Assembly: GCA_009777735.1 (NCBI GenBank)
Contig: WRLF01000006.1
Location: 1 to 64,000, forward strand
From: Treponema sp.
GTDB taxonomy: Bacteria > Spirochaetota > Spirochaetia > Treponematales > Breznakiellaceae
Direction of reading: 5' to 3'
Length of the DNA stretch: 64,000 nucleotides
The notes beneath the pieces are model-generated. The model saw only the letters and a program-made list of their open reading frames with translations, did no database searches and was not told where the DNA came from. The position numbers were made by a program, and so were the translations under genes. The first letter of the stretch is position 1, and each line of letters opens with the position of its first letter. This document shows positions 1-64,000 of the stretch, piece after piece.

Positions 1-403
1 CTATCGTAGTAAGGTTATCGGGCAGGGTAATGGAACCAAGCCAGTTACCGCTAAACGCGGCCCTTCCTATATTGGTGACACTCTGGGGTATGGTAACGGA
101 AAGCAAGCCGCTGTCTTTAAAAGCGCTGTCTCCTATACTGGTAACGCCTTCGGGAATAACTATGGCAGTAAGAGAGAAATTTCTTCTGGCAGAGAATGCT
201 TCATTTGCTATTTGCCGCACGGGCATTCCCTGAATCGTCGCGGGTATGCTTCCACCCCGTGCGGTTCCGTTATACTTCTGTATTACTACACCACTCTGGT
301 CGGAAGTCAGAGTAACGGTAAAGTCAGCTTCATTTAAATCCGTCTGCAGAGTCTGGGTAACCAGTCTTTCATATATCTGCTCCAATTCGGGGCTTAAACC
401 CAT
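1..403 (-). CDS. BspA-like leucine-rich-repeat protein, 5' part (runs off window)
   Basis: The minus strand is open from an ATG at 403 to the window edge. After about 45 ordinary residues it enters repeats of the LRR_5/BspA type: units such as IPEGVTSIGDSAF, then IPQSVTNIGRAAF, then LPDNLTTI, spaced about 23 residues apart. In treponemes this family includes surface proteins that bind host or bacterial partners. No signal peptide is visible at the chosen start, and an in-frame GTG at 436 would only add a hydrophilic stretch, so export is uncertain. It is divergent from the XRE regulator and shares its operator region. The C-terminus lies outside the window. Confidence 0.75.
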   Translation of the reverse strand, partial: MGLSPELEQIYERLVTQTLQTDLNEADFTVTLTSDQSGVVIQKYNGTARGGSIPATIQGMPVRQIANEAFSARRNFSLTAIVIPEGVTSIGDSAFKDSGLLSVTIPQSVTNIGRAAFSGNWLGSITLPDNLTTI

Positions 404-466
404 AATATCCAGCTGATTGATTTTTTTTAGTATCACCAAATTACCCAGTATTTTGCAAAAAATGAA

Positions 467-518
467 ACTTGCCCACAACAAGTATAATATATTGATATTT
501 CCAAGTTGTCAATACTTG
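467..518. promoter_or_regulatory. Paired inverted repeats, likely XRE operators
   Basis: Four half-sites are visible: ACTTG (467-471), CAAGT (479-483), CAAGT (502-506) and ACTTG (514-518). They form two inverted repeats, each with a 7-nt spacer and of opposite polarity. Two half-sites also form a longer 9-bp inverted repeat, AACAAGTAT (477-485) against ATACTTGTT (512-520). The block lies between the divergent LRR gene and the XRE gene at 540, the place expected for an autoregulatory operator. Binding is inferred. Confidence 0.5.
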
Positions 519-539
519 TTATTACCCTAAATTTATAGT

Positions 540-905
540 ATGGGGAATAAACTTGCTGAAGCAAACGAATTACGGAAAGCCCTATCGTTAAATATCAAGA
601 AGCAAAGGAAAATGCTCGGTTTAACACAGGAAAAACTGGCGGAAGCTGCCAATCTTTCACATCAGACTATCAATGATATTGAAGGGTGCAGAATGTGGGT
701 AAGTGACAAAACTATTATTAAACTGGCTGATGTTTTTCAGATTGAGACTTATCAACTGCTTTTACCCAATACTTTGCAAAAATCCGTATCATCTGAACAA
801 AAAGAGCATAACGAAACGCTTGATCAATTAGAATGTAACATTATCAGGATGATAAAAAAGCAATTTGAAGAAGCGGCAATGAAAGGGAAACTGGGAAAAA
901 GGTGA
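540..905 (+). CDS. XRE/Cro-type helix-turn-helix regulator
   Basis: This is a 121-aa protein with an HTH_3 domain at about residues 12-68. The recognition segment is LTQEKLAEAANLSHQTINDIE, followed by DKTIIKLADVF. The C-terminal 45 residues are charged and probably helical, with no recognisable sensor or peptidase domain. It is probably a small DNA-binding repressor. The paired inverted repeats directly upstream suggest that it controls itself and perhaps the divergent LRR gene. A HicBA pair follows 120 bp downstream, but the gap makes a shared operon uncertain. Confidence 0.8.
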   Translation: MGNKLAEANELRKALSLNIKKQRKMLGLTQEKLAEAANLSHQTINDIEGCRMWVSDKTIIKLADVFQIETYQLLLPNTLQKSVSSEQKEHNETLDQLECNIIRMIKKQFEEAAMKGKLGKR

Positions 906-1026
906 CTACCGCCGATCTTCGTGGTAAAATTCTTCAAAAAGGTGACTGTCACCACCTGATTTGTCTGTTTCCAAATGCCTTGTTCATACGTAGAATTGTA
1001 CGATATACTTTCGTCAGGGGTAAAAC

Positions 1027-1224
1027 ATGGAATTAGAATATACTTATTGGCAAGATAAGGAATTTTTTGTAGGGTTTTTGAACGATTACCCAGAAGATTC
1101 CACTCAAGGGCTTTCATTAGCTGAACTTGAGGAAGCGCTTATTGAAGTTTACGAAATAAGGCAGGAGGAAAAACAACATCTTGCCGAAATCCGCAAAACC
1201 GGAAAGCTCCGTATTCCTGCATGA
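1027..1224 (+). CDS. hicB: HicB-like antitoxin
   Basis: This 65-aa protein has the HicB-like core YWQDKEFFVGFLNDYP followed by TQGLSLAELEEALIEVY, the partly degraded RNase-H-like fold of HicB antitoxins. It is shorter than classical HicB and lacks a C-terminal DNA-binding domain, as in many two-gene hicB-hicA modules. Its TGA overlaps the ATG of the next gene (ATGA), which implies translational coupling. It should neutralise the downstream HicA RNase by direct binding. Confidence 0.75.
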   Translation: MELEYTYWQDKEFFVGFLNDYPEDSTQGLSLAELEEALIEVYEIRQEEKQHLAEIRKTGKLRIPA

Positions 1225-1397
1225 AAAGAGAACATTTGCTTCAGAAAATAAATGCATTGGGCGCTGTTTTTATTCGCCATGGTAGAAAACATGATATTTA
1301 TAAAAATCCTCGTACACACAAATTTTCTCAGGTTCCAAGACACCCTATAATAAATGATAATACAGCAAGAGATATAATTACCAAATTGTCAAAATAA
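1221..1397 (+). CDS. hicA: HicA-like mRNA interferase toxin (58 aa)
   Basis: A 58-aa ORF starts at the ATG overlapping the hicB stop. The sequence GAVFIRHGRKHDIYKNP followed by VPRHPIINDNTARDIITKL matches the HicA/YcfA double-stranded-RNA-binding-like fold, with the catalytic His in the RHGRKHD segment. HicA toxins cleave mRNA independently of the ribosome. The overlap with hicB and the family match on both sides make this a confident module. The gene is short enough for automatic callers to drop. Confidence 0.75.
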   Translation: MKREHLLQKINALGAVFIRHGRKHDIYKNPRTHKFSQVPRHPIINDNTARDIITKLSK

Positions 1398-1467
1398 GTC
1401 GAGGGCTGAAGAAATTGCGAATAAAAGTATTGTAAATATTTTGATGTTACAGAGTATCAGGGGCAAG

Positions 1468-1953
1468 TTAGTGCAATTCCTTGGTAAACAAACTCAATGC
1501 CTGTATTCCCAGTTGCACTACTGCCGTTACAATTATACCGGCAATAAAAACACCCAGCATTACAGCAAACATGGTCCTGCGTTTGGAAATGCCGAGGACC
1601 CAGGCGCCAAGGGTACCGGTCCATGCTCCGGTTACCGGCAGGGGGATGGCTACAAATACGGTAATACCCAGCCAGCCCCAACGCTCTACCTTATTATGCA
1701 GTTTTGTACGGGCCCGTTCAATGAACCGTTCAAAAAGATGTTTGTACCAGGCCATTTTCAGAAAAAGCTTGTGCAGGGTTGATAAAAAAATCCAGCATAT
1801 CGGCGCCACCATGGCGTTGCACAAAACCGCAATTACAAAGGCTGTGTACCAGGGAATTTGATTAGCTGCAGCATAAGGGATTGCCCCTCTAAGTTCTGAT
1901 ATGGGAAGTATCGATAAAAAAATCGTAATAAAATAAACAGTAATATTTTTCAT
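1468..1953 (-). CDS. Small multi-drug export family membrane protein
   Basis: This is a 161-aa integral membrane protein. It has an N-terminal hydrophobic segment, then ELRGAIPYAAA, a motif typical of the COG2426/Sm_multidrug_ex family, and further membrane segments with AIPLPVTGAWTGTLGAWVLGI near residues 100-125. Function in this family is poorly defined despite the name. The gene ends about 70 bp from hicA and lies 20 bp downstream of mnmE on the same strand, so it may be co-transcribed with mnmE. Confidence 0.7.
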   Translation of the reverse strand: MKNITVYFITIFLSILPISELRGAIPYAAANQIPWYTAFVIAVLCNAMVAPICWIFLSTLHKLFLKMAWYKHLFERFIERARTKLHNKVERWGWLGITVFVAIPLPVTGAWTGTLGAWVLGISKRRTMFAVMLGVFIAGIIVTAVVQLGIQALSLFTKELH

Positions 1954-1973
1954 GAAAACCTCAACCTAAAAAA

Positions 1974-3368
1974 TTATTTTCCAACACAGAATTTGCTGAA
2001 CATTTCCTCAAGGATATCGGCGGTAGAAACCTCTCCGGTAATTTCCCCCAGTGAGTTTACCGCTTCCCGTAGCATGGGGGCAATAATGTCAAGCGGCTCT
2101 TCCCGTTCGGCAAGGTGTAACGCCTCTTGCAGCGCTAAAATAGCGGCATCCACAAGATTTTTCTGCCTCGCTGTGCCAACGGAAGCGGCATCAGATTGCC
2201 AGTGCGCTCCCTGTTCACCGGTAATTGCAGCAGTTATTGCCAATGTCAGCTCTGCAATGCCTTTCCCTGTTTTTGCGCTGACGCTCAGGAAAGCGCCGGA
2301 GATTAAATCTTCCGGCAGGGGGGCAATGTCAGACTTGTTCCACAGAACCAGTAACCGCTTGTTGCACTGCATTTTTTCGATAAATGAACGATCTTCGGCA
2401 GTCAGTCCTGCCTCGCCGTCTACGACGTATAGTATCAATTCCGCCGCTTCCAGTAAATCGCGGCTGCGTTCAATGCCGATTATTTCTACCGGATCTGCGG
2501 ATTCGCGAAGGCCGGCAGTGTCGGCAAGTCGAACCGGGATGCCTTCTATTGACACCCATGCTTCAATCCAGTCGCGTGTAGTGCCGGGTATATCGGTGAC
2601 AATGGAACGTTCTTCTTTAAGCAACAGGTTGAACAAGCTGGATTTTCCCGCGTTTGTCCGCCCTGCGATCACTGCAAGAATTCCTTCCTGATAAATCTGC
2701 TGCCGCTGCCAGGATTGAGACAGTACCTGCAGACGGGCAAGGGATTCCAGAGCTAAGGTACGTTTGGGAAGCCGGCCTGCAATTTCGTCATTGTCCGTAC
2801 TTATTTCATCTTCGGAATAGTCAAGGTATATTTCCGCAGCGGCCAGAACTTCAATGAGTTTTTTCTTGATGCAGTTTATTTCCTGTTCCAGTACGCCCGA
2901 AAGCCGGTGTACCGCATGATGCCTGCCCATGTCTGTTTTTGCCGAAACTAGTTCCATTACCGATTCGCTGCGGGTTAGGTCGATCTTGCCGTTCATAAAT
3001 GCCCGGAATGTAAATTCACCGGGAAGCGCATCACGAAAACCGGCAGAGCGCAAAGCAGCCATTACTGCACCTCCCGCAGCAATGCCGCCATGACAGGATA
3101 TGTCCAGGCTGTCTTCACCGGTGTAACTCTTTGGAGCGCGAAACACGGAAAGCAAAACATCGTCGACCAGTTCCGCTGCGTCAGGTGTTACTATCCAGCC
3201 GCGAATAATCGTGTTTCCGGCAGCCTGCAGCAATTTTCTCGGTGCAGAAAAAATTGCCGCAGCACATTCCTGCGATCCTTTGCCTGAACAGCGGATAAGG
3301 GTAAGGGCGCTGTTGCCGGGTATTGTAGCAAATGCCGCAATGGGGTCATCATCTCCGTAGGAAGCCAT
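1974..3368 (-). CDS. mnmE: tRNA modification GTPase MnmE (TrmE)
   Basis: MnmE, with MnmG, installs the (carboxymethyl)aminomethyl group on wobble uridine 34 of certain tRNAs. The protein is 464 aa from the start chosen here. It has the N-terminal tetrahydrofolate-binding domain, a G domain with P-loop GRTNAGKS near residue 236, switch II DTAGL, the specificity motif NKSD, and the invariant C-terminal Cys in FCVGK. An upstream ATG at 3395 would add nine residues encoded by a palindromic repeat (3383-3497), so I prefer the ATG at 3368, where family homology begins (DDDPIAAFAT). Confidence 0.95.
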   Translation of the reverse strand: MASYGDDDPIAAFATIPGNSALTLIRCSGKGSQECAAAIFSAPRKLLQAAGNTIIRGWIVTPDAAELVDDVLLSVFRAPKSYTGEDSLDISCHGGIAAGGAVMAALRSAGFRDALPGEFTFRAFMNGKIDLTRSESVMELVSAKTDMGRHHAVHRLSGVLEQEINCIKKKLIEVLAAAEIYLDYSEDEISTDNDEIAGRLPKRTLALESLARLQVLSQSWQRQQIYQEGILAVIAGRTNAGKSSLFNLLLKEERSIVTDIPGTTRDWIEAWVSIEGIPVRLADTAGLRESADPVEIIGIERSRDLLEAAELILYVVDGEAGLTAEDRSFIEKMQCNKRLLVLWNKSDIAPLPEDLISGAFLSVSAKTGKGIAELTLAITAAITGEQGAHWQSDAASVGTARQKNLVDAAILALQEALHLAEREEPLDIIAPMLREAVNSLGEITGEVSTADILEEMFSKFCVGK

Positions 3369-3382
3369 TGTTGTAAATATAT

Positions 3383-3497
3383 CACACGGAGGCACGAAGG
3401 CACAGAGACGCGGAGAAAGAAGATGAGGAATTAAAAAGGTTATCTTTCATTTTTAACTCTTAATCTCTGTGTCTTCGTGTCCCCATGTCTCCGTGTG
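3383..3497. repeat. Palindromic repeat, family A (copy 1)
   Basis: An imperfect inverted repeat: the left arm begins TCACACGGAGGCACGAAGG at 3383 and the right arm ends in CTCCGTGTGA at 3497, with an A/T-rich centre. The same arms recur inside the radical-SAM gene (49524-49634), and one arm recurs at 58288. This copy lies between mnmE and the PAP2 gene. It supplies the last residues of the PAP2 protein (PHTETWGHEDTE) and the spurious upstream start of mnmE. Confidence 0.85.
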
Positions 3498-4433
3498 AGG
3501 ATTTGGGGAGTAAATGCGCAAGATACAGAAAAGCCAGGGAGCGCCTGCCGTAACCCAAAGGGCGATAAGGACAAAACGGATGAAAACAAGAAGATCGTAA
3601 TTGCCGGTTTGTGAAAAATAACTGATGATTTTCCCGGTCAGGACATATAATAAAACCATTACCGTTATTCCCAGGGCAAAACGAACTGCCAACACAAGGT
3701 ACTTTACAACGCCACTTCCGGGTGGCGAGCCGCTTCGGTTATCTTTGGAAGCGGTAAAACCAATATAACGGCGGCACAGGAAATAACCGGTGCCCAGCCC
3801 CAGGAGGAATCCTGCGGGCATGAGCGGCTCCTGTGACGGCCGGTACATGATCATGGCAAAAGCGAGAGCAGCACAGGCAAGCAATCCCGCGCGGGGGCTG
3901 TTTGATGCAAGCAGTGTTTCAATACGTTTACCGGTAAGAAAATATATGCACAAGAGAAAACCTCCGATAAGCCATCCGCCCAGAACATCTGTGGGAAAAT
4001 GTACACCCAGATAAATACGGGAAAAACCAATAAGCAGGCAGAATAAAGCGGCAATTGCAAAAAACAGCTTCTTTTTCCCCCATGAGGCAATGATCATCAG
4101 CAATACCAGTGAATTCTGAGCGTGACCTGACGGAAATCCGCCGAGTTTTTCGGGGATCAAACCCACTGAAGGGTCATATTCCGCAAAAAACGGGCGGGGC
4201 TGATCCAGTATCAATTTCAGGATAACGGTAATCCATACAGAGATAAGCAGTATTATTCCCAGGCGCAGGCATTTTTTTTCATCTATACACCAGTAAATCA
4301 AAGGAAGCAGGATCATGTATGCGGTAATGGAACCCATGCCGGTGATTATTCGCATGAACATGGAAAGCGGCGGATTTGCCCCTGACTGTATATGCCTTAT
4401 CCAATCAAGCCCCCATTGCAATATCCCTTCCAT
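3453..4433 (-). CDS. PAP2-family membrane phosphatase
   Basis: This is a 326-aa polytopic membrane protein with the three phosphatase motifs of the PAP2/lipid phosphate phosphatase family: K...RP in KLILDQPRP (about 73-81), PSGH (101-104), and SR...H...D in SRIYLGVHFPTD (138-149). It probably removes phosphate from a lipid such as undecaprenyl pyrophosphate or phosphatidate; the substrate cannot be told. Its ATG overlaps the stop of the upstream lipoprotein gene (TAATG), suggesting coupling. The C-terminal residues after about 307 are encoded by a family A palindromic repeat, so the original C-terminus was probably shorter. Confidence 0.85.
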   Translation of the reverse strand: MEGILQWGLDWIRHIQSGANPPLSMFMRIITGMGSITAYMILLPLIYWCIDEKKCLRLGIILLISVWITVILKLILDQPRPFFAEYDPSVGLIPEKLGGFPSGHAQNSLVLLMIIASWGKKKLFFAIAALFCLLIGFSRIYLGVHFPTDVLGGWLIGGFLLCIYFLTGKRIETLLASNSPRAGLLACAALAFAMIMYRPSQEPLMPAGFLLGLGTGYFLCRRYIGFTASKDNRSGSPPGSGVVKYLVLAVRFALGITVMVLLYVLTGKIISYFSQTGNYDLLVFIRFVLIALWVTAGAPWLFCILRIYSPNPHTETWGHEDTEIKS

Positions 4434-5149
4434 TAAAACCCTTCAAAAAAAGTTTGCTGAATCCTGGCTACATTCGCAGCCTGTTCCCGTGTCGCAGGTA
4501 TTGTAGTTCTGACATTCTCAATTATTTCCCTTAGCTGCCTTTGCAGACTATCCCTGTCCATACTGATCAATATTAAAAATTCATATCGTTCCAAAATGGT
4601 TTCCGTTTGAGGAAGTTCGGCATCATAGCCGTTTTCTTCATCACGGATAAACACTTTTCTTTTAAGCCAAAATACTTCTTCTTTAACGGCTCCCGGATAA
4701 TCCCCGTCCGATACTGCTTTAATTAAATTTTCAAAATACTGTCCATATTCATCATCGGGGTACAGGGAAGCCGCTGAAACAAGCCTGCGCTCAACCCTTG
4801 CAGTAATCAATCGGGGCAGATCATGGACTGCAGAAAAGCCATTGGCCCATTGGTTCATCGCGTTAAAATTTTCTCCCCGGTTTTCTGCGGTTATAATATA
4901 CCTGCCGCTGTATTCCCCCAGCGATTCAATGCCGTTTAATTTATTGTTGTAATAATAACGAACCCATTCCGGGATCCCTGTTTCTCCCGGGCCTTCGCTT
5001 GATTCAATTATGTCCCATGATTCAAAAGGGTCGATGTCGATCTGCCATTCTTCCTGTGTATGTTCAGGGATAAAAATAATCCCCGATTGCCCGGCGCATG
5101 CTGAAAAAAGACATGCAATAATCAATACAACAGAGTAGTTTTTTTTCAT
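4433..5149 (-). CDS. Lipoprotein of unknown function
   Basis: The protein is 238 aa from the ATG at 5149, which gives a short basic start (MKKNYS), a hydrophobic stretch and a lipobox ending at Cys (LFSAC). The open frame extends 88 codons upstream, but that part is basic, lacks a signal and runs into the neighbouring gene. The mature part is acidic and mostly helical at the C-terminus, and I recognise no domain. The stop overlaps the PAP2 start. Spirochaete lipoproteins of this kind are usually in the periplasm or anchored to an envelope membrane. Confidence 0.75.
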   Translation of the reverse strand: MKKNYSVVLIIACLFSACAGQSGIIFIPEHTQEEWQIDIDPFESWDIIESSEGPGETGIPEWVRYYYNNKLNGIESLGEYSGRYIITAENRGENFNAMNQWANGFSAVHDLPRLITARVERRLVSAASLYPDDEYGQYFENLIKAVSDGDYPGAVKEEVFWLKRKVFIRDEENGYDAELPQTETILERYEFLILISMDRDSLQRQLREIIENVRTTIPATREQAANVARIQQTFFEGF

Positions 5150-5192
5150 ACGTGTAACAGCATACCCCGGATGTGGTGTTATTTTCAACAAA

Positions 5193-7109
5193 TCAGCCAA
5201 TTTCTTCAGGATCGTCTGTTTCACTGCTGAGGTTCGTGCCTGCGGTTTCTTCAAGTGGAATTTCTTCCGCTTCGGGTCCTTGCAGTAGATTGTTTTCATT
5301 CGCGATTTCCGGCGTTTGCGGCTCTTCAGTATCATCTTCCGGCGATCCTTCTTCCAAAATAGGCAGTGATGAGTACAGGATAGCGAATTCATCCCAAATC
5401 GTGCTTCCCGCATTTGCCAGACTGATAACAGGTTCTATGTCTTCTTCGGTGATTTCGGTATCTAAAATATCCACAGTTTCGGGTTTTTCCGGCCTGCCGC
5501 CCAATGTAATTATGCCCTCTCCCTCCGGTATACCGGAGAGTCTGATGCTTCCTGTTACGCTTTGTATGGAATGTCTTTCGCCCAGTGACAGTTTGGCTTC
5601 AAAGCGGGCAGGGTGAATATAGAATTCCACGGTTACGGGAATTAGCGGCTGAGAATCAAATGGAGGAAGTGATACAGGCATTTCCACAAATGTTTCTTTT
5701 GTTTTCAGGCGCAGAATAATGGAACTGCTCCTCCTGAATATATCCATTTGTACGCCTTCCGTTACAGAAGCTATGTACGGGAAATGAACGCTGAAAACAG
5801 GGCCTTCGGCAAGAGACCTGATATGAAGCAGGAATATGCCGCCTCCCTGATCATTGGCATCATGCAGGAATGAAACAGGGGAAAGGATGTAGATATCGTC
5901 AGAGCCGGTGGAAAGTCCGTAACTGTGTCCCATGCCGGCCCAGAATGGTTTGTTTTCGCTGACAGACATTATTGACGGCTCATCTTCCGGCTCGGTCATT
6001 GTATCAATCAGGTTTCCCTTAAATTGGTACCATCTGAGCAGTGCGGGTTGTACCGGCGGAATTTTATGTTCACTTTTGTCACTTGCATCTTCTGCAGAAG
6101 CTGCATGTAATGCAAGCTGTTCCGGGAAAAGAGTTCCCAGGGCAAGGGGGTTGAGGGCCGCATACTCAGGGCTGTCTGTGTAAAAATACCCGTTATTTGC
6201 TGCTGCTTTTGAAGATACCGGCAGTGTTATTTCCCGTGAAATTCCGGCAACATTTCCCCTGAGATGAAAAGGAAACAACTCTACCCGCAGTGAATAAAAA
6301 CCTGTTCTTTCCGGCGCTTCCCAAAGCATGCTGCCCGCACCCTTAATTAAAGCACCTTCGCTGATAATATTTTTACCGTTATACCAGATAACATAGGGGT
6401 CAAGACGGCTGTCAAAATCAAGGTTGGGTTCAAGCAATATGGTTATGCCGGGCGGGATTAACAGCCCTTCTGATGTTCCTGGCAGAAAAATCGAAATATC
6501 CCGTAATGAAAATACTGCATTGCCTATATAATAAAATACTGCTTCCGTGCGGTGCAGGATTTCGTTTTTTCCGCGTGCCTCAAAGACCAGATTGTATGAA
6601 CCTATTTCCATTTCTTCGGGAATTGGGAAATGGGGAATTTGTTCAAGAGACTCTACTTTAACAAGAACATCGTATTGCACTGTTGCAGGTCTGGAGTTGA
6701 TGAATCCCCAGTTATCCCTTACAGCCGTGTTTCCTTGATCGCGCCCTACAGCATTATCTGCCTCATCTTCCGGTTCCTGAGTATTATTCTGTTCGTTTTG
6801 GCTTAATATGTGATAATACCAGGATTCAAGTGCATAAAGCACTGTTTCACCGACTATTTCACCTCTGGAATTTTGCATAAATGCCAAAAGTCCGGTTAAA
6901 TCCGGATCGTTTTTTACCGGTACGGTAAAATGGGGGCGAATGATATCATCGGAACGCAGTATAGAACAGTCATCCAGAGGACTGTCGTTAACCATTACTT
7001 TTATCTGATAACTTCTGCCCGGAGAAAACAGAGAATCCAGTTCGCCGCAGGCTGTAAAAACGGTAATTATAATAAGTAAGAAACCGGCTACGGTTGTATT
7101 CCTCTGCAT
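5193..7109 (-). CDS. Large lipoprotein with possible LamG/concanavalin-like domain
   Basis: This 638-aa protein has signal and lipobox VFTAC at residues 16-20. I do not recognise the family as a whole. A segment from about residue 360, WYQFKGNLIDT, followed by FWAGMGHSYGLSTGSDDIYILS and later TIWDEFAILY, has the rhythm of a concanavalin A/LamG-like beta-sandwich, which in other proteins binds glycans. That is an inference from pattern only. The C-terminal 70 residues are very acidic (Glu/Asp-rich). It is followed after 43 bp by a second lipoprotein gene, probably in one transcript, and is divergent from flaB. Confidence 0.7.
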   Translation of the reverse strand: MQRNTTVAGFLLIIITVFTACGELDSLFSPGRSYQIKVMVNDSPLDDCSILRSDDIIRPHFTVPVKNDPDLTGLLAFMQNSRGEIVGETVLYALESWYYHILSQNEQNNTQEPEDEADNAVGRDQGNTAVRDNWGFINSRPATVQYDVLVKVESLEQIPHFPIPEEMEIGSYNLVFEARGKNEILHRTEAVFYYIGNAVFSLRDISIFLPGTSEGLLIPPGITILLEPNLDFDSRLDPYVIWYNGKNIISEGALIKGAGSMLWEAPERTGFYSLRVELFPFHLRGNVAGISREITLPVSSKAAANNGYFYTDSPEYAALNPLALGTLFPEQLALHAASAEDASDKSEHKIPPVQPALLRWYQFKGNLIDTMTEPEDEPSIMSVSENKPFWAGMGHSYGLSTGSDDIYILSPVSFLHDANDQGGGIFLLHIRSLAEGPVFSVHFPYIASVTEGVQMDIFRRSSSIILRLKTKETFVEMPVSLPPFDSQPLIPVTVEFYIHPARFEAKLSLGERHSIQSVTGSIRLSGIPEGEGIITLGGRPEKPETVDILDTEITEEDIEPVISLANAGSTIWDEFAILYSSLPILEEGSPEDDTEEPQTPEIANENNLLQGPEAEEIPLEETAGTNLSSETDDPEEIG

Positions 7110-7254
7110 CTATCTACTAGTATACCATTTTATTTCCAAATATCCATCCGATAAAGCATTTTTTTCCATAAATACCCCCTAATTTTATCTGCCTGGCAGG
7201 GAAACGGCTGAAATACCAAGCTGAAAAATTTTTGGGTTTAGCGTAAAATTTTGC

Positions 7255-7282
7255 TAAAGTTTATCCCGTGAAACGCCGAAAA
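7255..7282 (+). promoter_or_regulatory. Sigma-28 (FliA)-type promoter of the first flaB
   Basis: TAAAGTTT at 7255-7262 and GCCGAAAA at 7275-7282 closely match the flagellar sigma-28 consensus (TAAAGTTT / GCCGATAA). The spacer is 12 bp against the usual 11. It lies 108 bp upstream of the flagellin ATG at 7391. Late flagellar genes such as flagellins are the expected targets of this sigma factor. Confidence 0.75.
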
Positions 7283-7390
7283 TGAAGATGGTAAGTTGTA
7301 TCCCTTGCGGAAATTCCGCGGTTACTGCGATGGAGACAATACACCAAACAAAGGCAAGGATGCCTTTGCATTTATTCAAGGAGGATCAAT

Positions 7391-8251
7391 ATGATCATCA
7401 ATCACAACCTGAGCGCAATGTTTGCGGACAGGGCCCTCAAAGTTACCCAAGTTTATCTTAACAAAGGTATGGAAAAACTCTCATCCGGTCTGCGTATCAA
7501 CCGCGCAGGTGACGACGCTTCCGGCCTGGCCGTATCCGAGAAACTGCGGGCGCAGATCCGCGGTCTCAACATGGCCTCATTTAACGCAGCCAATGGCATC
7601 TCTTTCATTCAAGTTGCTGAAGGCTATCTCAGTGAAACGCAGGATGTACTCCAGCGTCTCCGCGAACTGTCGGTACAGGCTGCCAACGGTATTTATACCG
7701 AAGAAGACAGAATGTACATCCAGATTGAAGTTTCCGCGCTCGTAGCAGAAGTCGACCGGATCGCCAGCCATGCCCAATTCAATGGCATGAATATGCTGAC
7801 CGGCCGTTACTCCCGTTCACTGGGACAGAACGTCCCCACAGCCTCCATGTGGTTCCACATCGGCGCAAACATGGATCAGCGGACACAAGTGTACATTGGT
7901 ACCATGACCGCCGCCGGGCTGGGCATCCGCAATGTTGGCGATGAAAGCTTTATAAGCCTGGAAACCGCCGAAAGCGCCAATATGTCAATTGGCACCCTTG
8001 ACGTTGCCCTGAGAACTGTCAACAAGCAAAGAGCCGATCTTGGTGCATACCAAAACAGGCTTGAGCATGCTGTTCGCGGCATTGACATTGGAGCAGAAAA
8101 CCTCCAGGCAGCAGAATCCAGGATCCGTGATACGAACATGGCCAACCAAATGGTTGACTATGTACGCGACCAAATTCTATCCCAGGCTGGAATGGCTATG
8201 CTTGCACAGGCCAACCAGAGGGGTACAGCAGTATTGCAACTTTTGCAGTAG
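7391..8251 (+). CDS. flaB: Flagellin FlaB, periplasmic filament core (copy 1)
   Basis: The 286-aa length is typical for spirochaete FlaB. The conserved N-terminal D0/D1 helices ([14 protein letters not shown], then [27 protein letters not shown]) and C-terminal helices ([21 protein letters not shown]...[11 protein letters not shown]) are intact. The middle is short, as expected for flagella that stay in the periplasm. There is no signal peptide; export is by the flagellar type III apparatus. The ribosome-binding site AAGGAGG lies just upstream, and a sigma-28 promoter sits at 7255-7282. A second paralogue follows at 8556. Confidence 0.95.
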
Positions 8252-8555
8252 TATAGTATACTTTCCTTTGTGGGGGAGTTTCGGCGCGGAAATCGGACTC
8301 CCCCCTTTGGTCAGTTACTAAAGTAAAGCGGCTTATGAGATAACTAATCGTTGTCGAACAAGCCAGTGTTCTTTGAAAAAAACCTTCTGTTGATGCGCGG
8401 AGCGGCGCGAAACGCCCATTATAGTAGATGGCCGTTTCGCTCCGTATTACGTGAATTTAGGGGGTGGCGGCGCGAAACCCACCCTCCAAAAGACGCGTTT
8501 CCGCGGCGCGGTTCCGGCACGGATTGCCGGGACATATCAACACATGGAGGGTTAT
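8252..8555 (+). other. Intergenic region between flagellin genes with two hairpins
   Basis: These 304 bp contain no convincing gene. An inverted repeat GGGGGAGT (8272-8279) / ACTCCCCC (8297-8304) lies 20 bp after flaB copy 1 and may act as a terminator or stabilise the 3' end, although no T-tract follows. A second hairpin has arms GCGAAACG (8407-8414) and CGTTTCGC (8433-8440), extended by CCAT/ATGG inside and CGGAG/CTCCG outside. It would fall in the 5' leader of the second flaB. A strong sigma-28 match is not seen here. The ribosome-binding site GGAGGG precedes the ATG at 8556. Confidence 0.5.
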
Positions 8556-9410
8556 ATGATTATTAATCACAACATGAGTGCAATTTACGCCGATCGTCAG
8601 CTCGGCGTAACCCAGCTAGACATCTCTAAGAGTATGGAAAAGCTCAGTTCCGGACTGCGGATCAACCGCGCCGGCGACGATGCTTCCGGGCTTGCAGTAT
8701 CAGAAAAATTGCGGGGCCAAATTAGAGGGTTAAACCAGGCTGAGCGTAATATCCAGAACGGTGTGTCGTTTATTCAGCTCACCGAGGGTTATCTTCAGGG
8801 AACCCAGGATCTCCTGCACAGGATCCGCGAACTCGCCGTTCAATCGGCGAACGGAATTTACACCGATGAGGATCGCTTGATGATCCAGGTAGAAATATCC
8901 CAGCTGGTAAGGGAAGTGGACCGCGTTGCTAGCCATGCCCAATACAACGGCATGAACATGTTGACCGGGGCTTATTCCCGGGATTCAGCAAGCAGCAGAA
9001 CAATGCAGTTCCAAATTGGCGCCAATATGGACCAGAGTGAAAGGGTCTTTATCGGCACAATGACCGCTACAGCGCTCGGGCTGCAAAACGTACAGGGAGA
9101 AGAAGGTATGATTTCTCTCACCAGTGCTGAAAGTGCAAACCTGGCCATTGGCGCATTAGATGTCGCATTAAGGCAGGTAAACCAGCAGCGTGCTGATCTT
9201 GGCGCTTACCAAAACCGCTTTGAAATGGCGGCTCAGGGTATTGCAATTGCGTCAGAGAATATGCAAGCTGCAGAATCCCGTATCAGGGACGTGAATATGG
9301 CTTCCGAAATGGTGAGTTTCACCACGGGAAGTATTCTGAACCAGGCGGGAACAGCAATGCTGGCGCAGGCAAATGTACGGCCACAGTCAGTACTTCAATT
9401 GCTTGGCTAA
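8556..9410 (+). CDS. flaB: Flagellin FlaB, periplasmic filament core (copy 2)
   Basis: The protein is 284 aa when started at the ATG at 8556, preceded by GGAGGGTTAT. The frame is open back to 8451, but that part is a GC-rich leader without flagellin homology. The N-terminal block [15 protein letters not shown] and the C-terminal block [14 protein letters not shown]...[12 protein letters not shown] are conserved. It differs from copy 1 at many positions, so this is an old paralogue rather than a recent duplication. Spirochaetes commonly build filaments from several FlaB proteins. Confidence 0.95.
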
Positions 9411-9471
9411 ACGCTGACAATTGTTCTTTTTTTCTGTGTTAAGAGGCTTCTGGACGTTGTCTTTTAGCGCT

Positions 9472-9507
9472 AGGACGAAAAGCTCGCGCCCTTTTCGTCC
9501 TTATTTT
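9472..9507 (+). terminator. Intrinsic terminator after second flaB
   Basis: An 11-bp perfect stem, AGGACGAAAAG (9472-9482) / CTTTTCGTCCT (9491-9501), has an 8-nt loop and is followed by TATTTTAGTATTTT. It sits 60 bp after the flagellin stop and before flaG, so it should separate the abundant flagellin message from the fliD operon. Confidence 0.75.
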
Positions 9508-9560
9508 AGTATTTTAACCTAGCCAGGGACGGCAGGGTTTTAAAGGAACAGGGAGGTACC

Positions 9561-9932
9561 ATGAGTATATCCATTTCTAGTATTGTACCCGGTGTCAGCT
9601 TCACACCGGCTCCGGAACTTTCCGGGATTCAGTCAAGATCGCCGCAGCAACGAGCTGCTGCCGAAAAACTCGCGGCTTCATTGCCCGGAAATAACAGGCA
9701 AGCCTCCGCGCCGCAGGAAATGAAAAAGGTAGTGGCAGATGTTCAGCGCGTTAGCCAAATATTCAATAAAAAACTCCAATTTGTCGTTGATCAACAATCA
9801 AATGAGGTAATTGTCAAGGTCATTGACAAGGATACCGATAAGGTGATAAAGGTACTTCCACCGGAAGAACTCCAACGGCTGCACAGAAAACTTAAAGATA
9901 CTATTGGTTTTCTGTTTAACGAACGAGTGTAA
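9561..9932 (+). CDS. flaG: FlaG family flagellar protein
   Basis: This is a 123-aa protein. The C-terminal half (about 60-120) matches FlaG: LQFVVDQQSNEVIVKVIDKDTDKVIKVLPPEELQRLHRKLKDTIGFLFNERV. The N-terminal half is low in structure. FlaG proteins are thought to influence filament length or assembly. It directly precedes fliD, the usual neighbour, with a short gap of 80 bp. The ribosome-binding site GGGAGG lies just upstream of the ATG. Confidence 0.85.
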   Translation: MSISISSIVPGVSFTPAPELSGIQSRSPQQRAAAEKLAASLPGNNRQASAPQEMKKVVADVQRVSQIFNKKLQFVVDQQSNEVIVKVIDKDTDKVIKVLPPEELQRLHRKLKDTIGFLFNERV

Positions 9933-10011
9933 GTTCCCTGACTGTCAAGGCAGCCACTAAGGCCGGTTTGAAAATTGAAGTGTCCAGGCTAATTGGAGGG
10001 GATCAGGTCGT

Positions 10012-12051
10012 ATGTCAGATGTATTTGTACCGGGAATAAGAAGCAGATTTAACACTGAAAAACTCGTTGAAGACCTGATGCGTATCGAACGCATCCCCAG
10101 GGACAGAGTTGAAAGTAATATTGACAGCCTTGAGAACCGTAAAGTCTGGTGGCAGGATATAGGCCGCCGGATTACATCATTGCGGGAAAGCGCCCGCATG
10201 CTTTTTTCCTTTCAAAACCCTTTTAATGACCGGGTAGCAACATCTTTTGATCCAAACATTTTAACTGCTACGGCAACAAGGGAAGCCGATGAGCAGAATT
10301 ACCGGTTTTCCGTCAAACAGCTTGCCGAAGCAGACCGGTTCCTTTCCCCGCCTCTGGATGAAAGAACCGCTATTGAGGCTGGTACGTATACATTTACTGT
10401 AGGCAGGGATGAAATTTCCTTTGAATTCCGGGGAGGCACCCTGCGGGAATTTGCTGATATGCTTAACCGCCGGGGACGGGATAAAATCGGCGCAAGCCTG
10501 ATTACCGTACAGCCGGGAAGCAGGTCGCTGCTCATTGAATCCAAAATTACCGGCACGGAAAACCGTCTAGATTTCTTCGGTGATGCTGCTCTTCTAATGG
10601 TACGGCTGGGAGTAGTGGAACCGGTCAACGATTCACGCCGGGAACTGCCCTTTACCGAAAGCACAATCAGGGATACTACCGCATCAGCCATGCCCGCAAA
10701 CCCGGTAACAATACATAACAGCGTTTTGGAACTTCCCGCTCTTACATCGGTTTCTGTCCCGTTTGGCTTCCCTGTTGAACCGGGTGCGCCGTTTGTCCTG
10801 AGAATCGAAACCTCAACCGCCATTAAAACTGAAGCGGCTTTTGGGCTTCCCATGCCGCCGCCCGGGCCAAGTATACCTTCCCCGGGAGCGGCTACCTACG
10901 GCGGGATCACCATAGAAAACAACCCGTCAACGGCGCCTCTTCCGGAATGGGATCCGCCGTCTGCTCCTCAGCGGACAGACAACCTGGCGATTTTTTCTCT
11001 GAGTTTTTCCGACGGCAGCAGGATGCAGCTCAGACCAATAACCGATTCGGAAAGTTTTAGCTCCTGGGAATATAACCTGTCGGACGCAGCTGCCGGAAAA
11101 ACAATCACCTCCCTGAACATTGATAACTCAAACACCCACCGGGACATATCCGTCCGGGGCGCGATGATCCTTGACCCCAATGCCAACGGTGCAGGTTATA
11201 ATCCTCTGAATGCCGTTTCCACTGCACAGAATGCCATTATCTCAATGGAAGGGATAGATATGATTCGCCCTTCAAATACCATTTCCGACATTATCCCCGG
11301 CGTAACCATAACGGCGCACGGCGTTTCGGAAAGGCCGGTAAGACTGGATGTAAGTACGGATCGGGACGGTATAAAAGACGCAATTTACAATCTTGTGGGC
11401 AATTATAATCTTCTCATGGCAGAATTAAATATATTGACAAGGAATGATCCAACCATTATTGACGAACTTTCCTATCTTGACAGAGATGAAATTGACGCAA
11501 TGCAGGCACGGCTGGGCGTTTTCTCCGGCGACTCTACCCTGAACCAATTCAGAAACGGCTTATTAAGAGCTGTCACATCACCATACCCCACCGAAGCTGA
11601 GCGGGAACTTTCCATGCTGGTTCAGATTGGTATTAGTACCAATGCCAACGGCGCGGCCTCCGGTTACAACCGGTCTCAGTTGAGAGGGTATCTGCAGATC
11701 AACGATAGAGCGCTGGACGCAGCGCTTGACACGCACCTTCCCGCAATCCGGCAATTATTTGGGAACGATACTACCGGCGACATGATTGTAGACTCAGGTG
11801 TTGCCGTTAACCTTGATGCCATTTCGCAGCCCTTTGTGGAAACCGGCGGCATCATATCTCTTAAAACGGGAACTATCGATTCACGGATAACCCAGGACAG
11901 ACGGCGTATTGACACAATGGACCGCCAGCTTGCCGCAAGGGAAGCCGAGCTCAGAATTCAATACAGCCGTATGGAAGCCGCTTATGCTCAAATGGAACAG
12001 ATGCAATCCTCTCTTGACAATTTTTCCCAGCGTAACAATAACAACAGGTAG
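10012..12051 (+). CDS. fliD: Flagellar filament cap protein FliD
   Basis: FliD caps the growing flagellum and promotes flagellin polymerisation. The protein is 679 aa, which fits the larger spirochaete versions. The N-terminal FliD_N region opens MSDVFVPGIRSRFNTEKLVEDLMRIERIPRDRVE. The C-terminal FliD_C region contains GIKDAIYNLVGNYNLLMAELN, then later GTIDSRITQDRRRIDTMDRQL and a coiled-coil tail (REAELRIQYSRMEAAYAQMEQMQSSLDNFSQ). A proline-rich variable stretch at about 280-320 is typical of the exposed domain. It lies between flaG and an unknown gene in a tight plus-strand operon. Confidence 0.92.
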   Translation: MSDVFVPGIRSRFNTEKLVEDLMRIERIPRDRVESNIDSLENRKVWWQDIGRRITSLRESARMLFSFQNPFNDRVATSFDPNILTATATREADEQNYRFSVKQLAEADRFLSPPLDERTAIEAGTYTFTVGRDEISFEFRGGTLREFADMLNRRGRDKIGASLITVQPGSRSLLIESKITGTENRLDFFGDAALLMVRLGVVEPVNDSRRELPFTESTIRDTTASAMPANPVTIHNSVLELPALTSVSVPFGFPVEPGAPFVLRIETSTAIKTEAAFGLPMPPPGPSIPSPGAATYGGITIENNPSTAPLPEWDPPSAPQRTDNLAIFSLSFSDGSRMQLRPITDSESFSSWEYNLSDAAAGKTITSLNIDNSNTHRDISVRGAMILDPNANGAGYNPLNAVSTAQNAIISMEGIDMIRPSNTISDIIPGVTITAHGVSERPVRLDVSTDRDGIKDAIYNLVGNYNLLMAELNILTRNDPTIIDELSYLDRDEIDAMQARLGVFSGDSTLNQFRNGLLRAVTSPYPTEAERELSMLVQIGISTNANGAASGYNRSQLRGYLQINDRALDAALDTHLPAIRQLFGNDTTGDMIVDSGVAVNLDAISQPFVETGGIISLKTGTIDSRITQDRRRIDTMDRQLAAREAELRIQYSRMEAAYAQMEQMQSSLDNFSQRNNNNR

Positions 12052-12054
12052 GGC

Positions 12055-12885
12055 ATGAAAATACGGATAAACGATGCCGATGCCGACATTCTGTTGGAAA
12101 CAGAAAAAAATGTGGGGGAAATTCTCTGCGCTCTGGAATCATGGCTTACCGGTTCGGGCCACCGTCTAAGCGGACTATGTATTGACGGTGAAACAATAAA
12201 TTCATCGGCTATGGAAACCTGTTTTAGCAGGGAAATTGACAAGATCAATACACTTGATATTTTCACAAGTTCGCTGCCCGAACTTATCGCAGAAAGCCTT
12301 TTCTGTGTTTTACGGGAAATCAACGCTTACGAAACGGCAACTTATGAAGAAAAAAATCAATTTGCAGAAAACTGGAAGGATAGTCCCGAAGCCTGCCTGC
12401 TTGCCGAACAATGTCCGGATATTTTTTCCTGGACAACGCAAACATTCGCCGGAGAAGGCTCCGGCACACAGGCCCTCCGTTCAATTACCGAAGAGCGGAT
12501 TCGTGAACTGCAGGACCCCGCCGGAGAAACAGGCAGGATACAGCTGTTGGTCTCCGATATATGTACCCGCCTTGAGGAATTTTCCCTGGACATCCAGACC
12601 GGCAAAGATTCGCGCGCCGCTGAAACAGTGAATTTTTTCTCCGGCGTTGCAGAAAAAATCTTTCGTATTTATAATATACTTATTATGGAAGGTTATCCGG
12701 TAAAGGAAATAATGGTGGATACAACACCCATAGATGAATATATTTCGGAATTCAGCACAGCCCTTGGGGAGTTACTGGCGGCTTATGAACAGAGTGACTC
12801 GGTTCTTGTGGGAGACATTGCTGAATATGAAATGGCGCCTCGTTTGCGTAAACTGCATTCGGTTATACTAAACGGAATATCATAA
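12055..12885 (+). CDS. Conserved flagellar-operon protein, function unknown
   Basis: This is a 276-aa acidic, mainly helical protein with no signal peptide or membrane segment. I do not recognise a domain. It starts 3 bp after the fliD stop and is followed by a PilZ gene, and a gene of unknown function occupies the same place in other treponemes as I recall. That suggests a role in flagellar assembly, for instance a cytoplasmic partner or chaperone of FliD or flagellin, but this is inference from position alone. Confidence 0.65.
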   Translation: MKIRINDADADILLETEKNVGEILCALESWLTGSGHRLSGLCIDGETINSSAMETCFSREIDKINTLDIFTSSLPELIAESLFCVLREINAYETATYEEKNQFAENWKDSPEACLLAEQCPDIFSWTTQTFAGEGSGTQALRSITEERIRELQDPAGETGRIQLLVSDICTRLEEFSLDIQTGKDSRAAETVNFFSGVAEKIFRIYNILIMEGYPVKEIMVDTTPIDEYISEFSTALGELLAAYEQSDSVLVGDIAEYEMAPRLRKLHSVILNGIS

Positions 12886-12904
12886 TAGGCAAGGAGAAAA
12901 TATA

Positions 12905-14020
12905 ATGAGTATATTCACTGGCATTGAAATGTACCTTCTGCAGGCTCCTGTAACTACTTTCAGAATGTACAGCCCGACAGGAAATTCCATGAGGATTTTT
13001 GGAATTGTTTTAGGGTCAATAATCCTGTTAATCATCATCATCAGTTTTTTGAGTAAACGATTCAAGATTCCGGCTTTGGGCGGGACACAAACCGTCAGTA
13101 CTCCCCGGCGTTTTTCCCGGTTTTCCCTGCACCGGCATACCGGTTCACTGGGGTTTAACCGGGATCAAGTTAAGATGCTGGAATTTGTCCTGAAAAATGA
13201 TGGAGTTACCGATCCTGCACGATCGCTTAACTCTCCCACCCTTTTAGACAGGCATTTTAAACGGGCTTACCGTACAATTGAAAGGACAGCCATTTCAGAG
13301 GAAGAGCTGAACAACCGGCTTGCGATCCTTTTTTCCATAAGAAACATCCTTGAAAGCTCTATGGGCGACAGCGCTCCTGCATCAACCCGTCAAATACCGG
13401 TAAAAACAGCTGCTGTACTGGAAGTAGGCGAGAAGAATTTTCCTGCTCGTGTAATTTCCACAAAGGGAGATACGCTTGTTGTTGAAAACCCCTTAAATAA
13501 TAAAGGTGAGCCGCTGCGTATACCGCGGGGGAACAAGGTAAATCTATCGATCTTTACCGGTGATGGTAAGGGCTATTCCGTGGAAAGCCGTGTTCTTGGT
13601 TCAAAGGATACAGAAAACGGGCCAATATTACAGCTTGTACATTCCGGGCAAATGAAACGCCTTTCAAACCGCCGGTTCCGCCGCCGCCAGGCAGTTATAT
13701 CTACCGCGTTTTATCTTGTACGTGTAGAAATCGGCCCCAAAAAAGTAAAAAAGATGGTTGTAGACACAAGAAAATTTTCCGGAAACATCCTGGATATCTC
13801 CATTGGCGGATGTTCCATAAAATCCGCAGCACCAATAACCGCAAATCAGCGGATAAAAATAGAATTTACCCGTGAAGATCATTCTATTGTTGTCGCTCTT
13901 GGCGAAGTATTGAGAATCAACAGAGCGGGGGCAAATACAATTATGCACGTAAAATTCCTAAAAGTACCCCGCAAGTCGCTTAACTCAATAAATGCAATGG
14001 TGTACGATTATGTAAATTAA
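12905..14020 (+). CDS. Membrane-anchored PilZ-domain protein
   Basis: This is a 371-aa protein. It has one strong membrane segment at about residues 34-50 (IFGIVLGSIILLIIIISFL), a soluble linker, and a C-terminal PilZ domain with the c-di-GMP-binding motifs RRFRRR (about 257-262) and DISIGG (about 298-303). It probably couples c-di-GMP to motility or envelope behaviour, consistent with its place in the fliD operon. Its start follows the previous gene by 19 bp with an AAGGAG site. Confidence 0.85.
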   Translation: MSIFTGIEMYLLQAPVTTFRMYSPTGNSMRIFGIVLGSIILLIIIISFLSKRFKIPALGGTQTVSTPRRFSRFSLHRHTGSLGFNRDQVKMLEFVLKNDGVTDPARSLNSPTLLDRHFKRAYRTIERTAISEEELNNRLAILFSIRNILESSMGDSAPASTRQIPVKTAAVLEVGEKNFPARVISTKGDTLVVENPLNNKGEPLRIPRGNKVNLSIFTGDGKGYSVESRVLGSKDTENGPILQLVHSGQMKRLSNRRFRRRQAVISTAFYLVRVEIGPKKVKKMVVDTRKFSGNILDISIGGCSIKSAAPITANQRIKIEFTREDHSIVVALGEVLRINRAGANTIMHVKFLKVPRKSLNSINAMVYDYVN

Positions 14021-14044
14021 GCGGTAAAAAAGGGGTGAGCAACA

Positions 14045-14308
14045 ATGAAAATAATTGCCATTAAAGACATAATAAGAAAGGATGTTCCGATTTATTATCG
14101 CCTTTTGTACACTGGAGTTGCAGTAATCGAACTTTCAAAAGATCCTGAAGACTTCCGGATTGATTTTACTGTCGAAATAAAACCGACAGGTCAGAAGGAA
14201 GTCACCGTTTCATTTTTGGACGATATTGATTATCCCCTCCTCCCTGTCATCAAAGATCTAAAAACACTTATTTGTGACATGCATACAAATGAAATGCTGC
14301 CTGATTGA
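14045..14308 (+). CDS. Small conserved protein, function unknown
   Basis: This 87-aa protein shows alternating hydrophobic residues in FRIDFTVEIKPTGQKEVTVSF, suggesting beta-strands. There is no signal peptide. It lies 24 bp after the PilZ gene, and its 3' end overlaps the start of tsaE by 20 bp, so translation of the two is likely coupled. No family is recognised. Confidence 0.6.
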   Translation: MKIIAIKDIIRKDVPIYYRLLYTGVAVIELSKDPEDFRIDFTVEIKPTGQKEVTVSFLDDIDYPLLPVIKDLKTLICDMHTNEMLPD

Positions 14309-14756
14309 ATATGTTTCCAATTCACCGGAAGAAACCCTGGCAGCAGGAAAAAACCTTTCACACAAATTGCAAAGCGGTTCGGTAATTGCCCTTTATGGCG
14401 GCCTGGGATCGGGAAAGACTTGTCTGGTAAAAGGCATTGCGCAAGGCCTGGGAATAACAGAAACAATTACCAGTCCTACTTATACAATAATTAATGAATA
14501 CGCAGCTTCCAAGCCGCATGCAGATGCTTGTTCATGTGCAGCCTGCTGTCCGTTATACCATATTGACGCATACCGCCTCAATGGAGACGAAGATTTTGAA
14601 AGTACCGGCGCCGGGGAGATTATTGGCAGCAGAGGAATTACCATCATAGAATGGAGCGAACGTATACCCCGCTCAATTCCTCCCGGATCGATTACCATAC
14701 ACATTGAAATTACCGGCCCGAACAACCGGCTTATTCGCATTGAAGGGCTGACATGA
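14289..14756 (+). CDS. tsaE: tRNA t6A synthesis ATPase TsaE
   Basis: TsaE is the ATPase partner of TsaB/TsaD in making N6-threonylcarbamoyladenosine at position 37 of ANN-decoding tRNAs. The protein is 155 aa with Walker A GGLGSGKT near residue 40, then ITSPTYTIINEY, a HIDAYRL segment and IIEWSER at the end, all family landmarks. Between TIINEY and HIDAYRL there is an unusual Cys-rich insertion (DACSCAACCPLY). The start is the ATG at 14289; an in-frame GTG at 14274 is possible. Its stop overlaps the tsaB ATG. Confidence 0.9.
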   Translation: MKCCLIEYVSNSPEETLAAGKNLSHKLQSGSVIALYGGLGSGKTCLVKGIAQGLGITETITSPTYTIINEYAASKPHADACSCAACCPLYHIDAYRLNGDEDFESTGAGEIIGSRGITIIEWSERIPRSIPPGSITIHIEITGPNNRLIRIEGLT

Positions 14757-15499
14757 ACTTGCTTGCCATTGATACTGCCGCTGACCGATTCTCTGTAGCC
14801 CTCGCTTCCCCCGGAGGTGTATCTTCGGGCATTGACACATGGCTTTTTGAAGCCGATGCCGGTCTGCGGCATTCTGAGCTTATTTTGGACAGTATTGATA
14901 TATTGTTTAAAATGGCGGCGCTTAAGCCGGAAAGTCTTGACGGTGTAATATGCATGGGCGGTCCCGGTTCATTTACCGGTCTTCGCATAGGATTTTCCAC
15001 AGCAAAAGGCCTTGCCCTTTCGCTCGGTATTCCGCTCGCAGCAATTCCCACTCTTGACTGTATGGTATGGCCGTTTTATTCATTACCGGGAATTATCGTG
15101 CCGGTGCTTGATGCTAAAAAACAGGCTTTTTTCTGCGCCCTGTACCGTGACGGCAAACGCCTATGCCCTGACATGGACGCTCCCCCTGATGCAATCGCCC
15201 GTATTATTACCGGCTCACTTCTACCTCAGCCGGAAAACGAATGGCAAAACGAGGTATTGCTCGTTGGCCCCGGTGCAAAAATGCTCCATGAAAAAATGGG
15301 GACAGACACTCTTAGGGCGGGGATAGACCTGCGCTGGGGAAACGCTGAAACATTGCTGCTTATGGCACAGGAAACAGATATTTTTGTCAACAGTGAAAAA
15401 AACCTGTCTATCGGCCCGGAGTATATAAGGAAGAGTGATGCTGAGATCAGCGGAACCAAATCCTTGCGCCAAGGGCCAGGGGATAGAAAGGATCTGTGA
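14753..15499 (+). CDS. tsaB: t6A synthesis protein TsaB
   Basis: The 248-aa protein begins with the ASKHA-fold strand MNLLAIDTAADRFSVAL and contains GGPGSFTGLRIGFSTAKGLA, the signature TsaB segment. TsaB lacks catalysis itself and bridges TsaD and TsaE. It overlaps tsaE by 4 bp (ATGA). The last 53 bp overlap a convergent gene on the other strand; the C-terminal tail there looks non-conserved. Confidence 0.9.
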   Translation: MNLLAIDTAADRFSVALASPGGVSSGIDTWLFEADAGLRHSELILDSIDILFKMAALKPESLDGVICMGGPGSFTGLRIGFSTAKGLALSLGIPLAAIPTLDCMVWPFYSLPGIIVPVLDAKKQAFFCALYRDGKRLCPDMDAPPDAIARIITGSLLPQPENEWQNEVLLVGPGAKMLHEKMGTDTLRAGIDLRWGNAETLLLMAQETDIFVNSEKNLSIGPEYIRKSDAEISGTKSLRQGPGDRKDL

Positions 15500-15938
15500 A
15501 GTCGAGAGCCGGCAGGAAATCTGCTCCGAATGAGGGAGCCACATGGAAAAAAACTTCAAACATATCTTTCCCCAGCAGGATGTTAACTCCTACCGGGATT
15601 CGTACACCCAGATTAATACCGGGATCATCGGTAAATACCACATTGGAAAAAATACCAACTCCCAGGGTTAAATTCACGGAACCTGCCGTAAATGTGGATA
15701 AAGGTAAAGTCAGAGGAACTAAATCCAGTGTAAGGCCGATACTGCTCGTTTTCTCCTTGCCCAGATACCAGTTTATTGCAATATGAGTCATATTGGATGG
15801 GCTTATAAGCAGTGCCGCGCCCGAAGCAAAAACATTACCCGTATTGACATTGAACTGTGCTCCAAGCCCTAAACTGTGTATGTGTGCTGTTGCTGTTGTG
15901 CTTATGATGATCGTTAATGCCAATGCTTTAAATTTCAT
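15447..15938 (-). CDS. Small outer-membrane beta-barrel candidate
   Basis: This 163-aa protein has a signal peptide (cleavage near ATAHIHS-LGLGAQ). The rest alternates hydrophobic and polar residues with many glycines and ends in an aromatic residue close to the C-terminus (ALGARIWFR), as in small 8-strand barrels. It resembles in outline the short outer-membrane proteins of spirochaetes (for example the Borrelia BAPKO_0422 type), but homology is not demonstrated. It ends convergently inside the 3' end of tsaB. Confidence 0.65.
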   Translation of the reverse strand: MKFKALALTIIISTTATAHIHSLGLGAQFNVNTGNVFASGAALLISPSNMTHIAINWYLGKEKTSSIGLTLDLVPLTLPLSTFTAGSVNLTLGVGIFSNVVFTDDPGINLGVRIPVGVNILLGKDMFEVFFHVAPSFGADFLPALDFTDPFYPLALGARIWFR

Positions 15939-15987
15939 TATATATGCTCCCTATAGTATAACAAACAATAAGTGAACTTGTTACTTA

Positions 15988-16443
15988 TTATCGGATTTTA
16001 AATTCACGTTCTACTTCTCTTTTTATATCACGTTCGCGTATATCGGCGCGTTTGTCGTAAGATTTTTTCCCTTTACATAATCCCAATTCTACTTTTACCC
16101 TACCTTTTTTAAAATAAAATGACAAGGGGATGAGGGTGAATCCTTTTTCTTCAACTTTTCGGTGTATCCGTTTGATTTCATCCCGGTTCAAAAGAAGCCG
16201 TTTGCGGCGATCGGGGTCATGATTAAATATCGAAGAAAAGGGATTTTCGGCGACACGCAGGGAACGGAGCCATACTTCACCGGAGACTACCTCCGCCCAC
16301 GCATCAGGGAAAGAAATTTTTCCGTCACGAAATGATTTTACTTCGGTACCTAAAAGCTCAATACCGCATTCATAGGTATCGTCAATTGAATAGTCATGCC
16401 GTGCCTTGCGGTTTACGGCAATGATTTTTACTCCCTCCGGCAT
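15988..16443 (-). CDS. smpB: SsrA-binding protein SmpB
   Basis: SmpB binds tmRNA and rescues stalled ribosomes. The 151-aa length is normal. The motifs are present: NRKARHDY at the start, then GIELLGTEVKSFRDGKI, WLRSLRVAENPFSSIFNHDPDRRKRLLL, and the basic tail GKKSYDKRADIRERDIKREVER. The tmRNA gene itself (ssrA) is not visible in the window. Its ATG directly follows the stop of the upstream PEGA/SUMF1 gene. Confidence 0.95.
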   Translation of the reverse strand: MPEGVKIIAVNRKARHDYSIDDTYECGIELLGTEVKSFRDGKISFPDAWAEVVSGEVWLRSLRVAENPFSSIFNHDPDRRKRLLLNRDEIKRIHRKVEEKGFTLIPLSFYFKKGRVKVELGLCKGKKSYDKRADIRERDIKREVEREFKIR

Positions 16444-17970
16444 TTAACGGCCTGTGGGTATTCGTGCAATAACGGGACGAAAAGTGATAAAGGGTGAGCA
16501 GGTTTGCGGGGACAGGCCGGCTCTTGTTTCAAAAGTGGCCGACATACCGGTGCCGGTCAATGAGCCCCCGCCCCGAACCGAGCGTTCAGGTGAACCGACA
16601 AAATCTGCCGCTTCCCGTGTTGCTGAAAGAAAAGACAAGGGGAAAAACGGATCACTGCACCATTCCCAAGCGGTACTGACGGAGATGGTACTGCGGTTAC
16701 TCCATTGCTGCATGGAATTTATGGCATATTCCCATTCAGCTTCGGCGGGGAGCCGCACTTCCCAACCGGAAAATGTTCCGGGGAGGCTGCCGGAAAGCCA
16801 TTCACAAAAAGCCTGTGCTGCATACCAGGATACCGAACTGCTATTCACAATCCCCTGATTCCTTCTGATGTCAAAATCAACGAGGTATTCGCTGCAGACA
16901 AGCCCCTGGTTTTCCAGTGCCTCCCGCCGGTCATAACTCCACTGTGGATTTGCATCCAGAAAATCCTGAAAAACATCGGCGGGAACCACAGAATCGCTAA
17001 TAAAAAATGATTCTACCGGTACAAGATGGAGATATGGTTCTCTTTGCACGAAATTTCCGCCGTCTATCATTCTGAATGAAATGCGGTTTAATTGTAAGGA
17101 TTGCTGTATCGGTGGGAGTAAATATCCCGGCACAGATATTTCTCCCGGCCGGCCGGACAACAAATCCATAGCGGTACTGTCGGCAAGTTCGTTCTGGTAC
17201 CATGCTGAAGAAGTCAGTATGGCGGCGGACTCCGCCGGAAGGGTGTCGGCAAGCCAAAAGACGCTTGCTGGGTTGCCTGACAGAAATGCGGCGATATCCG
17301 ACACCGATTGTACAAGGCTCAGGGGGGACGGGGGGATGCCGCCGTTAACGGAAAGGTTTTTCGCTCGAACGATGTCGCGCAGAGCGGCGCGGGTAACGGC
17401 AAAGCGGGCCGAAGCGGTTATTATATCAGCAGTTTCCTCTGTTGCAGCGGCAGCACCGATGCGATAGACCCCTTCAGAAAGGCTTAATGGTATTTGCCAG
17501 TCCGTTGTCGGTTCCCCGGCGAAAGTCCATGCAGCATATTCATGTACAGACATTGCCAGTACCGCATCCGGATTTGCTGTTTCCAGCGTTACATCCAGTG
17601 GAAAACGTCTTGGGAAAAACCTGGAAGCAAACAGCCGCCCGGGGATTTCATGCTCAACACGCTGAGTTTCAAAACCCGGCAGCACAATGTCCATGACACG
17701 TACGCCTTTGGGAACAAAAACCCTGCATGGAGAACTCCCCGCATACACACTGTCAACCCTGAGAGCAGCGCCAAACGGTTCGCTGGAAAAAACAACCATT
17801 GCTCCCGGTCGCGTAATGCCCGGCAGCAGAAAAACAATGAAAAACACAACAAGCAGAACGAGCGAATAGATAACCGCAAGGTACACGCCGGGGCGCATCC
17901 CCAAAAAAGGTTTGAGTCTTACCTGGTCTTCCGGGGCAGGCGGGTAAACGGTTGGTTTTTTAATTCCCAT
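16444..17970 (-). CDS. Membrane protein with PEGA-like and SUMF1/FGE-type domains
   Basis: This is a 508-aa protein. A cytoplasmic N-terminus of about 25 residues is followed by one membrane helix (residues 30-50), then a PEGA-like domain (VVFSSEPFGAALRVDSVYAGSSPCRVFVPKGVRVMDIVLPGFE), and a C-terminal formylglycine-generating-enzyme-like (SUMF1) domain including VRLPAEAEWEYAI and VRGGGSL. The combination suggests an envelope-anchored protein with a sugar- or protein-binding head. Many such bacterial SUMF1 domains are non-catalytic or use C-type-lectin-like surfaces. It lies directly upstream of smpB. Confidence 0.75.
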   Translation of the reverse strand: MGIKKPTVYPPAPEDQVRLKPFLGMRPGVYLAVIYSLVLLVVFFIVFLLPGITRPGAMVVFSSEPFGAALRVDSVYAGSSPCRVFVPKGVRVMDIVLPGFETQRVEHEIPGRLFASRFFPRRFPLDVTLETANPDAVLAMSVHEYAAWTFAGEPTTDWQIPLSLSEGVYRIGAAAATEETADIITASARFAVTRAALRDIVRAKNLSVNGGIPPSPLSLVQSVSDIAAFLSGNPASVFWLADTLPAESAAILTSSAWYQNELADSTAMDLLSGRPGEISVPGYLLPPIQQSLQLNRISFRMIDGGNFVQREPYLHLVPVESFFISDSVVPADVFQDFLDANPQWSYDRREALENQGLVCSEYLVDFDIRRNQGIVNSSSVSWYAAQAFCEWLSGSLPGTFSGWEVRLPAEAEWEYAINSMQQWSNRSTISVSTAWEWCSDPFFPLSFLSATREAADFVGSPERSVRGGGSLTGTGMSATFETRAGLSPQTCSPFITFRPVIARIPTGR

Positions 17971-18340
17971 GGTGGAATTGTAGGCATACCGTTAGATACT
18001 GTCAACAGCACAGAAGTATACAATACCGGTAAGGGGGCAGGGCGGGGCGGCGAAAACAGGCCGGGGAACCTGATTGCGGAGCCACTGCCCGGTTTTGCTG
18101 TCTTTCAATAAAATGTTGTTTGTGTAAATCTCAGTGTTGTTCTCATGCTTAGGGATCCGGGCAGAAATGAATGCCCTCAAGTATGATTAGGCGGGTGTCG
18201 GTGGTAAGCGTGCCGCGTAAGCGGTGCGCTTGACCGCCGACGGGTCCCGCATAAGGCTTCAGTGCATTCATTTCTGTTTTAGATTAGTTCTGCACCTCGA
18301 TTACTTGTTACTTATTTCCCGATATGCTATTTTATCCTCA
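17971..18340. other. Divergent intergenic region containing a family C repeat
   Basis: These 370 bp between divergent genes contain no convincing ORF. Most of the region is the palindromic repeat at 18162-18276. No strong promoter pair is obvious to me. Confidence 0.5.
18162..18276 (+). repeat. Palindromic repeat, family C (copy 1)
   Basis: The outer arms are CAGAAATGAATGC (18162-18174) and GCATTCATTTCTG (18264-18276), a perfect 13-bp pair. Between them lies the family core: ATGATTAGGCGGGTGTCGG, a GC-rich stem with loop CCGCGTAAGCGG, then GCCGACGGGTCCCGCATAAG. The core matches the copies at 30517 and 36595, but the outer arms differ in sequence while staying complementary. Confidence 0.85.
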
Positions 18341-19330
18341 ATGGCCCGTAATCAAGCAGACTTTTTTGACAGACTCCAAAGCGTGACCGAAGCATTTTTG
18401 ACGCGAAGAAACCGCATTAAACGCATCAAAAAGGAAAAGCAAAAGGCAAAACACCCTGTGCGTGACTGGATAGAAGCGTTTGTATGGGCGGCAGGCATGG
18501 TGCTGCTTGCTAACCAGTACTTAATACAGGCTTATGTCATTCCATCCGGCTCAATGATAGATACCCTGCTTATAGGCGACAGGTTATTTGTTAATAAACT
18601 GGTATATGGGCCGGAACTACTGCCCGGAGTGGCTAAAATGCCCAGTGTGTTTAAACCAGAAAGGAACGATATTATTATATTTGAAAACCCGTCATACATT
18701 TCCCGCGGACCGGTGTTCGATATTGCCCAACGGATTATTTTTATGCTGACTATATCACTGATAGACATTGACAGGGATGAACATGGCCAGCCAAGGGCGC
18801 ACTTCCTTATCAAACGGGGAGTAGGGATGAGCGGAGATCGTTTTGTTATGGAAAACGGCGAAATGAAAATCCTTTTTGCCGGAAATGACCGGTGGACAGA
18901 CGAACGGGGCTATGCCGCACAACGCGGCTGGACACATACCATAACCCGTCTCATGGAGGAGGATCACTACCCGGATCTGGTAATGGCCGGAAAAGCCGCT
19001 GCCTGGCAGGATATGGGATTACCTGTGCCGGAATATCTCCGGGATGCAAACATGCTGGCCGCCTCCATGCGATATCCTGATTTTCTGGCTCACGAAAAAG
19101 CCAGACTTGAAACCCTGCGCAGCGCCATGCCTCATAACCGTCGTTATGCGACACGGCTGGCAAAACTTTCTCTGGGATGGTATGTGCCGGACGGCAGAAT
19201 ATTTCCTCTGGGAGATAACCGTGACAATTCCAGAGACGGACGTCACTTTGGGGCGGTTCGGCTTTCAAAAGTTTTGGGGAAAGGAACATTTATTTTCTGG
19301 CCCATGCAGCGAATTGGAACATTTCATTGA
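18341..19330 (+). CDS. lepB: Signal peptidase I (first of tandem pair)
   Basis: This type I signal peptidase is 329 aa from the ATG at 18341. The open frame extends upstream into the family C repeat and is not credible there. It has a membrane helix before the active site, the catalytic Ser motif IPSGSMIDTLLIGD (Ser about 71), the Lys-containing segment FLIKRGVGMSGDRF, and the box PLGDNRDNSRDGR. A stretch of about 100 residues between the Lys and GDNR boxes enlarges the protein relative to the common type. It should cleave Sec-exported preproteins at the periplasmic face. Confidence 0.92.
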   Translation: MARNQADFFDRLQSVTEAFLTRRNRIKRIKKEKQKAKHPVRDWIEAFVWAAGMVLLANQYLIQAYVIPSGSMIDTLLIGDRLFVNKLVYGPELLPGVAKMPSVFKPERNDIIIFENPSYISRGPVFDIAQRIIFMLTISLIDIDRDEHGQPRAHFLIKRGVGMSGDRFVMENGEMKILFAGNDRWTDERGYAAQRGWTHTITRLMEEDHYPDLVMAGKAAAWQDMGLPVPEYLRDANMLAASMRYPDFLAHEKARLETLRSAMPHNRRYATRLAKLSLGWYVPDGRIFPLGDNRDNSRDGRHFGAVRLSKVLGKGTFIFWPMQRIGTFH

Positions 19331-19352
19331 TACAGGAAACCAGAGGCAGTAT

Positions 19353-20084
19353 ATGATTGATAAATCACGAACAGCTTTATCATACGCATCACAAAAACGC
19401 GAAAAACACAGACTCCTGCGTGTAATCATCAGCCTGATCATCTTATTTGTGCTTTATAATATTGTTACCGCATTTTTCTTTTCAGTTTGGGTTTTACGCA
19501 ATGACACCATGCAGCCTGGTTTACGTCCCGGTGATAGGTTTTTGGTAGCTTCTACGGCGCTGCCCAACATGTTCGCCGGGCTGAGACCTTCTGACAGCAC
19601 TGTTCCCGCAAAACGGGGAAACCTTGTCATCATTGACACAAGGCAGGGAGAAAAAAAATCTCTGTTTTTATCCGCAATAGACATTGTTATCCGTTTTTTT
19701 ACCATTCAGCAGTTTAGTCTTTTTAATGCCGAGGAACACTTATTTATAAAACGCCTTGTTGCCCTTCCCGGTGACGAGATATACATGAATAATTATATTC
19801 TGCGAATACGGCCCGCAGGCAACTCCTTTCCTCTCACCGAATTTGAATTTGCCGACCGGCCCTATTACCCCAATATTCCCCAGGGACAGGCTCTTTGGGA
19901 TGAATCGCTCCCGCTTTCAGGAAACATGGAAAGGATAATTCTTGGACCGGGTGAGTTTTTTGTTATTTCCGATGACAGGGGAAGTACCGGTGATTCTCGT
20001 ACATGGGGGCCTATCGGCACGAAGGAGATAGTAGGGAGACCGATTTTACGAATCTGGCCCCCTGCGAGGATTGGCATCCCGTAA
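19353..20084 (+). CDS. Signal peptidase I-like protein with Thr in place of catalytic Ser
   Basis: This is a 243-aa protein starting at the ATG at 19353, 22 bp after the first signal peptidase gene. It has one N-terminal membrane helix, then RNDTMQPGLRPGDRF, where the residue before Met, normally the catalytic Ser, is Thr (codon ACC at 19506, residue 52). The Lys box FIKRLVALPGDEI and the SDDRGSTGDSR box are intact. The fold and general base are therefore kept while the nucleophile is changed. It may be a Thr-dependent peptidase, a partner of its neighbour or a non-cleaving homologue. Confidence 0.85.
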   Translation: MIDKSRTALSYASQKREKHRLLRVIISLIILFVLYNIVTAFFFSVWVLRNDTMQPGLRPGDRFLVASTALPNMFAGLRPSDSTVPAKRGNLVIIDTRQGEKKSLFLSAIDIVIRFFTIQQFSLFNAEEHLFIKRLVALPGDEIYMNNYILRIRPAGNSFPLTEFEFADRPYYPNIPQGQALWDESLPLSGNMERIILGPGEFFVISDDRGSTGDSRTWGPIGTKEIVGRPILRIWPPARIGIP

Positions 20085-20087
20085 TTT

Positions 20088-21335
20088 GTGACTGCCTCAT
20101 TGTACATACACATACCGTTTTGTACTCCCAATATCATGGGAGGGAAATGTGATTATTGTGATTTTTATTCTGTCCCTGTTAATGAAAAGAACGATTACGG
20201 CCTGATGGATTCATTTGTCAATACGGTAATAGAAGATGCAGCGGATCAACTGGTTTTTTTTGACATCAAGCATGTTCCTTCTGTCTATATTGGCGGGGGA
20301 ACACCTTCTGCGCTGGGAGTTACACTCATGGAACGCCTGTTAGCCGGATTGACCGCACTCATTAAACCATTGTATTCAGCATGTGTATCTTATCCCGAAT
20401 TTACCGTAGAAGCGAATCCTGAAACGGTTAACGAGGCATTTTTACAGGCATGCATCAAAGGCGGAGTTAACCGGATAAGTCTTGGAATTCAAACATTCCA
20501 TGAACCATCCCTTCACGCCGTACATCGGGGCAATGGACTGACTAACGAATGTATAACCCGTGGGTTAGCCCTTACCGCAGAGTATTTTCCAAACGCTTTT
20601 TCCGCCGACCTCATCACCGGTTTGCCTTTGCAGACAATGGATATTCTTGAGAATGACATTCATCGTTTGATGGCATTTAATCCGGCTCATGTCTCGCTGT
20701 ACAGCCTTATCCTTGAGCCGGAAACGCCATTGGGCAAAAAAGCTGCGGAACATGGTGCGGTACAGCTTTCCCTTCCCTGCAGCGACGATGCTGACAGCCT
20801 GTGGATAGCTGGCCGGGATATGTTAATAAACAACAGCCTTGCCCAGTACGAGGTTTCAAACTTTGCCCTGCCCGGTAAAACCTGCACCCACAATATCCGT
20901 TACTGGCGGATGGAAAACTGGATTGGAGCAGGCCCTGTCGCATCGGGAACCATCATTGACGAAACCGCCGGTACTCGTCACCCGGAGGTGGCAGCCCGGC
21001 GTTATACGTATCCTGCAGACATTGAAACCTGGCTTGCAGCCCCCAGGCCCCGCATCCGTTCCGCTAACACCGAAAAACTAAGCCGCGCCAATCTCATCCG
21101 CGAAAGCCTGCTAATGGGTTTCCGTTACCGCGAAGGTCCGGATATTCTCGGTTTTAAACATCGTTTTGGCTGCAGCATTGCAGATTGTATTCCCCATTCC
21201 ATTGCCCGCTGGAGCGAACGGGGTTTTTTCGAAACAGTCCGGCCGGATAGATTGGCCCCATCCTGGGACGGCCTGTTGTTCCTTAACGGTTTTCTCGCCG
21301 ATTCTTTTGCCGAACTGGACGGAAAAGATTTATAA
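20088..21335 (+). CDS. hemW: HemW-like radical SAM protein
   Basis: This 415-aa protein starts at a GTG 3 bp after the preceding stop. It carries IHIPFC, YIGGGTPSAL, EANPETVNEAF, GVNRISLGIQTF and ADLITGLPLQT, all typical of HemW (formerly annotated as oxygen-independent coproporphyrinogen oxidase; HemW is a heme chaperone). The iron-sulfur motif is unusual: the first Cys (12) is separated from CDYC by eight residues instead of three (CX8CX2C). Without other heme genes in view its partner is unknown. Confidence 0.85.
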   Translation: MTASLYIHIPFCTPNIMGGKCDYCDFYSVPVNEKNDYGLMDSFVNTVIEDAADQLVFFDIKHVPSVYIGGGTPSALGVTLMERLLAGLTALIKPLYSACVSYPEFTVEANPETVNEAFLQACIKGGVNRISLGIQTFHEPSLHAVHRGNGLTNECITRGLALTAEYFPNAFSADLITGLPLQTMDILENDIHRLMAFNPAHVSLYSLILEPETPLGKKAAEHGAVQLSLPCSDDADSLWIAGRDMLINNSLAQYEVSNFALPGKTCTHNIRYWRMENWIGAGPVASGTIIDETAGTRHPEVAARRYTYPADIETWLAAPRPRIRSANTEKLSRANLIRESLLMGFRYREGPDILGFKHRFGCSIADCIPHSIARWSERGFFETVRPDRLAPSWDGLLFLNGFLADSFAELDGKDL

Positions 21336-21370
21336 GCAAGCAAAACGGGTTTTCCCGCCATATACATGGT

Positions 21371-22141
21371 ATGAGATTACATCAATTTTCTCCCATGCCG
21401 GGAATGGCCCGGCAGTCAGCAACTTTTCTGCGGGAGTTTTTCTTTCCGTTTGGATGTTCTGTCTGCGGTATCAGTTTGGCAGATGAAAGTGAAATATGGT
21501 ACGGGTTATGTGAGAAATGCCGGGCAGAACTGGAACGAGAGTTGTCCGGGCATATTGCCGGAATAGCCTGTGATTATTGCGGCAAACCTCTCATTTCGGA
21601 ACAAGGCCGCTGCCTGTCATGCCGGCAAAGCGAAAACCGGGCTTTTGATAAGGTAATTGTTTTATTCCCCTATGTCGGGAAATACAGAAAACTGCTCTCC
21701 TCGTACAAATTCGGAAAAAATCTTGTCCTGGGTAATTTTTTTATTGAAAAAATATACGATAGGCTGTGTTTTGACAGTATTCAACCAGTAGACGATGCCC
21801 AAGCGGTCATTGTCCCGGTTCCTCCCCGTCCCGGCAAAATTCGAAAAAACGGCTGGGATCAGGTTGAGTATCTGGCAAAGCTGCTGGAAAGAATGCCAAA
21901 ACATGGGAATTCAATTAACCGCTGTCTTAAACGGCTGCCGTCAAAAAGTCAAAAAGAACTTGGGCGTGAAAACCGTCAGGTCAATTTGAAAGGACGCATT
22001 GTCACAGTACGCAATCCGCCCCAAACAGCCATATTGATTGATGATGTAATGACTACAGGTGCCACATTGGATGCGTGTGCTGCGGCATTGAAAGAAGCCG
22101 GAACTGAAAAAGTATACTGTCTGTGTTTGTTTTATGACTGA
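21371..22141 (+). CDS. ComF-family phosphoribosyltransferase-like protein
   Basis: This 256-aa protein has an N-terminal double zinc-finger region (CSVCG ... CEKC ... CDYCGKP ... CLSC) and a C-terminal PRTase fold with the PRPP loop ILIDDVMTTGATL near residues 217-229. The internal segment VIVPVPPRPGKIRKNGWDQVEYLAKLL is also family-typical. ComF proteins take part in DNA uptake in competent bacteria; elsewhere the role is unclear. The start could be as late as the Met at residue 9 or 12. Confidence 0.85.
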   Translation: MRLHQFSPMPGMARQSATFLREFFFPFGCSVCGISLADESEIWYGLCEKCRAELERELSGHIAGIACDYCGKPLISEQGRCLSCRQSENRAFDKVIVLFPYVGKYRKLLSSYKFGKNLVLGNFFIEKIYDRLCFDSIQPVDDAQAVIVPVPPRPGKIRKNGWDQVEYLAKLLERMPKHGNSINRCLKRLPSKSQKELGRENRQVNLKGRIVTVRNPPQTAILIDDVMTTGATLDACAAALKEAGTEKVYCLCLFYD

Positions 22142-22190
22142 CAGCTAACATGTAACCGGTTGATATGCTACCATACAGCAGGAGCATTAA

Positions 22191-23444
22191 TTGGCAGGGA
22201 ATTTGCGAGACCGATTACAACGGATTCAACTGGTAAAGCATAATAATACACCTGTCCAAAACCGTGAGCAGGTTGTTTTGGAAGGCTGGTCAAATGCGGG
22301 TTATATGACACTCCGGCGGGAAATTTCCGGTGATACATTTATTGCATTGCCAAAGGTTATACCGGAATCTGCCTTTATTGTAATACCCGGAATTAACAGC
22401 AGGACATTGTATGAAGATTTGCTTTTTTTTGACTTGGAAACCACCGGCCTTTCGGGAGGTGCGGGAACCATTGCGTTTCTGGCGGCATTCGGCAGGCTTA
22501 TTTTCATGGACAGTACAGAACAAACAACCAGATACAAACTTTGTATTACGCAGTACCTGCTGCTGGATTATCCGGGTGAAAGCGGCTTTATCAATGCGTT
22601 GTTAGAAGAATTTAGAGGCGGGAATTGTACGATAGTAAGTTATAACGGCAAATGTTTTGATTCACAGATTTTAAAAACGCGCTGCCTGATGAATGGTTTG
22701 ATCCCGCCTGAATACCGCCATGCAGACCTGCTGTTTCCGGCACGCAGGTTATGGAAACGGCTGCTTCCGGATTGTTCTCAGGCAACCATTGAAACAGCTG
22801 TTTTAAGCATTGACCGGACAGGAGACATTCCCGGTTCCATGGCGCCTGATATCTGGTTTTCGTTTCTTAAAAACGGTGATGCAGCGCCTCTTTTGGGAAT
22901 TTGTGAGCATAACCGCAGGGATATTTCCGGGCTTGCTTCAATATTTCAGATAATGACGAACATTGCGCATAACCCTGCTGCGGCATTGGATGCGGTGTAT
23001 TTTGACATTGAAACGCTTTCTCTACGCTGGCATGAAATTACCCGCAGGAAAAAACAGCATCTTCCGGATTCGGCACATGACACTGAAACAGATATGCGGC
23101 TTTGGGAAACAGGATGTAAGCTCCTGCGTCTGGCGGCTGAAAATGGTGTCCCGTTGGGGGGCCACCGGGCTGCGCTGCAGTATGCCTTTGTCTTACTCAA
23201 GACGGGGAAATACGACGAGGGCAGGGATCGGCTTTTCAGGCTGGTACACCACATATCGCCGCTTGTGCAAGTAGCTTCTCTGCGGGCTTTGGCAATTGAC
23301 AGCGAGCGCCGGTTAAGAAACGCCGCAGAAGCTCTTAAGTTGACAGTTCACGCTCTGGGATTACTGCCGCCGGATTCATCATTGCGTAATGAATTTGAAC
23401 ACAGGAAAGAAAGATTAATAAAGAAGCTGGAAAATAAGAAGTAG
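22191..23444 (+). CDS. RNase H-like (YprB-type) nuclease domain with TPR-like tail
   Basis: This is a 417-aa protein beginning at a TTG with GGAG 8 bp upstream. Residues about 75-245 form a DEDD exonuclease-like fold: LLFFDLETTGLSGGAGTIAFL (acidic DLE), an IVSYNGKCFDSQIL block, HADLLFPARRLWKRLLPDCSQATIE, and CEHNRRDISGLASIF with the final Asp. The C-terminal third looks like helical repeats. The family occurs in Firmicutes (YprB) and spirochaetes; the substrate is unknown. It is followed by a convergent gene. Confidence 0.78.
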   Translation: MAGNLRDRLQRIQLVKHNNTPVQNREQVVLEGWSNAGYMTLRREISGDTFIALPKVIPESAFIVIPGINSRTLYEDLLFFDLETTGLSGGAGTIAFLAAFGRLIFMDSTEQTTRYKLCITQYLLLDYPGESGFINALLEEFRGGNCTIVSYNGKCFDSQILKTRCLMNGLIPPEYRHADLLFPARRLWKRLLPDCSQATIETAVLSIDRTGDIPGSMAPDIWFSFLKNGDAAPLLGICEHNRRDISGLASIFQIMTNIAHNPAAALDAVYFDIETLSLRWHEITRRKKQHLPDSAHDTETDMRLWETGCKLLRLAAENGVPLGGHRAALQYAFVLLKTGKYDEGRDRLFRLVHHISPLVQVASLRALAIDSERRLRNAAEALKLTVHALGLLPPDSSLRNEFEHRKERLIKKLENKK

Positions 23445-23459
23445 TTGGCTCCTCGCCCC

Positions 23460-24227
23460 TCACTCTTCACCGTCGTTGAGGCCTTTTATCCGATCCATCT
23501 GCCCTCGGTAAAAAGCTTCCGTGCCGCCCCGCCGGTCAATTTCTTTTTGCATTTTTTGACGGACAACCTCGGAAAATTCCCTGATGGATTTAATGGTAAT
23601 TTCACCCTTGCTGTCCCGGCGGACATAGCGTGCAGGATATACCGGTTCCAGCACTACGAGTGTTTCAACAGGCAGGGAACGGCCCCAGAATGACCAGGGC
23701 TTGAAAAATCCGGCGGCAAAAACCGTTACCAGTGGGATTACCGGAATGTCCAGTTCTGCGGCGATTTTAAACGCGCCGGTATGAAAAGGTTTAATACGCT
23801 GATTATATAAAAAACACTCGCCTTCAGGGTAAAAATGCATGTAACGGCGGTACTTAAAAGCTTTATCACAGAGTTCAAGGATTTTCCGGTATCCGGCCCT
23901 GCCTCTGGGAATGGGTACGCCTCCCAATAGTCTGGTAAATGTTCCCAAATACGGGAATTCAACAGTTGCCTCCAGCAGAGTCTGAAATATCATGCGGGGC
24001 AGGACAAGTACGGCGATTTTTACCGGGTCAAGAAATGTAGTGTGGTTTGAAACCGTAATAGCCCGGCGAATGTTATGGATACGCCACCGGTGCTTATACA
24101 TCGTTGCATGCTGCATAAAGTTGAATAGCCAGGCAATGGGTATGATGAGTATTAAAAATGTACATGCGGAAGCTGTTCTGAACCAGAAAGAAAGGTCAAT
24201 GACCGGGCGTCCGTGTTTGTATGGCAT
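23460..24227 (-). CDS. plsC: 1-acylglycerol-phosphate acyltransferase family protein
   Basis: This 255-aa protein has an N-terminal membrane segment (ACTFLILIIPIAWLFNFM), the catalytic HX4D box in NHTTFLDP, the GGVPIPRGR block and YPEGE. It probably acylates a lysophospholipid or glycolipid at the membrane. I start it at the ATG at 24227, whose A is the last base of the upstream gene's stop (TAATG); the longer frame lies inside that gene. The pairing with a glycosyltransferase suggests a glycolipid pathway rather than general phospholipid synthesis; a second plsC-like gene is at 35432. Confidence 0.85.
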   Translation of the reverse strand: MPYKHGRPVIDLSFWFRTASACTFLILIIPIAWLFNFMQHATMYKHRWRIHNIRRAITVSNHTTFLDPVKIAVLVLPRMIFQTLLEATVEFPYLGTFTRLLGGVPIPRGRAGYRKILELCDKAFKYRRYMHFYPEGECFLYNQRIKPFHTGAFKIAAELDIPVIPLVTVFAAGFFKPWSFWGRSLPVETLVVLEPVYPARYVRRDSKGEITIKSIREFSEVVRQKMQKEIDRRGGTEAFYRGQMDRIKGLNDGEE

Positions 24228-25375
24228 TAGCTTACCGACCTGTCTTTCCAGGTAAATCCCCTGCCCGATACGGTTCTGAACCAGGACCATGCAGCCATGT
24301 ATATCAAGTTGAGGAACAACAGGGGCCAGAGAAAACCGTACCACCAGTTTAGCCGCTGGCCGAGGAACATAAACAGCCACGTAAGCGTATACAGTAATAC
24401 AACGATAAGTATATGCAGGGTCCACCGGCTGGAATAGGCAATACACAAAAACAGGAGCGGAAAGGGGAAAAACAGAAAAAAGAAAACAACGATTATCAAA
24501 AAGAAAAGCAGAATGGAGTTTTTACCGAGGAAATCAAAAGTATTTTTCCCAATGCCTTCTATTGCAGAACGGTAACCATTGTACATTTGGCATTTGACAT
24601 GATCAGTAATACTGAGAAACCGTGTCCGATAACCCTTACCTCTGATGTAACGGCACATATAGATATCTTCGCTGGTTTTTTTCTTGAAGGACTCGCATCC
24701 GCCTATTGCGCTAAAAACTTCGCGTCTTACCGCAATGAACTGACCTATTGCGGCGGCAAACCAGTTTACCTTGACAAAACGGTTGAGGAATAACGGTATG
24801 ACAAAGCCGGTAAGGAAAAACATTAACGGTACAGTTATTATTTCTCCAAAAGACTGGAAGATTTGGCCGACATATCCCGAAATCAGATCCGCTTTAAGAC
24901 CACGCATGTTCGTAACAGCCCAGGCGATACTTGTGGGGGTGTGAACAGTATCCGCATCGGTGAATATAAGTATTTCGCCCCTGGCTTGCTGCTCTAACTG
25001 ATGGAGAGCAAAGGGTTTGCCATACCAGTCGTCCGGCAGGGGCTTGCCGTTAAAAACACGGACACGGCTGTCTGCGGCAGCAATACTGTTCAGGATGCCG
25101 AGCGTGTTATCAGTCGAATTGTCATTTAGTACCAGAATTTCGTAATTTTTGTACATCTGGTTCTGCAGCGATTTAATGCAGCGTTCAATGAACTGTTCTT
25201 CGTTCCGTGCCGGGATAAGTACGGAAACAAGGGGGCCGTCAAAAATTTCCGAAGCGAGTGTAAAGCGCCACATTTCGTAGTGATTTGCCAGAGACAGGAT
25301 AAAAAAATACGAGGCAATTACCAAAAGTGTGAGGTAATAATACTGACTAAGATATTCCCATAAATATACCAGCAT
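24227..25375 (-). CDS. Membrane glycosyltransferase, family 2
   Basis: This is a 382-aa protein with an N-terminal membrane segment, a GT-A domain (PLVSVLIPARNEEQFIERCIKSL, NDNSTDNT, IFTDADTVH with the DXD metal site, later TSEDIYMCRYIRGKGYRTRF) and several C-terminal membrane helices. The layout resembles GT2 enzymes that glycosylate lipids (HpnB or CrtQ-like). It overlaps the acyltransferase gene by one base, so the two likely act on one glycolipid. The acceptor and sugar are unknown. Confidence 0.85.
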   Translation of the reverse strand: MLVYLWEYLSQYYYLTLLVIASYFFILSLANHYEMWRFTLASEIFDGPLVSVLIPARNEEQFIERCIKSLQNQMYKNYEILVLNDNSTDNTLGILNSIAAADSRVRVFNGKPLPDDWYGKPFALHQLEQQARGEILIFTDADTVHTPTSIAWAVTNMRGLKADLISGYVGQIFQSFGEIITVPLMFFLTGFVIPLFLNRFVKVNWFAAAIGQFIAVRREVFSAIGGCESFKKKTSEDIYMCRYIRGKGYRTRFLSITDHVKCQMYNGYRSAIEGIGKNTFDFLGKNSILLFFLIIVVFFFLFFPFPLLFLCIAYSSRWTLHILIVVLLYTLTWLFMFLGQRLNWWYGFLWPLLFLNLIYMAAWSWFRTVSGRGFTWKDRSVS

Positions 25376-25381
25376 ATTGAT

Positions 25382-26116
25382 CTATAAATTATATAACTGT
25401 TCTGAGACATTTTTATTTGTGGGGTATATATCCTGTGCTCTTAGCAGCCAGGACCGGGCTTCGTTATGATTCCTTTGTTTTGCATATCCCCATCCAATTG
25501 CATAATATACATTGAAAAGGTCATTTTTTTCCATATCACCATCTTCAAGTACAGCTTTCATCATGTTAATACCTCTGTTGATATTGTTGAATGGTGCAGG
25601 AGCATATATCCAGCGGGATGCAATCAGAATCTGAGCGGCAGCATTCCGTCTGTTAATCGACAGGGCATTTTTCGCGAATCTTTCTACATCCAGCCCATTT
25701 GCTATGGTGAATGTCCAGGGGCCAATCGAACATCGCCGGGAAAGGTTTTCAGCCCGCATTAACCATGCATCAGCGCTTGGGGCGGCTGCCAATGCTCTTT
25801 CGGCAAGGCGCATCCCTTCGTTGTAGTGGGCAGCAGCTTCTCTTTCCCTTTTTTCGTATTGTAAGGCCCGTCCTATGAAAAATTCACACCGTGAAAGAGC
25901 TACATCCAGGGTTGCGCCGGACACATTATTCTGCGCCGCTGTTTTGGTAGACTCGTACAAAGGCATGATTTGATTTGCGGTAAGCCTTTGTTCGTAAATG
26001 GCCTCGCGCAGAAGCACCATCCATTGCGGCAGGTTATTTGTGATAACCGGCATATTCTCCGACCACAATCCAATACCGGCTGTCATCAGGGCAATTGTTA
26101 GAAGTATACGTTTCAT
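25382..26116 (-). CDS. Exported TPR-repeat protein
   Basis: This 244-aa protein has a cleavable-looking signal peptide (MKRILLTIALMTAGIGLWS-EN). The remainder is helical with TPR-like repeats, for example ALQYEKREREAAAHYNEGMRLAERALAAAPS and VYYAIGWGYAKQRNHNEARSWLLRAQDIYPTN. It is probably a periplasmic scaffold. It lies 6 bp upstream of the glycosyltransferase on the same strand. Confidence 0.75.
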   Translation of the reverse strand: MKRILLTIALMTAGIGLWSENMPVITNNLPQWMVLLREAIYEQRLTANQIMPLYESTKTAAQNNVSGATLDVALSRCEFFIGRALQYEKREREAAAHYNEGMRLAERALAAAPSADAWLMRAENLSRRCSIGPWTFTIANGLDVERFAKNALSINRRNAAAQILIASRWIYAPAPFNNINRGINMMKAVLEDGDMEKNDLFNVYYAIGWGYAKQRNHNEARSWLLRAQDIYPTNKNVSEQLYNL

Positions 26117-26173
26117 TTTGGGTAAAACCTCATATTGGTATTATACTACGTTACTTTTACTTAATCCATAATT

Positions 26174-27385
26174 TTACGAAATGTTGACCATTTCTGCAAT
26201 TGTATCAATAAATTCCCAAGAATTGAGAGATCCTGCGGGAGCCGGATGTGCAATGCGTGCAAGGTCTCCGGTCATTTTTCCTGCTTCAATGGCTGCCAGA
26301 GTAGCCGACTCAAGTTTTTCCGCAAATGCGGCAAGTTCCGGCGTATTATCAAGTTCTGCCCGCTTGGCAAGGGCGCCTGTCCATGCAAATATCAGGGCGG
26401 CAGGGTTTGTACTGGTTTTTTCACCCTTTTGCCAGCGGTAATAGTGCTGTTGTACCGTGCCGTGGGCCGCCTCATACTCAAATACACCGGAGGGGGACAC
26501 CAGGACGCTGGTCATCATGGCAAGGCTTCCAAAGGCGCTGGCAACCATGTCGCTCATGACATCACCGTCGTAGTTTTTACAGGCCCAGAGGAATCCCCCT
26601 TCGTCCCTGACTACCCGCGCTACAGCATCATCTATAAGTGTATAAAAATAGCTGATTCCGGCGGTTTCACATTGAGTTTTGTATTCATTCTCGTATATTT
26701 CGTTGAAAATCTCCTTAAAATGGCCGTCGTAGGTTTTAGAGATGGTGTCCTTCGTGGCAAACCACACCGGCATTTTTTCCCGCAGGGCATAAATAAAACA
26801 GGCGCGGGCAAAACTCCGGATGGATTCGTCAAGATTGTGAATTCCCTGCACGATGCCCGGTCCCGGCATATCCACAACGCTCAACTGCTGCCGGGCCGAT
26901 CCGTCCGCAGGCGTATATACCAGTTCTACCTTTCCCGCTGCGGGGATCTGCAATTCCGCCGCTTTATACACATCACCGTAAGCGTGCCTGCCGATGACAA
27001 TGGGTTTTTTCCAGCATGATACTGTTGGCCGTACACAGGATACGGTGATCGGCTTGCGGAATACGGTACCGTCCAGGATTGCCCTGATAGTGGCGTTAGG
27101 GCTGGGGAAGAGGTTTTTCAGGTTATATTCCGCTTTACGGGCGGCATTGCTGGTAATGGTGGCGCATTTTACGCCAACTCCCAGCCGCTTTATTGCCTGT
27201 GCCGATTGAATGGTTACTTCATCGTTTGTAGCTTCCCGGTTTAAGAGCCCCAGGTCATAGTATTCAGTTTTAAGATCGATAAAGGGGAGGAGCAGTTTTT
27301 CTTTTACCAATGCCCAGAGGATTCTGGTCATCTCATCCCCGTCCAGTTCAGCTATCGGATTTTTCATCACGATGCGGTTAATCAT
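26174..27385 (-). CDS. icd: NADP-dependent isocitrate dehydrogenase
   Basis: This 403-aa protein is of the eukaryote-like homodimeric NADP type: ELDGDEMTRILW at the start, KPIVIGRHAYGDVYKA, KNYDGDVMSDMVASAFGSLAMM, and EAAHGTVQQHYYRWQKGEKTSTNPAALIFAWTGAL. It converts isocitrate to 2-oxoglutarate and makes NADPH. T. pallidum lacks a citric acid cycle, so its presence points to a more versatile treponeme, perhaps using it for glutamate synthesis. No aconitase or citrate synthase is in the window. Confidence 0.93.
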   Translation of the reverse strand: MINRIVMKNPIAELDGDEMTRILWALVKEKLLLPFIDLKTEYYDLGLLNREATNDEVTIQSAQAIKRLGVGVKCATITSNAARKAEYNLKNLFPSPNATIRAILDGTVFRKPITVSCVRPTVSCWKKPIVIGRHAYGDVYKAAELQIPAAGKVELVYTPADGSARQQLSVVDMPGPGIVQGIHNLDESIRSFARACFIYALREKMPVWFATKDTISKTYDGHFKEIFNEIYENEYKTQCETAGISYFYTLIDDAVARVVRDEGGFLWACKNYDGDVMSDMVASAFGSLAMMTSVLVSPSGVFEYEAAHGTVQQHYYRWQKGEKTSTNPAALIFAWTGALAKRAELDNTPELAAFAEKLESATLAAIEAGKMTGDLARIAHPAPAGSLNSWEFIDTIAEMVNIS

Positions 27386-27433
27386 ATCAATTTCCTGCCT
27401 GTAAAAATGGGTTACAGGGAATATATCATAAAA

Positions 27434-27459
27434 ACAGGGAACAGGGAACAGGGATCGGG
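27434..27459 (+). repeat. G-rich repeat, family B (single arm)
   Basis: A run of ACAGGG units ending in GGGATCGGG lies between icd and the MBL gene. It shares the GGGATCGGGG / CCAGGGACCAGGG vocabulary with the insertions in mfd (33161-33276) and the radical-SAM gene (48265-48298). Confidence 0.5.
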
Positions 27460-27525
27460 CTTACAGGTTAGCCATGATTCTTTGGGTACTTGATTTTTTT
27501 GCAGTGCCATACCACACTAGATAAT

Positions 27526-28239
27526 ATGGATCTGAATTTTTTAGGCCGTGGAGCGGGTTTTAACCCTGATGAAGGAAGTACCTCCGCTTATTTTGTCGAT
27601 AACGGAGAAATGTTTCTTATTGATTGCGGTGAAAGTATTTTCCATAGTATTTGGCACAAGAAAATCATGGATTCCGTATCAGCGCTCAATGTGTTTATAA
27701 CCCATACTCATTCAGATCATGTCGGCAGCCTTGGTTCGCTGATGCTTTATTCATTTGCCGCAAAGAAAATGCCGGTAAATCTTATAATAGACAGAAATGT
27801 TGGTTATCTTTCCAGTCTAAAATCATTAATTAAAATATTCGGCCTTACGAAAAAAATGTTTAATTTTGCGGATACTTCGGATTTTGACGGAAAATATTCC
27901 TTGTTCAGCAAGGTTCGTTATATCAAAGTTACTCATAGTAAAGAATTGGAAGCATGTTCTTTATTATTTGAAACTGATCGGGGTCTGGTGTTTTATTCCG
28001 GGGATTTAAACGATACAGCTCCTGTCATGGAATTAATAAACAGCGGCCGCCGGATTGATAAAATGTATATAGACTCTAATGGCCTTCCTGAACCAAATCC
28101 GCACCATCTTACCGTGCAGCAGCTTAACGATATTGTTCCTCCGGATCTTAAATCAAGGGTATATTGTATGCATATAAATAATGCACAGTGTATTGATGAA
28201 GCGCAGGCTTGCGGTTTTAATGTTGTCACCGTGGATTAG
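27526..28239 (+). CDS. Metallo-beta-lactamase-fold hydrolase
   Basis: This 237-aa protein starts at the ATG at 27526 (family homology begins MDLNFLGRGAGF). The metal-binding motif is HTHSDHVGS near residue 66, with further ligands likely in THSKELEACSLLFETDRGLVFYSGD and CMHIN near the end. It resembles the RNase Z/beta-CASP-like single-domain hydrolases of unknown substrate. It overlaps the convergent downstream gene by 4 bp. Confidence 0.8.
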   Translation: MDLNFLGRGAGFNPDEGSTSAYFVDNGEMFLIDCGESIFHSIWHKKIMDSVSALNVFITHTHSDHVGSLGSLMLYSFAAKKMPVNLIIDRNVGYLSSLKSLIKIFGLTKKMFNFADTSDFDGKYSLFSKVRYIKVTHSKELEACSLLFETDRGLVFYSGDLNDTAPVMELINSGRRIDKMYIDSNGLPEPNPHHLTVQQLNDIVPPDLKSRVYCMHINNAQCIDEAQACGFNVVTVD

Positions 28240-28865
28240 AAACCATCCAGCTTCCTGCTTTTTACCTTTTTCGGCAGCCAATGCAGTTTCCCAATTTTCC
28301 ACTCAAATGAAAAACAGTTTTGCTCTGTTCCGGTAAAAATGGGGCGCAGGCTCATGTTTGCCAGGGCAGCCGCACGAAATGAGACGGGCGGAGAAGGAGG
28401 GAGCGGTATTGCCGCAGGTAAGAAGCCATGGGGATAATGCGGTGTATCGCTCTGCACCAGAGCGGCGCCCAGTATCAGAGGTGAAAGAGAGCAGTATAGC
28501 GCGTCTGCGGCAGGTGAGAAGAAGCTGTCGGGTAATGTAATGTTCAGAACCGGCCCGAACACAGACAGCGTTTCTTTTTGTTCATTGACACAGACGGCGA
28601 CTGCGGCAGGTGTGCCGGCAATAAATTTTCCACAGTAAATGTCAATTTGCTGCCGCATTGAATGGGCAAGGGATGTGAGTTTTTCACCGGGAAGCGGGCT
28701 GTGCAAAACGGCAATGGGAACAACCCAGGGGAACGACCATGCTCCCGGCAGACCTGCGGCAAACAGCGAGGCGCTCCAGGCCCGTAGAGGCAAGCGGCTG
28801 TCCCGATGCGGTACCATTACGAGCAGCTGCAAACCGTCGGCCCAACGGCACTTGTTTATATTCAC
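28236..28865 (-). CDS. Hypothetical protein
   Basis: This is a 209-aa protein rich in Pro, Leu and Ala with no signal peptide. I do not recognise a domain. The tract LQLLVMVPHRDSRLPLRAWSASLFAAGLPGAWSFPWVVPIAVL is mildly reminiscent of the first strand and helix of 2H phosphoesterases, but the two HxT/S motifs are not visible, so I do not assign it. Internal Met codons offer alternative starts at about 28817. It ends overlapping the MBL gene. Confidence 0.5.
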   Translation of the reverse strand: MNINKCRWADGLQLLVMVPHRDSRLPLRAWSASLFAAGLPGAWSFPWVVPIAVLHSPLPGEKLTSLAHSMRQQIDIYCGKFIAGTPAAVAVCVNEQKETLSVFGPVLNITLPDSFFSPAADALYCSLSPLILGAALVQSDTPHYPHGFLPAAIPLPPSPPVSFRAAALANMSLRPIFTGTEQNCFSFEWKIGKLHWLPKKVKSRKLDGF

Positions 28866-28870
28866 TCTTC

Positions 28871-28898
28871 CCTTTTACCTTTTACCTTTTACCTTTTT
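28871..28898 (+). repeat. Heptanucleotide tandem repeat upstream of a nucleotidyltransferase-like gene
   Basis: Four tandem copies of CCTTTTA (the last is CCTTTTT) occupy 28871-28898 and end 28 bp before the ATG at 28926, between divergent genes. They fall where promoter elements would be expected, so a change in copy number could alter spacing and expression. Confidence 0.7.
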
Positions 28899-28925
28899 AT
28901 GTTATCATCATACAAGAGTGAAATT

Positions 28926-29711
28926 ATGAAATACAAGACTAAAATGCTCGTTGATCGCTTTGCCGGAATTCTTTCCGAATGGCCCGGTGTTGAGTGTGTT
29001 ACCCTGAATGAAGCGGCCCTTGGCGATATTCTTGATCCGTACTTCGCGCTGATCCTTGATGTTTTTTTCTCCGCGCCCATTCCCGGTGCACAGGAGAGAT
29101 TCCGGCTCTACGGCAATGATATTGCCGCTTTTGAAAGCTCCGGTCTGAATGAAAAGGACCGGTTCCTCATTGACGGTATTCCTGTGCGGCTGGAGTATAA
29201 ATTTACCGGGAAGATAGAGGAATTGATTTCCATTGCAGATACAAATATGGATTCCCTCTGGTTGATTAAGGATTCGGGTACGTATGGTTTTTACCGGCTG
29301 GCACACGGTGAAATTGTTTTTTCCCGCGACAAGTGGATTCATACCATCAGGAAGCGACTGGAGAATATCGGTGATGCTTTCTGGACAGAAATGCGGGGAG
29401 CAGCTCAGTCAAAAATGGAGCATTTTCTTTCTGATTTAGGCGCAGCTACTTTTCAGGGAGATGAATTCCATTACCTATTGGCCTCTGCGGGATTTATTAA
29501 GACAGCCTGCCTTTCTCTTTTTTGCATCAATCATTGTTTTGAGCCTTCACACCGCGCCTACTACAGGCAGGTTTTGGAACTTCCGCTCCTGCCTTCATCG
29601 TTTTCCGGAGAATTTGATGGTTTTTTTGGCAGTTGTGATCCGGGTGATTCCATGGAGAGAAGGTTTGCCCTTGCAAAATTGATTGCCAAAGGCATATTGG
29701 CAATGCAATAA
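28926..29711 (+). CDS. DUF4037-like nucleotidyltransferase-fold protein
   Basis: The protein is 261 aa from the ATG at 28926; earlier in-frame codons run through the tandem repeat. The beginning, MVDRFAGILSEWPGVECVTL-like, followed by DPYFALILDVFF and RFLIDGIPVRLEYK, is similar in layout to DUF4037 proteins, which are predicted nucleotidyltransferases. A strict GS-DxD catalytic site is not evident, so activity is doubtful. It is followed 16 bp later by a TatD-like gene. Confidence 0.55.
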   Translation: MKYKTKMLVDRFAGILSEWPGVECVTLNEAALGDILDPYFALILDVFFSAPIPGAQERFRLYGNDIAAFESSGLNEKDRFLIDGIPVRLEYKFTGKIEELISIADTNMDSLWLIKDSGTYGFYRLAHGEIVFSRDKWIHTIRKRLENIGDAFWTEMRGAAQSKMEHFLSDLGAATFQGDEFHYLLASAGFIKTACLSLFCINHCFEPSHRAYYRQVLELPLLPSSFSGEFDGFFGSCDPGDSMERRFALAKLIAKGILAMQ

Positions 29712-29727
29712 TTATTTCCTAAAAAAC

Positions 29728-30480
29728 ATGCTTACCGATGCCCACTGTCACCCTTATGACTTACACCCCTGTTTCCCGGCAGCCGAGGATCAACGGCAGC
29801 GGATGGGGGTTATGTGCGCCGCCAGTTCAACCGCTCTGGAGGAATTTGAATTTTGTGAAAGAATTTTACAGTTGGGAAATACCGGGATGTTATTGTGTTT
29901 TGCCGTTCATCCGCAGTATCAGGGGACAGATATCAAGGAGCAGACTGCTGTTTTGGAAATGCTTGCAAAACAGGGACGATTGGCGGTGGTTGGGGAAACG
30001 GGGTTCGATCTTTTTAACACGAAGTATAAAGCGACAGAGAAAATGCAGGAAGAGTTATTTTCCATTCATTTGGAAACCGCTCTGCAGTATGATCTGCCGG
30101 TGGTGGTTCATGTACGAAGAGCTATGCACAGGATTTTTGCCCATGCTGCTGCGTTAAAAAAATGCAAAACGGTTATTTTTCATTCATGGTCTGGTACAGA
30201 AAGTGAAGGAGAAGCGCTGCTGCGGCGGGGAATAAATGCTTTTTTTTCATTTGGCACGCCAATCCTGCTTAACCACCGTGAAGTGATGCGCTGCTGTACC
30301 CGGTTTCCGGCGGATCGCCTCCTTACCGAAACAGACGCTCCTTTTCAGCCTTTGCGCGGCAGGGAATTTTCCTGTTATGCCGATCTTGCGGAAATTATAA
30401 CCGCCATGGAATCCCTGCGCGGCGAAACCGGCATGGAGGGTGTCATTGAAGATAATTTTCGTGCGGCGTTTGGTTGTTAA
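29728..30480 (+). CDS. TatD-family metal-dependent hydrolase
   Basis: This is a 250-aa protein with the TatD signature: TDAHCHPYD (metal-binding HxH) at the start, CFAVHPQY, VVGETGFD, VVVHVRRA, VIFHSWSG and LTETDAPFQPL. TatD proteins are 3'-5' DNases or related hydrolases acting on damaged DNA or RNA, and often non-essential. An earlier start at 29683 would overlap the previous gene; the ATG at 29728 places the HCH motif at the usual position. Confidence 0.88.
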   Translation: MLTDAHCHPYDLHPCFPAAEDQRQRMGVMCAASSTALEEFEFCERILQLGNTGMLLCFAVHPQYQGTDIKEQTAVLEMLAKQGRLAVVGETGFDLFNTKYKATEKMQEELFSIHLETALQYDLPVVVHVRRAMHRIFAHAAALKKCKTVIFHSWSGTESEGEALLRRGINAFFSFGTPILLNHREVMRCCTRFPADRLLTETDAPFQPLRGREFSCYADLAEIITAMESLRGETGMEGVIEDNFRAAFGC

Positions 30481-30516
30481 ATAAACAGACCCTGATTGAC
30501 GGTACACTATATAAGG

Positions 30517-30635
30517 CAGCAATGCAGGCTAATCAAAATATGATTAGGCGGGTGTCAGTGACAAGCGTGCCGCGAAGCGGTGCGCTTGGTCGCTGACAGG
30601 CCCCGCATAAGTCTAATTCAGAACATGCATTGCTG
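30517..30635 (+). repeat. Palindromic repeat, family C (copy 2)
   Basis: The outer arms are CAGCAATGCA (30517-30526) and TGCATTGCTG (30626-30635), perfectly complementary over 10 bp. The core runs ATGATTAGGCGGGTGTCAG, a GC-rich stem with GCCGCGAAGCGG at the tip, then CTGACAGGCCCCGCATAAG. Stem changes (GTCAG with CTGAC here, GTCGG with CCGAC elsewhere) are compensated on both sides. It lies between convergent genes and could also aid termination. Confidence 0.85.
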
Positions 30636-30679
30636 TTTTTTCCAGACAGTAAAACACTAAATCAGGGGTTGTGAGGGTT

Positions 30680-31699
30680 TTATTCTGTTCCCAGATTCAT
30701 AACCGAATAATCAACTATGGTCCAGACATTGTCTTTAAACCGCAAATAGTAGGTATATCGTTTTATTTCGGTAAAGTTGTTGTTTCTGAATCTGAGTGTC
30801 GCGATGACGGTTCCTTCGAAGTTGTTGTATTGGGTTCGATCTATCGTATATTCGGTGGGGATTATCGAGATGGTTCCGTCCGTTGTGGAATTCCGCAGTT
30901 CCTGCCTGAATTGCTCAACCATCCGCCTTCTGCCTTCTTCACTTTCAGCATTCCATCTGCGCTGACGCACCGCATCCCGTGAAAGCATTTCTTCGAGGTC
31001 AAGATACAGGAAGAATCGTTCCCATTGTGATCTTTGCCTGCCTTCCAGCATATACTCCACAACCTGATCCGGCGCGAGCCGCTGTCTTACCAGTACGGCG
31101 CCCGTTGCAATATCCATTTCCAGAGGTATACCGTCGGGACCGGGAATGACAGGGGGTCTTACACTAAGATTGATGCGGGTGGACTCGAGTAACCCGACAG
31201 ACGCTGCCTCAGAATTGCCTGAACCGGCAGCAACGGTAATATTGCTGCTTATGGCATTATTGCCGCGGATGAGTTCCGGGTACACGGATGCCTTTACCAC
31301 AAATGAACCCGAATCGGTTATTCTTACATAATTGCGGAGGTCTTCCACAAACGAAAAAGATTCGCCCGGTTCTACTGCCATTTCACGGAAAAAAACCTGC
31401 TGGTGTTCTGTCCGTCTGCGGATCAGCAGATCTGCATCTTCCAGCCTTCTGTTACTCACCGTCCGTACATCAAAATCCACCGAAAAGGAACGATCGTCTG
31501 CCAGCTTGAACCGGTAAGTAAAAGGGCTGTTGTTGGTAATGGTTAATTGGATGAGGATGGGATCGCCTGCAATATAATAAATCCGTCTGTCGAAAAATCG
31601 TATACCTAATTCGATTCCGTTTTCAGACGCTCCTTCTTCACATGGGGCTATAACGCTTAACAATATTAATGATGTAAGCAAAACAGTGATTTTCTTCAT
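30680..31699 (-). CDS. Exported protein with BsuPI-like N-terminal region
   Basis: This 339-aa protein has an N-terminal signal (MKKITVLLTSLILLSVIAPC), possibly a weak lipobox. Residues about 35-150 contain YYIAGDPILIQLTITNNSPFTYRFKLADDRSFSVDFDV and later VEPGESFSFVEDL, a pattern like the BsuPI beta-sandwich domain. The C-terminal part, with conserved-looking WRFxDNxWTIVDY-type ending (YLRFKDNVWTIVDYSVM), resembles domains scoring for NTF2-like folds, but I cannot name it. A periplasmic role is likely. Confidence 0.65.
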   Translation of the reverse strand: MKKITVLLTSLILLSVIAPCEEGASENGIELGIRFFDRRIYYIAGDPILIQLTITNNSPFTYRFKLADDRSFSVDFDVRTVSNRRLEDADLLIRRRTEHQQVFFREMAVEPGESFSFVEDLRNYVRITDSGSFVVKASVYPELIRGNNAISSNITVAAGSGNSEAASVGLLESTRINLSVRPPVIPGPDGIPLEMDIATGAVLVRQRLAPDQVVEYMLEGRQRSQWERFFLYLDLEEMLSRDAVRQRRWNAESEEGRRRMVEQFRQELRNSTTDGTISIIPTEYTIDRTQYNNFEGTVIATLRFRNNNFTEIKRYTYYLRFKDNVWTIVDYSVMNLGTE

Positions 31700-31765
31700 T
31701 CTGACTTCCTTAACTGTTCTATAGTAAAAAATACACTTCTACATTATAGTTATCGGCATATTACC

Positions 31766-34700
31766 ATGAATACCTTATTTTTTCCAGAGCTTTTACGTAA
31801 AATTGGCGGCTCAAAGCCGGTTTCTGCCTGTGTTTCCGCTGTTTCTGAAGGGAAATTTCCTGTTGTTATTGATGGCTGCGAAGGCGCACTTAACGCCCTG
31901 CTGCTTGCTGAAATGTATTCGGTCAAACCCGGCTTGTATTTTATCGTGGTTCCCCAGGAATCCGATGCCCTGGATTTTGCTGTGGATTTAGCTTCTTTCC
32001 GTCTGCTCCATGGACAGGGGCAGCACGGGCAGCCGGTGCCTTGTCGGCATTTTCCCTGGTGGGGTACCGCTGCTTACGGCGATTCTTCGGGATACGGCAG
32101 GCGGGTTCATTACCGGGATTTGTCCCCCATTTCTATGGTGTTTGGAGAGCGGGTAAAAGTGCTAAGCGATCTGGTTTTGTGCAAAAATGGCATTGTTATC
32201 ATACCCGAACGGGCGTTTTTAACTCCACTGCCGCCGCCTGATTACATCAGAAGTCTTTTGGTTTCCATCAAGCCAGGCGTAAAGATTGACACAGCGGAAC
32301 TTGTCAAAAAGCTGGTTTCTTACGGATATACCCGTGTTCCACGGGTGCAGGAGCAGGGAGAATTTGCATTACGCGGCGAGGTGTTGGATATTTTTTTGGG
32401 TGGTGATGATATGGTTGCATATACTGCCCCGGGAGAATCCGGCATTGCGTACCGGGTGCTTTTTGATTATGACCAGGTAGAATCGATTAAATGTTTTGAT
32501 CCGCTTTTGCAAAGCTTCGGGACTGCCGGAGCAGATTGTGAAAAAGTACCCGAACTGGTGATTCATCCAATGCGGGAAGTGATTTGGACCGATGACCGAA
32601 TCGAAGCGCTGGAGAAAAACCTTGCCGTTTTTAAGGAATTCTCCGATGGCGGAAAAGCTATAATTGAAGAACTGATAACCCGGCGCACCATCCCCGGTGA
32701 GGAAATGTTTTATCCGCTGGCTTTTGATCGCTGCGCGACGCTTCTTGATTACCTTGGCGAAACGGGGACATTGGTGTTGATCGACAGGGAGCGGTTGGAA
32801 AATGCCCAGGAAAGCCTGAACCGTGAATACCACAGTTTGTATCTGCGATCACAGAAAGCAGACGGCGGTAATGTCGGCAGTCAGCGGTGTGAGTTTCCGT
32901 TGCCGGAACGGCTGTTGCTCAATTTTTCGCGCTTAATCGAAAACAAAAAAAACCTTATTTCTTTTAAAACAATCAAAAGCGAGCCAAATCCCGGCACGTG
33001 CCATATCACCATTCCTTGTGACCCGTCGCGGAGTTTTTTTGGCAACATGAATTACCTGAGAGAAGAATTTGACACATTGCTTGCAAATGGCTGGTTTATT
33101 GCCATTGCCGCAGAATCAGAAGTACAGGCAGAACGGATATGGGCTATTTTAGGGATCAGTGACCAGGGGCCAGGGACCAGGGATCGTTGTTCGGATAATA
33201 GTGGCGTTTCCGAGATATGCTCCGGAAATCCGAATACTGTACCCCGATCCCCGATCCCCGATCCCCGGTCCCTGTCTATCCTAACCACACCGCTTTCTGC
33301 CGGATTTTCGCTGCCGGATATCAAATTCATGCTGGTACAGGAAAACGAAATTTTTGGACGGCGTAAGCGAGCGCCCCGTTCCCTCAAGACTGTCCGCTCC
33401 AGCGCCCTTGATACATTTGTTGAGCTTAATCCCGGCGATTATGTTGTGCATGTCAACCATGGAATTGGGCTTTTCAAGGGTATAGAACGGATTAATGCCC
33501 TCGGATATGAGCGTGACTACATCCAGCTTGAGTACGCCGGGGAAGAAACAGTTTTTGTGCCGGTGGAACAGGTCAACCTTGTCCAGCGGTACATCGGTAA
33601 TGAAGGCTCGCCACCGCGATTGGATACCGTGGGTTCCAAAAGCTGGGAGAACCGCAAAGGCAGGGTAAAAAAAGCAGTTGAGGATATGGCACAAAGGCTC
33701 ATCGATCTGTACTCAAAACGTAAACGTTCCCAGGGCTTTTCTTTTCCCAAAGACTCCGAATGGCAGACAATGTTTGAGGCAGCCTTTCCGTTTGAAGAAA
33801 CCGAAGATCAATTGCGCTGCGTGGAAGAGATCAAACAGGATATGGAAAGCTCCAGCCCCATGGACCGGCTCGTCTGCGGCGATGTGGGTTTCGGCAAAAC
33901 CGAAGTTGCAGTCCGCGCCTGTTTCAAGGCGATCATGGGCGGCAGGCAGGCGGCATTTCTTGCTCCCACGACAATCCTCGTTGATCAGCATTACGAAAAT
34001 TTTCAGGAACGGTTTTCTCATTTTCCCGTTCGCATTGCGATGCTCTCACGTTTTGTCGATCGAAAAACAACCGGTGAAGTTCTTGCCAGGCTAAAAAACG
34101 GTGAAATTGATCTCCTGGTAGGAACCCACAGAATCATCCAGCGGGACGTACAGTTTAAAAACCTGGGGCTTCTTGTTATTGACGAGGAACAGCGTTTCGG
34201 TGTGAAGGACAAGGAGCGGCTCAAGGAACTTAAAGCAAATGTTGACTGCCTGACCCTTTCTGCAACGCCCATTCCCCGCACCCTGCACATGAGCCTGTTA
34301 AAAATTCGTGACATGAGCCTTTTGGCGACTCCTCCCCTGAATCGTCACCCCATCGAAACGGTCATTGAGGAGTACAGCGATGAGCGGCTTGTACAGGCGA
34401 TACGCAGCGAAGTTGAGCGGGGAGGGCAGGTTTTTTTTCTGCACAACCGCATTGAAACCCTGCGCGAAACCAGGCTTACTATCGAACGGCTTGTGCCGGA
34501 GATGCTGGTCGAAACAGCCCATGGTCAAATGGAAGCCCGCGATCTTGAAGATGTGATGCGCCGTTTTATTCATGGCGGTTTTCATGTATTGGTGTCAACC
34601 ACGATAATTGAAAATGGCATTGATATTCCCAATGTTAATACCATCATTATTGATCGGGCGGATAAGTACGGCGTCTCCCAGCTTTACCAGCTCAGAGGCA

Positions 34701-35419
34701 GGGTAGGCCGCTCCGACCGTGTCGCTTATGCCTACCTCCTGTTCCCAAAAGAAAAGTCTGTCACTGAACGTGCCATGAAGCGGCTGCAGGTAATTTCCGA
34801 TTTTACCGATCTGGGTTCGGGTTTTAAAATTGCCATGAAAGATATGGAAATTCGCGGAGCGGGAAACCTTTTGGGCCGCGAGCAGTCAGGCGATATTTAT
34901 GCCGTTGGTTTTGATCTATACCTCAAGCTCCTGGACGAAGCGGTAAAACGCCTGGAAGATTCCCAATATGAGGCGGAAACAGAAACCCTGCTGGAACTGG
35001 AGTATTCGGGATTTATCCCCGGCAGCTATATTGATTCTCCGCGGGAAAAAATGGAAATATATAAGATGATTGCCGCCATTCGGGACAAAGAGGAACTGGA
35101 ACGGGTCTATGCGGAAGTCACCGATCGTTTCGGGCCGCTTCCCGATGAAGCAGCATCTCTTTTGGCTTTGGCGGAAATTCGGATCATCTGCCGGGAGCTT
35201 ACCGTTTCTTCACTCAGGGAACGGGACGGCGTGGTGAGGATTGAGTTTGCAAAAGTATCACGGGTAAAAGTTGACCGGCTTGTCCGGCTCATGGAGGAAT
35301 CTGCGGGTAAGGTGACGCTTGATCCCCGCAGACCCAATGTGCTTTTACTTACAACCGGAACTATCGGTTTACGGGAAAAGAGTGAATTTCTCCGTGAAAA
35401 ACTTGCTTCAATAGCCTAA
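31766..35419 (+). CDS. mfd: Transcription-repair coupling factor Mfd
   Basis: Mfd removes RNA polymerase stalled at lesions and recruits UvrA. The 1217-aa length is slightly above the usual range. There is an N-terminal UvrB-like region, the RNA-polymerase-interacting CarD-like domain (PGDYVVHVNHGIGLFKGI, about 553-570), and a RecG-like helicase with GDVGFGKTEVA, DEEQRFG, SATPIPRTLHMSL, and RGRVGRSDRVAYAYLL. A segment at about residues 465-507, before the CarD-like domain, is encoded by a family B repeat inserted in frame (SDQGPGTRDRC ... PRSPIPDPRS). It lies in a linker and probably does not inactivate the protein. Confidence 0.95.
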   Translation: MNTLFFPELLRKIGGSKPVSACVSAVSEGKFPVVIDGCEGALNALLLAEMYSVKPGLYFIVVPQESDALDFAVDLASFRLLHGQGQHGQPVPCRHFPWWGTAAYGDSSGYGRRVHYRDLSPISMVFGERVKVLSDLVLCKNGIVIIPERAFLTPLPPPDYIRSLLVSIKPGVKIDTAELVKKLVSYGYTRVPRVQEQGEFALRGEVLDIFLGGDDMVAYTAPGESGIAYRVLFDYDQVESIKCFDPLLQSFGTAGADCEKVPELVIHPMREVIWTDDRIEALEKNLAVFKEFSDGGKAIIEELITRRTIPGEEMFYPLAFDRCATLLDYLGETGTLVLIDRERLENAQESLNREYHSLYLRSQKADGGNVGSQRCEFPLPERLLLNFSRLIENKKNLISFKTIKSEPNPGTCHITIPCDPSRSFFGNMNYLREEFDTLLANGWFIAIAAESEVQAERIWAILGISDQGPGTRDRCSDNSGVSEICSGNPNTVPRSPIPDPRSLSILTTPLSAGFSLPDIKFMLVQENEIFGRRKRAPRSLKTVRSSALDTFVELNPGDYVVHVNHGIGLFKGIERINALGYERDYIQLEYAGEETVFVPVEQVNLVQRYIGNEGSPPRLDTVGSKSWENRKGRVKKAVEDMAQRLIDLYSKRKRSQGFSFPKDSEWQTMFEAAFPFEETEDQLRCVEEIKQDMESSSPMDRLVCGDVGFGKTEVAVRACFKAIMGGRQAAFLAPTTILVDQHYENFQERFSHFPVRIAMLSRFVDRKTTGEVLARLKNGEIDLLVGTHRIIQRDVQFKNLGLLVIDEEQRFGVKDKERLKELKANVDCLTLSATPIPRTLHMSLLKIRDMSLLATPPLNRHPIETVIEEYSDERLVQAIRSEVERGGQVFFLHNRIETLRETRLTIERLVPEMLVETAHGQMEARDLEDVMRRFIHGGFHVLVSTTIIENGIDIPNVNTIIIDRADKYGVSQLYQLRGRVGRSDRVAYAYLLFPKEKSVTERAMKRLQVISDFTDLGSGFKIAMKDMEIRGAGNLLGREQSGDIYAVGFDLYLKLLDEAVKRLEDSQYEAETETLLELEYSGFIPGSYIDSPREKMEIYKMIAAIRDKEELERVYAEVTDRFGPLPDEAASLLALAEIRIICRELTVSSLRERDGVVRIEFAKVSRVKVDRLVRLMEESAGKVTLDPRRPNVLLLTTGTIGLREKSEFLREKLASIA
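33161..33276 (+). repeat. Family B repeat inserted in frame within mfd
   Basis: The left arm is GACCAGGGGCCAGGGACCAG (33161-33180), continuing into GGGATCG. The right arm consists of repeats of CCCCGATCC ending GGTCCCTGTC at 33276, roughly the complement of the left arm. The G-rich and C-rich arms flank a central segment of about 55 bp that holds no stop in the mfd frame. The encoded residues are unlike anything conserved in Mfd. Confidence 0.8.
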
Positions 35420-35431
35420 GGATTGCCGCAG

Positions 35432-36160
35432 ATGATAAAAACCATTTTTTGTTTTACGTATGCCGCCATTAGCATGGTATTATTAACCCCTATTGGGTTG
35501 ATTACGGCATTGATGGGAATGTTGGGCCTTCGAACGCCAATGGATGTTCTGATATACCGCATAGCCCAGGGATGGGCGCGGCTTTTCATTCTTTTTATTG
35601 GCTGCAAAATGACTGTTTCCGGCAGCGAAAACATCCCCAAAAAAGGCGGTGTATGTTTTGCAAGTAATCACTGCAGCATAGCAGACATTCTGATGCTCCT
35701 TGGATACGCCGGGCGCCCTTTTGGATTTATTGCGAAAAAAGAATTGCTTAAAATACCGTTTCTGAATGTATGGATATCGGTGCTTGGCGGCCTTTTCATT
35801 GACCGGGGAAATCCCCGAAGTGCGCTTAAAACTATCAATGCAGGCATTACGCGGATTAAATCCGGCAGCTCTATGGTCATTTTTCCCGAAGGCACACGAT
35901 CACGGGGTAAGGGCATCTTACCTTTCAGGCCGGGTGCTTTCAAACTTGCCACCCAGTCTCAGGCTGTTATTGTTCCCATTGCCCTTTCCGGCACTTACGA
36001 TATTTTTGAAAAAAACTACCGCGCCTGTGCCGCCCCGGTGAGTGTAACATTTTGCAAGCCAATCAATGCCGCCGATATTCCACCGGAGGATCGCAAACAG
36101 GTCCTGGCAGATCGGATTTATGAGGTAATCAAGGAAGCGTTGTCTGTAAACCCACACTAG
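35432..36160 (+). CDS. plsC: 1-acylglycerol-3-phosphate acyltransferase
   Basis: This 242-aa protein has HX4D in NHCSIADI, LGGLFIDRGNPRSA, FPEGTRSRG and an N-terminal membrane helix, all features of PlsC (lysophosphatidate to phosphatidate). The ATG at 35432 has AAGGA 9 bp upstream; a TTG at 35423 is the alternative. It starts 12 bp after mfd and may be co-transcribed. It is the better candidate for the housekeeping PlsC compared with the paralogue at 23460. Confidence 0.9.
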   Translation: MIKTIFCFTYAAISMVLLTPIGLITALMGMLGLRTPMDVLIYRIAQGWARLFILFIGCKMTVSGSENIPKKGGVCFASNHCSIADILMLLGYAGRPFGFIAKKELLKIPFLNVWISVLGGLFIDRGNPRSALKTINAGITRIKSGSSMVIFPEGTRSRGKGILPFRPGAFKLATQSQAVIVPIALSGTYDIFEKNYRACAAPVSVTFCKPINAADIPPEDRKQVLADRIYEVIKEALSVNPH

Positions 36161-36176
36161 CCAGGCTGGTAACAAA

Positions 36177-36376
36177 CCGGCGGCGGGCTGGGAGCGGGGT
36201 GTTCATTCCTGCTGCTCCATGTCGTAGTTACACGCCTTCGTACGTTTGCCTGCCCACTAAAATTTATATTTGGTATTTTAGAGGGCAGGCAAGCCGATAC
36301 GAAGGTCGGGGTTGGTTACCCCATTTACTCGCTTGTCGCAGAAGTCATTCACACCCCGCTCCCAGCCCGCCGCCGG
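36177..36376. repeat. Nested palindrome with 25-bp perfect outer stem
   Basis: The outer arms at 36177-36201 and 36352-36376 are perfectly complementary over 25 bp and GC-rich (beginning CCGGCGGCGGGCTGG). Inside, a second hairpin pairs CCTTCGTA (36235-36242) with TACGAAGG (36298-36305), TTGCCTGCCC (36246-36255) with GGGCAGGCAA (36283-36292), and CTAAAAT (36257-36263) with ATTTTAG (36275-36281). A small third hairpin, GGGGT/ACCCC, follows near 36308-36322. The result is a branched structure closed by a long stem. Confidence 0.85.
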
Positions 36377-36385
36377 CCTGACACC

Positions 36386-36673
36386 GACGGGCCCCGCACT
36401 CTTCCCTATCAGTAAAGCAACCCTCCATATGACGGCTCACCGACTAAAGGCAGCAATGCTTGCCTATTGTAATATGTTTAGGCGGGTGTCGGCGGCAAAC
36501 GTGCCGCGCAAGCGGTGCGGTTAGCCGCCGACGGGCCCCGCACTCTTCCCTATCAGTAAAGCAACCCTCCATATGACGGCTCACCGACTAAAGGCAGCAA
36601 TGCTTGCCTATTGAAATATGTTTAGGCGGGTGTCGGCGGTAAACGTGCCGCGCAAGCGGTGCGGTTAGCCGCC
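36386..36673 (+). repeat. Tandem duplication, 2 x 144 bp
   Basis: The unit beginning GACGGGCCCCGCACTCTTCC at 36386 recurs at 36530, exactly 144 bp on, and the two copies differ at only two positions that I can see. Each unit contains most of a family C repeat. The boundary lies within the conserved GACGGGCCCCGC sequence of the family C core, so unequal recombination between repeat copies is the likely cause. Confidence 0.85.
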
Positions 36674-36712
36674 GACGGGCCCCGCATAAGTTTTAGTGGG
36701 CAAGCATTGCTG
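36595..36712 (+). repeat. Palindromic repeat, family C (copy 4, complete)
   Basis: The outer arms are CAGCAATGCTTGCC (36595-36608) and GGCAAGCATTGCTG (36699-36712), 14 bp perfect. The core stem is GTCGGCGG/CCGCCGAC with the tip CCGCGCAAGCGG, and an outer pair GCGGG/CCCGC. A truncated copy (copy 3) with the same left arm begins at 36451 within the first tandem unit and has no right arm of its own. Confidence 0.88.
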
Positions 36713-36756
36713 GGTTAACCAGTTATGTAGCGAACAATGGGGGGTGTGGGCGACTT

Positions 36757-36830
36757 TGGGCGCGAAGAGATTCGAACTCCTGACATCCACGGTGTAAACG
36801 TGGCGCTCTAACCAGCTGAGCTACGCGCCC
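36757..36830 (-). tRNA. tRNA-Val (anticodon UAC)
   Basis: On the minus strand the sequence folds as a full cloverleaf: acceptor stem GGGCGCG/CGCGCCC, D-arm GCTC/GAGC, anticodon stem CCACG/CGTGG with loop TTTACAC (anticodon TAC), variable loop, and T-arm AGGAG-TTCGAAT-CTCTT. The discriminator base is A. The 3' CCA is not encoded; the genomic sequence continues AAG, so a CCA-adding enzyme is required. Confidence 0.95.
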
Positions 36831-36942
36831 TGAAACATACTAACAGCATAGGGAAAAGTCTGTAATTAATCAACCGGCAGCACCGGTAATGCACAGTAAA
36901 TATGCCCTTGAAACATCTTCCTAAAAAAGAGAAAATGATTTT

Positions 36943-37515
36943 ATGAAATGTGACGTAATTCTTGCGGGAGTAGGCGGCCAGGGAGTGCTGTCGGTAGCTT
37001 CCATAATTGCCCATGCTGCGGTAAACGAGGGGTTTAATGTACGCCAGTCCGAGGTACACGGCATGGCGCAGCGGGGTGGGGCAGTACTGGCCCATTTGCG
37101 TATTTCCGATACTCCGATTGCCTCCGACCTGGTTCCCAGGGGCGGCGCCGACATGATTATATCCATGGAACCGCTGGAAAGCCTGCGTTACGGTGCCTGG
37201 CTTGTACCCTCGGGGATTTTAATAACTGCCGCCGATCCCTTTGTCAACATTACGAATTACCCGGAACCAGACGGCATCATCGCCCTTGTCAGAAAATTCC
37301 CCAGCCACCGGATTATTGAGGCAGCGGGGCTGGCAAAGGAAACCGGTCTTGCCCGCGCGGAAAACATGGTCATGGTTGGCGCCGCTTCTCCCTTTTTGCC
37401 GCTTAAAGCAGAAACACTTGAAAACACCATTATACACGCGTTTGCGGGCAAGGAAGCTGCGGTGATTACGGCTAACACAAAAGCCTTTCATCTGGGCAGG
37501 CAAGCAGCGGCATGA
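36943..37515 (+). CDS. iorB: Indolepyruvate:ferredoxin oxidoreductase beta subunit
   Basis: The 190-aa protein starts MKCDVILAGVGGQGVLSVASIIAHAA and contains VHGMAQRGGAVLAHLRIS and GADMIISMEPLESLRY, characteristic of the gamma-type domain of 2-oxoacid:ferredoxin oxidoreductases, IorB class. IorAB oxidatively decarboxylates arylpyruvates to aryl-acetyl-CoA. The large catalytic subunit IorA, normally just upstream, is absent here: the gene is preceded by tRNA-Val and repeats. It overlaps the paaK-like gene by 4 bp. Confidence 0.88.
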   Translation: MKCDVILAGVGGQGVLSVASIIAHAAVNEGFNVRQSEVHGMAQRGGAVLAHLRISDTPIASDLVPRGGADMIISMEPLESLRYGAWLVPSGILITAADPFVNITNYPEPDGIIALVRKFPSHRIIEAAGLAKETGLARAENMVMVGAASPFLPLKAETLENTIIHAFAGKEAAVITANTKAFHLGRQAAA

Positions 37516-38825
37516 ATTATCAATACTGGGAACCGCAGGCAGAGACCATGCCCCGTGCAGAACTTGAAGCGCTGCAGCTGCGGAAATTAAAAGAAGAAAT
37601 TGGTTTTGCCCTGCGGACACCATTTTACCGGAAACGGCTAACACAGGCCGGAATCACCGGTACGGATGCCATTACATCACTGGATGACCTCAGACATATC
37701 CCCCTCACTACCAAGAACGATCTGCGGGAGGGTTTCCCTTACGGTTTTTTAAGCATACCTTTAAAGGATGTAGTCAGGCTGCATGCATCAAGCGGCACTA
37801 CGGGTGTTCCCACCACGATTTACTTCAGCCGGGACGATATTAAACGCTGGGCGAATAATATGGCCCGCTGCATTTTTGGAACCGGCTGTACAAAAGACGA
37901 TGTTTTTCAGAATATGATTAGCTACGGTCTTTTTACCGGTGGGCTTGGTTTTCATCAGGGCGGCGAGGAAGTAGGAATGCTCGTGATTCCGACGGGCGCA
38001 GGAAACACTGCCCGGCAATTCAAGCTCATGGAAGATTTTGGCACAACAGTATTACATGCCACACCGAGTTTTCTTTTACACCTTGAATCCAAAATGAAGG
38101 AATCCGGGGTAAAACGGGAGAACCTTATCATCAAACGAGCTTTTGCCGGAGCGGAACCGTATTCCGAAGATACCCGGCGGCGCATTGAAAAACTGCTGAA
38201 CATTGATGTGTTTAACTCATACGGCCTTTCTGAAATGAACGGCCCCAGCGTCGCTTTTGAATGCCAGTGCAAAGATGGGATGCACATCTGGGAAGACAGC
38301 TACATCGCCGAGATAATCAACCCCGATACACTGGAACCGGTAAAAGACGGCGGGATCGGAGAACTGGTACTTACGATCCTTTGCCGTGAGGCGACACCGA
38401 TCCTCCGTTACCGTACCCGGGACCTGACCGGCTTTTACACCGAGCCGTGCCCCTGCGGCAGAACCCACCGCCGCCTGCGCCGCATTACCGGCCGCAGCGA
38501 CGACATGCTGATTATTAACGGCGTCAATGTTTTCCCCAGTCAAATTGAAGAAGTGATAATGGGCATGAAAGAGGTCGGCAACAATTACCTTATCGTGGTT
38601 GAAAAAGACGGCGCTCTTGATCGTTTAACGGTAAAAACCGAAGTAAACACGGACATCTTCATGGACGATGCCCGCCCCCTAAATACCCTCAAAGAAAAGA
38701 TCGCGAAAGCTTTGCAGGTTTCGATTTCAATCAATCCAAGAGTAGAACTCCACGAAAATGGCAGCCTCCCTGTTTCGGAGGGTAAAGCGGTACGGGTACA
38801 GGATATACGGCCTAAAGATGTGTAA
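37512..38825 (+). CDS. paaK: Phenylacetate-CoA ligase
   Basis: This 437-aa adenylate-forming enzyme shows RLHASSGTTGVPTTIYFS (ATP-binding P-loop), SYGLSEMNGPSVAFEC, YRTRDLTGFYTEPCPCGRTHRRL and GRSDDMLIINGVNVFPSQIE. PaaK-type ligases activate aryl acetates to CoA thioesters; beside iorB the reverse direction (ATP from aryl-acetyl-CoA, in amino acid fermentation) is plausible. Overlap with iorB (ATGA) supports coupled expression. Confidence 0.92.
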   Translation: MNYQYWEPQAETMPRAELEALQLRKLKEEIGFALRTPFYRKRLTQAGITGTDAITSLDDLRHIPLTTKNDLREGFPYGFLSIPLKDVVRLHASSGTTGVPTTIYFSRDDIKRWANNMARCIFGTGCTKDDVFQNMISYGLFTGGLGFHQGGEEVGMLVIPTGAGNTARQFKLMEDFGTTVLHATPSFLLHLESKMKESGVKRENLIIKRAFAGAEPYSEDTRRRIEKLLNIDVFNSYGLSEMNGPSVAFECQCKDGMHIWEDSYIAEIINPDTLEPVKDGGIGELVLTILCREATPILRYRTRDLTGFYTEPCPCGRTHRRLRRITGRSDDMLIINGVNVFPSQIEEVIMGMKEVGNNYLIVVEKDGALDRLTVKTEVNTDIFMDDARPLNTLKEKIAKALQVSISINPRVELHENGSLPVSEGKAVRVQDIRPKDV

Positions 38826-38936
38826 TGATGATAATGGTATGGTTACCATTGTCTTTTTTCATTCCCAAATCCAAACTTACCTGAATATTTCGCATTATAA
38901 CTGAATTTATTTCAAAACAAGGTGTTTTTTGCCCAG

Positions 38937-38966
38937 ATCGTGTAAATCGCCCTTGAAATCGTGTAG
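38937..38966 (+). promoter_or_regulatory. LytTR-type direct-repeat binding site (site 1)
   Basis: ATCGTGTAA (38937-38945) and ATCGTGTAG (38958-38966) are 9-bp direct repeats separated by exactly 12 bp, the usual layout of LytTR regulator sites. A near-identical block occurs at 44888-44917, and the match extends about 16 bp upstream (GTGTTTTTTGC). It lies 78 bp before the LytTR regulator gene. Confidence 0.7.
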
Positions 38967-39043
38967 TTAGATAATGCAGAGTCATATATTTGTACATTTT
39001 TACTGTAAAATGAAGAAAACTATTGTAATAGTACAGGGAAAAT

Positions 39044-39739
39044 ATGAATGTACTGATTTGTGATGACCTGCCCGATGCGGCGGTACAACTGAGTAAAATC
39101 ATATCGCTTTCTTTTAGCGATGCAGATATTCGTACATTCACTGACCCGGCTGAAGCGCTTGAGTTTATCCGTTCGGGCAAAATTCCCGATATATGTTTTT
39201 TGGATATAATAATGCCCGAAATTGACGGCATTCTGCTTGCAGAAGAGATGCGGAAGGAAGGTTATGGAGGACCTATTGTTTTCCTGACCTCTGCAAATAA
39301 TTATGCGGCCCAGTCTTACAAAGTCACCGCTTTTTCCTACCTGCTTAAACCGCCCAATGCGAGTGAGGTAATTAATCTCGTGCTCAGAGCGGAAAAAATG
39401 CGGCAGGAGAGCGACACCGCAGGTTTGCAGGTTAAAATAAAAAGACTGTCAAGGTTCATTTTGCACCGTGAAATATCCTGGGTAGAAGTTAAAAACCAAA
39501 AGGTGTTTTTCCATTTAACCGACGGCAGCGAAGTGCAAATGTGGCTGCCTCTTTCAAAAGTTGTCCCCGGACTTCTTGCCGAAAGCCGCTTTGCAAAATG
39601 CCATAACGCATTTGTGGTGAACATGGATCATATTTCCTATATACAGGGCAATACCATTTTCATGAAATGCGGAAAAAATATTCCCATATCAAAAAAATAC
39701 AGTGATATAAAAAAGCTGTATAAAAGCCGGGCGTTTTGA
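39044..39739 (+). CDS. LytTR-family response regulator
   Basis: This is a 231-aa protein. The receiver domain (1-120) has the acidic pocket CDD (6-8), the phosphorylation Asp in FLDIIMPE (Asp54), and YLLKPP with the conserved Lys. The C-terminal LytTR DNA-binding domain (about 130-228) contains LHREISWVEVKNQKVFFHLTDGS and FAKCHNAFVVNMDHISYIQGN. The partner histidine kinase is not adjacent. The LytTR-type site upstream suggests autoregulation. T. denticola has a LytTR regulator (AtcR) that may be the relative. Confidence 0.9.
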   Translation: MNVLICDDLPDAAVQLSKIISLSFSDADIRTFTDPAEALEFIRSGKIPDICFLDIIMPEIDGILLAEEMRKEGYGGPIVFLTSANNYAAQSYKVTAFSYLLKPPNASEVINLVLRAEKMRQESDTAGLQVKIKRLSRFILHREISWVEVKNQKVFFHLTDGSEVQMWLPLSKVVPGLLAESRFAKCHNAFVVNMDHISYIQGNTIFMKCGKNIPISKKYSDIKKLYKSRAF

Positions 39740-39755
39740 CCATTACATATGCAAA

Positions 39756-39809
39756 TGAACAGAGGAAGGCGCACAACTTACACTGAACGCCGCACCCTTC
39801 CTCTGTTCA
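39756..39809. terminator. Perfect inverted repeat between convergent genes
   Basis: TGAACAGAGGAAGG (39756-39769) and CCTTCCTCTGTTCA (39796-39809) pair perfectly over 14 bp around a 26-nt loop. It sits between the end of the LytTR regulator gene and the end of the minus-strand gene at 39831, so a bidirectional terminator is plausible, although there is no good T-tract on either side. Confidence 0.55.
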
Positions 39810-39830
39810 CTATTCACTGTTACCTGCCTG

Positions 39831-40406
39831 TTACATCCTGTCGTACACAAAATCAACTAAGGAACTCGAAGTGCTAGCGCTGCCAATTGTGGCATTATTA
39901 ACATTGCTATTTATGATAAAGGATCGTCCGTCGGCGCTCATGTGAATGACTCTGGATTGAAAACTAACACTTGTGTTGACCAAAGGCGCGTTAGCGCTAA
40001 AATGATACATCCTTACTTGGGATCTCCAAATCGTAGGACTGTGGTTGTTAATACCGCTAAACGCAAGCCCGCCAACGACGATTCGCCCTTTACCTGCCGC
40101 ATCCTGTGTCAAAGCGTGGGTACCTATTTGCGTGTACACGGCTTGATCACCGGTAATAGTAATAATGGTACCGCTCGTTCTTCCTCTCCACCTCCCGTCA
40201 AGACCGGAGCCGGTGACACCTACGGGTGCGGAGGGCGTGGCCGTTACGGGCCGTAGCAGGATGCTGCCGTCAAAACCCACTTCCGCCACGGTGTAAGTCC
40301 TGCCGCCAACTACTACAGTTTCACCGACTCTCTGTGCAAAAACCCCGCCCGCTATTAAAACTGCGAGAGCCAAAAATAAAACCCCTCTTTTTACTGTGTT
40401 TTTCAT
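39831..40406 (-). CDS. Exported protein of unknown function
   Basis: The protein is 191 aa from the ATG at 40406, which has AGGAG upstream and gives a clean signal peptide (VKRGVLFLALAVLIAGGVFA-Q). The longer frame crosses a hairpin repeat and is rejected. The mature part is beta-rich (GETVVVGGRTYTVAEVGFDGSILLRP; GRWRGRTSGTIITITGDQAVYTQIGT), reminiscent of small lipocalin-like or quality-control folds common in treponemes, but no family can be named. Confidence 0.7.
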   Translation of the reverse strand: MKNTVKRGVLFLALAVLIAGGVFAQRVGETVVVGGRTYTVAEVGFDGSILLRPVTATPSAPVGVTGSGLDGRWRGRTSGTIITITGDQAVYTQIGTHALTQDAAGKGRIVVGGLAFSGINNHSPTIWRSQVRMYHFSANAPLVNTSVSFQSRVIHMSADGRSFIINSNVNNATIGSASTSSSLVDFVYDRM

Positions 40407-40427
40407 AATAAACACTCCTGTCACGTA

Positions 40428-40467
40428 CAAAGCCCGCCGGCTTATATTAACAGCCCAACGGGCTGTT
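40428..40467. repeat. Hairpin repeat (copy 1 of 2)
   Basis: The sequence contains AAGCC-CGCC-GGCTT followed by AACAGCCC (40449-40456) / GGGCTGTT (40460-40467) with a 3-nt loop. A similar block lies at 41792-41832. Both sit just upstream of minus-strand genes for exported proteins, where they could attenuate or insulate transcription. Confidence 0.6.
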
Positions 40468-40473
40468 GTTCCC

Positions 40474-41034
40474 CTATACAATCGCTTTGCCGCAGCTGCC
40501 GCAAAACTTTACTCCCCTTTTATTCTCTGCCCCGCACTCGCCACAGAATAATGGTTTTTCTTCGGTCTCAGCAGTACTGTTGTCCGGTTGCTCCGTATTT
40601 TCGCCGTCTGGTTTTCCGCTGTTTTTTTCCGCAATCGGTCCGATAACCGGCAGTTCAACCTGTTTATAGCTGACAGCCATGATCAACAGATAAATGAGAA
40701 GCGCCGTTATGGCAATGTTAACCAGGTGTGTGAACGAGCCTACCAAAGCACCTATACGCCAGCCCAATATAATTCTGATAACCGTTCTGAAGATTCGCAG
40801 CAGGATTGATATGCCCGCCGAACCAATTCCGATAATGAGAGCAGTAATGGCTTGATATTTTACAAACTTGCTTTCTTTTTCAATAAAGAAAAAAACAAGC
40901 GGCACACCCCATATAGCCCATCGCAAATACGGTACCCACGACAATACCGTCATAGCAATAAAAATAATCATTGCAGCGATGTTTGCGTCCATGCCAAGCG
41001 ACGACTTGTGTGGTTGAATAACGGTTGTTTTCAT
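40474..41034 (-). CDS. Membrane protein with C-terminal zinc ribbon
   Basis: This is a 186-aa protein. Four or so hydrophobic segments cover residues 15-135, followed by a charged linker and a C-terminal zinc ribbon with four cysteines, FCGECGAENKRGVKFCGSCGKAIV. The order, membrane part first and ribbon last, places the ribbon in the cytoplasm by charge balance. The same ribbon occurs at the end of the larger protein at 42597 and in repeated form in the protein at 43688. Function unknown. Confidence 0.75.
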   Translation of the reverse strand: MKTTVIQPHKSSLGMDANIAAMIIFIAMTVLSWVPYLRWAIWGVPLVFFFIEKESKFVKYQAITALIIGIGSAGISILLRIFRTVIRIILGWRIGALVGSFTHLVNIAITALLIYLLIMAVSYKQVELPVIGPIAEKNSGKPDGENTEQPDNSTAETEEKPLFCGECGAENKRGVKFCGSCGKAIV

Positions 41035-41064
41035 GTAATAAAACCTCCTTTTTTACCTTTTGTT

Positions 41065-41775
41065 TTACGGCCTCGACAATACGCCCAGTCTTTCCAGCGT
41101 TTCAATGGCATTGATATACTCATGTATCCGGGCGAAATGGTGGTAATTTTTATTAGCGGGTTCATTTCTGCCGGGGGCTTCCCAAGCGGACGCATAAAAC
41201 CCTTGTGCAAAATCCCGCCATCTATCCTCGGTTATTTTGGCCCATATCGGGTTTCGGCCCATATTCTCTGCGGTTGCGGCTATGAATTCCGTTCTGCCCA
41301 GATGGTATTCAGTCATTGCGAGCATGACCCTTCCCGCATTGGCAATAGCCCCGACATAGTTACCCGGCAATGCTCTGCCTCCTGCAAATTCGAGCAAATC
41401 AATGGTCCACCTCGTACCGTCTGTGCGAAACCTGTCCCTGCCGCGGGCAAAAAGATCAAAGGCTGATTTTAGGTCCGAAAACATGGAAAAAGCCGGAACC
41501 GCATTACTACTACCGACTTGATTTAACAGCCATCCGGCGGCCTGTCTTGACCTGCTTGGGTTTTTGTCGGCTCCGTATTGCCTCATAACACGCAGAATGG
41601 TGTCGATAGCCTCGGTGGCCTCCCTCCTTTGAGCAGGCGTGAGTCTGTCCAGCCTGTTGTAAAGCTGCACTGCCTGGTCACTGTTCAGCCTCCTCTGCGC
41701 GTGCGCCTCATGGGGCGCAAGGAAGGCAAACAATACAAACGCCAACATTCCGATTGCAATGAATTTTGATTTCAC
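41065..41775 (-). CDS. Exported protein of unknown function
   Basis: This 236-aa protein has a clear signal peptide (IGMLAFVLFAFLAPHEAHA-QRR). The mature part is mainly helical and contains two Trp-rich stretches (WTIDLLEFAGG; IWAKITEDRWRDFAQGFY). I recognise no domain. It lies 30 bp upstream of the zinc-ribbon membrane protein on the same strand, so the two are probably co-transcribed. Confidence 0.65.
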   Translation of the reverse strand: MKSKFIAIGMLAFVLFAFLAPHEAHAQRRLNSDQAVQLYNRLDRLTPAQRREATEAIDTILRVMRQYGADKNPSRSRQAAGWLLNQVGSSNAVPAFSMFSDLKSAFDLFARGRDRFRTDGTRWTIDLLEFAGGRALPGNYVGAIANAGRVMLAMTEYHLGRTEFIAATAENMGRNPIWAKITEDRWRDFAQGFYASAWEAPGRNEPANKNYHHFARIHEYINAIETLERLGVLSRP

Positions 41776-41791
41776 AATCTTACTCCGCGTT

Positions 41792-41832
41792 CAAAGCCCG
41801 CCGGCTTTTATTAACAGCCCCATACAGGGCTA
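41792..41832. repeat. Hairpin repeat (copy 2 of 2)
   Basis: CAAAGCCCGCCGGCTTTTATT followed by ACAGCCCCATACAGGGCTAT is similar to 40428-40467, with a weaker second hairpin (AGCCC/GGGCT). It lies upstream of the exported-protein gene starting at 41775. Confidence 0.55.
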
Positions 41833-41837
41833 TTTTC

Positions 41838-41861
41838 AATTCCCTATTCTCCATTCCCCAT
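41838..41861. repeat. 24-bp direct repeat, left side of toxin-antitoxin cassette
   Basis: A 24-bp sequence beginning AATTCCCTATTCTCC and ending CCCCAT is repeated without mismatch at 42572-42595. The two copies bracket the PIN-domain toxin-antitoxin pair. Confidence 0.85.
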
Positions 41862-41881
41862 TCTCATGCTACAATTACCTC

Positions 41882-42154
41882 ATGACCATTACACAAACCG
41901 TTGACGTACCGGCTAACCGGCGGATAACCCTTGAAGTACCCCGTGAAATTCCTGAAGGAAAGGCGCAGGTTGAATTCAAAGTCATACCCTTTGTCAAACA
42001 GGATAAGACTGTCCCTCCCTTGTATAATAAGAAAGGCGATGGTAATCGCTCGGAAACACCTATATCCGATTCTCTTGTTGGAATACTCTCACATTTGGGT
42101 GATATAACCCTTGAAGAAATCCGTGACGAAAGGCTGGCAAGACACCTTAAATGA
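41882..42154 (+). CDS. Antitoxin of PIN-domain toxin-antitoxin pair
   Basis: This 90-aa protein starts at the ATG at 41882. The N-terminal MTITQTVDVPANRRITLEVPREIPEGKAQVEFKV is a short beta-rich segment like those of many small AbrB/VapB-like antitoxins, and the C-terminal ITLEEIRDERLARHL helix probably wraps the toxin. Its stop overlaps the toxin start (ATGA). The frame extends upstream through the direct repeat but without a plausible start. Confidence 0.75.
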   Translation: MTITQTVDVPANRRITLEVPREIPEGKAQVEFKVIPFVKQDKTVPPLYNKKGDGNRSETPISDSLVGILSHLGDITLEEIRDERLARHLK

Positions 42155-42573
42155 AAGTTCTTGCCGACAGCAATATTGTGTTGGATATATTGCTTAACCG
42201 CTCTGCTTTTTTTACTGACTCCAAAGAAATTTTTGACCTCGCCGAAAAAAAGAAGATAATCGGATATGTTTCTGCTTCTGCAGTAACCGACATTTTCTAT
42301 ATTTCCAGTAAAGGGATTGGAAAAGACTCTGCTCGTGAAGCCATAAAAGGAATTCTCTCTGTCTTTTATCCTGCCACTGTAACTGACAACCATATCTATC
42401 ATGCGCTGGACATGGATTGGGAAGACTTTGAAGACTCCGTCCAGTTTGTCGTTGGCGAAAGTCTTGCTGTCGATTACATCATTACCAGAAATCCTCAAGA
42501 TTTTTCCTCCTCTTCAATTCCCGCAGTAACGCCTGAACAGTTTATTCAAACCATGGCCGATATTGAAAAATAA
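42151..42573 (+). CDS. PIN-domain ribonuclease toxin (VapC-like)
   Basis: This 140-aa protein opens MKVLADSNIVLDILLNR with the first catalytic Asp. It continues with SASAVTDIFYI, DFEDSVQFVVGESLAVDYIITRNPQDF with the further acidic residues of the PIN active site, and VTPEQFIQ. VapC toxins cut tRNA or rRNA. The stop codon overlaps the right-hand 24-bp direct repeat, so the cassette ends exactly at the repeat. Confidence 0.85.
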   Translation: MKVLADSNIVLDILLNRSAFFTDSKEIFDLAEKKKIIGYVSASAVTDIFYISSKGIGKDSAREAIKGILSVFYPATVTDNHIYHALDMDWEDFEDSVQFVVGESLAVDYIITRNPQDFSSSSIPAVTPEQFIQTMADIEK

Positions 42574-42595
42574 TTCCCTATTCTCCATTCCCCAT
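42572..42595. repeat. 24-bp direct repeat, right side of toxin-antitoxin cassette
   Basis: Identical to 41838-41861. It begins within the TAA stop of the toxin gene and ends 2 bp before the stop of the convergent zinc-ribbon gene at 42597. Confidence 0.85.
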
Positions 42596-42596
42596 C

Positions 42597-43673
42597 CTAC
42601 GCCATCGCCTTGCCGCAGCCGCCGCAGAATTTTGCTCCCCGTTTGTTCTTTGCACCGCACTCGCCGCAGAATATTGGTTTTTCATTGGTACCGGCGGTCG
42701 TTGCTGCCGGTTGCGCCGTTCCCGCCATTGCAGGAGCGCCTTGCGGAATTGGGCTTTCTTTTTGCCCCTTATTGAACAGTTCTTTAAATTTATTTGACCA
42801 GCCGCATAATTTTCCGTAAATGTCAAAGGTTATTTGCGTTGACGGAGCGACTTCCATATAGGACACCATCATGCTGACCATCATATAACTGTCAATAAAA
42901 GCTTTTTTTACCGCCCAGGCCACAAAAACCGCAAGTAAAAATGCCGCAAATCCTGCTATAGTCGCTATAATCCCTTCAAAATTAAAAATACGGATGAGTA
43001 AACCAAAGAGTATGAACACCGTTAGCGTAATCACCACAATTAACACAACAACTATGGCCGTGGTTTTCGCCGCGTTTGCAAGAAGCTTTTTCCAGTTCTG
43101 CGCGTAGATTACTACACCGTCCGCTGCGCTCTTGAATGCGCTCTGGTCTTTTTTCAGAAACGTATATCCCAGACAGCACTCATCTATATACCCAAGGGCG
43201 ATACTGATAAACATTTTTGCAATTTTCATTACGCCGTCCATGCCGGGGATAAAACCGCCCATAACATTCCCCAGTTTTTCTACTGCCCTTTGAATTTGTC
43301 TTACCGCGCCGGCCACGAGTTTATCCACGACAAAGTATATGTTAGACGTAAGGAAACGCTCTTTTACCTTTTCCTTTCCGTATGCTACCTGATTGTCGGG
43401 GATGCGACCCGTGGTTACCGCTTCTGTTATTACCGCAACATGCCCCGCCTTGAGCAAATAACCCAAGTAGTGGTTAATGATAAAATTAACAATTCCGGTC
43501 ACGCTCAGCCATATAATGAACATGACAAAACCAACGGCTTCGCTTTTAAACAGCCATGCTATACCCATCAGCACTGCTAAAATCACTATGGAAATCACCA
43601 CAACCAAAAGCCCTAACATCAATTTTGCCCATGCAAAAGGCATTGTTTTTGAAAAAACTTCACCTGCTTTCAT
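42597..43673 (-). CDS. Polytopic membrane protein with C-terminal zinc ribbon
   Basis: This is a 358-aa protein from the ATG at 43673 (GGGGG upstream). It has several strong membrane segments and then a Pro/Gln-rich linker and FCGECGAKNKRGAKFCGGCGKAMA, nearly the same ribbon as in the protein at 40474. The membrane part resembles proteins like SLC44/choline-transporter-like in arrangement (MVSYMEVAPSTQITF; DECCLGYTFLKKDQSAF), but I would not name a substrate. Confidence 0.72.
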   Translation of the reverse strand: MKAGEVFSKTMPFAWAKLMLGLLVVVISIVILAVLMGIAWLFKSEAVGFVMFIIWLSVTGIVNFIINHYLGYLLKAGHVAVITEAVTTGRIPDNQVAYGKEKVKERFLTSNIYFVVDKLVAGAVRQIQRAVEKLGNVMGGFIPGMDGVMKIAKMFISIALGYIDECCLGYTFLKKDQSAFKSAADGVVIYAQNWKKLLANAAKTTAIVVVLIVVITLTVFILFGLLIRIFNFEGIIATIAGFAAFLLAVFVAWAVKKAFIDSYMMVSMMVSYMEVAPSTQITFDIYGKLCGWSNKFKELFNKGQKESPIPQGAPAMAGTAQPAATTAGTNEKPIFCGECGAKNKRGAKFCGGCGKAMA

Positions 43674-43687
43674 AAGATTTTCCCCCT

Positions 43688-44263
43688 TTATTCTATTTTT
43701 GAACCGCATTCATTGCAGAATTTAACACCGGGTACAATCTCCGCGCCGCAGGAGCAGAGACGCTTGGCGGGCGCTTCCACTTTCGCGCCGCACTCCTGAC
43801 AGAATTTATTGCCGGGTGTTAACGCTTTGCCGCAGGAAGGGCAAACGCCGCCGCCGGAGGCTGGAGCGGGCTTTTCCAGTTGCGCTTCCAGTTTCGCGCC
43901 GCACTCCTGACAGAATTTTATGCCGGGGCTGTTTGCATGACTGCAGGAAGTGCACACAACTCCTCCGGCGGCAATAGCTGATGCGGCAAGCGCCTGCGCT
44001 TTAATGCGTTCAATTTCAGCATTTGCTTCGTCTATTGCCGCATTATGCTTGTCAATTTCGGCGCAAAACGCGGCTGCTCCCTCCGGCAGGCTTACACCTG
44101 ATTTATACTGCTGATAACAGTGCTCCCCCATTTTTCTATAAATGCCGTCAATTGCGTTTTTTTCTGAACTGATTTTTGAATTAAGTTTTGCGGTTTCAAC
44201 CGTTTCGCTTGTTTTGTCGCCAATGTTTTTTGCCATGTCGCTTAACTTGTTTAATAATGCCAT
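43688..44263 (-). CDS. Soluble coiled-coil protein with three zinc ribbons
   Basis: This is a 191-aa protein. An N-terminal coiled coil (about 1-90; KLSDMAKNIGDKTSETVETAKLNSKIS ... AEIDKHNAAIDEANAEIERI) is followed by CxxC pairs forming zinc ribbons: CTSCSHANSPGIKFCQECG, CPSCGKALTPGNKFCQECG and CSCGAEIVPGVKFCNECG. There is no signal peptide. It is 15 bp upstream of the ribbon-bearing membrane protein, so the two probably form a complex or share regulation. Confidence 0.75.
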   Translation of the reverse strand: MALLNKLSDMAKNIGDKTSETVETAKLNSKISSEKNAIDGIYRKMGEHCYQQYKSGVSLPEGAAAFCAEIDKHNAAIDEANAEIERIKAQALAASAIAAGGVVCTSCSHANSPGIKFCQECGAKLEAQLEKPAPASGGGVCPSCGKALTPGNKFCQECGAKVEAPAKRLCSCGAEIVPGVKFCNECGSKIE

Positions 44264-44292
44264 TATTAATTCCCTCCCTCGTTATGCTGCGA

Positions 44293-44793
44293 TTACATAT
44301 CAGGTCCGTAATATTCTCCGTCACTCCAGTCCCTTGAAGCGCTGCCGCTGGTAAATGCTACTGAAGAAAATTGCCAAAATTGAAATCGTAAAGGAAAAAG
44401 GTCAGACGACGATGAATGTAAATAAAAATTAACCGTCAAAGTATGATTACCGGAATATCTGATAAAAACATCAGGTTCGTTATCAGCATCAGGCTGAATC
44501 CACAGAGGTAAAACAACTCTCCCGTTGGAAATACGGCTGTTTTTTTCCAGTGTTGCGAGTTTTTCCCAGCTTATAGCTGAAAAATCAGCATTACTCTCAT
44601 CATTTCCGGTAAATGATGCATACATCCCATTGTACTCGGACGGAATACCGGTTACAGTAAATGTTCCGCCGCCGCCGATACCGGGAATGCCGCCGCCTCT
44701 ATCGCCGCCTCCGCGATTACAGGCAGTCATTGAAAACCCAACCATTGCCGCAAAAGCAATAATTGCTAAAAATTGCAATGAATTCTTCATCAA
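44293..44793 (-). CDS. Lipoprotein with glycine-rich linker
   Basis: This 166-aa protein has signal peptide and lipobox (AMVGFSMTAC) followed by a Gly-rich linker (NRGGGDRGGGIPGIGGGGTF), then a beta-rich domain (FTVTGIPSEYNGMYASFTG). Treponemes have many short lipoproteins of this layout. It starts on the other side of LytTR site 2 and is the most leftward gene of this minus-strand cluster to read away from it. Confidence 0.72.
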   Translation of the reverse strand: MMKNSLQFLAIIAFAAMVGFSMTACNRGGGDRGGGIPGIGGGGTFTVTGIPSEYNGMYASFTGNDESNADFSAISWEKLATLEKNSRISNGRVVLPLWIQPDADNEPDVFIRYSGNHTLTVNFYLHSSSSDLFPLRFQFWQFSSVAFTSGSASRDWSDGEYYGPDM

Positions 44794-44887
44794 CCCTCCT
44801 TTTTATTTCATAAAAACTACTATCCTTTATATGGATATGTGATATATAACACCGCTTATCTTAAAAAGATAGTGTTTTTTTGCTTAG

Positions 44888-44917
44888 ATCGTGTAGATCG
44901 CCCCTGAAATCGTGTAG
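44888..44917 (+). promoter_or_regulatory. LytTR-type direct-repeat binding site (site 2)
   Basis: ATCGTGTAG (44888-44896) and ATCGTGTAG (44909-44917) are perfect 9-bp direct repeats separated by 12 bp, matching the site upstream of the LytTR regulator gene. It lies between the divergent lipoprotein gene (start 44793) and tldD (start 45019). Confidence 0.7.
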
Positions 44918-44985
44918 ATAGCCAATATGGGGGTGGACTTTTCCAAAAGGCATGAGTTTATGTCTTCTCCAATCTGCCTTTTTCA

Positions 44986-44994
44986 TGCTATAAT
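44986..44994 (+). promoter_or_regulatory. Extended -10 promoter of tldD
   Basis: TGC followed by TATAAT (44989-44994) is a perfect extended -10 element, 24 bp upstream of the ATG at 45019. No good -35 is visible. LytTR site 2 ends 71 bp upstream of the hexamer. Confidence 0.6.
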
Positions 44995-45018
44995 TCTTAT
45001 AATTACACTGGAGGCACC

Positions 45019-46404
45019 ATGAAATTTGCCCAACTGGAACATTTTGCCGGGAATTTTCCCGAGTATATGGAAATTAGAGCGCAGGAAAATACCAGTACCG
45101 GCATAAGCATACTGAACGGTAATATTGTAAATAACAGCCGTAATGTACAAAACGGGGTTTCTGCGAGGGTTTTCAAAAACGGTGTATGGGGTTTTGCCTC
45201 AACTCCCGAGACATCACCGGATGCAATCAGTAAAATAACTGAACGGGCTGTTACAAATGCGCGCTTTCTTGCATCAAAATCACCGCAGGATTCAAACGCC
45301 ACTCTGCCTTCCCGATCAGGATCTGCAGATAATAACCTTGCAACAGTAAAACCACGCCTTGATCGCAAAGAACTAATTGAATTTATTAAAGCGATTGATA
45401 ATTATTGCATCACACAATTTCCCTGGCTTGCTTCACGGGCCATTGGGCTGCAATGTCTTGATATGGAAAAAACATTGTGTACATCTGACGGAACATCAGC
45501 ATATTCACTGACGCCCAGAACAATACTCTATGTTACCATGACAAAGACCGCAGGCGATGATCCTGTTGACCTGCGTGATGTGTACGGAGGGCTGGGGCAG
45601 TTTGAGGATGTATTCCAAAAGCCGCAGGATGTGTTCGCGCAGATAGATGTCCTGGCGGACGAACTGGAAAAAAAAGCCAGGGGCGTTTACGCTAAAGCCG
45701 GTACACATGAAGTTGTCCTGGCGCCGGATATTGCCGGCATTTTGGCGCACGAAGCGATTGGTCATACGGTAGAGGCAGATTTGGTTTTGGGCGGTTCAGT
45801 CGCCGCTGACATGATGGACGAACAGGTTGCCAGCCCGCTTATCAGCATGGTTGATTTTGCAAACACGGCAATGGGAAAAACCTGTCCGGTTCCGGTGTGG
45901 ATAGATGATGAGGGAGTACAGGCGCAGGATGCGATCCTTATCGACAAAGGCGTGCTGAGATCTTATATGCATAATAAACATTCGGCGCATATTTTTAAGA
46001 CAGAACCTACCGGTAATGCGCGCGCATTCGGATTTTATGATGAGCCGCTTATCCGTATGCGCAATACTGCGATACTGCCGGGAACATCAAAGCTCCGGGA
46101 CATGATTGCAGGTATAGACAATGGCTATTACTTTGTGCGTTCTTCCAACGGACAGGCGGACTCAACCGGTGAATTTATGTTCGGCGTTATTTTGGGTTAT
46201 GAAATTAAAAACGGTAAAATAGCCGATGCGTTACGCGATACGACCATATCAGGAGTCGCTTTTGATATGCTCAAAACGGTAACCGCGGTTTCCGATGATA
46301 TGATCTGGGCATCAGGAGGAATGTGCGGTAAAAAACAGGCTATACCGACAGGTGAAGGAGGCCCGGCACTGCGCTGCCGTCTTAATGTAGGAGGTCGTGT
46401 GTAA
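45019..46404 (+). CDS. tldD: TldD metalloprotease subunit
   Basis: This 461-aa protein has the metal-binding motif HEAIGHTVEAD near residue 247 (HExxxH). TldD with PmbA/TldE forms a heterodimeric protease that processes small peptides. Other family landmarks are GLQCLDMEKTLCTSDG and ATGNARAFGF-like blocks. Its stop overlaps the pmbA start (TAATG). The ribosome-binding site CTGGAGG precedes the ATG. Confidence 0.92.
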   Translation: MKFAQLEHFAGNFPEYMEIRAQENTSTGISILNGNIVNNSRNVQNGVSARVFKNGVWGFASTPETSPDAISKITERAVTNARFLASKSPQDSNATLPSRSGSADNNLATVKPRLDRKELIEFIKAIDNYCITQFPWLASRAIGLQCLDMEKTLCTSDGTSAYSLTPRTILYVTMTKTAGDDPVDLRDVYGGLGQFEDVFQKPQDVFAQIDVLADELEKKARGVYAKAGTHEVVLAPDIAGILAHEAIGHTVEADLVLGGSVAADMMDEQVASPLISMVDFANTAMGKTCPVPVWIDDEGVQAQDAILIDKGVLRSYMHNKHSAHIFKTEPTGNARAFGFYDEPLIRMRNTAILPGTSKLRDMIAGIDNGYYFVRSSNGQADSTGEFMFGVILGYEIKNGKIADALRDTTISGVAFDMLKTVTAVSDDMIWASGGMCGKKQAIPTGEGGPALRCRLNVGGRV

Positions 46405-47705
46405 TGACGGATTTTAACGGGATGGATATAGTCCGCAAAACATGCGGCTATGCAAAAAAAATCGGCGCAGACAAGGCGCAGATCAGACTTGCCAGGGGAG
46501 AAAAATATGAACTCAATGTTGAAGCCGGAAAAATGAGCCTGTACCGGACAACTGTTGATGTCAGCCTTGGTATTACCGTTCATTCTGAAAACCGTAAGGG
46601 AACTGTCACCGTAAACCGTTATGACGATGACACTATGCAAAAAGCCGCACAGGACGCGCTGGACATGGCAAAAGCCTCAGAGCCGGACAGCGCCAATGAT
46701 ATATCTCCCGAACATCCGCTTGAGTGTTTTGAAAATGGCCCGGGAGAAGCGGACAGCGCAGTAATGTATGACCGGCTTAATGAATTTTTGGAATACTGCG
46801 GATCAACCTATCCCAATACGAACCTTGAACAATGCATTCTTGATTTTAATTGCGGTGAAACTTTTTTTGCAAATACCAACGGTGCGGAATTTGAATCGCA
46901 TTCGGGCTTGTATAATTTTTTTGCAATGTTTACGACAAAAATAGGCACGAAGGCTTCAAGTTTTAATTATTCGGGGGCATCTCACAGGGACATGTCAAAA
47001 CAATTACGGCAATGGGGAAATATTGATGATCTTATGCGCCAGTCAACCGAACAGACCGATGTTAAGCCGGTTGATGGTTCTTTTACCGGCGATATTATTA
47101 TCACTCCCGACAGCCTTTCCGATTTTATCGGATTTTTGGAAGATGTATACATGGGGGATTATCCTCTTATTACCGGCAATTCGCCCTGGAAAGACATGCT
47201 TGGCAAGCAGGTTGCATCCGGACTTCTGACTCTGCGCTGCGAACCGCAGGGGCCTTCAATAGAAACGGGTTATCATTTTACCGGCGATGGATTCCGCGCT
47301 GAAAACTGCAACCTGATTGAAAACGGTATTCTTTCAAATTTTACACTTGGTTTGTACGGCTCGAACAAAACCGGGAAACCGCGCTGTCCCTCAGGGGGCG
47401 GAGCGTTAATTATTCAAAGCGGATCAAGCACTCTTGCCGGTATGATAGCCGATGTAAAAAGAGGCATACTGTTGGGGCGTTTTTCCGGCGGCAACCCCTC
47501 GGATAACGGCGATTTTTCCGGAGTGGCAAAAAATTCATACATTATTGAAAACGGTAAAATTACCAGGCCTGTGGGCGAAACCATGATTGCCGGCAATCTT
47601 GGCAGTTTGTTTAAAGAACTGCGCGCCGTTTCCCGCGAAGAAATAAATTATGGTTCGGCAATAATGCCGTGGATTTTATCCAGTGGTATAACAATTTCCG
47701 GATAA
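46404..47705 (+). CDS. pmbA: PmbA/TldE metalloprotease partner
   Basis: This 433-aa protein is a homologue of TldD that lacks the HExxxH motif, as expected for the non-catalytic partner. Landmarks include LYRTTVDVSLGITVHSENRKGTVTVNRYD, FANTNGAEFESHSGLYNFFA, and the C-terminal NPSDNGDFSGVAKNSYIIENGK. It overlaps tldD by one base. Confidence 0.9.
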   Translation: MTDFNGMDIVRKTCGYAKKIGADKAQIRLARGEKYELNVEAGKMSLYRTTVDVSLGITVHSENRKGTVTVNRYDDDTMQKAAQDALDMAKASEPDSANDISPEHPLECFENGPGEADSAVMYDRLNEFLEYCGSTYPNTNLEQCILDFNCGETFFANTNGAEFESHSGLYNFFAMFTTKIGTKASSFNYSGASHRDMSKQLRQWGNIDDLMRQSTEQTDVKPVDGSFTGDIIITPDSLSDFIGFLEDVYMGDYPLITGNSPWKDMLGKQVASGLLTLRCEPQGPSIETGYHFTGDGFRAENCNLIENGILSNFTLGLYGSNKTGKPRCPSGGGALIIQSGSSTLAGMIADVKRGILLGRFSGGNPSDNGDFSGVAKNSYIIENGKITRPVGETMIAGNLGSLFKELRAVSREEINYGSAIMPWILSSGITISG

Positions 47706-47715
47706 TTTATAAAAA

Positions 47716-50244
47716 ATGTTTGTTGATCCTGTTAAAGACCTTGGCCCGCTGCTGCTGAACATGGATAAACCCGCGCGTTATACCGGCGGCGAGTACGGCA
47801 GGCTGGCGAATGCGGATGCGCTTCTGCAAACTGTAATCGCTTTTCCCGATCTGTATGAAATCGGGATGTCCAATCAGGCATTCCGTATAATTTACAATGG
47901 TCTTAACAAAATTCCCGGCATTTCCTGTGACCGGGCCTTTGCTCCCGCGCCTGATTTTGAACAATTGCTTCGTGAAAAAAAACTGCCGCTGTACGGCCTG
48001 GATACCGGCATCAGCCTGAAAAGCCTTGATGTCCTGCTGTTTACCCTGGGTTATGAGCTGGGGATAACCGGTATACTCACCATGCTTGATGTTTCCGGCA
48101 TTCCCCTTCGATGTGACCGGCGCGGCGCGAATGATCCGCTGGTAATAGCCGGAGGGCCGGCAGTTTCCAACCCTTTGCCGTACAGCGCCTTTATTGATGC
48201 ATTCTGGATGGGCGAGGCGGAGGCCGGGTTTTTTGACCTTGCGGCGGAATTGTTGGAGATTAAACGGGGATCGGGGATCGGGGATCGGGGATCAGGGAGC
48301 ATGTCTTACAGAGCTGCGATGTTGGATCATTTGAGCAAACATCCCAATGTCTGGGTGAAGGGAAAGGAAAAAGTTTTCCGTGCCGTCTATCCGGGATTTT
48401 CGCAAAGTGAAGAAATGCCCGCTGTATATCCCATTGCAAGCATGAAAACCGTCCAGCACCACGGCGTACTGGAAATCATGCGGGGTTGCGGCAATGGGTG
48501 CCGTTTTTGTCATGCCGGTTACTGGTACCGCCCCATGCGGCAAAAGGACCGGGAAATCCTTGTCCGTGAAGCAGATGCGCTTGTTAACCTGGGCGGCTAC
48601 CGCGAAATAAGCCTCTCATCGCTTTCTACCGGTGATTATTCCGGTATCGGCTGCCTTGTTGATACCCTGGATTCCCGTTTCCGCAGCAGACATGTCTCGT
48701 TTCAATTACCTTCGCTTAAAGTTTCTACCTTCTCGCTTTCCCTGCTGGAAAAAGTTTCAAGTGTACGCAAAAGCGGCCTGACATTTGCTGTTGAAACCCC
48801 TCTGGATTTTTGGCAGATGGCGATTAACAAACAGGTCACTGAAGATTCTGTCGTTAGTATTCTTCGTGAAGCAAAAAAGAACGGATGGCGGGGAGCAAAA
48901 TTTTATTTTATGATTGGCCTGCCGGTTCAAGTAACAATAAACAATGAACAAATAATAAAAAGTGAAGAAACTGAGATTGTGAATTTTATCAGTAATGTTG
49001 GCAAAAAATCAGCAATGCACTTCAATGTCAATGTGGGGATATTCGTGCCAAAACCCCATACACCGTATCAATGGGCAAAACAGATTGACAGTGAAAGCGC
49101 TGCTGCCAAACTAAACTATATCCGATCAAAGCTTAAACCGCTGGGACATAAAGTAAGTGTTTCCGATCCTCTGATTTCCGTGCTTGAAGGCATTTTAAGC
49201 CGTGGAAATGAGCGATCCGGCGATCTGGTTGAAGAAGCTTTTCTTGCCGGTACCAGACTTGATCCTTGGCAGGAATATATCGCCAAAGATGTATGGTTTG
49301 AAATACTGAAAAACAATGATGAACTTGTCAATAACTATCTTTCTGCCAAAGACCCGGCTTCTCCGCTGCCCTGGCAGCCTGTTGTTTCGGGCGTTTCAGA
49401 TACTTACCTGCGAAAAGAACTGGAAAAATCCAATCGTGGCGAAATGACCTCCCCCTGTGCTGCAGATTGCCCGCACCCCTGCGGTTCTTGTAATGAAAAT
49501 GAAAAGTACTACTCGCAAATATTTCACACAGAGGCACGGAGGCGCGGAGAGCACGGAGAAGAAAACGGACAGCGAGGAGATGAGTGGGTTGCAGATCTTC
49601 AACCTTCCCTCCGTGCCTCCGTGTCTCCGTGTGATAAAAATTCGAATGAAGCCTCCAAAAGCGATCCTGCCACTTGGAAACTCCTGTTCAGTTTTACCAA
49701 GGAAGGAAGTGCTGTTTTTCACGGGCATTTAAGCCTCATTGAGATTTTTTCCATGGCAATGAACCGTGCCGGTTTGGATGTGCGGTACACTCAGGGTTTT
49801 AACCCCCTGGCAAAACTGGAAATTGTTTCACCGCTTTCTGTAGGCATTGCTGCCGGGGCGGAAATTGCCGCCGTTGAATTTTCTCATGCCGTTTCGCCTG
49901 ACGAATTTCTTAAAAAAATGAACGGTGCTCTGCCGGAAGGTTTTACCATAAACAGGGCGGAATGTTATCGTATTCCTGCCGGCGGAAAAAAACATTCGCT
50001 TTCTTCATTACTGTGGGGCTTTGGTTACAGCGGTCAGGGAGGAGAAACAGACTATGTTCCGGCTGCCGGAGAAAAAGCTTACCGCGAAAAATGCTTCTGC
50101 CCTGACGACGGCACCAGGGGCAGGGTTTTTTCATTGCGGCGCGCCTGTGTTCTGGCAAAAAATATAGCTGCTCTTTCTGATGTTCATGAATGGGCTTGTT
50201 ATTTTGATGTATATCGATATTTATATCCCGCAGAAGATTCATAA
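47716..50244 (+). CDS. Two-domain radical SAM protein (TIGR03960/TIGR03936-like fusion)
   Basis: This 842-aa protein has an N-terminal domain (ENLDKPARYTGGEYG-like opening; FPDLYEIGMSNQAFRIIYNGLN), then a radical SAM core with MRGCGNGCRFCHAGYWYRP (CX3CX2C), and a C-terminal DUF2344-like domain (LLFSFTKEGSAVFHGHLSLIEIFSMAMNRAGLDVRYTQGFNPLAKLEIVSPLSVGIA). The family usually has the two parts as neighbours or fusions; its substrate is unknown. Two repeats are inserted in frame: family B at residues about 184-194, and family A at about 603-640 in the linker between the domains. Confidence 0.85.
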   Translation: MFVDPVKDLGPLLLNMDKPARYTGGEYGRLANADALLQTVIAFPDLYEIGMSNQAFRIIYNGLNKIPGISCDRAFAPAPDFEQLLREKKLPLYGLDTGISLKSLDVLLFTLGYELGITGILTMLDVSGIPLRCDRRGANDPLVIAGGPAVSNPLPYSAFIDAFWMGEAEAGFFDLAAELLEIKRGSGIGDRGSGSMSYRAAMLDHLSKHPNVWVKGKEKVFRAVYPGFSQSEEMPAVYPIASMKTVQHHGVLEIMRGCGNGCRFCHAGYWYRPMRQKDREILVREADALVNLGGYREISLSSLSTGDYSGIGCLVDTLDSRFRSRHVSFQLPSLKVSTFSLSLLEKVSSVRKSGLTFAVETPLDFWQMAINKQVTEDSVVSILREAKKNGWRGAKFYFMIGLPVQVTINNEQIIKSEETEIVNFISNVGKKSAMHFNVNVGIFVPKPHTPYQWAKQIDSESAAAKLNYIRSKLKPLGHKVSVSDPLISVLEGILSRGNERSGDLVEEAFLAGTRLDPWQEYIAKDVWFEILKNNDELVNNYLSAKDPASPLPWQPVVSGVSDTYLRKELEKSNRGEMTSPCAADCPHPCGSCNENEKYYSQIFHTEARRRGEHGEENGQRGDEWVADLQPSLRASVSPCDKNSNEASKSDPATWKLLFSFTKEGSAVFHGHLSLIEIFSMAMNRAGLDVRYTQGFNPLAKLEIVSPLSVGIAAGAEIAAVEFSHAVSPDEFLKKMNGALPEGFTINRAECYRIPAGGKKHSLSSLLWGFGYSGQGGETDYVPAAGEKAYREKCFCPDDGTRGRVFSLRRACVLAKNIAALSDVHEWACYFDVYRYLYPAEDS
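48265..48298 (+). repeat. Family B repeat inserted in frame within the radical SAM gene
   Basis: Four tandem GGGGATCG-type units occupy 48265-48298 and encode RGSGIGDRGSGS in the protein. The units match the C-rich arm of the mfd insertion in reverse complement. Confidence 0.7.
49524..49634 (+). repeat. Family A palindrome inserted in frame within the radical SAM gene
   Basis: The left arm begins TCACACAGAGGCACGGAGG at 49524, and the right arm ends CTCCGTGCCTCCGTGTCTCC GTGTGA at 49634. The element is 111 bp, a multiple of three, without stops in the gene's frame. It encodes HTEARRRGEHGEE followed by SLRASVSPCD in the linker between the radical SAM and DUF2344-like domains. Confidence 0.85.
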
Positions 50245-50303
50245 AAAGCTGTTCTTTTTTATCTCTCCTTGTTACTTGCTCCATAATCCGGTATTCTGAC
50301 TTT

Positions 50304-51449
50304 ATGGCTAATATTGCTGTTACCGGCGGGGGAACCGGAGGACATATATATCCCGGATTGGCGGTTATCGAAGAACTAAAAAACCGTTTTGAACAGAGGA
50401 ACAGAATTTTCTGGATAGGATCTAACGCCGGCATGGATCGTTCAATTGTGGAAGGAGCAGGGGTTGAATTCTTTGGTATTCCGGCCGGAAGGCTCAGACG
50501 CTATTTTTCCCTGAAAACCATTCCCGATATATTCAGGGTTATCTTAGGTTTCTTTGCGGCCAGACGCATTTTGAAAAAGCACAAGGCGGATATCCTTTTT
50601 TCCAAGGGCGGTTTTGTCAGTGTACCTCCCTGTGCCGCCGCAGCTTCATTGGGCATTCCCGTTTTTACCCATGAGTCGGATTTTAGCCCCGGCCTGGCAA
50701 CAAAATTAAATCTGAGGTTTGTGCGGAAAACCGGCGGCAGGGTTTTTGTCGCGTACAAGGATACCTGCAAGTCTCTTCCCCCGGATCTGCAGGACAGGGT
50801 TACTGTGTGCGGTAATCCTGTACGTTCTGCTTTCCGGGTATCCGGTACCGGCTTAAAAGCAGATCCGGAAAAAGGACGGGTATTTTTAGGGCTTGGGCTG
50901 CAGGAACGGATTCTGCTTGTATTGGGGGGAAGCCAGGGGGCACGGGAGGTTAATATGCTGGTAAGCGCAGCCCAGGATGATCTATGCCGCAGTTACACAG
51001 TTGTTCATCAGTATGGGCCCGATCAGGAATGGACATTGCATAAAAACGATCGGTATATTCCGCTTCCCTATATCAAGGAAGAAATGCCTCATGTGCTTGC
51101 TGCGGCTGAACTGGTACTGGGGCGCAGCGGCGCAGGTACGGTTTGGGAAAGCGCGGTCCTCGGAAAACCAATGATACTTGTCCCGCTAAGCGGAGCCGGT
51201 ACGAGAGGCGATCAAATTGAGAACGCAAGGTTTTTTGAACGGGAGGGGGCGGCGATTGTTTTGACCGGCAGCGATGTTAATCCCGAAAAACTTTCCCGCA
51301 CGGTAAGCGCTGTTGCAGAAAATGATAAGCAAAGAGAATTACTTGCAGAAGCTGCCCGGCGGATAGGGTGTCTTGACGGCGCCGTTATTATTAGTAATGC
51401 TATTTATGATGTAATTAAAGGAGAGACGGATGAATATTGCAATCATTGA
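50304..51449 (+). CDS. murG: UDP-GlcNAc--lipid II precursor transferase MurG
   Basis: MurG adds GlcNAc to lipid I on the inner face of the membrane to give lipid II. The 381-aa protein has GGGTGGHIYPGLAV at the N-terminus, FSKGGFVSVPPCAAAASLGIPVFTHESDFSPG, GGSQGAREVN and RSGAGTVWE. The C-terminus overlaps the next gene by 20 bp. Peptidoglycan synthesis fits a spirochaete. Confidence 0.95.
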   Translation: MANIAVTGGGTGGHIYPGLAVIEELKNRFEQRNRIFWIGSNAGMDRSIVEGAGVEFFGIPAGRLRRYFSLKTIPDIFRVILGFFAARRILKKHKADILFSKGGFVSVPPCAAAASLGIPVFTHESDFSPGLATKLNLRFVRKTGGRVFVAYKDTCKSLPPDLQDRVTVCGNPVRSAFRVSGTGLKADPEKGRVFLGLGLQERILLVLGGSQGAREVNMLVSAAQDDLCRSYTVVHQYGPDQEWTLHKNDRYIPLPYIKEEMPHVLAAAELVLGRSGAGTVWESAVLGKPMILVPLSGAGTRGDQIENARFFEREGAAIVLTGSDVNPEKLSRTVSAVAENDKQRELLAEAARRIGCLDGAVIISNAIYDVIKGETDEYCNH

Positions 51450-51957
51450 TATTATTATCATTGTGATTATTGCCCTCTTTGTTTTACGCAGTTCGGCAAA
51501 GGGTTTTGTCAGTGAATTCTTTTCATTGGCAGCGGTGGTTTTTGGTTTGCTGTTTGCCATATTGTTCTTCAGAAGGGCGGCTCTTTTTATAAGTGAGTAT
51601 TTCTCGCTGGAAATAAATTTGCTGGCCGATATTATTTCATTTGTTTTACTTTTTCTTGTTGTTTTTATGATCATCAAATTTCTGGGAGTAATAATAAAGG
51701 ATATTATCACAAAAATAAAACTTACCGGTCTTGATCGCCTTTTGGGATTTGCCTATGGTCTTGCAAAAGGAATTGTTGTTGTATATTTGCTGTTGTTCAT
51801 AATTCGTATCCAGCCCTTGTTTAACCCGAATATTATTCTGGGTAACAGTTCTCTTGTGGAATTGTTCATGCGGATTATTCACATTATTCCGAAACCGGGT
51901 CCGAATAATACGGCGGAACCGGTTGTTCAATTGATTTTTTGCTTTTACAGGGGCTAA
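51430..51957 (+). CDS. CvpA-family membrane protein
   Basis: This 175-aa protein has about four membrane segments, with IDIIIIVIIALFVLRSSAKGFVSEFFSLAAVVFG at the start and LDRLLGFAYGLAKGIVVVYLLLFI later, the standard CvpA pattern (including the conserved LDRxLGxxxGxxKG). CvpA is needed for colicin V production in E. coli and for envelope functions elsewhere. It overlaps murG by 20 bp and precedes the holB-like gene by 3 bp. Confidence 0.85.
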   Translation: MNIAIIDIIIIVIIALFVLRSSAKGFVSEFFSLAAVVFGLLFAILFFRRAALFISEYFSLEINLLADIISFVLLFLVVFMIIKFLGVIIKDIITKIKLTGLDRLLGFAYGLAKGIVVVYLLLFIIRIQPLFNPNIILGNSSLVELFMRIIHIIPKPGPNNTAEPVVQLIFCFYRG

Positions 51958-51960
51958 CTG

Positions 51961-53319
51961 TTGTTTGAAAACATCATTGCACAGCCGGCAACAGATCAAA
52001 TGCAGGCTGATTTTCTTTCGAACAAACTCGCTCCTTCGCTGTTGTTGTTTGGGCCGCAGGCATCGGGGAAAGGCAGTTCGGCAATAGAGCTTGCGCGAGC
52101 TCTGACCTGTGAAAAAACTGTCCCTGTCAATGCAGTTGACAACGGTGCAGCCGCCCGGAACAGCAATGCGGCTCCCTGGGGCTGCGACTGTTCTTCCTGC
52201 ACCCGGAATCGATCGTTAACTCATCCTGCTTTGGCCATGATCGGTCCACGCAGTTTTGCCGCAGAAATTGCCGCTACCCGTGCTGCCTTTTTGCGTGATC
52301 CTTCATCTATACCGGGGCGTTTATTATTTGTCCGTTCATTGCAAAAATTGCTTGCACGTTTTTCCCCGTCAGTTTGGGAATACGAATCAAGGTCGGGAAA
52401 AATCAATCCATTACCGTTAATACAATCGCTGGAAGAAGAAATTGATGAGATTGAATCACCCGCTGCCGCCGAAAAACACACTGTAATTGAAAAGCTGGCA
52501 GCTTCTCTTGTTAATAATGCTTTTAAACTGGAGGATGAATGGATAAGTGAAGGGATTCCCATTGCGCAGGTGCGGAAAGCTTCTTCCTGGAGCCATTTAT
52601 CACCGGCAGGAAAACGAAAAATTCTCATTATTGAAAATGCCGACCGGATGCAGGAACCGGCTGCCAATACATTGCTGAAATTGCTTGAAGAGCCGCCCGG
52701 ATCAATAACCATAATCCTCACTGCGCAGAGGCGGGAGTCGTTGCTGCCTACGATTCAATCGCGGCTGCGGCCTTACCGGTTCGTTACCCGCAGCATTGAT
52801 AAGGAACGGGAAATCATCCGGAGGGTTTTCAGAGACTCATCTCATTTGGCCGAGTCGGTTTCTGCTTACCTCGATTCATTTCTGCCGCAGCCGTCTGAAA
52901 AACTCATCAATCTTTCGGCGTTTTTTATCGCCGCAGTTGCCCGCGCTGTTAATAGCCAGTCTGCTCTGAGTGATAAATCCCTGTCTCCGGCAATTAAGGC
53001 TCTGGACAGTTATTGCACCCTAATTGCCGATGCCGCAGGTTTTGGCCGCGTGACAGAGGCAAAAGAAGTACTTGCTGTATTGCTTTCATCCAGCGGCAAT
53101 TTTGAAGGGCGGTCTTTTCCCCGCTTTCTTGCCCTTTTGCTTGACCTTGTGTCCCGATCGTTTGCGGAGTGCAGACAAAGTCCCGTTTTCGTTACATGCC
53201 GTGAAATCTGGAATAAGCGGATTGGAGAAACGCAGGCCGCTTTTAGCGTCTGGAACCAGAAGCCGGATCTTGCCCTGGAATCGTTGTTTTACCGCCTTAA
53301 GGAAGATATGGTCTCATGA
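51961..53319 (+). CDS. DNA polymerase III delta'-like clamp-loader ATPase
   Basis: This 452-aa protein starts at TTG (51961). It has LLLFGPQASGKGSSAIELARAL (Walker A-like, GPxASGKG), a Cys-rich stretch CDCSSCTRN near residue 75, and LIIENADRMQEPAANTLLKLLEEPPGSITIILTAQRRESLLPTIQSRLRPYRF, typical of clamp-loader delta'/HolB subunits. The length exceeds HolB of E. coli (334 aa), because of an insertion between the Cys cluster and the Walker B-like region. It overlaps the histidine kinase gene by 4 bp. Confidence 0.82.
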   Translation: MFENIIAQPATDQMQADFLSNKLAPSLLLFGPQASGKGSSAIELARALTCEKTVPVNAVDNGAAARNSNAAPWGCDCSSCTRNRSLTHPALAMIGPRSFAAEIAATRAAFLRDPSSIPGRLLFVRSLQKLLARFSPSVWEYESRSGKINPLPLIQSLEEEIDEIESPAAAEKHTVIEKLAASLVNNAFKLEDEWISEGIPIAQVRKASSWSHLSPAGKRKILIIENADRMQEPAANTLLKLLEEPPGSITIILTAQRRESLLPTIQSRLRPYRFVTRSIDKEREIIRRVFRDSSHLAESVSAYLDSFLPQPSEKLINLSAFFIAAVARAVNSQSALSDKSLSPAIKALDSYCTLIADAAGFGRVTEAKEVLAVLLSSSGNFEGRSFPRFLALLLDLVSRSFAECRQSPVFVTCREIWNKRIGETQAAFSVWNQKPDLALESLFYRLKEDMVS

Positions 53320-54488
53320 ACAGTTTTTACCTGCGTGCTCTTAGTAAAAAGGACAAGCTCACCGCAGAACAATACCGTGAACTTCTTGTTTCCGCTTCTG
53401 CCGAAATTGCCAGGCTGGAGACTGTACTTGATTCGCTGCCCTCCGGCATTCTCGTCTGCGATGAAAAACATTCGCTGATAAAAGCAAATCAATCTGCATT
53501 ACGCTTACTGTCGCTCAGCCATAAGGAAGGCATATTATTGTGGGAAATTATTTCTGATGATGATCTGGCTGGTTTCTTTAAGAAATCGCTGCAAAGCGGT
53601 GATCAGGTATTAGAACATGAAATGTATGTGAGATCACAGCGCATCTCCGATGCGGGGGCGAACCGCCTGCTTTCGATCAGTGTTCACCCGCTTGTGGAGA
53701 AGCGCCATATTACCGGTTCTCTTGTCCGCATTGAAGACATCACCGAAAAACGGGGGCGGGAAGCCCGTCTGCGCCGCGCCGAAAATCTTGCCAGTCTGAC
53801 CACTCTCGCCGCCGGTGTTGCCCATGAAATAAAAAACCCGTTAGGCGCAATTTCAATCCATCTGCAGCTTCTGCAAAAAGCAATCGGAATCAAAGACGGA
53901 AATAATCACAAGTATTTTACCGTATTGCATGAAGAAGTTGATCGTTTGAACCGCATTGTTGTTGATTTTCTGTTTGCTGTGCGTCCCATGACTTTGGAAC
54001 TGCGTGAAGGGAATCTCAATTCCCTTATTACCGAACTTGCCGATTTTTTCCGTGCCGAACTGGAACAATCAGACATTCGTCTTTGGGTTGAACTTGATGA
54101 AAAACTGCCGCCTGTACTTATTGACGAGCGTTATATGAAACAGGCGCTCCTCAACCTTATAAAAAATGCCCAGGCGGCAATGCCCAACGGTGGCCTTTTA
54201 ACCATTGCCACGATTGCATTGGACAGCGAAATCCGGATAAGTGTGTGTGATACCGGTATTGGGATAATGCCGGAAAATCTAAAAAAAATATTCGAGCCGT
54301 ATTATACTACGAAAGACAACGGTACCGGCCTTGGGCTGACCCTCGTGTATAAAATTATCCGGGAACATCAGGGCGATGTTTCTGTGGATTCGCGGGAAGG
54401 GGAGGGTACGGATTTTGAGATCAGCCTGCCTGTCTATCAGAAAGAACAGCGGTTAATTGGATGCAAAAACGGAGAATATGCAAAATGA
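53316..54488 (+). CDS. NtrB-type PAS histidine kinase
   Basis: This is a 390-aa soluble kinase with no membrane segment. A PAS domain covers about residues 30-140 (LDSLPSGILVCDEKHSLIKANQSALRLL). The HisKA box is LAAGVAHEIKNPLGAIS with His at about 170, and the HATPase has NLIKNAQAAM, DTGIGI and GTGLGLTLVYKII. It is transcribed with the NtrC-type regulator that follows (overlap ATGA), so the two form a pair. The signal is unknown. Confidence 0.92.
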   Translation: MNSFYLRALSKKDKLTAEQYRELLVSASAEIARLETVLDSLPSGILVCDEKHSLIKANQSALRLLSLSHKEGILLWEIISDDDLAGFFKKSLQSGDQVLEHEMYVRSQRISDAGANRLLSISVHPLVEKRHITGSLVRIEDITEKRGREARLRRAENLASLTTLAAGVAHEIKNPLGAISIHLQLLQKAIGIKDGNNHKYFTVLHEEVDRLNRIVVDFLFAVRPMTLELREGNLNSLITELADFFRAELEQSDIRLWVELDEKLPPVLIDERYMKQALLNLIKNAQAAMPNGGLLTIATIALDSEIRISVCDTGIGIMPENLKKIFEPYYTTKDNGTGLGLTLVYKIIREHQGDVSVDSREGEGTDFEISLPVYQKEQRLIGCKNGEYAK

Positions 54489-55846
54489 AATTCAAACTCC
54501 TTATTGCCGATGATGAAAAAAATATCCGGGAAGGACTTGCCGCTTCGCTGGAAATGGACGGATACAAAACAGTTTGTGTTGCCGATGGGGAAGAAGCGTG
54601 GAAACATTTTTGCAAAGGCGACATTGACCTGGTCATTACCGACCTGCGTATGCCTGGTATGGACGGCGGTGAATTGATGCGGCGCATACTGGCGGAAAAC
54701 CCCGGCTTTCCGGTGGTCGTTCTCACCGGGCATGGGACGGTAGAAAATGCGGTCAACGCCATGCGCGAGGGGGCATGGGATTTTCTTACCAAGCCCGTTA
54801 ACCTTGACCGCTTGTCCCTTCTTGTAAAGCGCGCTCTCGATAACCGGGAACTGATTATGCGTCACCGTGAAATGGAAGCGGAACTGGAACGCAGCCGGCT
54901 GTCCAACACCATGATCGGCAAGTCGCCTGGTATGCGAAAAGTTCTTGACATGATTGGCCAGGCCGCTCCCACGAGAGCTTCCATTTTAATTACCGGGGAA
55001 TCCGGCGTTGGGAAGGAGCTGGTAGCCGACGCTATTCACGAACTTTCACCCCGCAAGGGCAAGCCCCTCGTAAAAGTAAACTGTTCTGCTCTTTCATCAA
55101 ATCTTTTGGAAAGCGAGTTGTTTGGCCACGAAAAAGGGGCTTTTACCGGAGCGGTATCGCGGCGGCGCGGGCGATTTGAACTGGCCAACGGGGGAACCCT
55201 GTTTCTTGACGAAATTGGCGAAATAGAACAGAGCATTCAGATAAAACTGCTGCGGGTGCTGCAGGAACGGGAATTTGAACGGGTTGGCGGCGAAGAAACC
55301 GTTGAAACAGATGTCCGCCTTGTTGCCGCTACCAATAAAGATCTCAAGGCTGAAATTGAAAAAGGCAATTTCCGCGAGGATCTGTACTTCCGCCTTAATG
55401 TGGTGAGTATTGCCGTTCCGCCTCTGCGTGAACGAAAAGAAGATATTCCTGTTATGGCAGCAAGTTTTCTCAAGGAATTCTCTGCCGAAAACGGTAAGGC
55501 TATTGACGGCATCCACGAAAAAGTGTATTCACGGTTATCGTCTTACGACTGGCCCGGTAATATCCGCGAACTGCGCAACTGCATTGAAAGCGCCGTGGTC
55601 ATGTGCCGAAAGAATCTCATCACCACGGAAGATCTGCCCCCCTTCCTGCAATCCGCCGGTGACGATGACTGGGTGCGCGTTCCTCTCACCATCAGCCTTG
55701 AGGAATCGGAAAAGCTCATCATCCGCGCCGCCATCAATCATTACAAAGGCAATAAAAGCAAAGCTGCTGAAGTTTTAGGTATTGGGCGCAAAACACTGCA
55801 CAGGAAATTATCGGACGGCGGTGGGCAGGAAATTGTTACGATATAG
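54485..55846 (+). CDS. NtrC-type sigma-54-dependent response regulator
   Basis: The protein is 453 aa from the ATG at 54485. The receiver has phospho-acceptor Asp53 (VITDLRMPGMDG). The AAA+ domain has GESGVGKELVA (Walker A), GAFTGA (the sigma-54 contact loop) and GGTLFLDEIGE (Walker B). A Fis-type HTH ends the protein (NKSKAAEVLGIGRKTLHRKL). It should activate sigma-54 promoters when phosphorylated by the upstream kinase. Its target is not shown by the window. Confidence 0.95.
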   Translation: MKFKLLIADDEKNIREGLAASLEMDGYKTVCVADGEEAWKHFCKGDIDLVITDLRMPGMDGGELMRRILAENPGFPVVVLTGHGTVENAVNAMREGAWDFLTKPVNLDRLSLLVKRALDNRELIMRHREMEAELERSRLSNTMIGKSPGMRKVLDMIGQAAPTRASILITGESGVGKELVADAIHELSPRKGKPLVKVNCSALSSNLLESELFGHEKGAFTGAVSRRRGRFELANGGTLFLDEIGEIEQSIQIKLLRVLQEREFERVGGEETVETDVRLVAATNKDLKAEIEKGNFREDLYFRLNVVSIAVPPLRERKEDIPVMAASFLKEFSAENGKAIDGIHEKVYSRLSSYDWPGNIRELRNCIESAVVMCRKNLITTEDLPPFLQSAGDDDWVRVPLTISLEESEKLIIRAAINHYKGNKSKAAEVLGIGRKTLHRKLSDGGGQEIVTI

Positions 55847-55872
55847 GATCAAACAGTGTTTATATATATATA

Positions 55873-55901
55873 TTGACGGTGGTTATAAGCAAAAGTAAAA
55901 T
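55873..55901 (+). promoter_or_regulatory. Sigma-70 promoter of the SUMF1-domain gene
   Basis: TTGACG (55873-55878) and TAAAAT (55896-55901) are separated by 17 bp, immediately after a run of TATATA, and 20 bp before the ATG at 55922. Confidence 0.65.
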
Positions 55902-55921
55902 AAAGCGAGAGGTATAACAAA

Positions 55922-56770
55922 ATGAAAAAATGGTATGGTGTTTTTCTTATTGCAGCTTTTTTCCTGTGTGCGGCGGCTCCTGAACAATCTTCTGTCCAAG
56001 CTTCGGCAGCCGGGGATTCCATTGCAGAACATTCAGCTGATCAAATTCCGGTCATTATCAGCTCTACTCCGGCAGGATTTGTGCGGATAGAAGGCGGTAC
56101 ATTTACCATAGGCAGCCCTCCGGGAGTGGGGCCTAGCAATGAACAACAGCGGGAAGTAATATTAAGCCCCTTTTACATGGGAATTTACGAAGTAACCCAG
56201 TCTGAATATGAGGAAATAATGGGGACAAATCCCAGTCAATTCAGAGGGCCGAATTTACCGGTAGAACGGGTTACCTGGTTTCAGGCGGTTGAGTATTGCA
56301 ACAGCCGAAGCGAAAGAGAAGGGCTTACCCCAGTTTATATTATGTCTGAGCAAACCATTACTTTTAATCAGGAAGCGAACGGATACCGGCTGCCAACCGA
56401 AGCAGAATGGGAAATTGCCTGCCGCGCAGGAACAACGACAAGATTTTTTACCGGGGACTCTATCTCTGCTGCTCAGGCCAATTTTAATAGCGCAGGCACA
56501 CTCCCTGTCGGGAGTTTTGCCCCCAACGCTTTTGGGCTGTATGATATGCACGGCAATGTCGGAGAATGGTGTTGGGACTGGAACAGGTCAGATATTCTCA
56601 GCGGAGGCACAAACCCCACAGGCCCGGATTCCGGAGCTCTGCGTGTTTTCCGGGGAGGAGGCTGGAGACATGATAATGCTAATTTTCTGCGTTCTGCATT
56701 CCGGAGCGGACAATTTCCTACTCAACCGGGTAATTTCCTGGGGTTCCGTCTTGTATTAAATGCAGAATAA
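55922..56770 (+). CDS. Exported SUMF1/FGE-type protein
   Basis: This 282-aa protein has signal peptide KWYGVFLIAAFFLCAAA and then one SUMF1 (formylglycine-generating-enzyme) domain: FVRIEGGTFTIGSPP, PFYMGIYEVTQSEYEEIMG, YRLPTEAEWEIACRAGT, YDMHGNVGEWCWDW and FRGGGWRHDNANFLRSAFRSG. The two Cys of true FGE are not both evident, so catalysis is doubtful. Bacterial relatives often act as C-type-lectin-like binders; in some treponemes the same fold is diversified by retroelements, but no reverse transcriptase is present here. Confidence 0.8.
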   Translation: MKKWYGVFLIAAFFLCAAAPEQSSVQASAAGDSIAEHSADQIPVIISSTPAGFVRIEGGTFTIGSPPGVGPSNEQQREVILSPFYMGIYEVTQSEYEEIMGTNPSQFRGPNLPVERVTWFQAVEYCNSRSEREGLTPVYIMSEQTITFNQEANGYRLPTEAEWEIACRAGTTTRFFTGDSISAAQANFNSAGTLPVGSFAPNAFGLYDMHGNVGEWCWDWNRSDILSGGTNPTGPDSGALRVFRGGGWRHDNANFLRSAFRSGQFPTQPGNFLGFRLVLNAE

Positions 56771-56774
56771 TTCT

Positions 56775-57191
56775 TCAATCGCCAATGATTTTAACTAATA
56801 CCCGTTTACGGCGCTGTCCGTCAAATTCACCGTAAAAAATCTGTTCCCATGGGCCCAGGTGGAGCTTGCCGTTCGTAACCGCAACCACCGCTTCCCGGCC
56901 CATGATCTGCCGTTTTAAATGGGCATCAGCGTTGATTTCACCGGTGTTATGACGGTAATAAGAGACCGGCTCATGGGGGGCAAGTTTTTCCAGCCATACA
57001 TCAAAGTCGTGGTGCAGCCCGGATTCGTCATCATTGATGAAAACACTGGCGGTGATATGCATTGCGTTTACCAGGCACAACCCTTCCTTGATGCCGGAAT
57101 TTCCCAGCAGGGCATTTACTTCCCCGGTAATATTGATAAATTCCCGGTTTTTTGCAGTGTTAAACCAGAGTTCTTTCGTTATTGACTTCAT
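56775..57191 (-). CDS. yjbQ: YjbQ family protein (UPF0047)
   Basis: This 138-aa protein has the family pattern [91 protein letters not shown]. YjbQ proteins bind a divalent metal and have been linked to thiamine-phosphate-synthase-like activity; the physiological role is unclear. It is preceded by a small membrane gene on the same strand. Confidence 0.88.
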
Positions 57192-57198
57192 TTATTTT

Positions 57199-57444
57199 TC
57201 ATTCCTCATCAAGGCCAAGATCGTTGTCAGGGTCTACATTTTCCCCTTTTTTTGAGCTGGCTTTTTCAGGTTTTGGAGCTTTTACTTTCTTGGGCCTGGA
57301 TTTAGAAACCGATCGCGGGCGGCGATAGGTACGGCCAACGTAATTAACCAGGAAAATATACATTATTATGGCTATTGTGACAGCAATCACCTGCCATGAT
57401 GTTATTACATAAAGAAATAATTCCTTTACAGTCCCCGAGAACAT
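57199..57444 (-). CDS. Small membrane protein with basic C-terminal tail
   Basis: This is 81 aa from the ATG at 57444. The longer frame reaches into the truncated family C repeat. There is one membrane segment (VITSWQVIAVTIAIIMYIFLV) and a basic then acidic tail (RRPRSVSKSRPKKVKAPKPEKASSKK ... DPDNDLGLDEE). It lies 7 bp upstream of yjbQ. No family is recognised. Confidence 0.5.
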   Translation of the reverse strand: MFSGTVKELFLYVITSWQVIAVTIAIIMYIFLVNYVGRTYRRPRSVSKSRPKKVKAPKPEKASSKKGENVDPDNDLGLDEE

Positions 57445-57487
57445 ACCATTTTCATCATCGGCATATTTTCGCAAAACTAAAATAAAA

Positions 57488-57560
57488 CAGAAATACATGC
57501 TGTAAAGACTTGTGCGGGGCCCGTCGGCGACCAATCATGTTTAAAGAGCATGTATTTCTG
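57488..57560 (-). repeat. Palindromic repeat, family C (copy 5, internally deleted)
   Basis: The outer arms are CAGAAATACATGC (57488-57500) and GCATGTATTTCTG (57548-57560), 13 bp perfect. The core is in the minus orientation and shortened: GTGCGGGGCCCGTCGGCGACC then AATCATG, with the inner hairpin lost. Although the interior is decayed, the arms remain fully complementary. Confidence 0.8.
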
Positions 57561-57593
57561 CCTTTTTTCAGGGTGCTCATGGGTAGGGGGGGC

Positions 57594-58175
57594 TTACCAT
57601 TCGCTTGGTGTAAATCCCTCGGGGACTTCTATTTTCATGGTATCGCCGGATTGTTCCAAAACGTAGAAACCTGCTTCAATGGCTGCCTTTTTCTCCTCTG
57701 TCCCGAACATGGCTCCGGCAATTGCTCCATAAATTTTCCTTCCATCATCCATCTTGTCACGGTACTCTCTCAGTATTTTTAGCCGGGTACTATGGTGCTC
57801 AATGTGCTGCACTTTTGGTTTTGTTTTCACTTCCACTGCCATAAGACAGCTTTTGTTTTCCAGCAGTATGTCTATTTCTGTTTTGATTTTTCCCTTTTCA
57901 TCATATATTCTATGTCCGCCGGGAGAAACGGCGCCAAAGTGGTATCCCAGTTCGTTGAAACGGGTGTTAATGCTGGGAGCAACCAGATGTTCGGCCAAAT
58001 TTCCAAAGCTGTTATGCAAATCACCCATCTGTTTGCTGAGTTTCTTAATTTTTCGGTCGGTTTCCTGGAACATGGCCCAGACCTTTTCATATGTAAGTCC
58101 TTCTCCCGTAGGCGGCGGCCTGTCGATAACTGCTGCCACAATAATCTCCTTTGAGCTTGTGTTAGTATTACTCAT
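57594..58175 (-). CDS. DUF3782-like PD-(D/E)XK nuclease-fold protein
   Basis: This is 193 aa from the ATG at 58175; the frame upstream is weak. An N-terminal coiled coil (VWAMFQETDRKIKKLSKQMGDLHNSF) is followed by a PD-(D/E)XK-like core: KTEIDILLENKSCLMAVEVKTKPK (D..EVK). Families of this layout occur in many copies in some bacteria and their function is unknown. A remnant of the same family lies at 60408-60650. Confidence 0.7.
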   Translation of the reverse strand: MSNTNTSSKEIIVAAVIDRPPPTGEGLTYEKVWAMFQETDRKIKKLSKQMGDLHNSFGNLAEHLVAPSINTRFNELGYHFGAVSPGGHRIYDEKGKIKTEIDILLENKSCLMAVEVKTKPKVQHIEHHSTRLKILREYRDKMDDGRKIYGAIAGAMFGTEEKKAAIEAGFYVLEQSGDTMKIEVPEGFTPSEW

Positions 58176-58611
58176 TTTGGCACAAGCTTTATAAAGTTTA
58201 GTATACACTATATATGGCGAAAAATGGCAGAATGCTTGCATGTTTTTTGTTGATATATGCAAAACAGAGAGGCTCTATTCTCATTTTTTCACACGGAGGC
58301 GCAAAGATCGCGGAGGACACTGAGAAGAATAAAGGGAGGGAAGGATTACACGGTAGAGTTCGCCTCGCTTCACGAGTATGCCATTATGACTTGTGCGGGG
58401 CCTGTCAGCGGCCAAACACACCGCTTACGCGGCACATTTGCCGCTGACACCCGCCTAATCATGTATTAGAGGCATCAAGAGGGGAACCTTCGCCACGTAG
58501 TGGCTCGGTTGAGAATACATTTCTGCCTTTTTTCAGGGTGCTTGTGGGTAGAGGGGGCCCGTCGGCGGCTTCGCCTGCAGAGGCAGGTGCGCACAGCTAG
58601 AAAGTGTTTCC
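58176..58611. other. Intergenic region with repeats
   Basis: No gene is credible here. The region contains one arm of a family A repeat beginning TCACACGGAGGCGCAAAG (58288-58323), a minus-orientation family C core (about 58388-58465), and a block near 58517-58558 (CATTTCTGCCTTTTTTCAGG and on to GGGGGC) that also occurs at 57549-57590. Confidence 0.7.
58388..58465 (-). repeat. Palindromic repeat, family C (copy 6, core only)
   Basis: The core reads, in minus orientation, CATGATTAGGCGGGTGTCAG, a stem with tip CCGCGTAAGCGG, then CTGACAGGCCCCGCACAAG. The usual complementary outer arms are not present next to it; neighbouring family A sequence may have interrupted the left one. Confidence 0.7.
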
Positions 58612-58947
58612 TTACTTATCTGACTTGTATTGTAAGTATCTGATTTGTGTCTTTATGGCACTGGATATGTTTGAACATTCATTGTCTATGATCCGATCAA
58701 TTTTACCAAAGAAACTGTCATCAGCGGATACTTCTTCATTTGAATAAAAAAGCGCGGAGGCCGAAACTAGAAATTGCTTTGTCAATTTCTCTAAAAGGTC
58801 TGCAGAAACAAAATTGGCGCCGGTTTCAATGGTGCTGAGATGCTTAGTCGTTATTTCCAGTTTTTCAGCCAATTGCTCCTGGGTTAGATGCTGTTTTTTT
58901 CTGTAATATTTGATATTTGCCCCAAAAACAGCCTTAATATTTGCCAT
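58612..58947 (-). CDS. XRE-family transcriptional regulator
   Basis: This is 111 aa from the ATG at 58947; the frame reaches 59073 but there crosses the promoter region. The HTH lies at residues 10-64: FGANIKYYRKKQHLTQEQLAEKLEITTKHLSTIETG. The C-terminal part (SFFGKIDRIIDNECSNISSAIKTQIRYL) may dimerise. A palindrome just upstream and another in the divergent promoter suggest self-repression and control of the lipoprotein operon. Confidence 0.82.
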   Translation of the reverse strand: MANIKAVFGANIKYYRKKQHLTQEQLAEKLEITTKHLSTIETGANFVSADLLEKLTKQFLVSASALFYSNEEVSADDSFFGKIDRIIDNECSNISSAIKTQIRYLQYKSDK

Positions 58948-58950
58948 TAA

Positions 58951-58965
58951 ATAAGAATGTCTTAT
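58951..58965. promoter_or_regulatory. Palindromic operator candidate next to XRE start
   Basis: ATAAGA-ATG-TCTTAT is a perfect 6-3-6 palindrome, 4 bp upstream of the XRE start codon at 58947. Confidence 0.45.
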
Positions 58966-59016
58966 ATTTCGACAAGATGACAACCTGATATTATGTAGAA
59001 TTATCTGTTGTTTATT

Positions 59017-59027
59017 ACATAATATGT
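59017..59027. promoter_or_regulatory. Palindromic operator candidate in divergent promoter
   Basis: ACATAATATGT is a perfect palindrome with one central base, within TTACATAATATGTAGTAA, 11 bp upstream of the consensus -35 hexamer. A related TATTATGTAGAATTA lies about 30 bp to its left. Confidence 0.45.
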
Positions 59028-59037
59028 AGTAATTTGC

Positions 59038-59066
59038 TTGACAAATCCTTATATTACGTATATAAT
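59038..59066 (+). promoter_or_regulatory. Perfect consensus sigma-70 promoter
   Basis: TTGACA (59038-59043) and TATAAT (59061-59066) are both perfect and separated by exactly 17 bp. Such promoters are rare and normally held down by a repressor; the divergent XRE gene is the likely one. Confidence 0.85.
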
Positions 59067-59102
59067 ATATCATATTTTAACATTTTATAAGGAGGTGTAG
59101 TG

Positions 59103-59204
59103 ATGACTGTATTGCAACTTAAACTCTTTATAAAAGTACCGCTTCTGAGAGCGGGAATAACCTGTCTAACCGGTAGGCTAGACACACTAAGGAGGGTTCT
59201 GTGA
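59103..59204 (+). CDS. Leader ORF (33 aa) coupled to lipoprotein gene
   Basis: An ATG at 59103 is preceded at 6 bp by AAGGAGGT (59089-59096), an almost perfect anti-16S match. The ORF runs 33 codons (MTVLQLKLFIKVPLLRAG...RVL), and its TGA (59202-59204) overlaps the GTG start (59201) of the lipoprotein gene. Its 3' end contains the AAGGAGG of that gene. It is the first cistron behind a consensus promoter. Whether the peptide acts or only couples translation is unknown. Confidence 0.6.
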   Translation: MTVLQLKLFIKVPLLRAGITCLTGRLDTLRRVL

Positions 59205-60424
59205 GGAACTTAAGAAAATTTTGGATAATTGCCGCCATAGGGGCGGTAATCACGTTTGGGATGGTGCTCGGATTAGCAGGGTGCGCTACATCCGTACCTA
59301 TCAGCTCGGTAAGGCAGCCTACAATACCCACAGGCGACATACAGCGTTTGGCTATTGCAGGGTTCACAGATGGAAGCGGGTTTGGCGGTACTGTTAGCGC
59401 ACAACTACCCCGTCATATGACGCAAAGGGCAACGGAAATAATTACAGGTGCCGGAAAATTCACTATTGTAGCCGCTAACGATCCAAATGCCGAAGGTGTG
59501 TTCAGCGGTATGATAACAAACATTACATCAAGAGATTCGCAGTCGCAAAGAGAAGTGAGAAATCAAGACGGGACTACCCGTATCGTAACCACCTATAGGC
59601 GTGATGTTACTCTGGCATTCACTTATGAAATCAAAAGTTCAAGAACTAACATGACGATCGGCTCTGTTACTAAAAGAGGTGAAACAAGCAGTAGTGCAGA
59701 AAGACCGGACAGCCTTGCTGACACATTATCTCTTGCTCAAAGAATAGCTGATTCTCAAATGAGAAGTTTGCAGCAGGATGTCGTCCCGACTATTGTCCAA
59801 CAGAATGTAAGATTAATGAGGGAAACCTCAAAAGATAAGGTGGTGAAACAAAAAATGAAGGATGCTCAGACTCTTGTCAAGCACCGTAATTATGAGGAGG
59901 CTATAAGGCTATACGATGCTATTGCCAGCGAACACAGCAGTGTTGCAGCCAGAAATAATTCCGATCTCCTTAGGCGGACTATCTCAAGTGATATCGCCGC
60001 CAGAGAGCAAATGGCTGAACTATACATCGATACCGGTGGGCTTACCGGCAGGGCAGTCACATCTGCGATTAGCTCGATCAATTCAAAACTGTCACCCGGT
60101 GCAAGTTTAATGATAATACAAAGCAGTTCTGCAGAACGCAGCCAGATTGATTTTGTTGTAAATGAAATAACCAGAAACATTGTCCAGGCGGGAAACCTCA
60201 GGGTAGTAGAATTTACGAATCGGGATTTACTTGTTGCTGAAGCGGATTACCAATTGTCCGGTAATGTGAGCGATAATTTATCTGTTTCAATAGGCAGGCA
60301 ACATGGAGCTCAATATATTGTACTCTGTTCAATAATCGGTGATATGAGCGGCCGGCAGCTTAATGTAAAAATACTGGAGATAGAAACAGCGCTGGTTATC
60401 GAGCAAATCAGCTTGGATATCTAA
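59201..60424 (+). CDS. Lipoprotein with CsgG/LpoB-like domains
   Basis: This 407-aa protein starts at a GTG with AAGGAGG 5 bp upstream. Signal and lipobox are VLGLAGC. The domain after residue 45, RLAIAGFTDGSGFGGTVSAQLPRHMTQRATEII, is like CsgG/LpoB periplasmic domains. A TPR-like stretch follows (KMKDAQTLVKHRNYEEAIRLYDAIASEHSS). The C-terminal part, ASLMIIQSSSAERSQIDFVVNEITRNIVQAGNLRVVEFTNRDLLVAEADYQLSGNVSDNLSVSIGRQHGAQYIVL, is a second LpoB-like domain. It is probably an outer-membrane-anchored periplasmic factor. Confidence 0.8.
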   Translation: MRNLRKFWIIAAIGAVITFGMVLGLAGCATSVPISSVRQPTIPTGDIQRLAIAGFTDGSGFGGTVSAQLPRHMTQRATEIITGAGKFTIVAANDPNAEGVFSGMITNITSRDSQSQREVRNQDGTTRIVTTYRRDVTLAFTYEIKSSRTNMTIGSVTKRGETSSSAERPDSLADTLSLAQRIADSQMRSLQQDVVPTIVQQNVRLMRETSKDKVVKQKMKDAQTLVKHRNYEEAIRLYDAIASEHSSVAARNNSDLLRRTISSDIAAREQMAELYIDTGGLTGRAVTSAISSINSKLSPGASLMIIQSSSAERSQIDFVVNEITRNIVQAGNLRVVEFTNRDLLVAEADYQLSGNVSDNLSVSIGRQHGAQYIVLCSIIGDMSGRQLNVKILEIETALVIEQISLDI

Positions 60425-60650
60425 CAGCTGTTGTTTTTTTGTGGTATCCGCCGTATCTCTTTCGTGTCATGATATGGTATAGTAGAATTCTTCCGGGAAC
60501 GGTGGATAGCACTTGTTTAATTATACGTTCTTTGGTCAGTTTTGTTTTTACTTCAACCAGCATGGCTTTTTCGCCGTTTTCCAGCAAAATGTCTATTTCA
60601 AAAGTAGAACACTGGTACCTGTCATCCTGTTTGTCTAAACATGTTCTTTC
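60408..60650 (-). pseudogene. Remnant of a DUF3782-like PD-(D/E)XK gene
   Basis: The minus-strand frame encodes STFEIDILLENGEKAMLVEVKTKLTKERI, strongly similar to TEIDILLENKSCLMAVEVKTKPK of the gene at 57594. The N-terminal coiled-coil half is missing, and after the EVKTK motif the family pattern is lost, probably through a frameshift. It lies wedged between the lipoprotein gene (17-bp overlap) and the MazF-like gene. Confidence 0.6.
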
Positions 60651-60655
60651 TAAAA

Positions 60656-60997
60656 TCAAAAGATATCCAGTATCAGTTTCAGGCAATTATTAATTTTTTC
60701 AAGCATGGATTTTGGTAACATTCCAACTTGCTTTGTTAAATCAGTTTTGTCAATTGTTGTTATTTGCGAAAAATTTACTGCTGAGGTTTTGACCAGACCG
60801 GAAAATGATTTTTCCAGCAGTAAATTTCCGGGTAATGAAGCAATATCGGTATTTGAAGTAATGACAGCACAGATTACGGTATTTATGTCACTGCGATTAA
60901 AACTATCGCCTTGAATGATCAATACCGGACGGCGTTTTGCGTGTTTTGAACCTTTTGGCTGGGGGAGATTTGCCCACCATATTTCTCCGCGAACCAT
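60656..60997 (-). CDS. mazF: MazF/PemK-type mRNA interferase toxin
   Basis: This 113-aa protein has MVRGEIWWANLPQPKGSKHAKRRPVLIIQGDSFNRSDINTVICAVIT, the conserved start of the MazF family, followed by SQITTIDKTDLTKQVGMLP. MazF toxins cut mRNA at short sequence motifs. It overlaps the upstream antitoxin by one base. Confidence 0.88.
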   Translation of the reverse strand: MVRGEIWWANLPQPKGSKHAKRRPVLIIQGDSFNRSDINTVICAVITSNTDIASLPGNLLLEKSFSGLVKTSAVNFSQITTIDKTDLTKQVGMLPKSMLEKINNCLKLILDIF

Positions 60998-61233
60998 TAC
61001 CAGTCTTCTCCGTCAAGTAAACGATAAGCAGTTTCTCTTAAGTCATCGTCTAAATTTGATTTATGCTTGCTATAATAACGGTTCAATTGTTCTGTTATAT
61101 TGTCCGCAGAGTGATTTTGAATATACTCGCTTATTGCAATACAATATAATCTGCTGCGGGATAATCCTGCATCACGGGAAAAACGCTCAGCGTTGTCAAA
61201 CAATTTTTTATCTATAGAAATTGCTGTTTTCAT
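60997..61233 (-). CDS. Ribbon-helix-helix antitoxin of MazF-like toxin
   Basis: This 78-aa protein has an N-terminal MKTAISIDKKLFDNAERFSRDAGLSRSRLYCIAISEYI, a CopG/MazE-type ribbon-helix-helix that both binds the operator and dimerises, followed by a C-terminal segment that would wrap the toxin. It is directly upstream of the toxin gene. Confidence 0.82.
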   Translation of the reverse strand: MKTAISIDKKLFDNAERFSRDAGLSRSRLYCIAISEYIQNHSADNITEQLNRYYSKHKSNLDDDLRETAYRLLDGEDW

Positions 61234-61296
61234 ATTGAAAGTATAACAAATGGTATAACCATTGTCAAGGCAGACAGAGTTAAAAAAAGGGGCTGT

Positions 61297-63891
61297 TCAG
61301 CTAAATATCAATCCCTCACTATCTCCCGTCTTGTCCGCCGTAACATTATCGCCCTCGTTGATTTTTCCCGCAATGACGAGTTTGGCAAGGGGGTTTTCCA
61401 GTTCTGCCTGGATTGTCCGCTTAAGGGGGCGTGCACCAAACAAGGGGTCGTAGCCTCGTTCGGCTAAAAATGCTTTTGCCTTATCGGTGACGGTAAGCGT
61501 AATTTTACGTTCGGCAAGGCGATTGGTAAGGCGGACAAGCTGAATGTCAACGATCCTGCTGATCTCATCTTTACCCAAACGGTTGAAGATAACGGTCTCG
61601 TCAATACGGTTAAGGAATTCCGGTCTGAAGTTTTGTTTGAGCAGTTCCAAAAGCGAATCTTTTATCTGTTGCGGATCGTTTGATTCCAGAATCAAATCGG
61701 AACCAAGGTTACTCGTCATGATGATAATGGCATTCTTAAAATCGACCACGCGGCCCTGGCCGTCTGTGAGGCGGCCATCATCGAGTATCTGCAAAAATAC
61801 ATTAAACACTTCCTGGTGGGCTTTTTCGATCTCGTCAAACAACAGGACGCTGTACGGACGGCGGCGTACTGCCTCGGTTAACTGACCGCCCTGATCATAA
61901 CCGACATAGCCCGGCGGCGCGCCGATGAGGCGGCTTACCGAGTGTTTTTCGCCGTATTCGCTCATGTCAATCCGGGTGAGGGCTTTTTCGTCATTAAATA
62001 AAAAGTCGGCCAGGGTTTTTGCCAGTTCGGTTTTACCCACGCCGGTCGGGCCAAGAAACAGGAACGAGCCCAAAGGTCGTGCAGCATCAGAAAGACCGGC
62101 TTTGTTCCGCCGTATTGCATCGGCAACTGCGGCAAGGGCGGCTTCCTGTCCCACTACCCGCTGTTCCAGTACTTTTTCCAGATCAAGGTACTTTTGCATT
62201 TCGCCGGAAAGCATTTTTGTGACGGGAATCCCCGTCCAGGCGGATACCACCGCGGCAATGTCCTCCTCACTCACTTCTTCTCGCAGCAGAGTCGGCGCTG
62301 TTCCGCCTTCGGCTTCGTTCTGTTTTCGTTCCATAAGGCTTGTTAGCTCTGCAAGCTGTCTCTGGGCTTCGGGAATGGCGCCGTGTTTTACCTCGGCGGC
62401 TTTCGCAAGGTTGCCCTCCCGCTCATACCGGGTTTCTTCAATTTTAAGTTCTTCAATCCGCTGTTTTAGTTCACGGATGCCTTGAATGTCTTTTTTTTCA
62501 CCTTCCCATCGGGCGTTCATCGCATCACGTTCTGCGGTAATGTCGGCAATGTCCTTTTCCAGTTTTGCCAGGCGGTCTTTTGACGCGGAATCTTCCTCGC
62601 GGGACAAGGCCTGTTTTTCAATAGATAACTGCAGGAGACGGCGTTCCAGTTTGTCCAATTCTGTGGGGCGGCTGTCCAGTTCCATTTTCAGCCGGCTTGC
62701 CGCTTCGTCTACAAGGTCAATGGCTTTGTCAGGCAAAAAACGGCTGGTGATATACCGGATGGACAGCATTGCTGCCGCCACGAGCGCTTCGTCCTTTATC
62801 CGCACGCCGTGGTGCACTTCGTAGCGTTCTTTCAAGCCGCGTAAGATAGCGATAGTGTCTTCCTCCGATGGCTCGGCTGTGTACACTTGCTGGAAACGGC
62901 GCTCCAGAGCGGCGTCTTTTTCAATGTGCTTGCGGTATTCGTCCAGGGTGGTCGCGCCTATGCAGCGCAGCTCGCCGCGGGCAAGCGCAGGTTTAAGCAG
63001 GTTTGAGGCATCAGTCGCACCTTCGGCGGCGCCGGCCCCGACCAGGGTGTGCAGTTCATCAATAAAAAGGATGATCCTTCCCTCGGAAGACTGCACTTCG
63101 TGGATCAGCGCCTTGAGGCGTTCTTCGAACTCGCCGCGGAATTTTGTCCCGGCAACCAGCAGGCCCAGATCGAGGGCAAGAAGCTTTTTGTCTTTGAGCC
63201 CCTCCGGCACATCTCCGGCGACAATGCGCCGCGCAAGCCCTTCGGCGATAGCTGTCTTGCCGACACCCGGCTCGCCTATCAGTATGGGGTTGTTCTTTGT
63301 GCGGCGGGACAGTACCTGCATACAGCGGCGGATTTCCTCGTCACGCCCAATGACCGGATCAATTTTTTCCTGCCGTGCCAGAGCGGTAAGGTCGCGGCAA
63401 TATTTTTCCAATACCTGATATTTTCCTTCGGGGTTTTGATCGGTAACCCGCTGGCTGCCGCGTATCTGTTTGAGTACCTGTAATATGGCAGTTTTGGTAA
63501 TGCCTGCTTTTTGCAGCAGATCGGCAGCCTTGCCTTCGCCCGTCGCAATCGTAATTAATATATGTTCTGTAGAAATAAAATCATCTTTCAACGCAGCAGC
63601 TTCGGTCTCGGCTTTGGCAAGTATTTTTGATACTGCCGATGAAAAATGGAGCTGCGCCGCTTCGCCGTAAACCTTGGGTGTTTGTTTAACCAGCGAATTT
63701 ACATCGGCTGTCAGCCTGCCGGTATCGCCTCCTATCTGTTCAATAATGGGCGGCACAATGCCGTCCTGCTGCTGCAACAGGGCCAACAATAAATGTCCGG
63801 TATCAACCTGTGAGTGGTCTTCTTTCTGTGCAATGGCAGAAGCTGCGTTCAACGCTTCCTGAGCTTTGATAGTGAATTTTTCAATATTCAT
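61297..63891 (-). CDS. clpB: Chaperone ClpB
   Basis: This 864-aa protein is a disaggregase working with DnaK. The N-domain begins [39 protein letters not shown]. The first AAA+ has [15 protein letters not shown] and [13 protein letters not shown]. The long M-domain coiled coil lies at about 410-520, and the second AAA+ has [15 protein letters not shown] and [14 protein letters not shown]. It is complete. No CIRCE element is visible upstream. Confidence 0.97.
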
Positions 63892-63958
63892 GTATACAAG
63901 ATACGAAGGAAATAGTGATTAGTAAAGGTTTAAAAAAGTGACAGTCAGCTTTTTTGAC

Positions 63959-64000
63959 TTACTTTTTTAGTACAGAAACCGCACGCTCAAGAACCTTTTT
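63959..64000 (-). CDS. Possible C-terminal fragment of a gene entering from the right edge
   Basis: The minus strand encodes KVLERAVSVLKK followed by TAA at 63959-63961, in a frame open to the window edge. Thirteen codons are too few to identify a family. It would be the gene just upstream of clpB on the same strand. Confidence 0.3.
   Translation of the reverse strand, partial: KKVLERAVSVLKK

Follow-up and report, generated by a model that had tools for sequence, protein, structure and literature searches.

A structured intergenic repeat with variable but paired arms in the Breznakiellaceae: a candidate non-autonomous mobile element

The window (the whole 64,000-nucleotide stretch of Treponema sp. 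DNA analyzed here) carries copies of a structured repeat that occurs in no fewer than 13 genera of a single family, the Breznakiellaceae, and that is akin to bacterial stem-loop repeats. We put at roughly one in two the probability that it is a non-autonomous, intergenic, structured mobile repeat of this family, one whose movement we infer. The element would spread as a unit; its plus strand, folded while single-stranded (as an RNA transcript or as ssDNA), would be recognized through a bulged core by a trans-acting factor. Two forces would then account for the complementarity of its arms: the fold is needed, and one arm is copied onto the other by template-switch (quasi-palindrome) correction.

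Copies in the window and in the source genome

The original prediction described four copies of this repeat ("Family C") in the window, and all four were located together with their quoted arms. Complete inner elements occupy the plus strand at 18162–18276 (arms CAGAAATGAATGC / GCATTCATTTCTG; no outer stem recognized), 30517–30635 (CAGCAATGCA / TGCATTGCTG) and 36595–36712 (CAGCAATGCTTGCC / GGCAAGCATTGCTG). By reading, the second of these is enclosed by a further, outer stem (plus strand; left side CCCTGATT at 30490–30497, right side AATCAGGG at 30660–30667), as is the third (plus strand; ACCCTCCAT at 36564–36572 and ATGGGGGGT at 36737–36745, with one G-T pair). The fourth copy, at 57488–57560, lies on the minus strand. 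It is the one that was said to have lost its inner hairpin, and indeed it retains its arms (CAGAAATACATGC) and lacks the left half of the core. GATT stands at the junction, and we take the loss to be a deletion bounded by GATT repeats.

The count of four was too low, as the window holds the repeat at six places. A 3'-truncated tandem copy occupies 36451–36543 on the plus strand and is directly adjoined by the next copy's left end. On the minus strand, a copy at 58378–58475, with its left arm running to 58525, has a complete core; a foreign small hairpin interrupts the arm region. The window also contains a Termite-flg RNA.

Many copies exceed the predicted size of 115–119 bp, having an outer stem beyond the arms. 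A full copy measures ~170–215 nt: inward from the outer stem, which many copies have, come the arms, then an internal loop and last the core hairpin. A 221-nt copy from the source genome folded at -96.7 kcal/mol (z of -5.7 vs. shuffles). The copies were also said to lie only between genes. None of 29 source-genome copies fell inside a gene as defined by a simple gene caller; however, an open reading frame at 18224–19330 overlaps the first window copy, and one copy shares 11 nt with the gene to its left.

We searched the source genome (2.69 Mb in 39 contigs, 83% complete) with a covariance model derived from 25 complete copies. At E up to 0.01, the model gave 76 rows over the two strands, which a manual count resolved into 45 distinct sites; a query with a single copy returned 52 matches. 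Because several contigs end at or inside an element (C3:7, C9:16, C11:1, C17:4, C12:91423–91492 of 91503, and C19:40538–40627), the true number in this genome is probably higher than 45.

Distribution in the family

The model used to detect copies in relatives and in other genera takes base pairing into account. Within the genus, the element was present in 20 of 39 genomes at E 0.001, among the matches listed. Row counts per genome, both strands included and again among the matches listed, ranged from none (19 of the 39) to 43 in G029 and up to 67 in G000. Across the family, the structure model matched 22 of 145 genomes, corresponding to 13 of the 56 sampled genera. The relatives' set analyzed below is a part of these matches (e.g., 22 copies from G029, compared to its 43 both-strand rows): 177 rows came down to 87 copies once the poorer strand, further rows for a place already represented, and repeats of identical sequences had been dropped. 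The full set comprised 147 copies from 11 genera (31 from the source genome, 87 from relatives, and 29 from other genera).

An exact arm pattern, found in seven of 22 genomes of the genus and in none of 269 others, had implied a genus-restricted range. The structure-model matches in 13 genera overturned this notion; the exact pattern is confined to the genus because the arms of most other genera are different. In the genome collection, a pattern search turned up 20 stretches, eight of them from Treponema sp. bins, the kind of record to which the named matches belong; the single stretch inspected from the other 12 (L068) was not an element. Viral carriage was considered and rejected, as the core pattern matched four viral contigs that all held one unrelated, apparently coding sequence. 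The arm pattern had no match among the viral contigs. The host lineage is probably one of termite guts, judging from the names of the bins, the Termite-flg RNA, and published work (PMC13067680); the same clues point to Breznakiellaceae as the family.

Among the open-licence papers listed for repeats of this kind in Treponema or Breznakiellaceae, and for nested palindromes, no title described the element. One listed study (PMC2674063) reportedly deals with conserved RNA motifs in Borrelia plasmids.

Complementarity and covariation of the arms

Are the two arms of a copy really complementary in every case? In the four copies first described, they are, over 13, 10, 14 and 14 bp. Genome-wide, the claim must be relaxed: among 31 source-genome copies with both arms (preselected for arms with no more than a single mismatch in 10 nt, with copies lacking an arm outside the count), 21 were perfect over 12 nt, nine had one mismatch, and one had two. 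The mean mismatch was 0.35 within a copy vs. 2.29 between copies (0/10000 permutations; n = 31). For the relatives, the respective values were 0.45 and 3.33 (0/5000 within-genome permutations; n = 87). Since the first set was chosen by its arms and the second by a model that rewards pairing, these figures describe two-armed copies, not all relics.

Covariation was examined in a MAFFT alignment of 25 source-genome copies (25 of 33 arm pairs; the eight omitted were nested or in tandem, had deletions or had odd loops). In it, 97.6% of 949 cells were paired, compared to 89.3% in column shuffles; 19 of 38 pairs had changes on both sides, and none of 500 shuffles reached any of the five measures used. 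The reported exchange of GTCGG/CCGAC for GTCAG/CTGAC in the core was borne out, with pair 45–95 being GC in 15 copies, AU in seven and UA in three (n = 25). Covariation thus exceeds the shuffles and permutations that served as our statistics in the genome-wide set (0/500, and 0/10000 for the arms), and it extends family-wide across genera. The two outcomes that had been named as speaking against the original prediction, arm complementarity at the level of chance and covariation wholly due to two copies sharing ancestry, did not occur.

Outside the genus, the arms are very different from those within it in 10 of 13 representatives (10 genera); those of G350, G315 and G243 are similar. Eight genomes illustrate how far the sequences diverge: G301 (CAGGCGCGCA), G330 (AACAGGCGCACA), G317 (GAAAGGACACC), G140 (GAAAAGCGTAC), G347 (GGAAGCGCACA), G323 (CGGGAAAAAACAGGG), G261 (CGGCACAGAAG) and G287 (CGGGCACGCA). 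In each, the opposite arm is the complement. A self-complementarity score of at least 9 was attained by 12 of the 13 representatives, vs. four of 156 cross-pairs; the exception, G254, scored 8.

The mean score of the outer stem was 10.8–19 in 10 of the 13 genomes outside the genus (e.g., CCCCAGCCCCCTGCAACCG / CGGTTGCAGGGGGCTGGGG in G287), compared to 5.0–6.3 when flanks of other genomes were substituted; it was weak or absent in G315, G317 and G243. The signal was weaker in G000 (7.1 vs. 6.0 for cross-pairs), where 18 of 31 copies reached a score of 7, as did 533 of 2000 random pairs. By reading, the outer layer of G000 rests on a common flank, the best case being GCAATCCCTCATT / AATGAGGGCTTGC. 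No consensus outer layer was seen in the flanks of G007, G008 and G012.

The proposal that the arms are terminal inverted repeats survives in part. The arm CAGAAATGTATGC recurs in 25 of the 39 genomes of the genus, among the matches listed, and is absent from the control. Nevertheless, many copies have another stem beyond the arms, the arms are replaced in most of the other genera, and no target duplication was found next to them (see below).

The core motif and its strand

The commonest form of the core is 5'-GGGG-UGUC ... GACA-GGA-CCCC-3', with a small conserved bulge on the 3' side. In the two folds inspected, the bulge had three unpaired nucleotides (a source-genome copy) and two (G031). 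Over 31 aligned genomes, GGGTGNC and GG-AA on the left and CC and GNCAGG(A/C)CCC on the right are strongly conserved. This alignment took one copy per genome from 18 of the 20 matching genomes of the genus and 13 of 16 others. Left out were G016 (copy cut at a contig end), G002 (interior unlike), G156, G245 and G351.

Wobble pairs can reveal which strand folds. In the source genome, the core had 84 G-T/T-G mispairs vs. one A-C/C-A; the arms had 11 G-T vs. five A-C. The relatives (86 copies, L106 falling outside the 150 sequences aligned) yielded 170 GT vs. four AC in the core when one unpaired column was excluded, and 48 vs. three when two mostly fixed wobble pairs were also removed; the asymmetry stems partly from pairs fixed by ancestry. 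Their arms (14 pairs) were symmetric, with 20 GU and 21 AC. Across genera, with pairs taken from the fold of one sequence, the picture was less clear (43 GU vs. 19 AC). A strand bias in mutation should affect the arms equally, but the arms are little biased; this argues for selection on the plus-strand fold of the core. We read the sequence pattern in this way, with the selected molecule being either RNA or ssDNA.

Nested and tandem copies

At six places in the source genome, two of which are cut by contig ends, a second copy begins within the hairpin of a first. At C10:72216–72406, C15:14330–14542 and C25:22464–22667, the inner copy has one half of the outer copy on each side. In relatives, identical 13-nt arms enclose different hairpins (of 73, 176, 195, 226–233, 269–272 and 412 bp). 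The arms of the first type in G025 have second-type arms within them. Arm palindromes devoid of a core were found at nine places in seven of 39 genomes and at none in the control; three of these seven genomes (G059, G021 and G005) had no core match. Among 13 source-genome copies whose left end was recognized by pattern, six were directly preceded by a right-core piece and two by a copy that breaks off at the tip of its hairpin. At C10:59664–59709, an outer layer lacks the inner hairpin, which is missing between CAGC repeats; as an empty site, this place reads equally well as a deletion.

A bolder version of the mobile-element reading would have a family-wide element whose folded single strand is the recognition unit, which inserts hairpin into hairpin and gains new arms as pairs. 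We offer this version tentatively and regard it as unlikely in its entirety. If it is true, the repeat would be a structure-guided mobile element in which cores, arm palindromes and structured inserts are stacked.

Gene context and a possible host function

An alternative is that the repeat is a host-functional structured RNA, BIME-like and acting in mRNA stability, processing or regulation, that spread long ago and has been kept for its RNA fold. The conservation of the core motif across genera and its one-sided wobble are traits of functional RNAs. Moreover, in the source genome alone the left gene is co-oriented with the element in 17 of 22 cases, as a role in 3'-UTRs would give. However, this leaning disappears over 128 copies from many genomes: the left neighbor was co-oriented in 35 cases and opposed in 29 (p 0.53), and the right neighbor in 57 and 41 (p 0.13), with the rest uncalled. 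This lack of orientation preference argues against a cis-acting host role in general and against a riboswitch, a terminator or a fixed 3'-UTR function in particular; we therefore rejected a cis-regulatory or terminator role, notwithstanding the source genome. Also weighing against host function are the uneven row counts among congeners detailed above, the existence of nested and truncated copies, and the absence of an Rfam match from the stretches searched. Specifically, Rfam gave no match at E 0.05 over 15 loci and none at the gathering score in the window copies; the best match, in one copy, had an E of 0.19. On balance, we consider a host function somewhat unlikely.

Structured RNA and non-autonomous mobile element had been put forward as separate candidates for this repeat. 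Both fit the data, and they may be one thing. The repeat may also be viewed as a candidate unnamed RNA family, with several hairpin kinds nested in each other, of an apparent termite-gut lineage.

How the paired positions change

Mutation alone might also keep the arms complementary. The copies would then be selfish or inert DNA palindromes, maintained by template switching, with a fold that is not selected. As described in PMC8794818, template switching between hairpin arms yields simultaneous double changes. Changes of this kind predominate in the arms. On trees built from the other columns, for repeats that are fast and possibly recombining, the arm pairs of the source genome underwent 34 double vs. 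18 single changes; in relatives, 106 doubles between Watson–Crick (WC) pairs were counted vs. 45 singles, with 10 more doubles leading to non-WC pairs. Matched changes of a complex kind, CAGAAAGATGCC/GGCATCTTTCTG being an example, are such as template switching would produce; among those listed, they occur in G029 (L124, L125, L131) and G007 (L142, L146). The symmetric wobble of the relatives' arms also accords with mutation alone.

The core has undergone many double changes as well: 23 vs. 32 singles in the source genome (26 of these singles being exchanges between WC and G-U pairs), and 123 WC-to-WC doubles vs. 139 singles in relatives. Arms and core thus differ in degree only. Still, mutation alone leaves the one-sided wobble of the core unexplained. 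It also fails to account for the conserved bulge, which correction should erase, or for the fact that other genera share the layout while carrying arms of new sequence. We judge this explanation to be quite improbable.

The original prediction took compensated change as a sign that the folded form is selected or needed. The fold is indeed kept, both genome-wide and family-wide, but the changes in the arms are mostly simultaneous doubles and do not have to reflect selection alone. From these data, we conclude that the core is kept by selection, and the arms probably by correction and selection together. With 147 copies from 11 genera, selection on the fold and template-switch correction can be compared within one element. 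What makes the comparison possible is the contrast between a core with strongly one-sided wobble and arms with little or none and with more matched doubles.

Traces of movement and likeness to known systems

Returning to the reading of the repeat as a mobile element, we looked for marks of transposition. At the one orthologous locus tried (the TatD neighborhood, which was not syntenic), no clean empty site was found. Direct repeats outside the arms, where the true ends are uncertain, were about as frequent as in permuted controls in four sets (30, 21, 29 and 29 copies), and flanks around the core gave 3.89 vs. 3.97 when permuted (85 copies). TAAAAT, which stands on both sides of the core in its commonest form, was discarded as a target duplication because a copy's own and permuted loops were equal.

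Nor did the two enzymes examined track the element within the genus. Y1_Tnp occurred in nine of the 20 genomes that carry the element and in eight of the 19 that lack it; the corresponding numbers for reverse transcriptase (PF00078) were four of 20 and seven of 19, with several genomes incomplete. Tandems with an intact left end had suggested reverse transcription or template jumping, an idea that we abandoned because reverse-transcriptase genes are missing from copy-rich genomes (PF00078 is absent from G000, G029, G025, G007, G001, G060, G008, G031 and G011). An autonomous element between distant arm copies likewise gained no support, as reading the open reading frames of the one 3.7-kb arm pair showed no transposase. 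Rhs-repeat-like reading frames lie between another distant pair.

Integron attC sites keep their structure while their sequence is free, and their fold is strand-specific. By analogy, the element's variable yet paired arms, its conserved asymmetry inside and its preference for one strand could suggest a structure-recognized recombination site, as had been proposed, but none of the 147 copies has both boxes, RYYYAAC and GTTRRRY (R and L), at its arms, the copies are dispersed, and no cassette arrays were seen as far as we looked, all of which makes an attC-like target highly improbable.

MITEs, like the element, are short, gene-free and numerous; their inverted-repeat ends may have a counterpart in its arms. 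The element differs in that no target duplication was found, its ends are replaced between genera yet remain paired, and no matching transposase was found in the subset of transposases screened. Closer parallels are the REP/BIME repeats, the GTAG/CGTC families (PMC3733652) and the SLS families (PMC2267715), which are also multi-copy, mostly intergenic and stem-forming. Their stems have alternative complementary residues and G-T pairs, as ours do, and some REPs sit in larger palindromes (PMC3733652), a precedent for nesting. In contrast to REP and SLS repeats, the element is much longer (115–215 nt, with up to three stems) and has its own bulged core motif; unlike REP/RAYT systems, it is not associated with Y1 transposases, and several element types are nested in each other. 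The unpaired GTAG/CGTC tag at the end of a 20–40 bp REP stem was not seen on reading two alignments, and the TGTC of the element's core is paired. Finally, the repetitive and double hairpin elements of mitochondria (PMC2800124) are likewise dispersed, mostly intergenic hairpin units that can be combined. The present element is bacterial, with a bulged core conserved across genera, and whereas the sponge mitochondrial elements are reported to have substitutions in loops, the changes here are compensated ones in stems.

Duplication and insertion at the folded element

Positions 36384-36671 of the window consist of two 144-bp units arranged in tandem with an identity of 99%. This arrangement is a recent duplication, and the duplicated stretch takes in a partial copy of the folded element.

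Structured inserts were also observed within the element itself. A second such insert, of ~108 nt, lies within the core hairpin in stretches from three related genomes (L226, L227, L228 and L229; G012, G033 and G031); it occupies the left side of the hairpin in G012 and G033 and the right side in G031. The arm region of two copies, both in the source genome (contig C30:7238 and window 58460-58525), is broken by a further small hairpin, CAACCGAGCCAC..GTGGCGAAGG.

Arm sequences elsewhere in related genomes

In G025, the CAGAAATGTATGC arm recurs inside a 412-bp hairpin (L235, 827-1238; -205 kcal/mol). The 13-nt arm element is present twice in G019 (L238), ~3.9 kb apart and with identical left flanks at both occurrences; the pair encloses Rhs-repeat-like ORFs.

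Other features of the window

Distinct from the element is a TCACACGGAGGCACGAAG-type short repeat, whose three copies (3371-3399, 49513-49541 and 58278-58306) are 76-100% alike when compared to a reference copy. Two copies of a 51-nt ATCGTGTAGATCGCCC-type repeat (38925-38975 and 44876-44926) are 86% alike. Finally, a Termite-flg RNA match (RF01729; 8430-8537, + strand, 75.8 bits) overlaps an ORF start at 8451.
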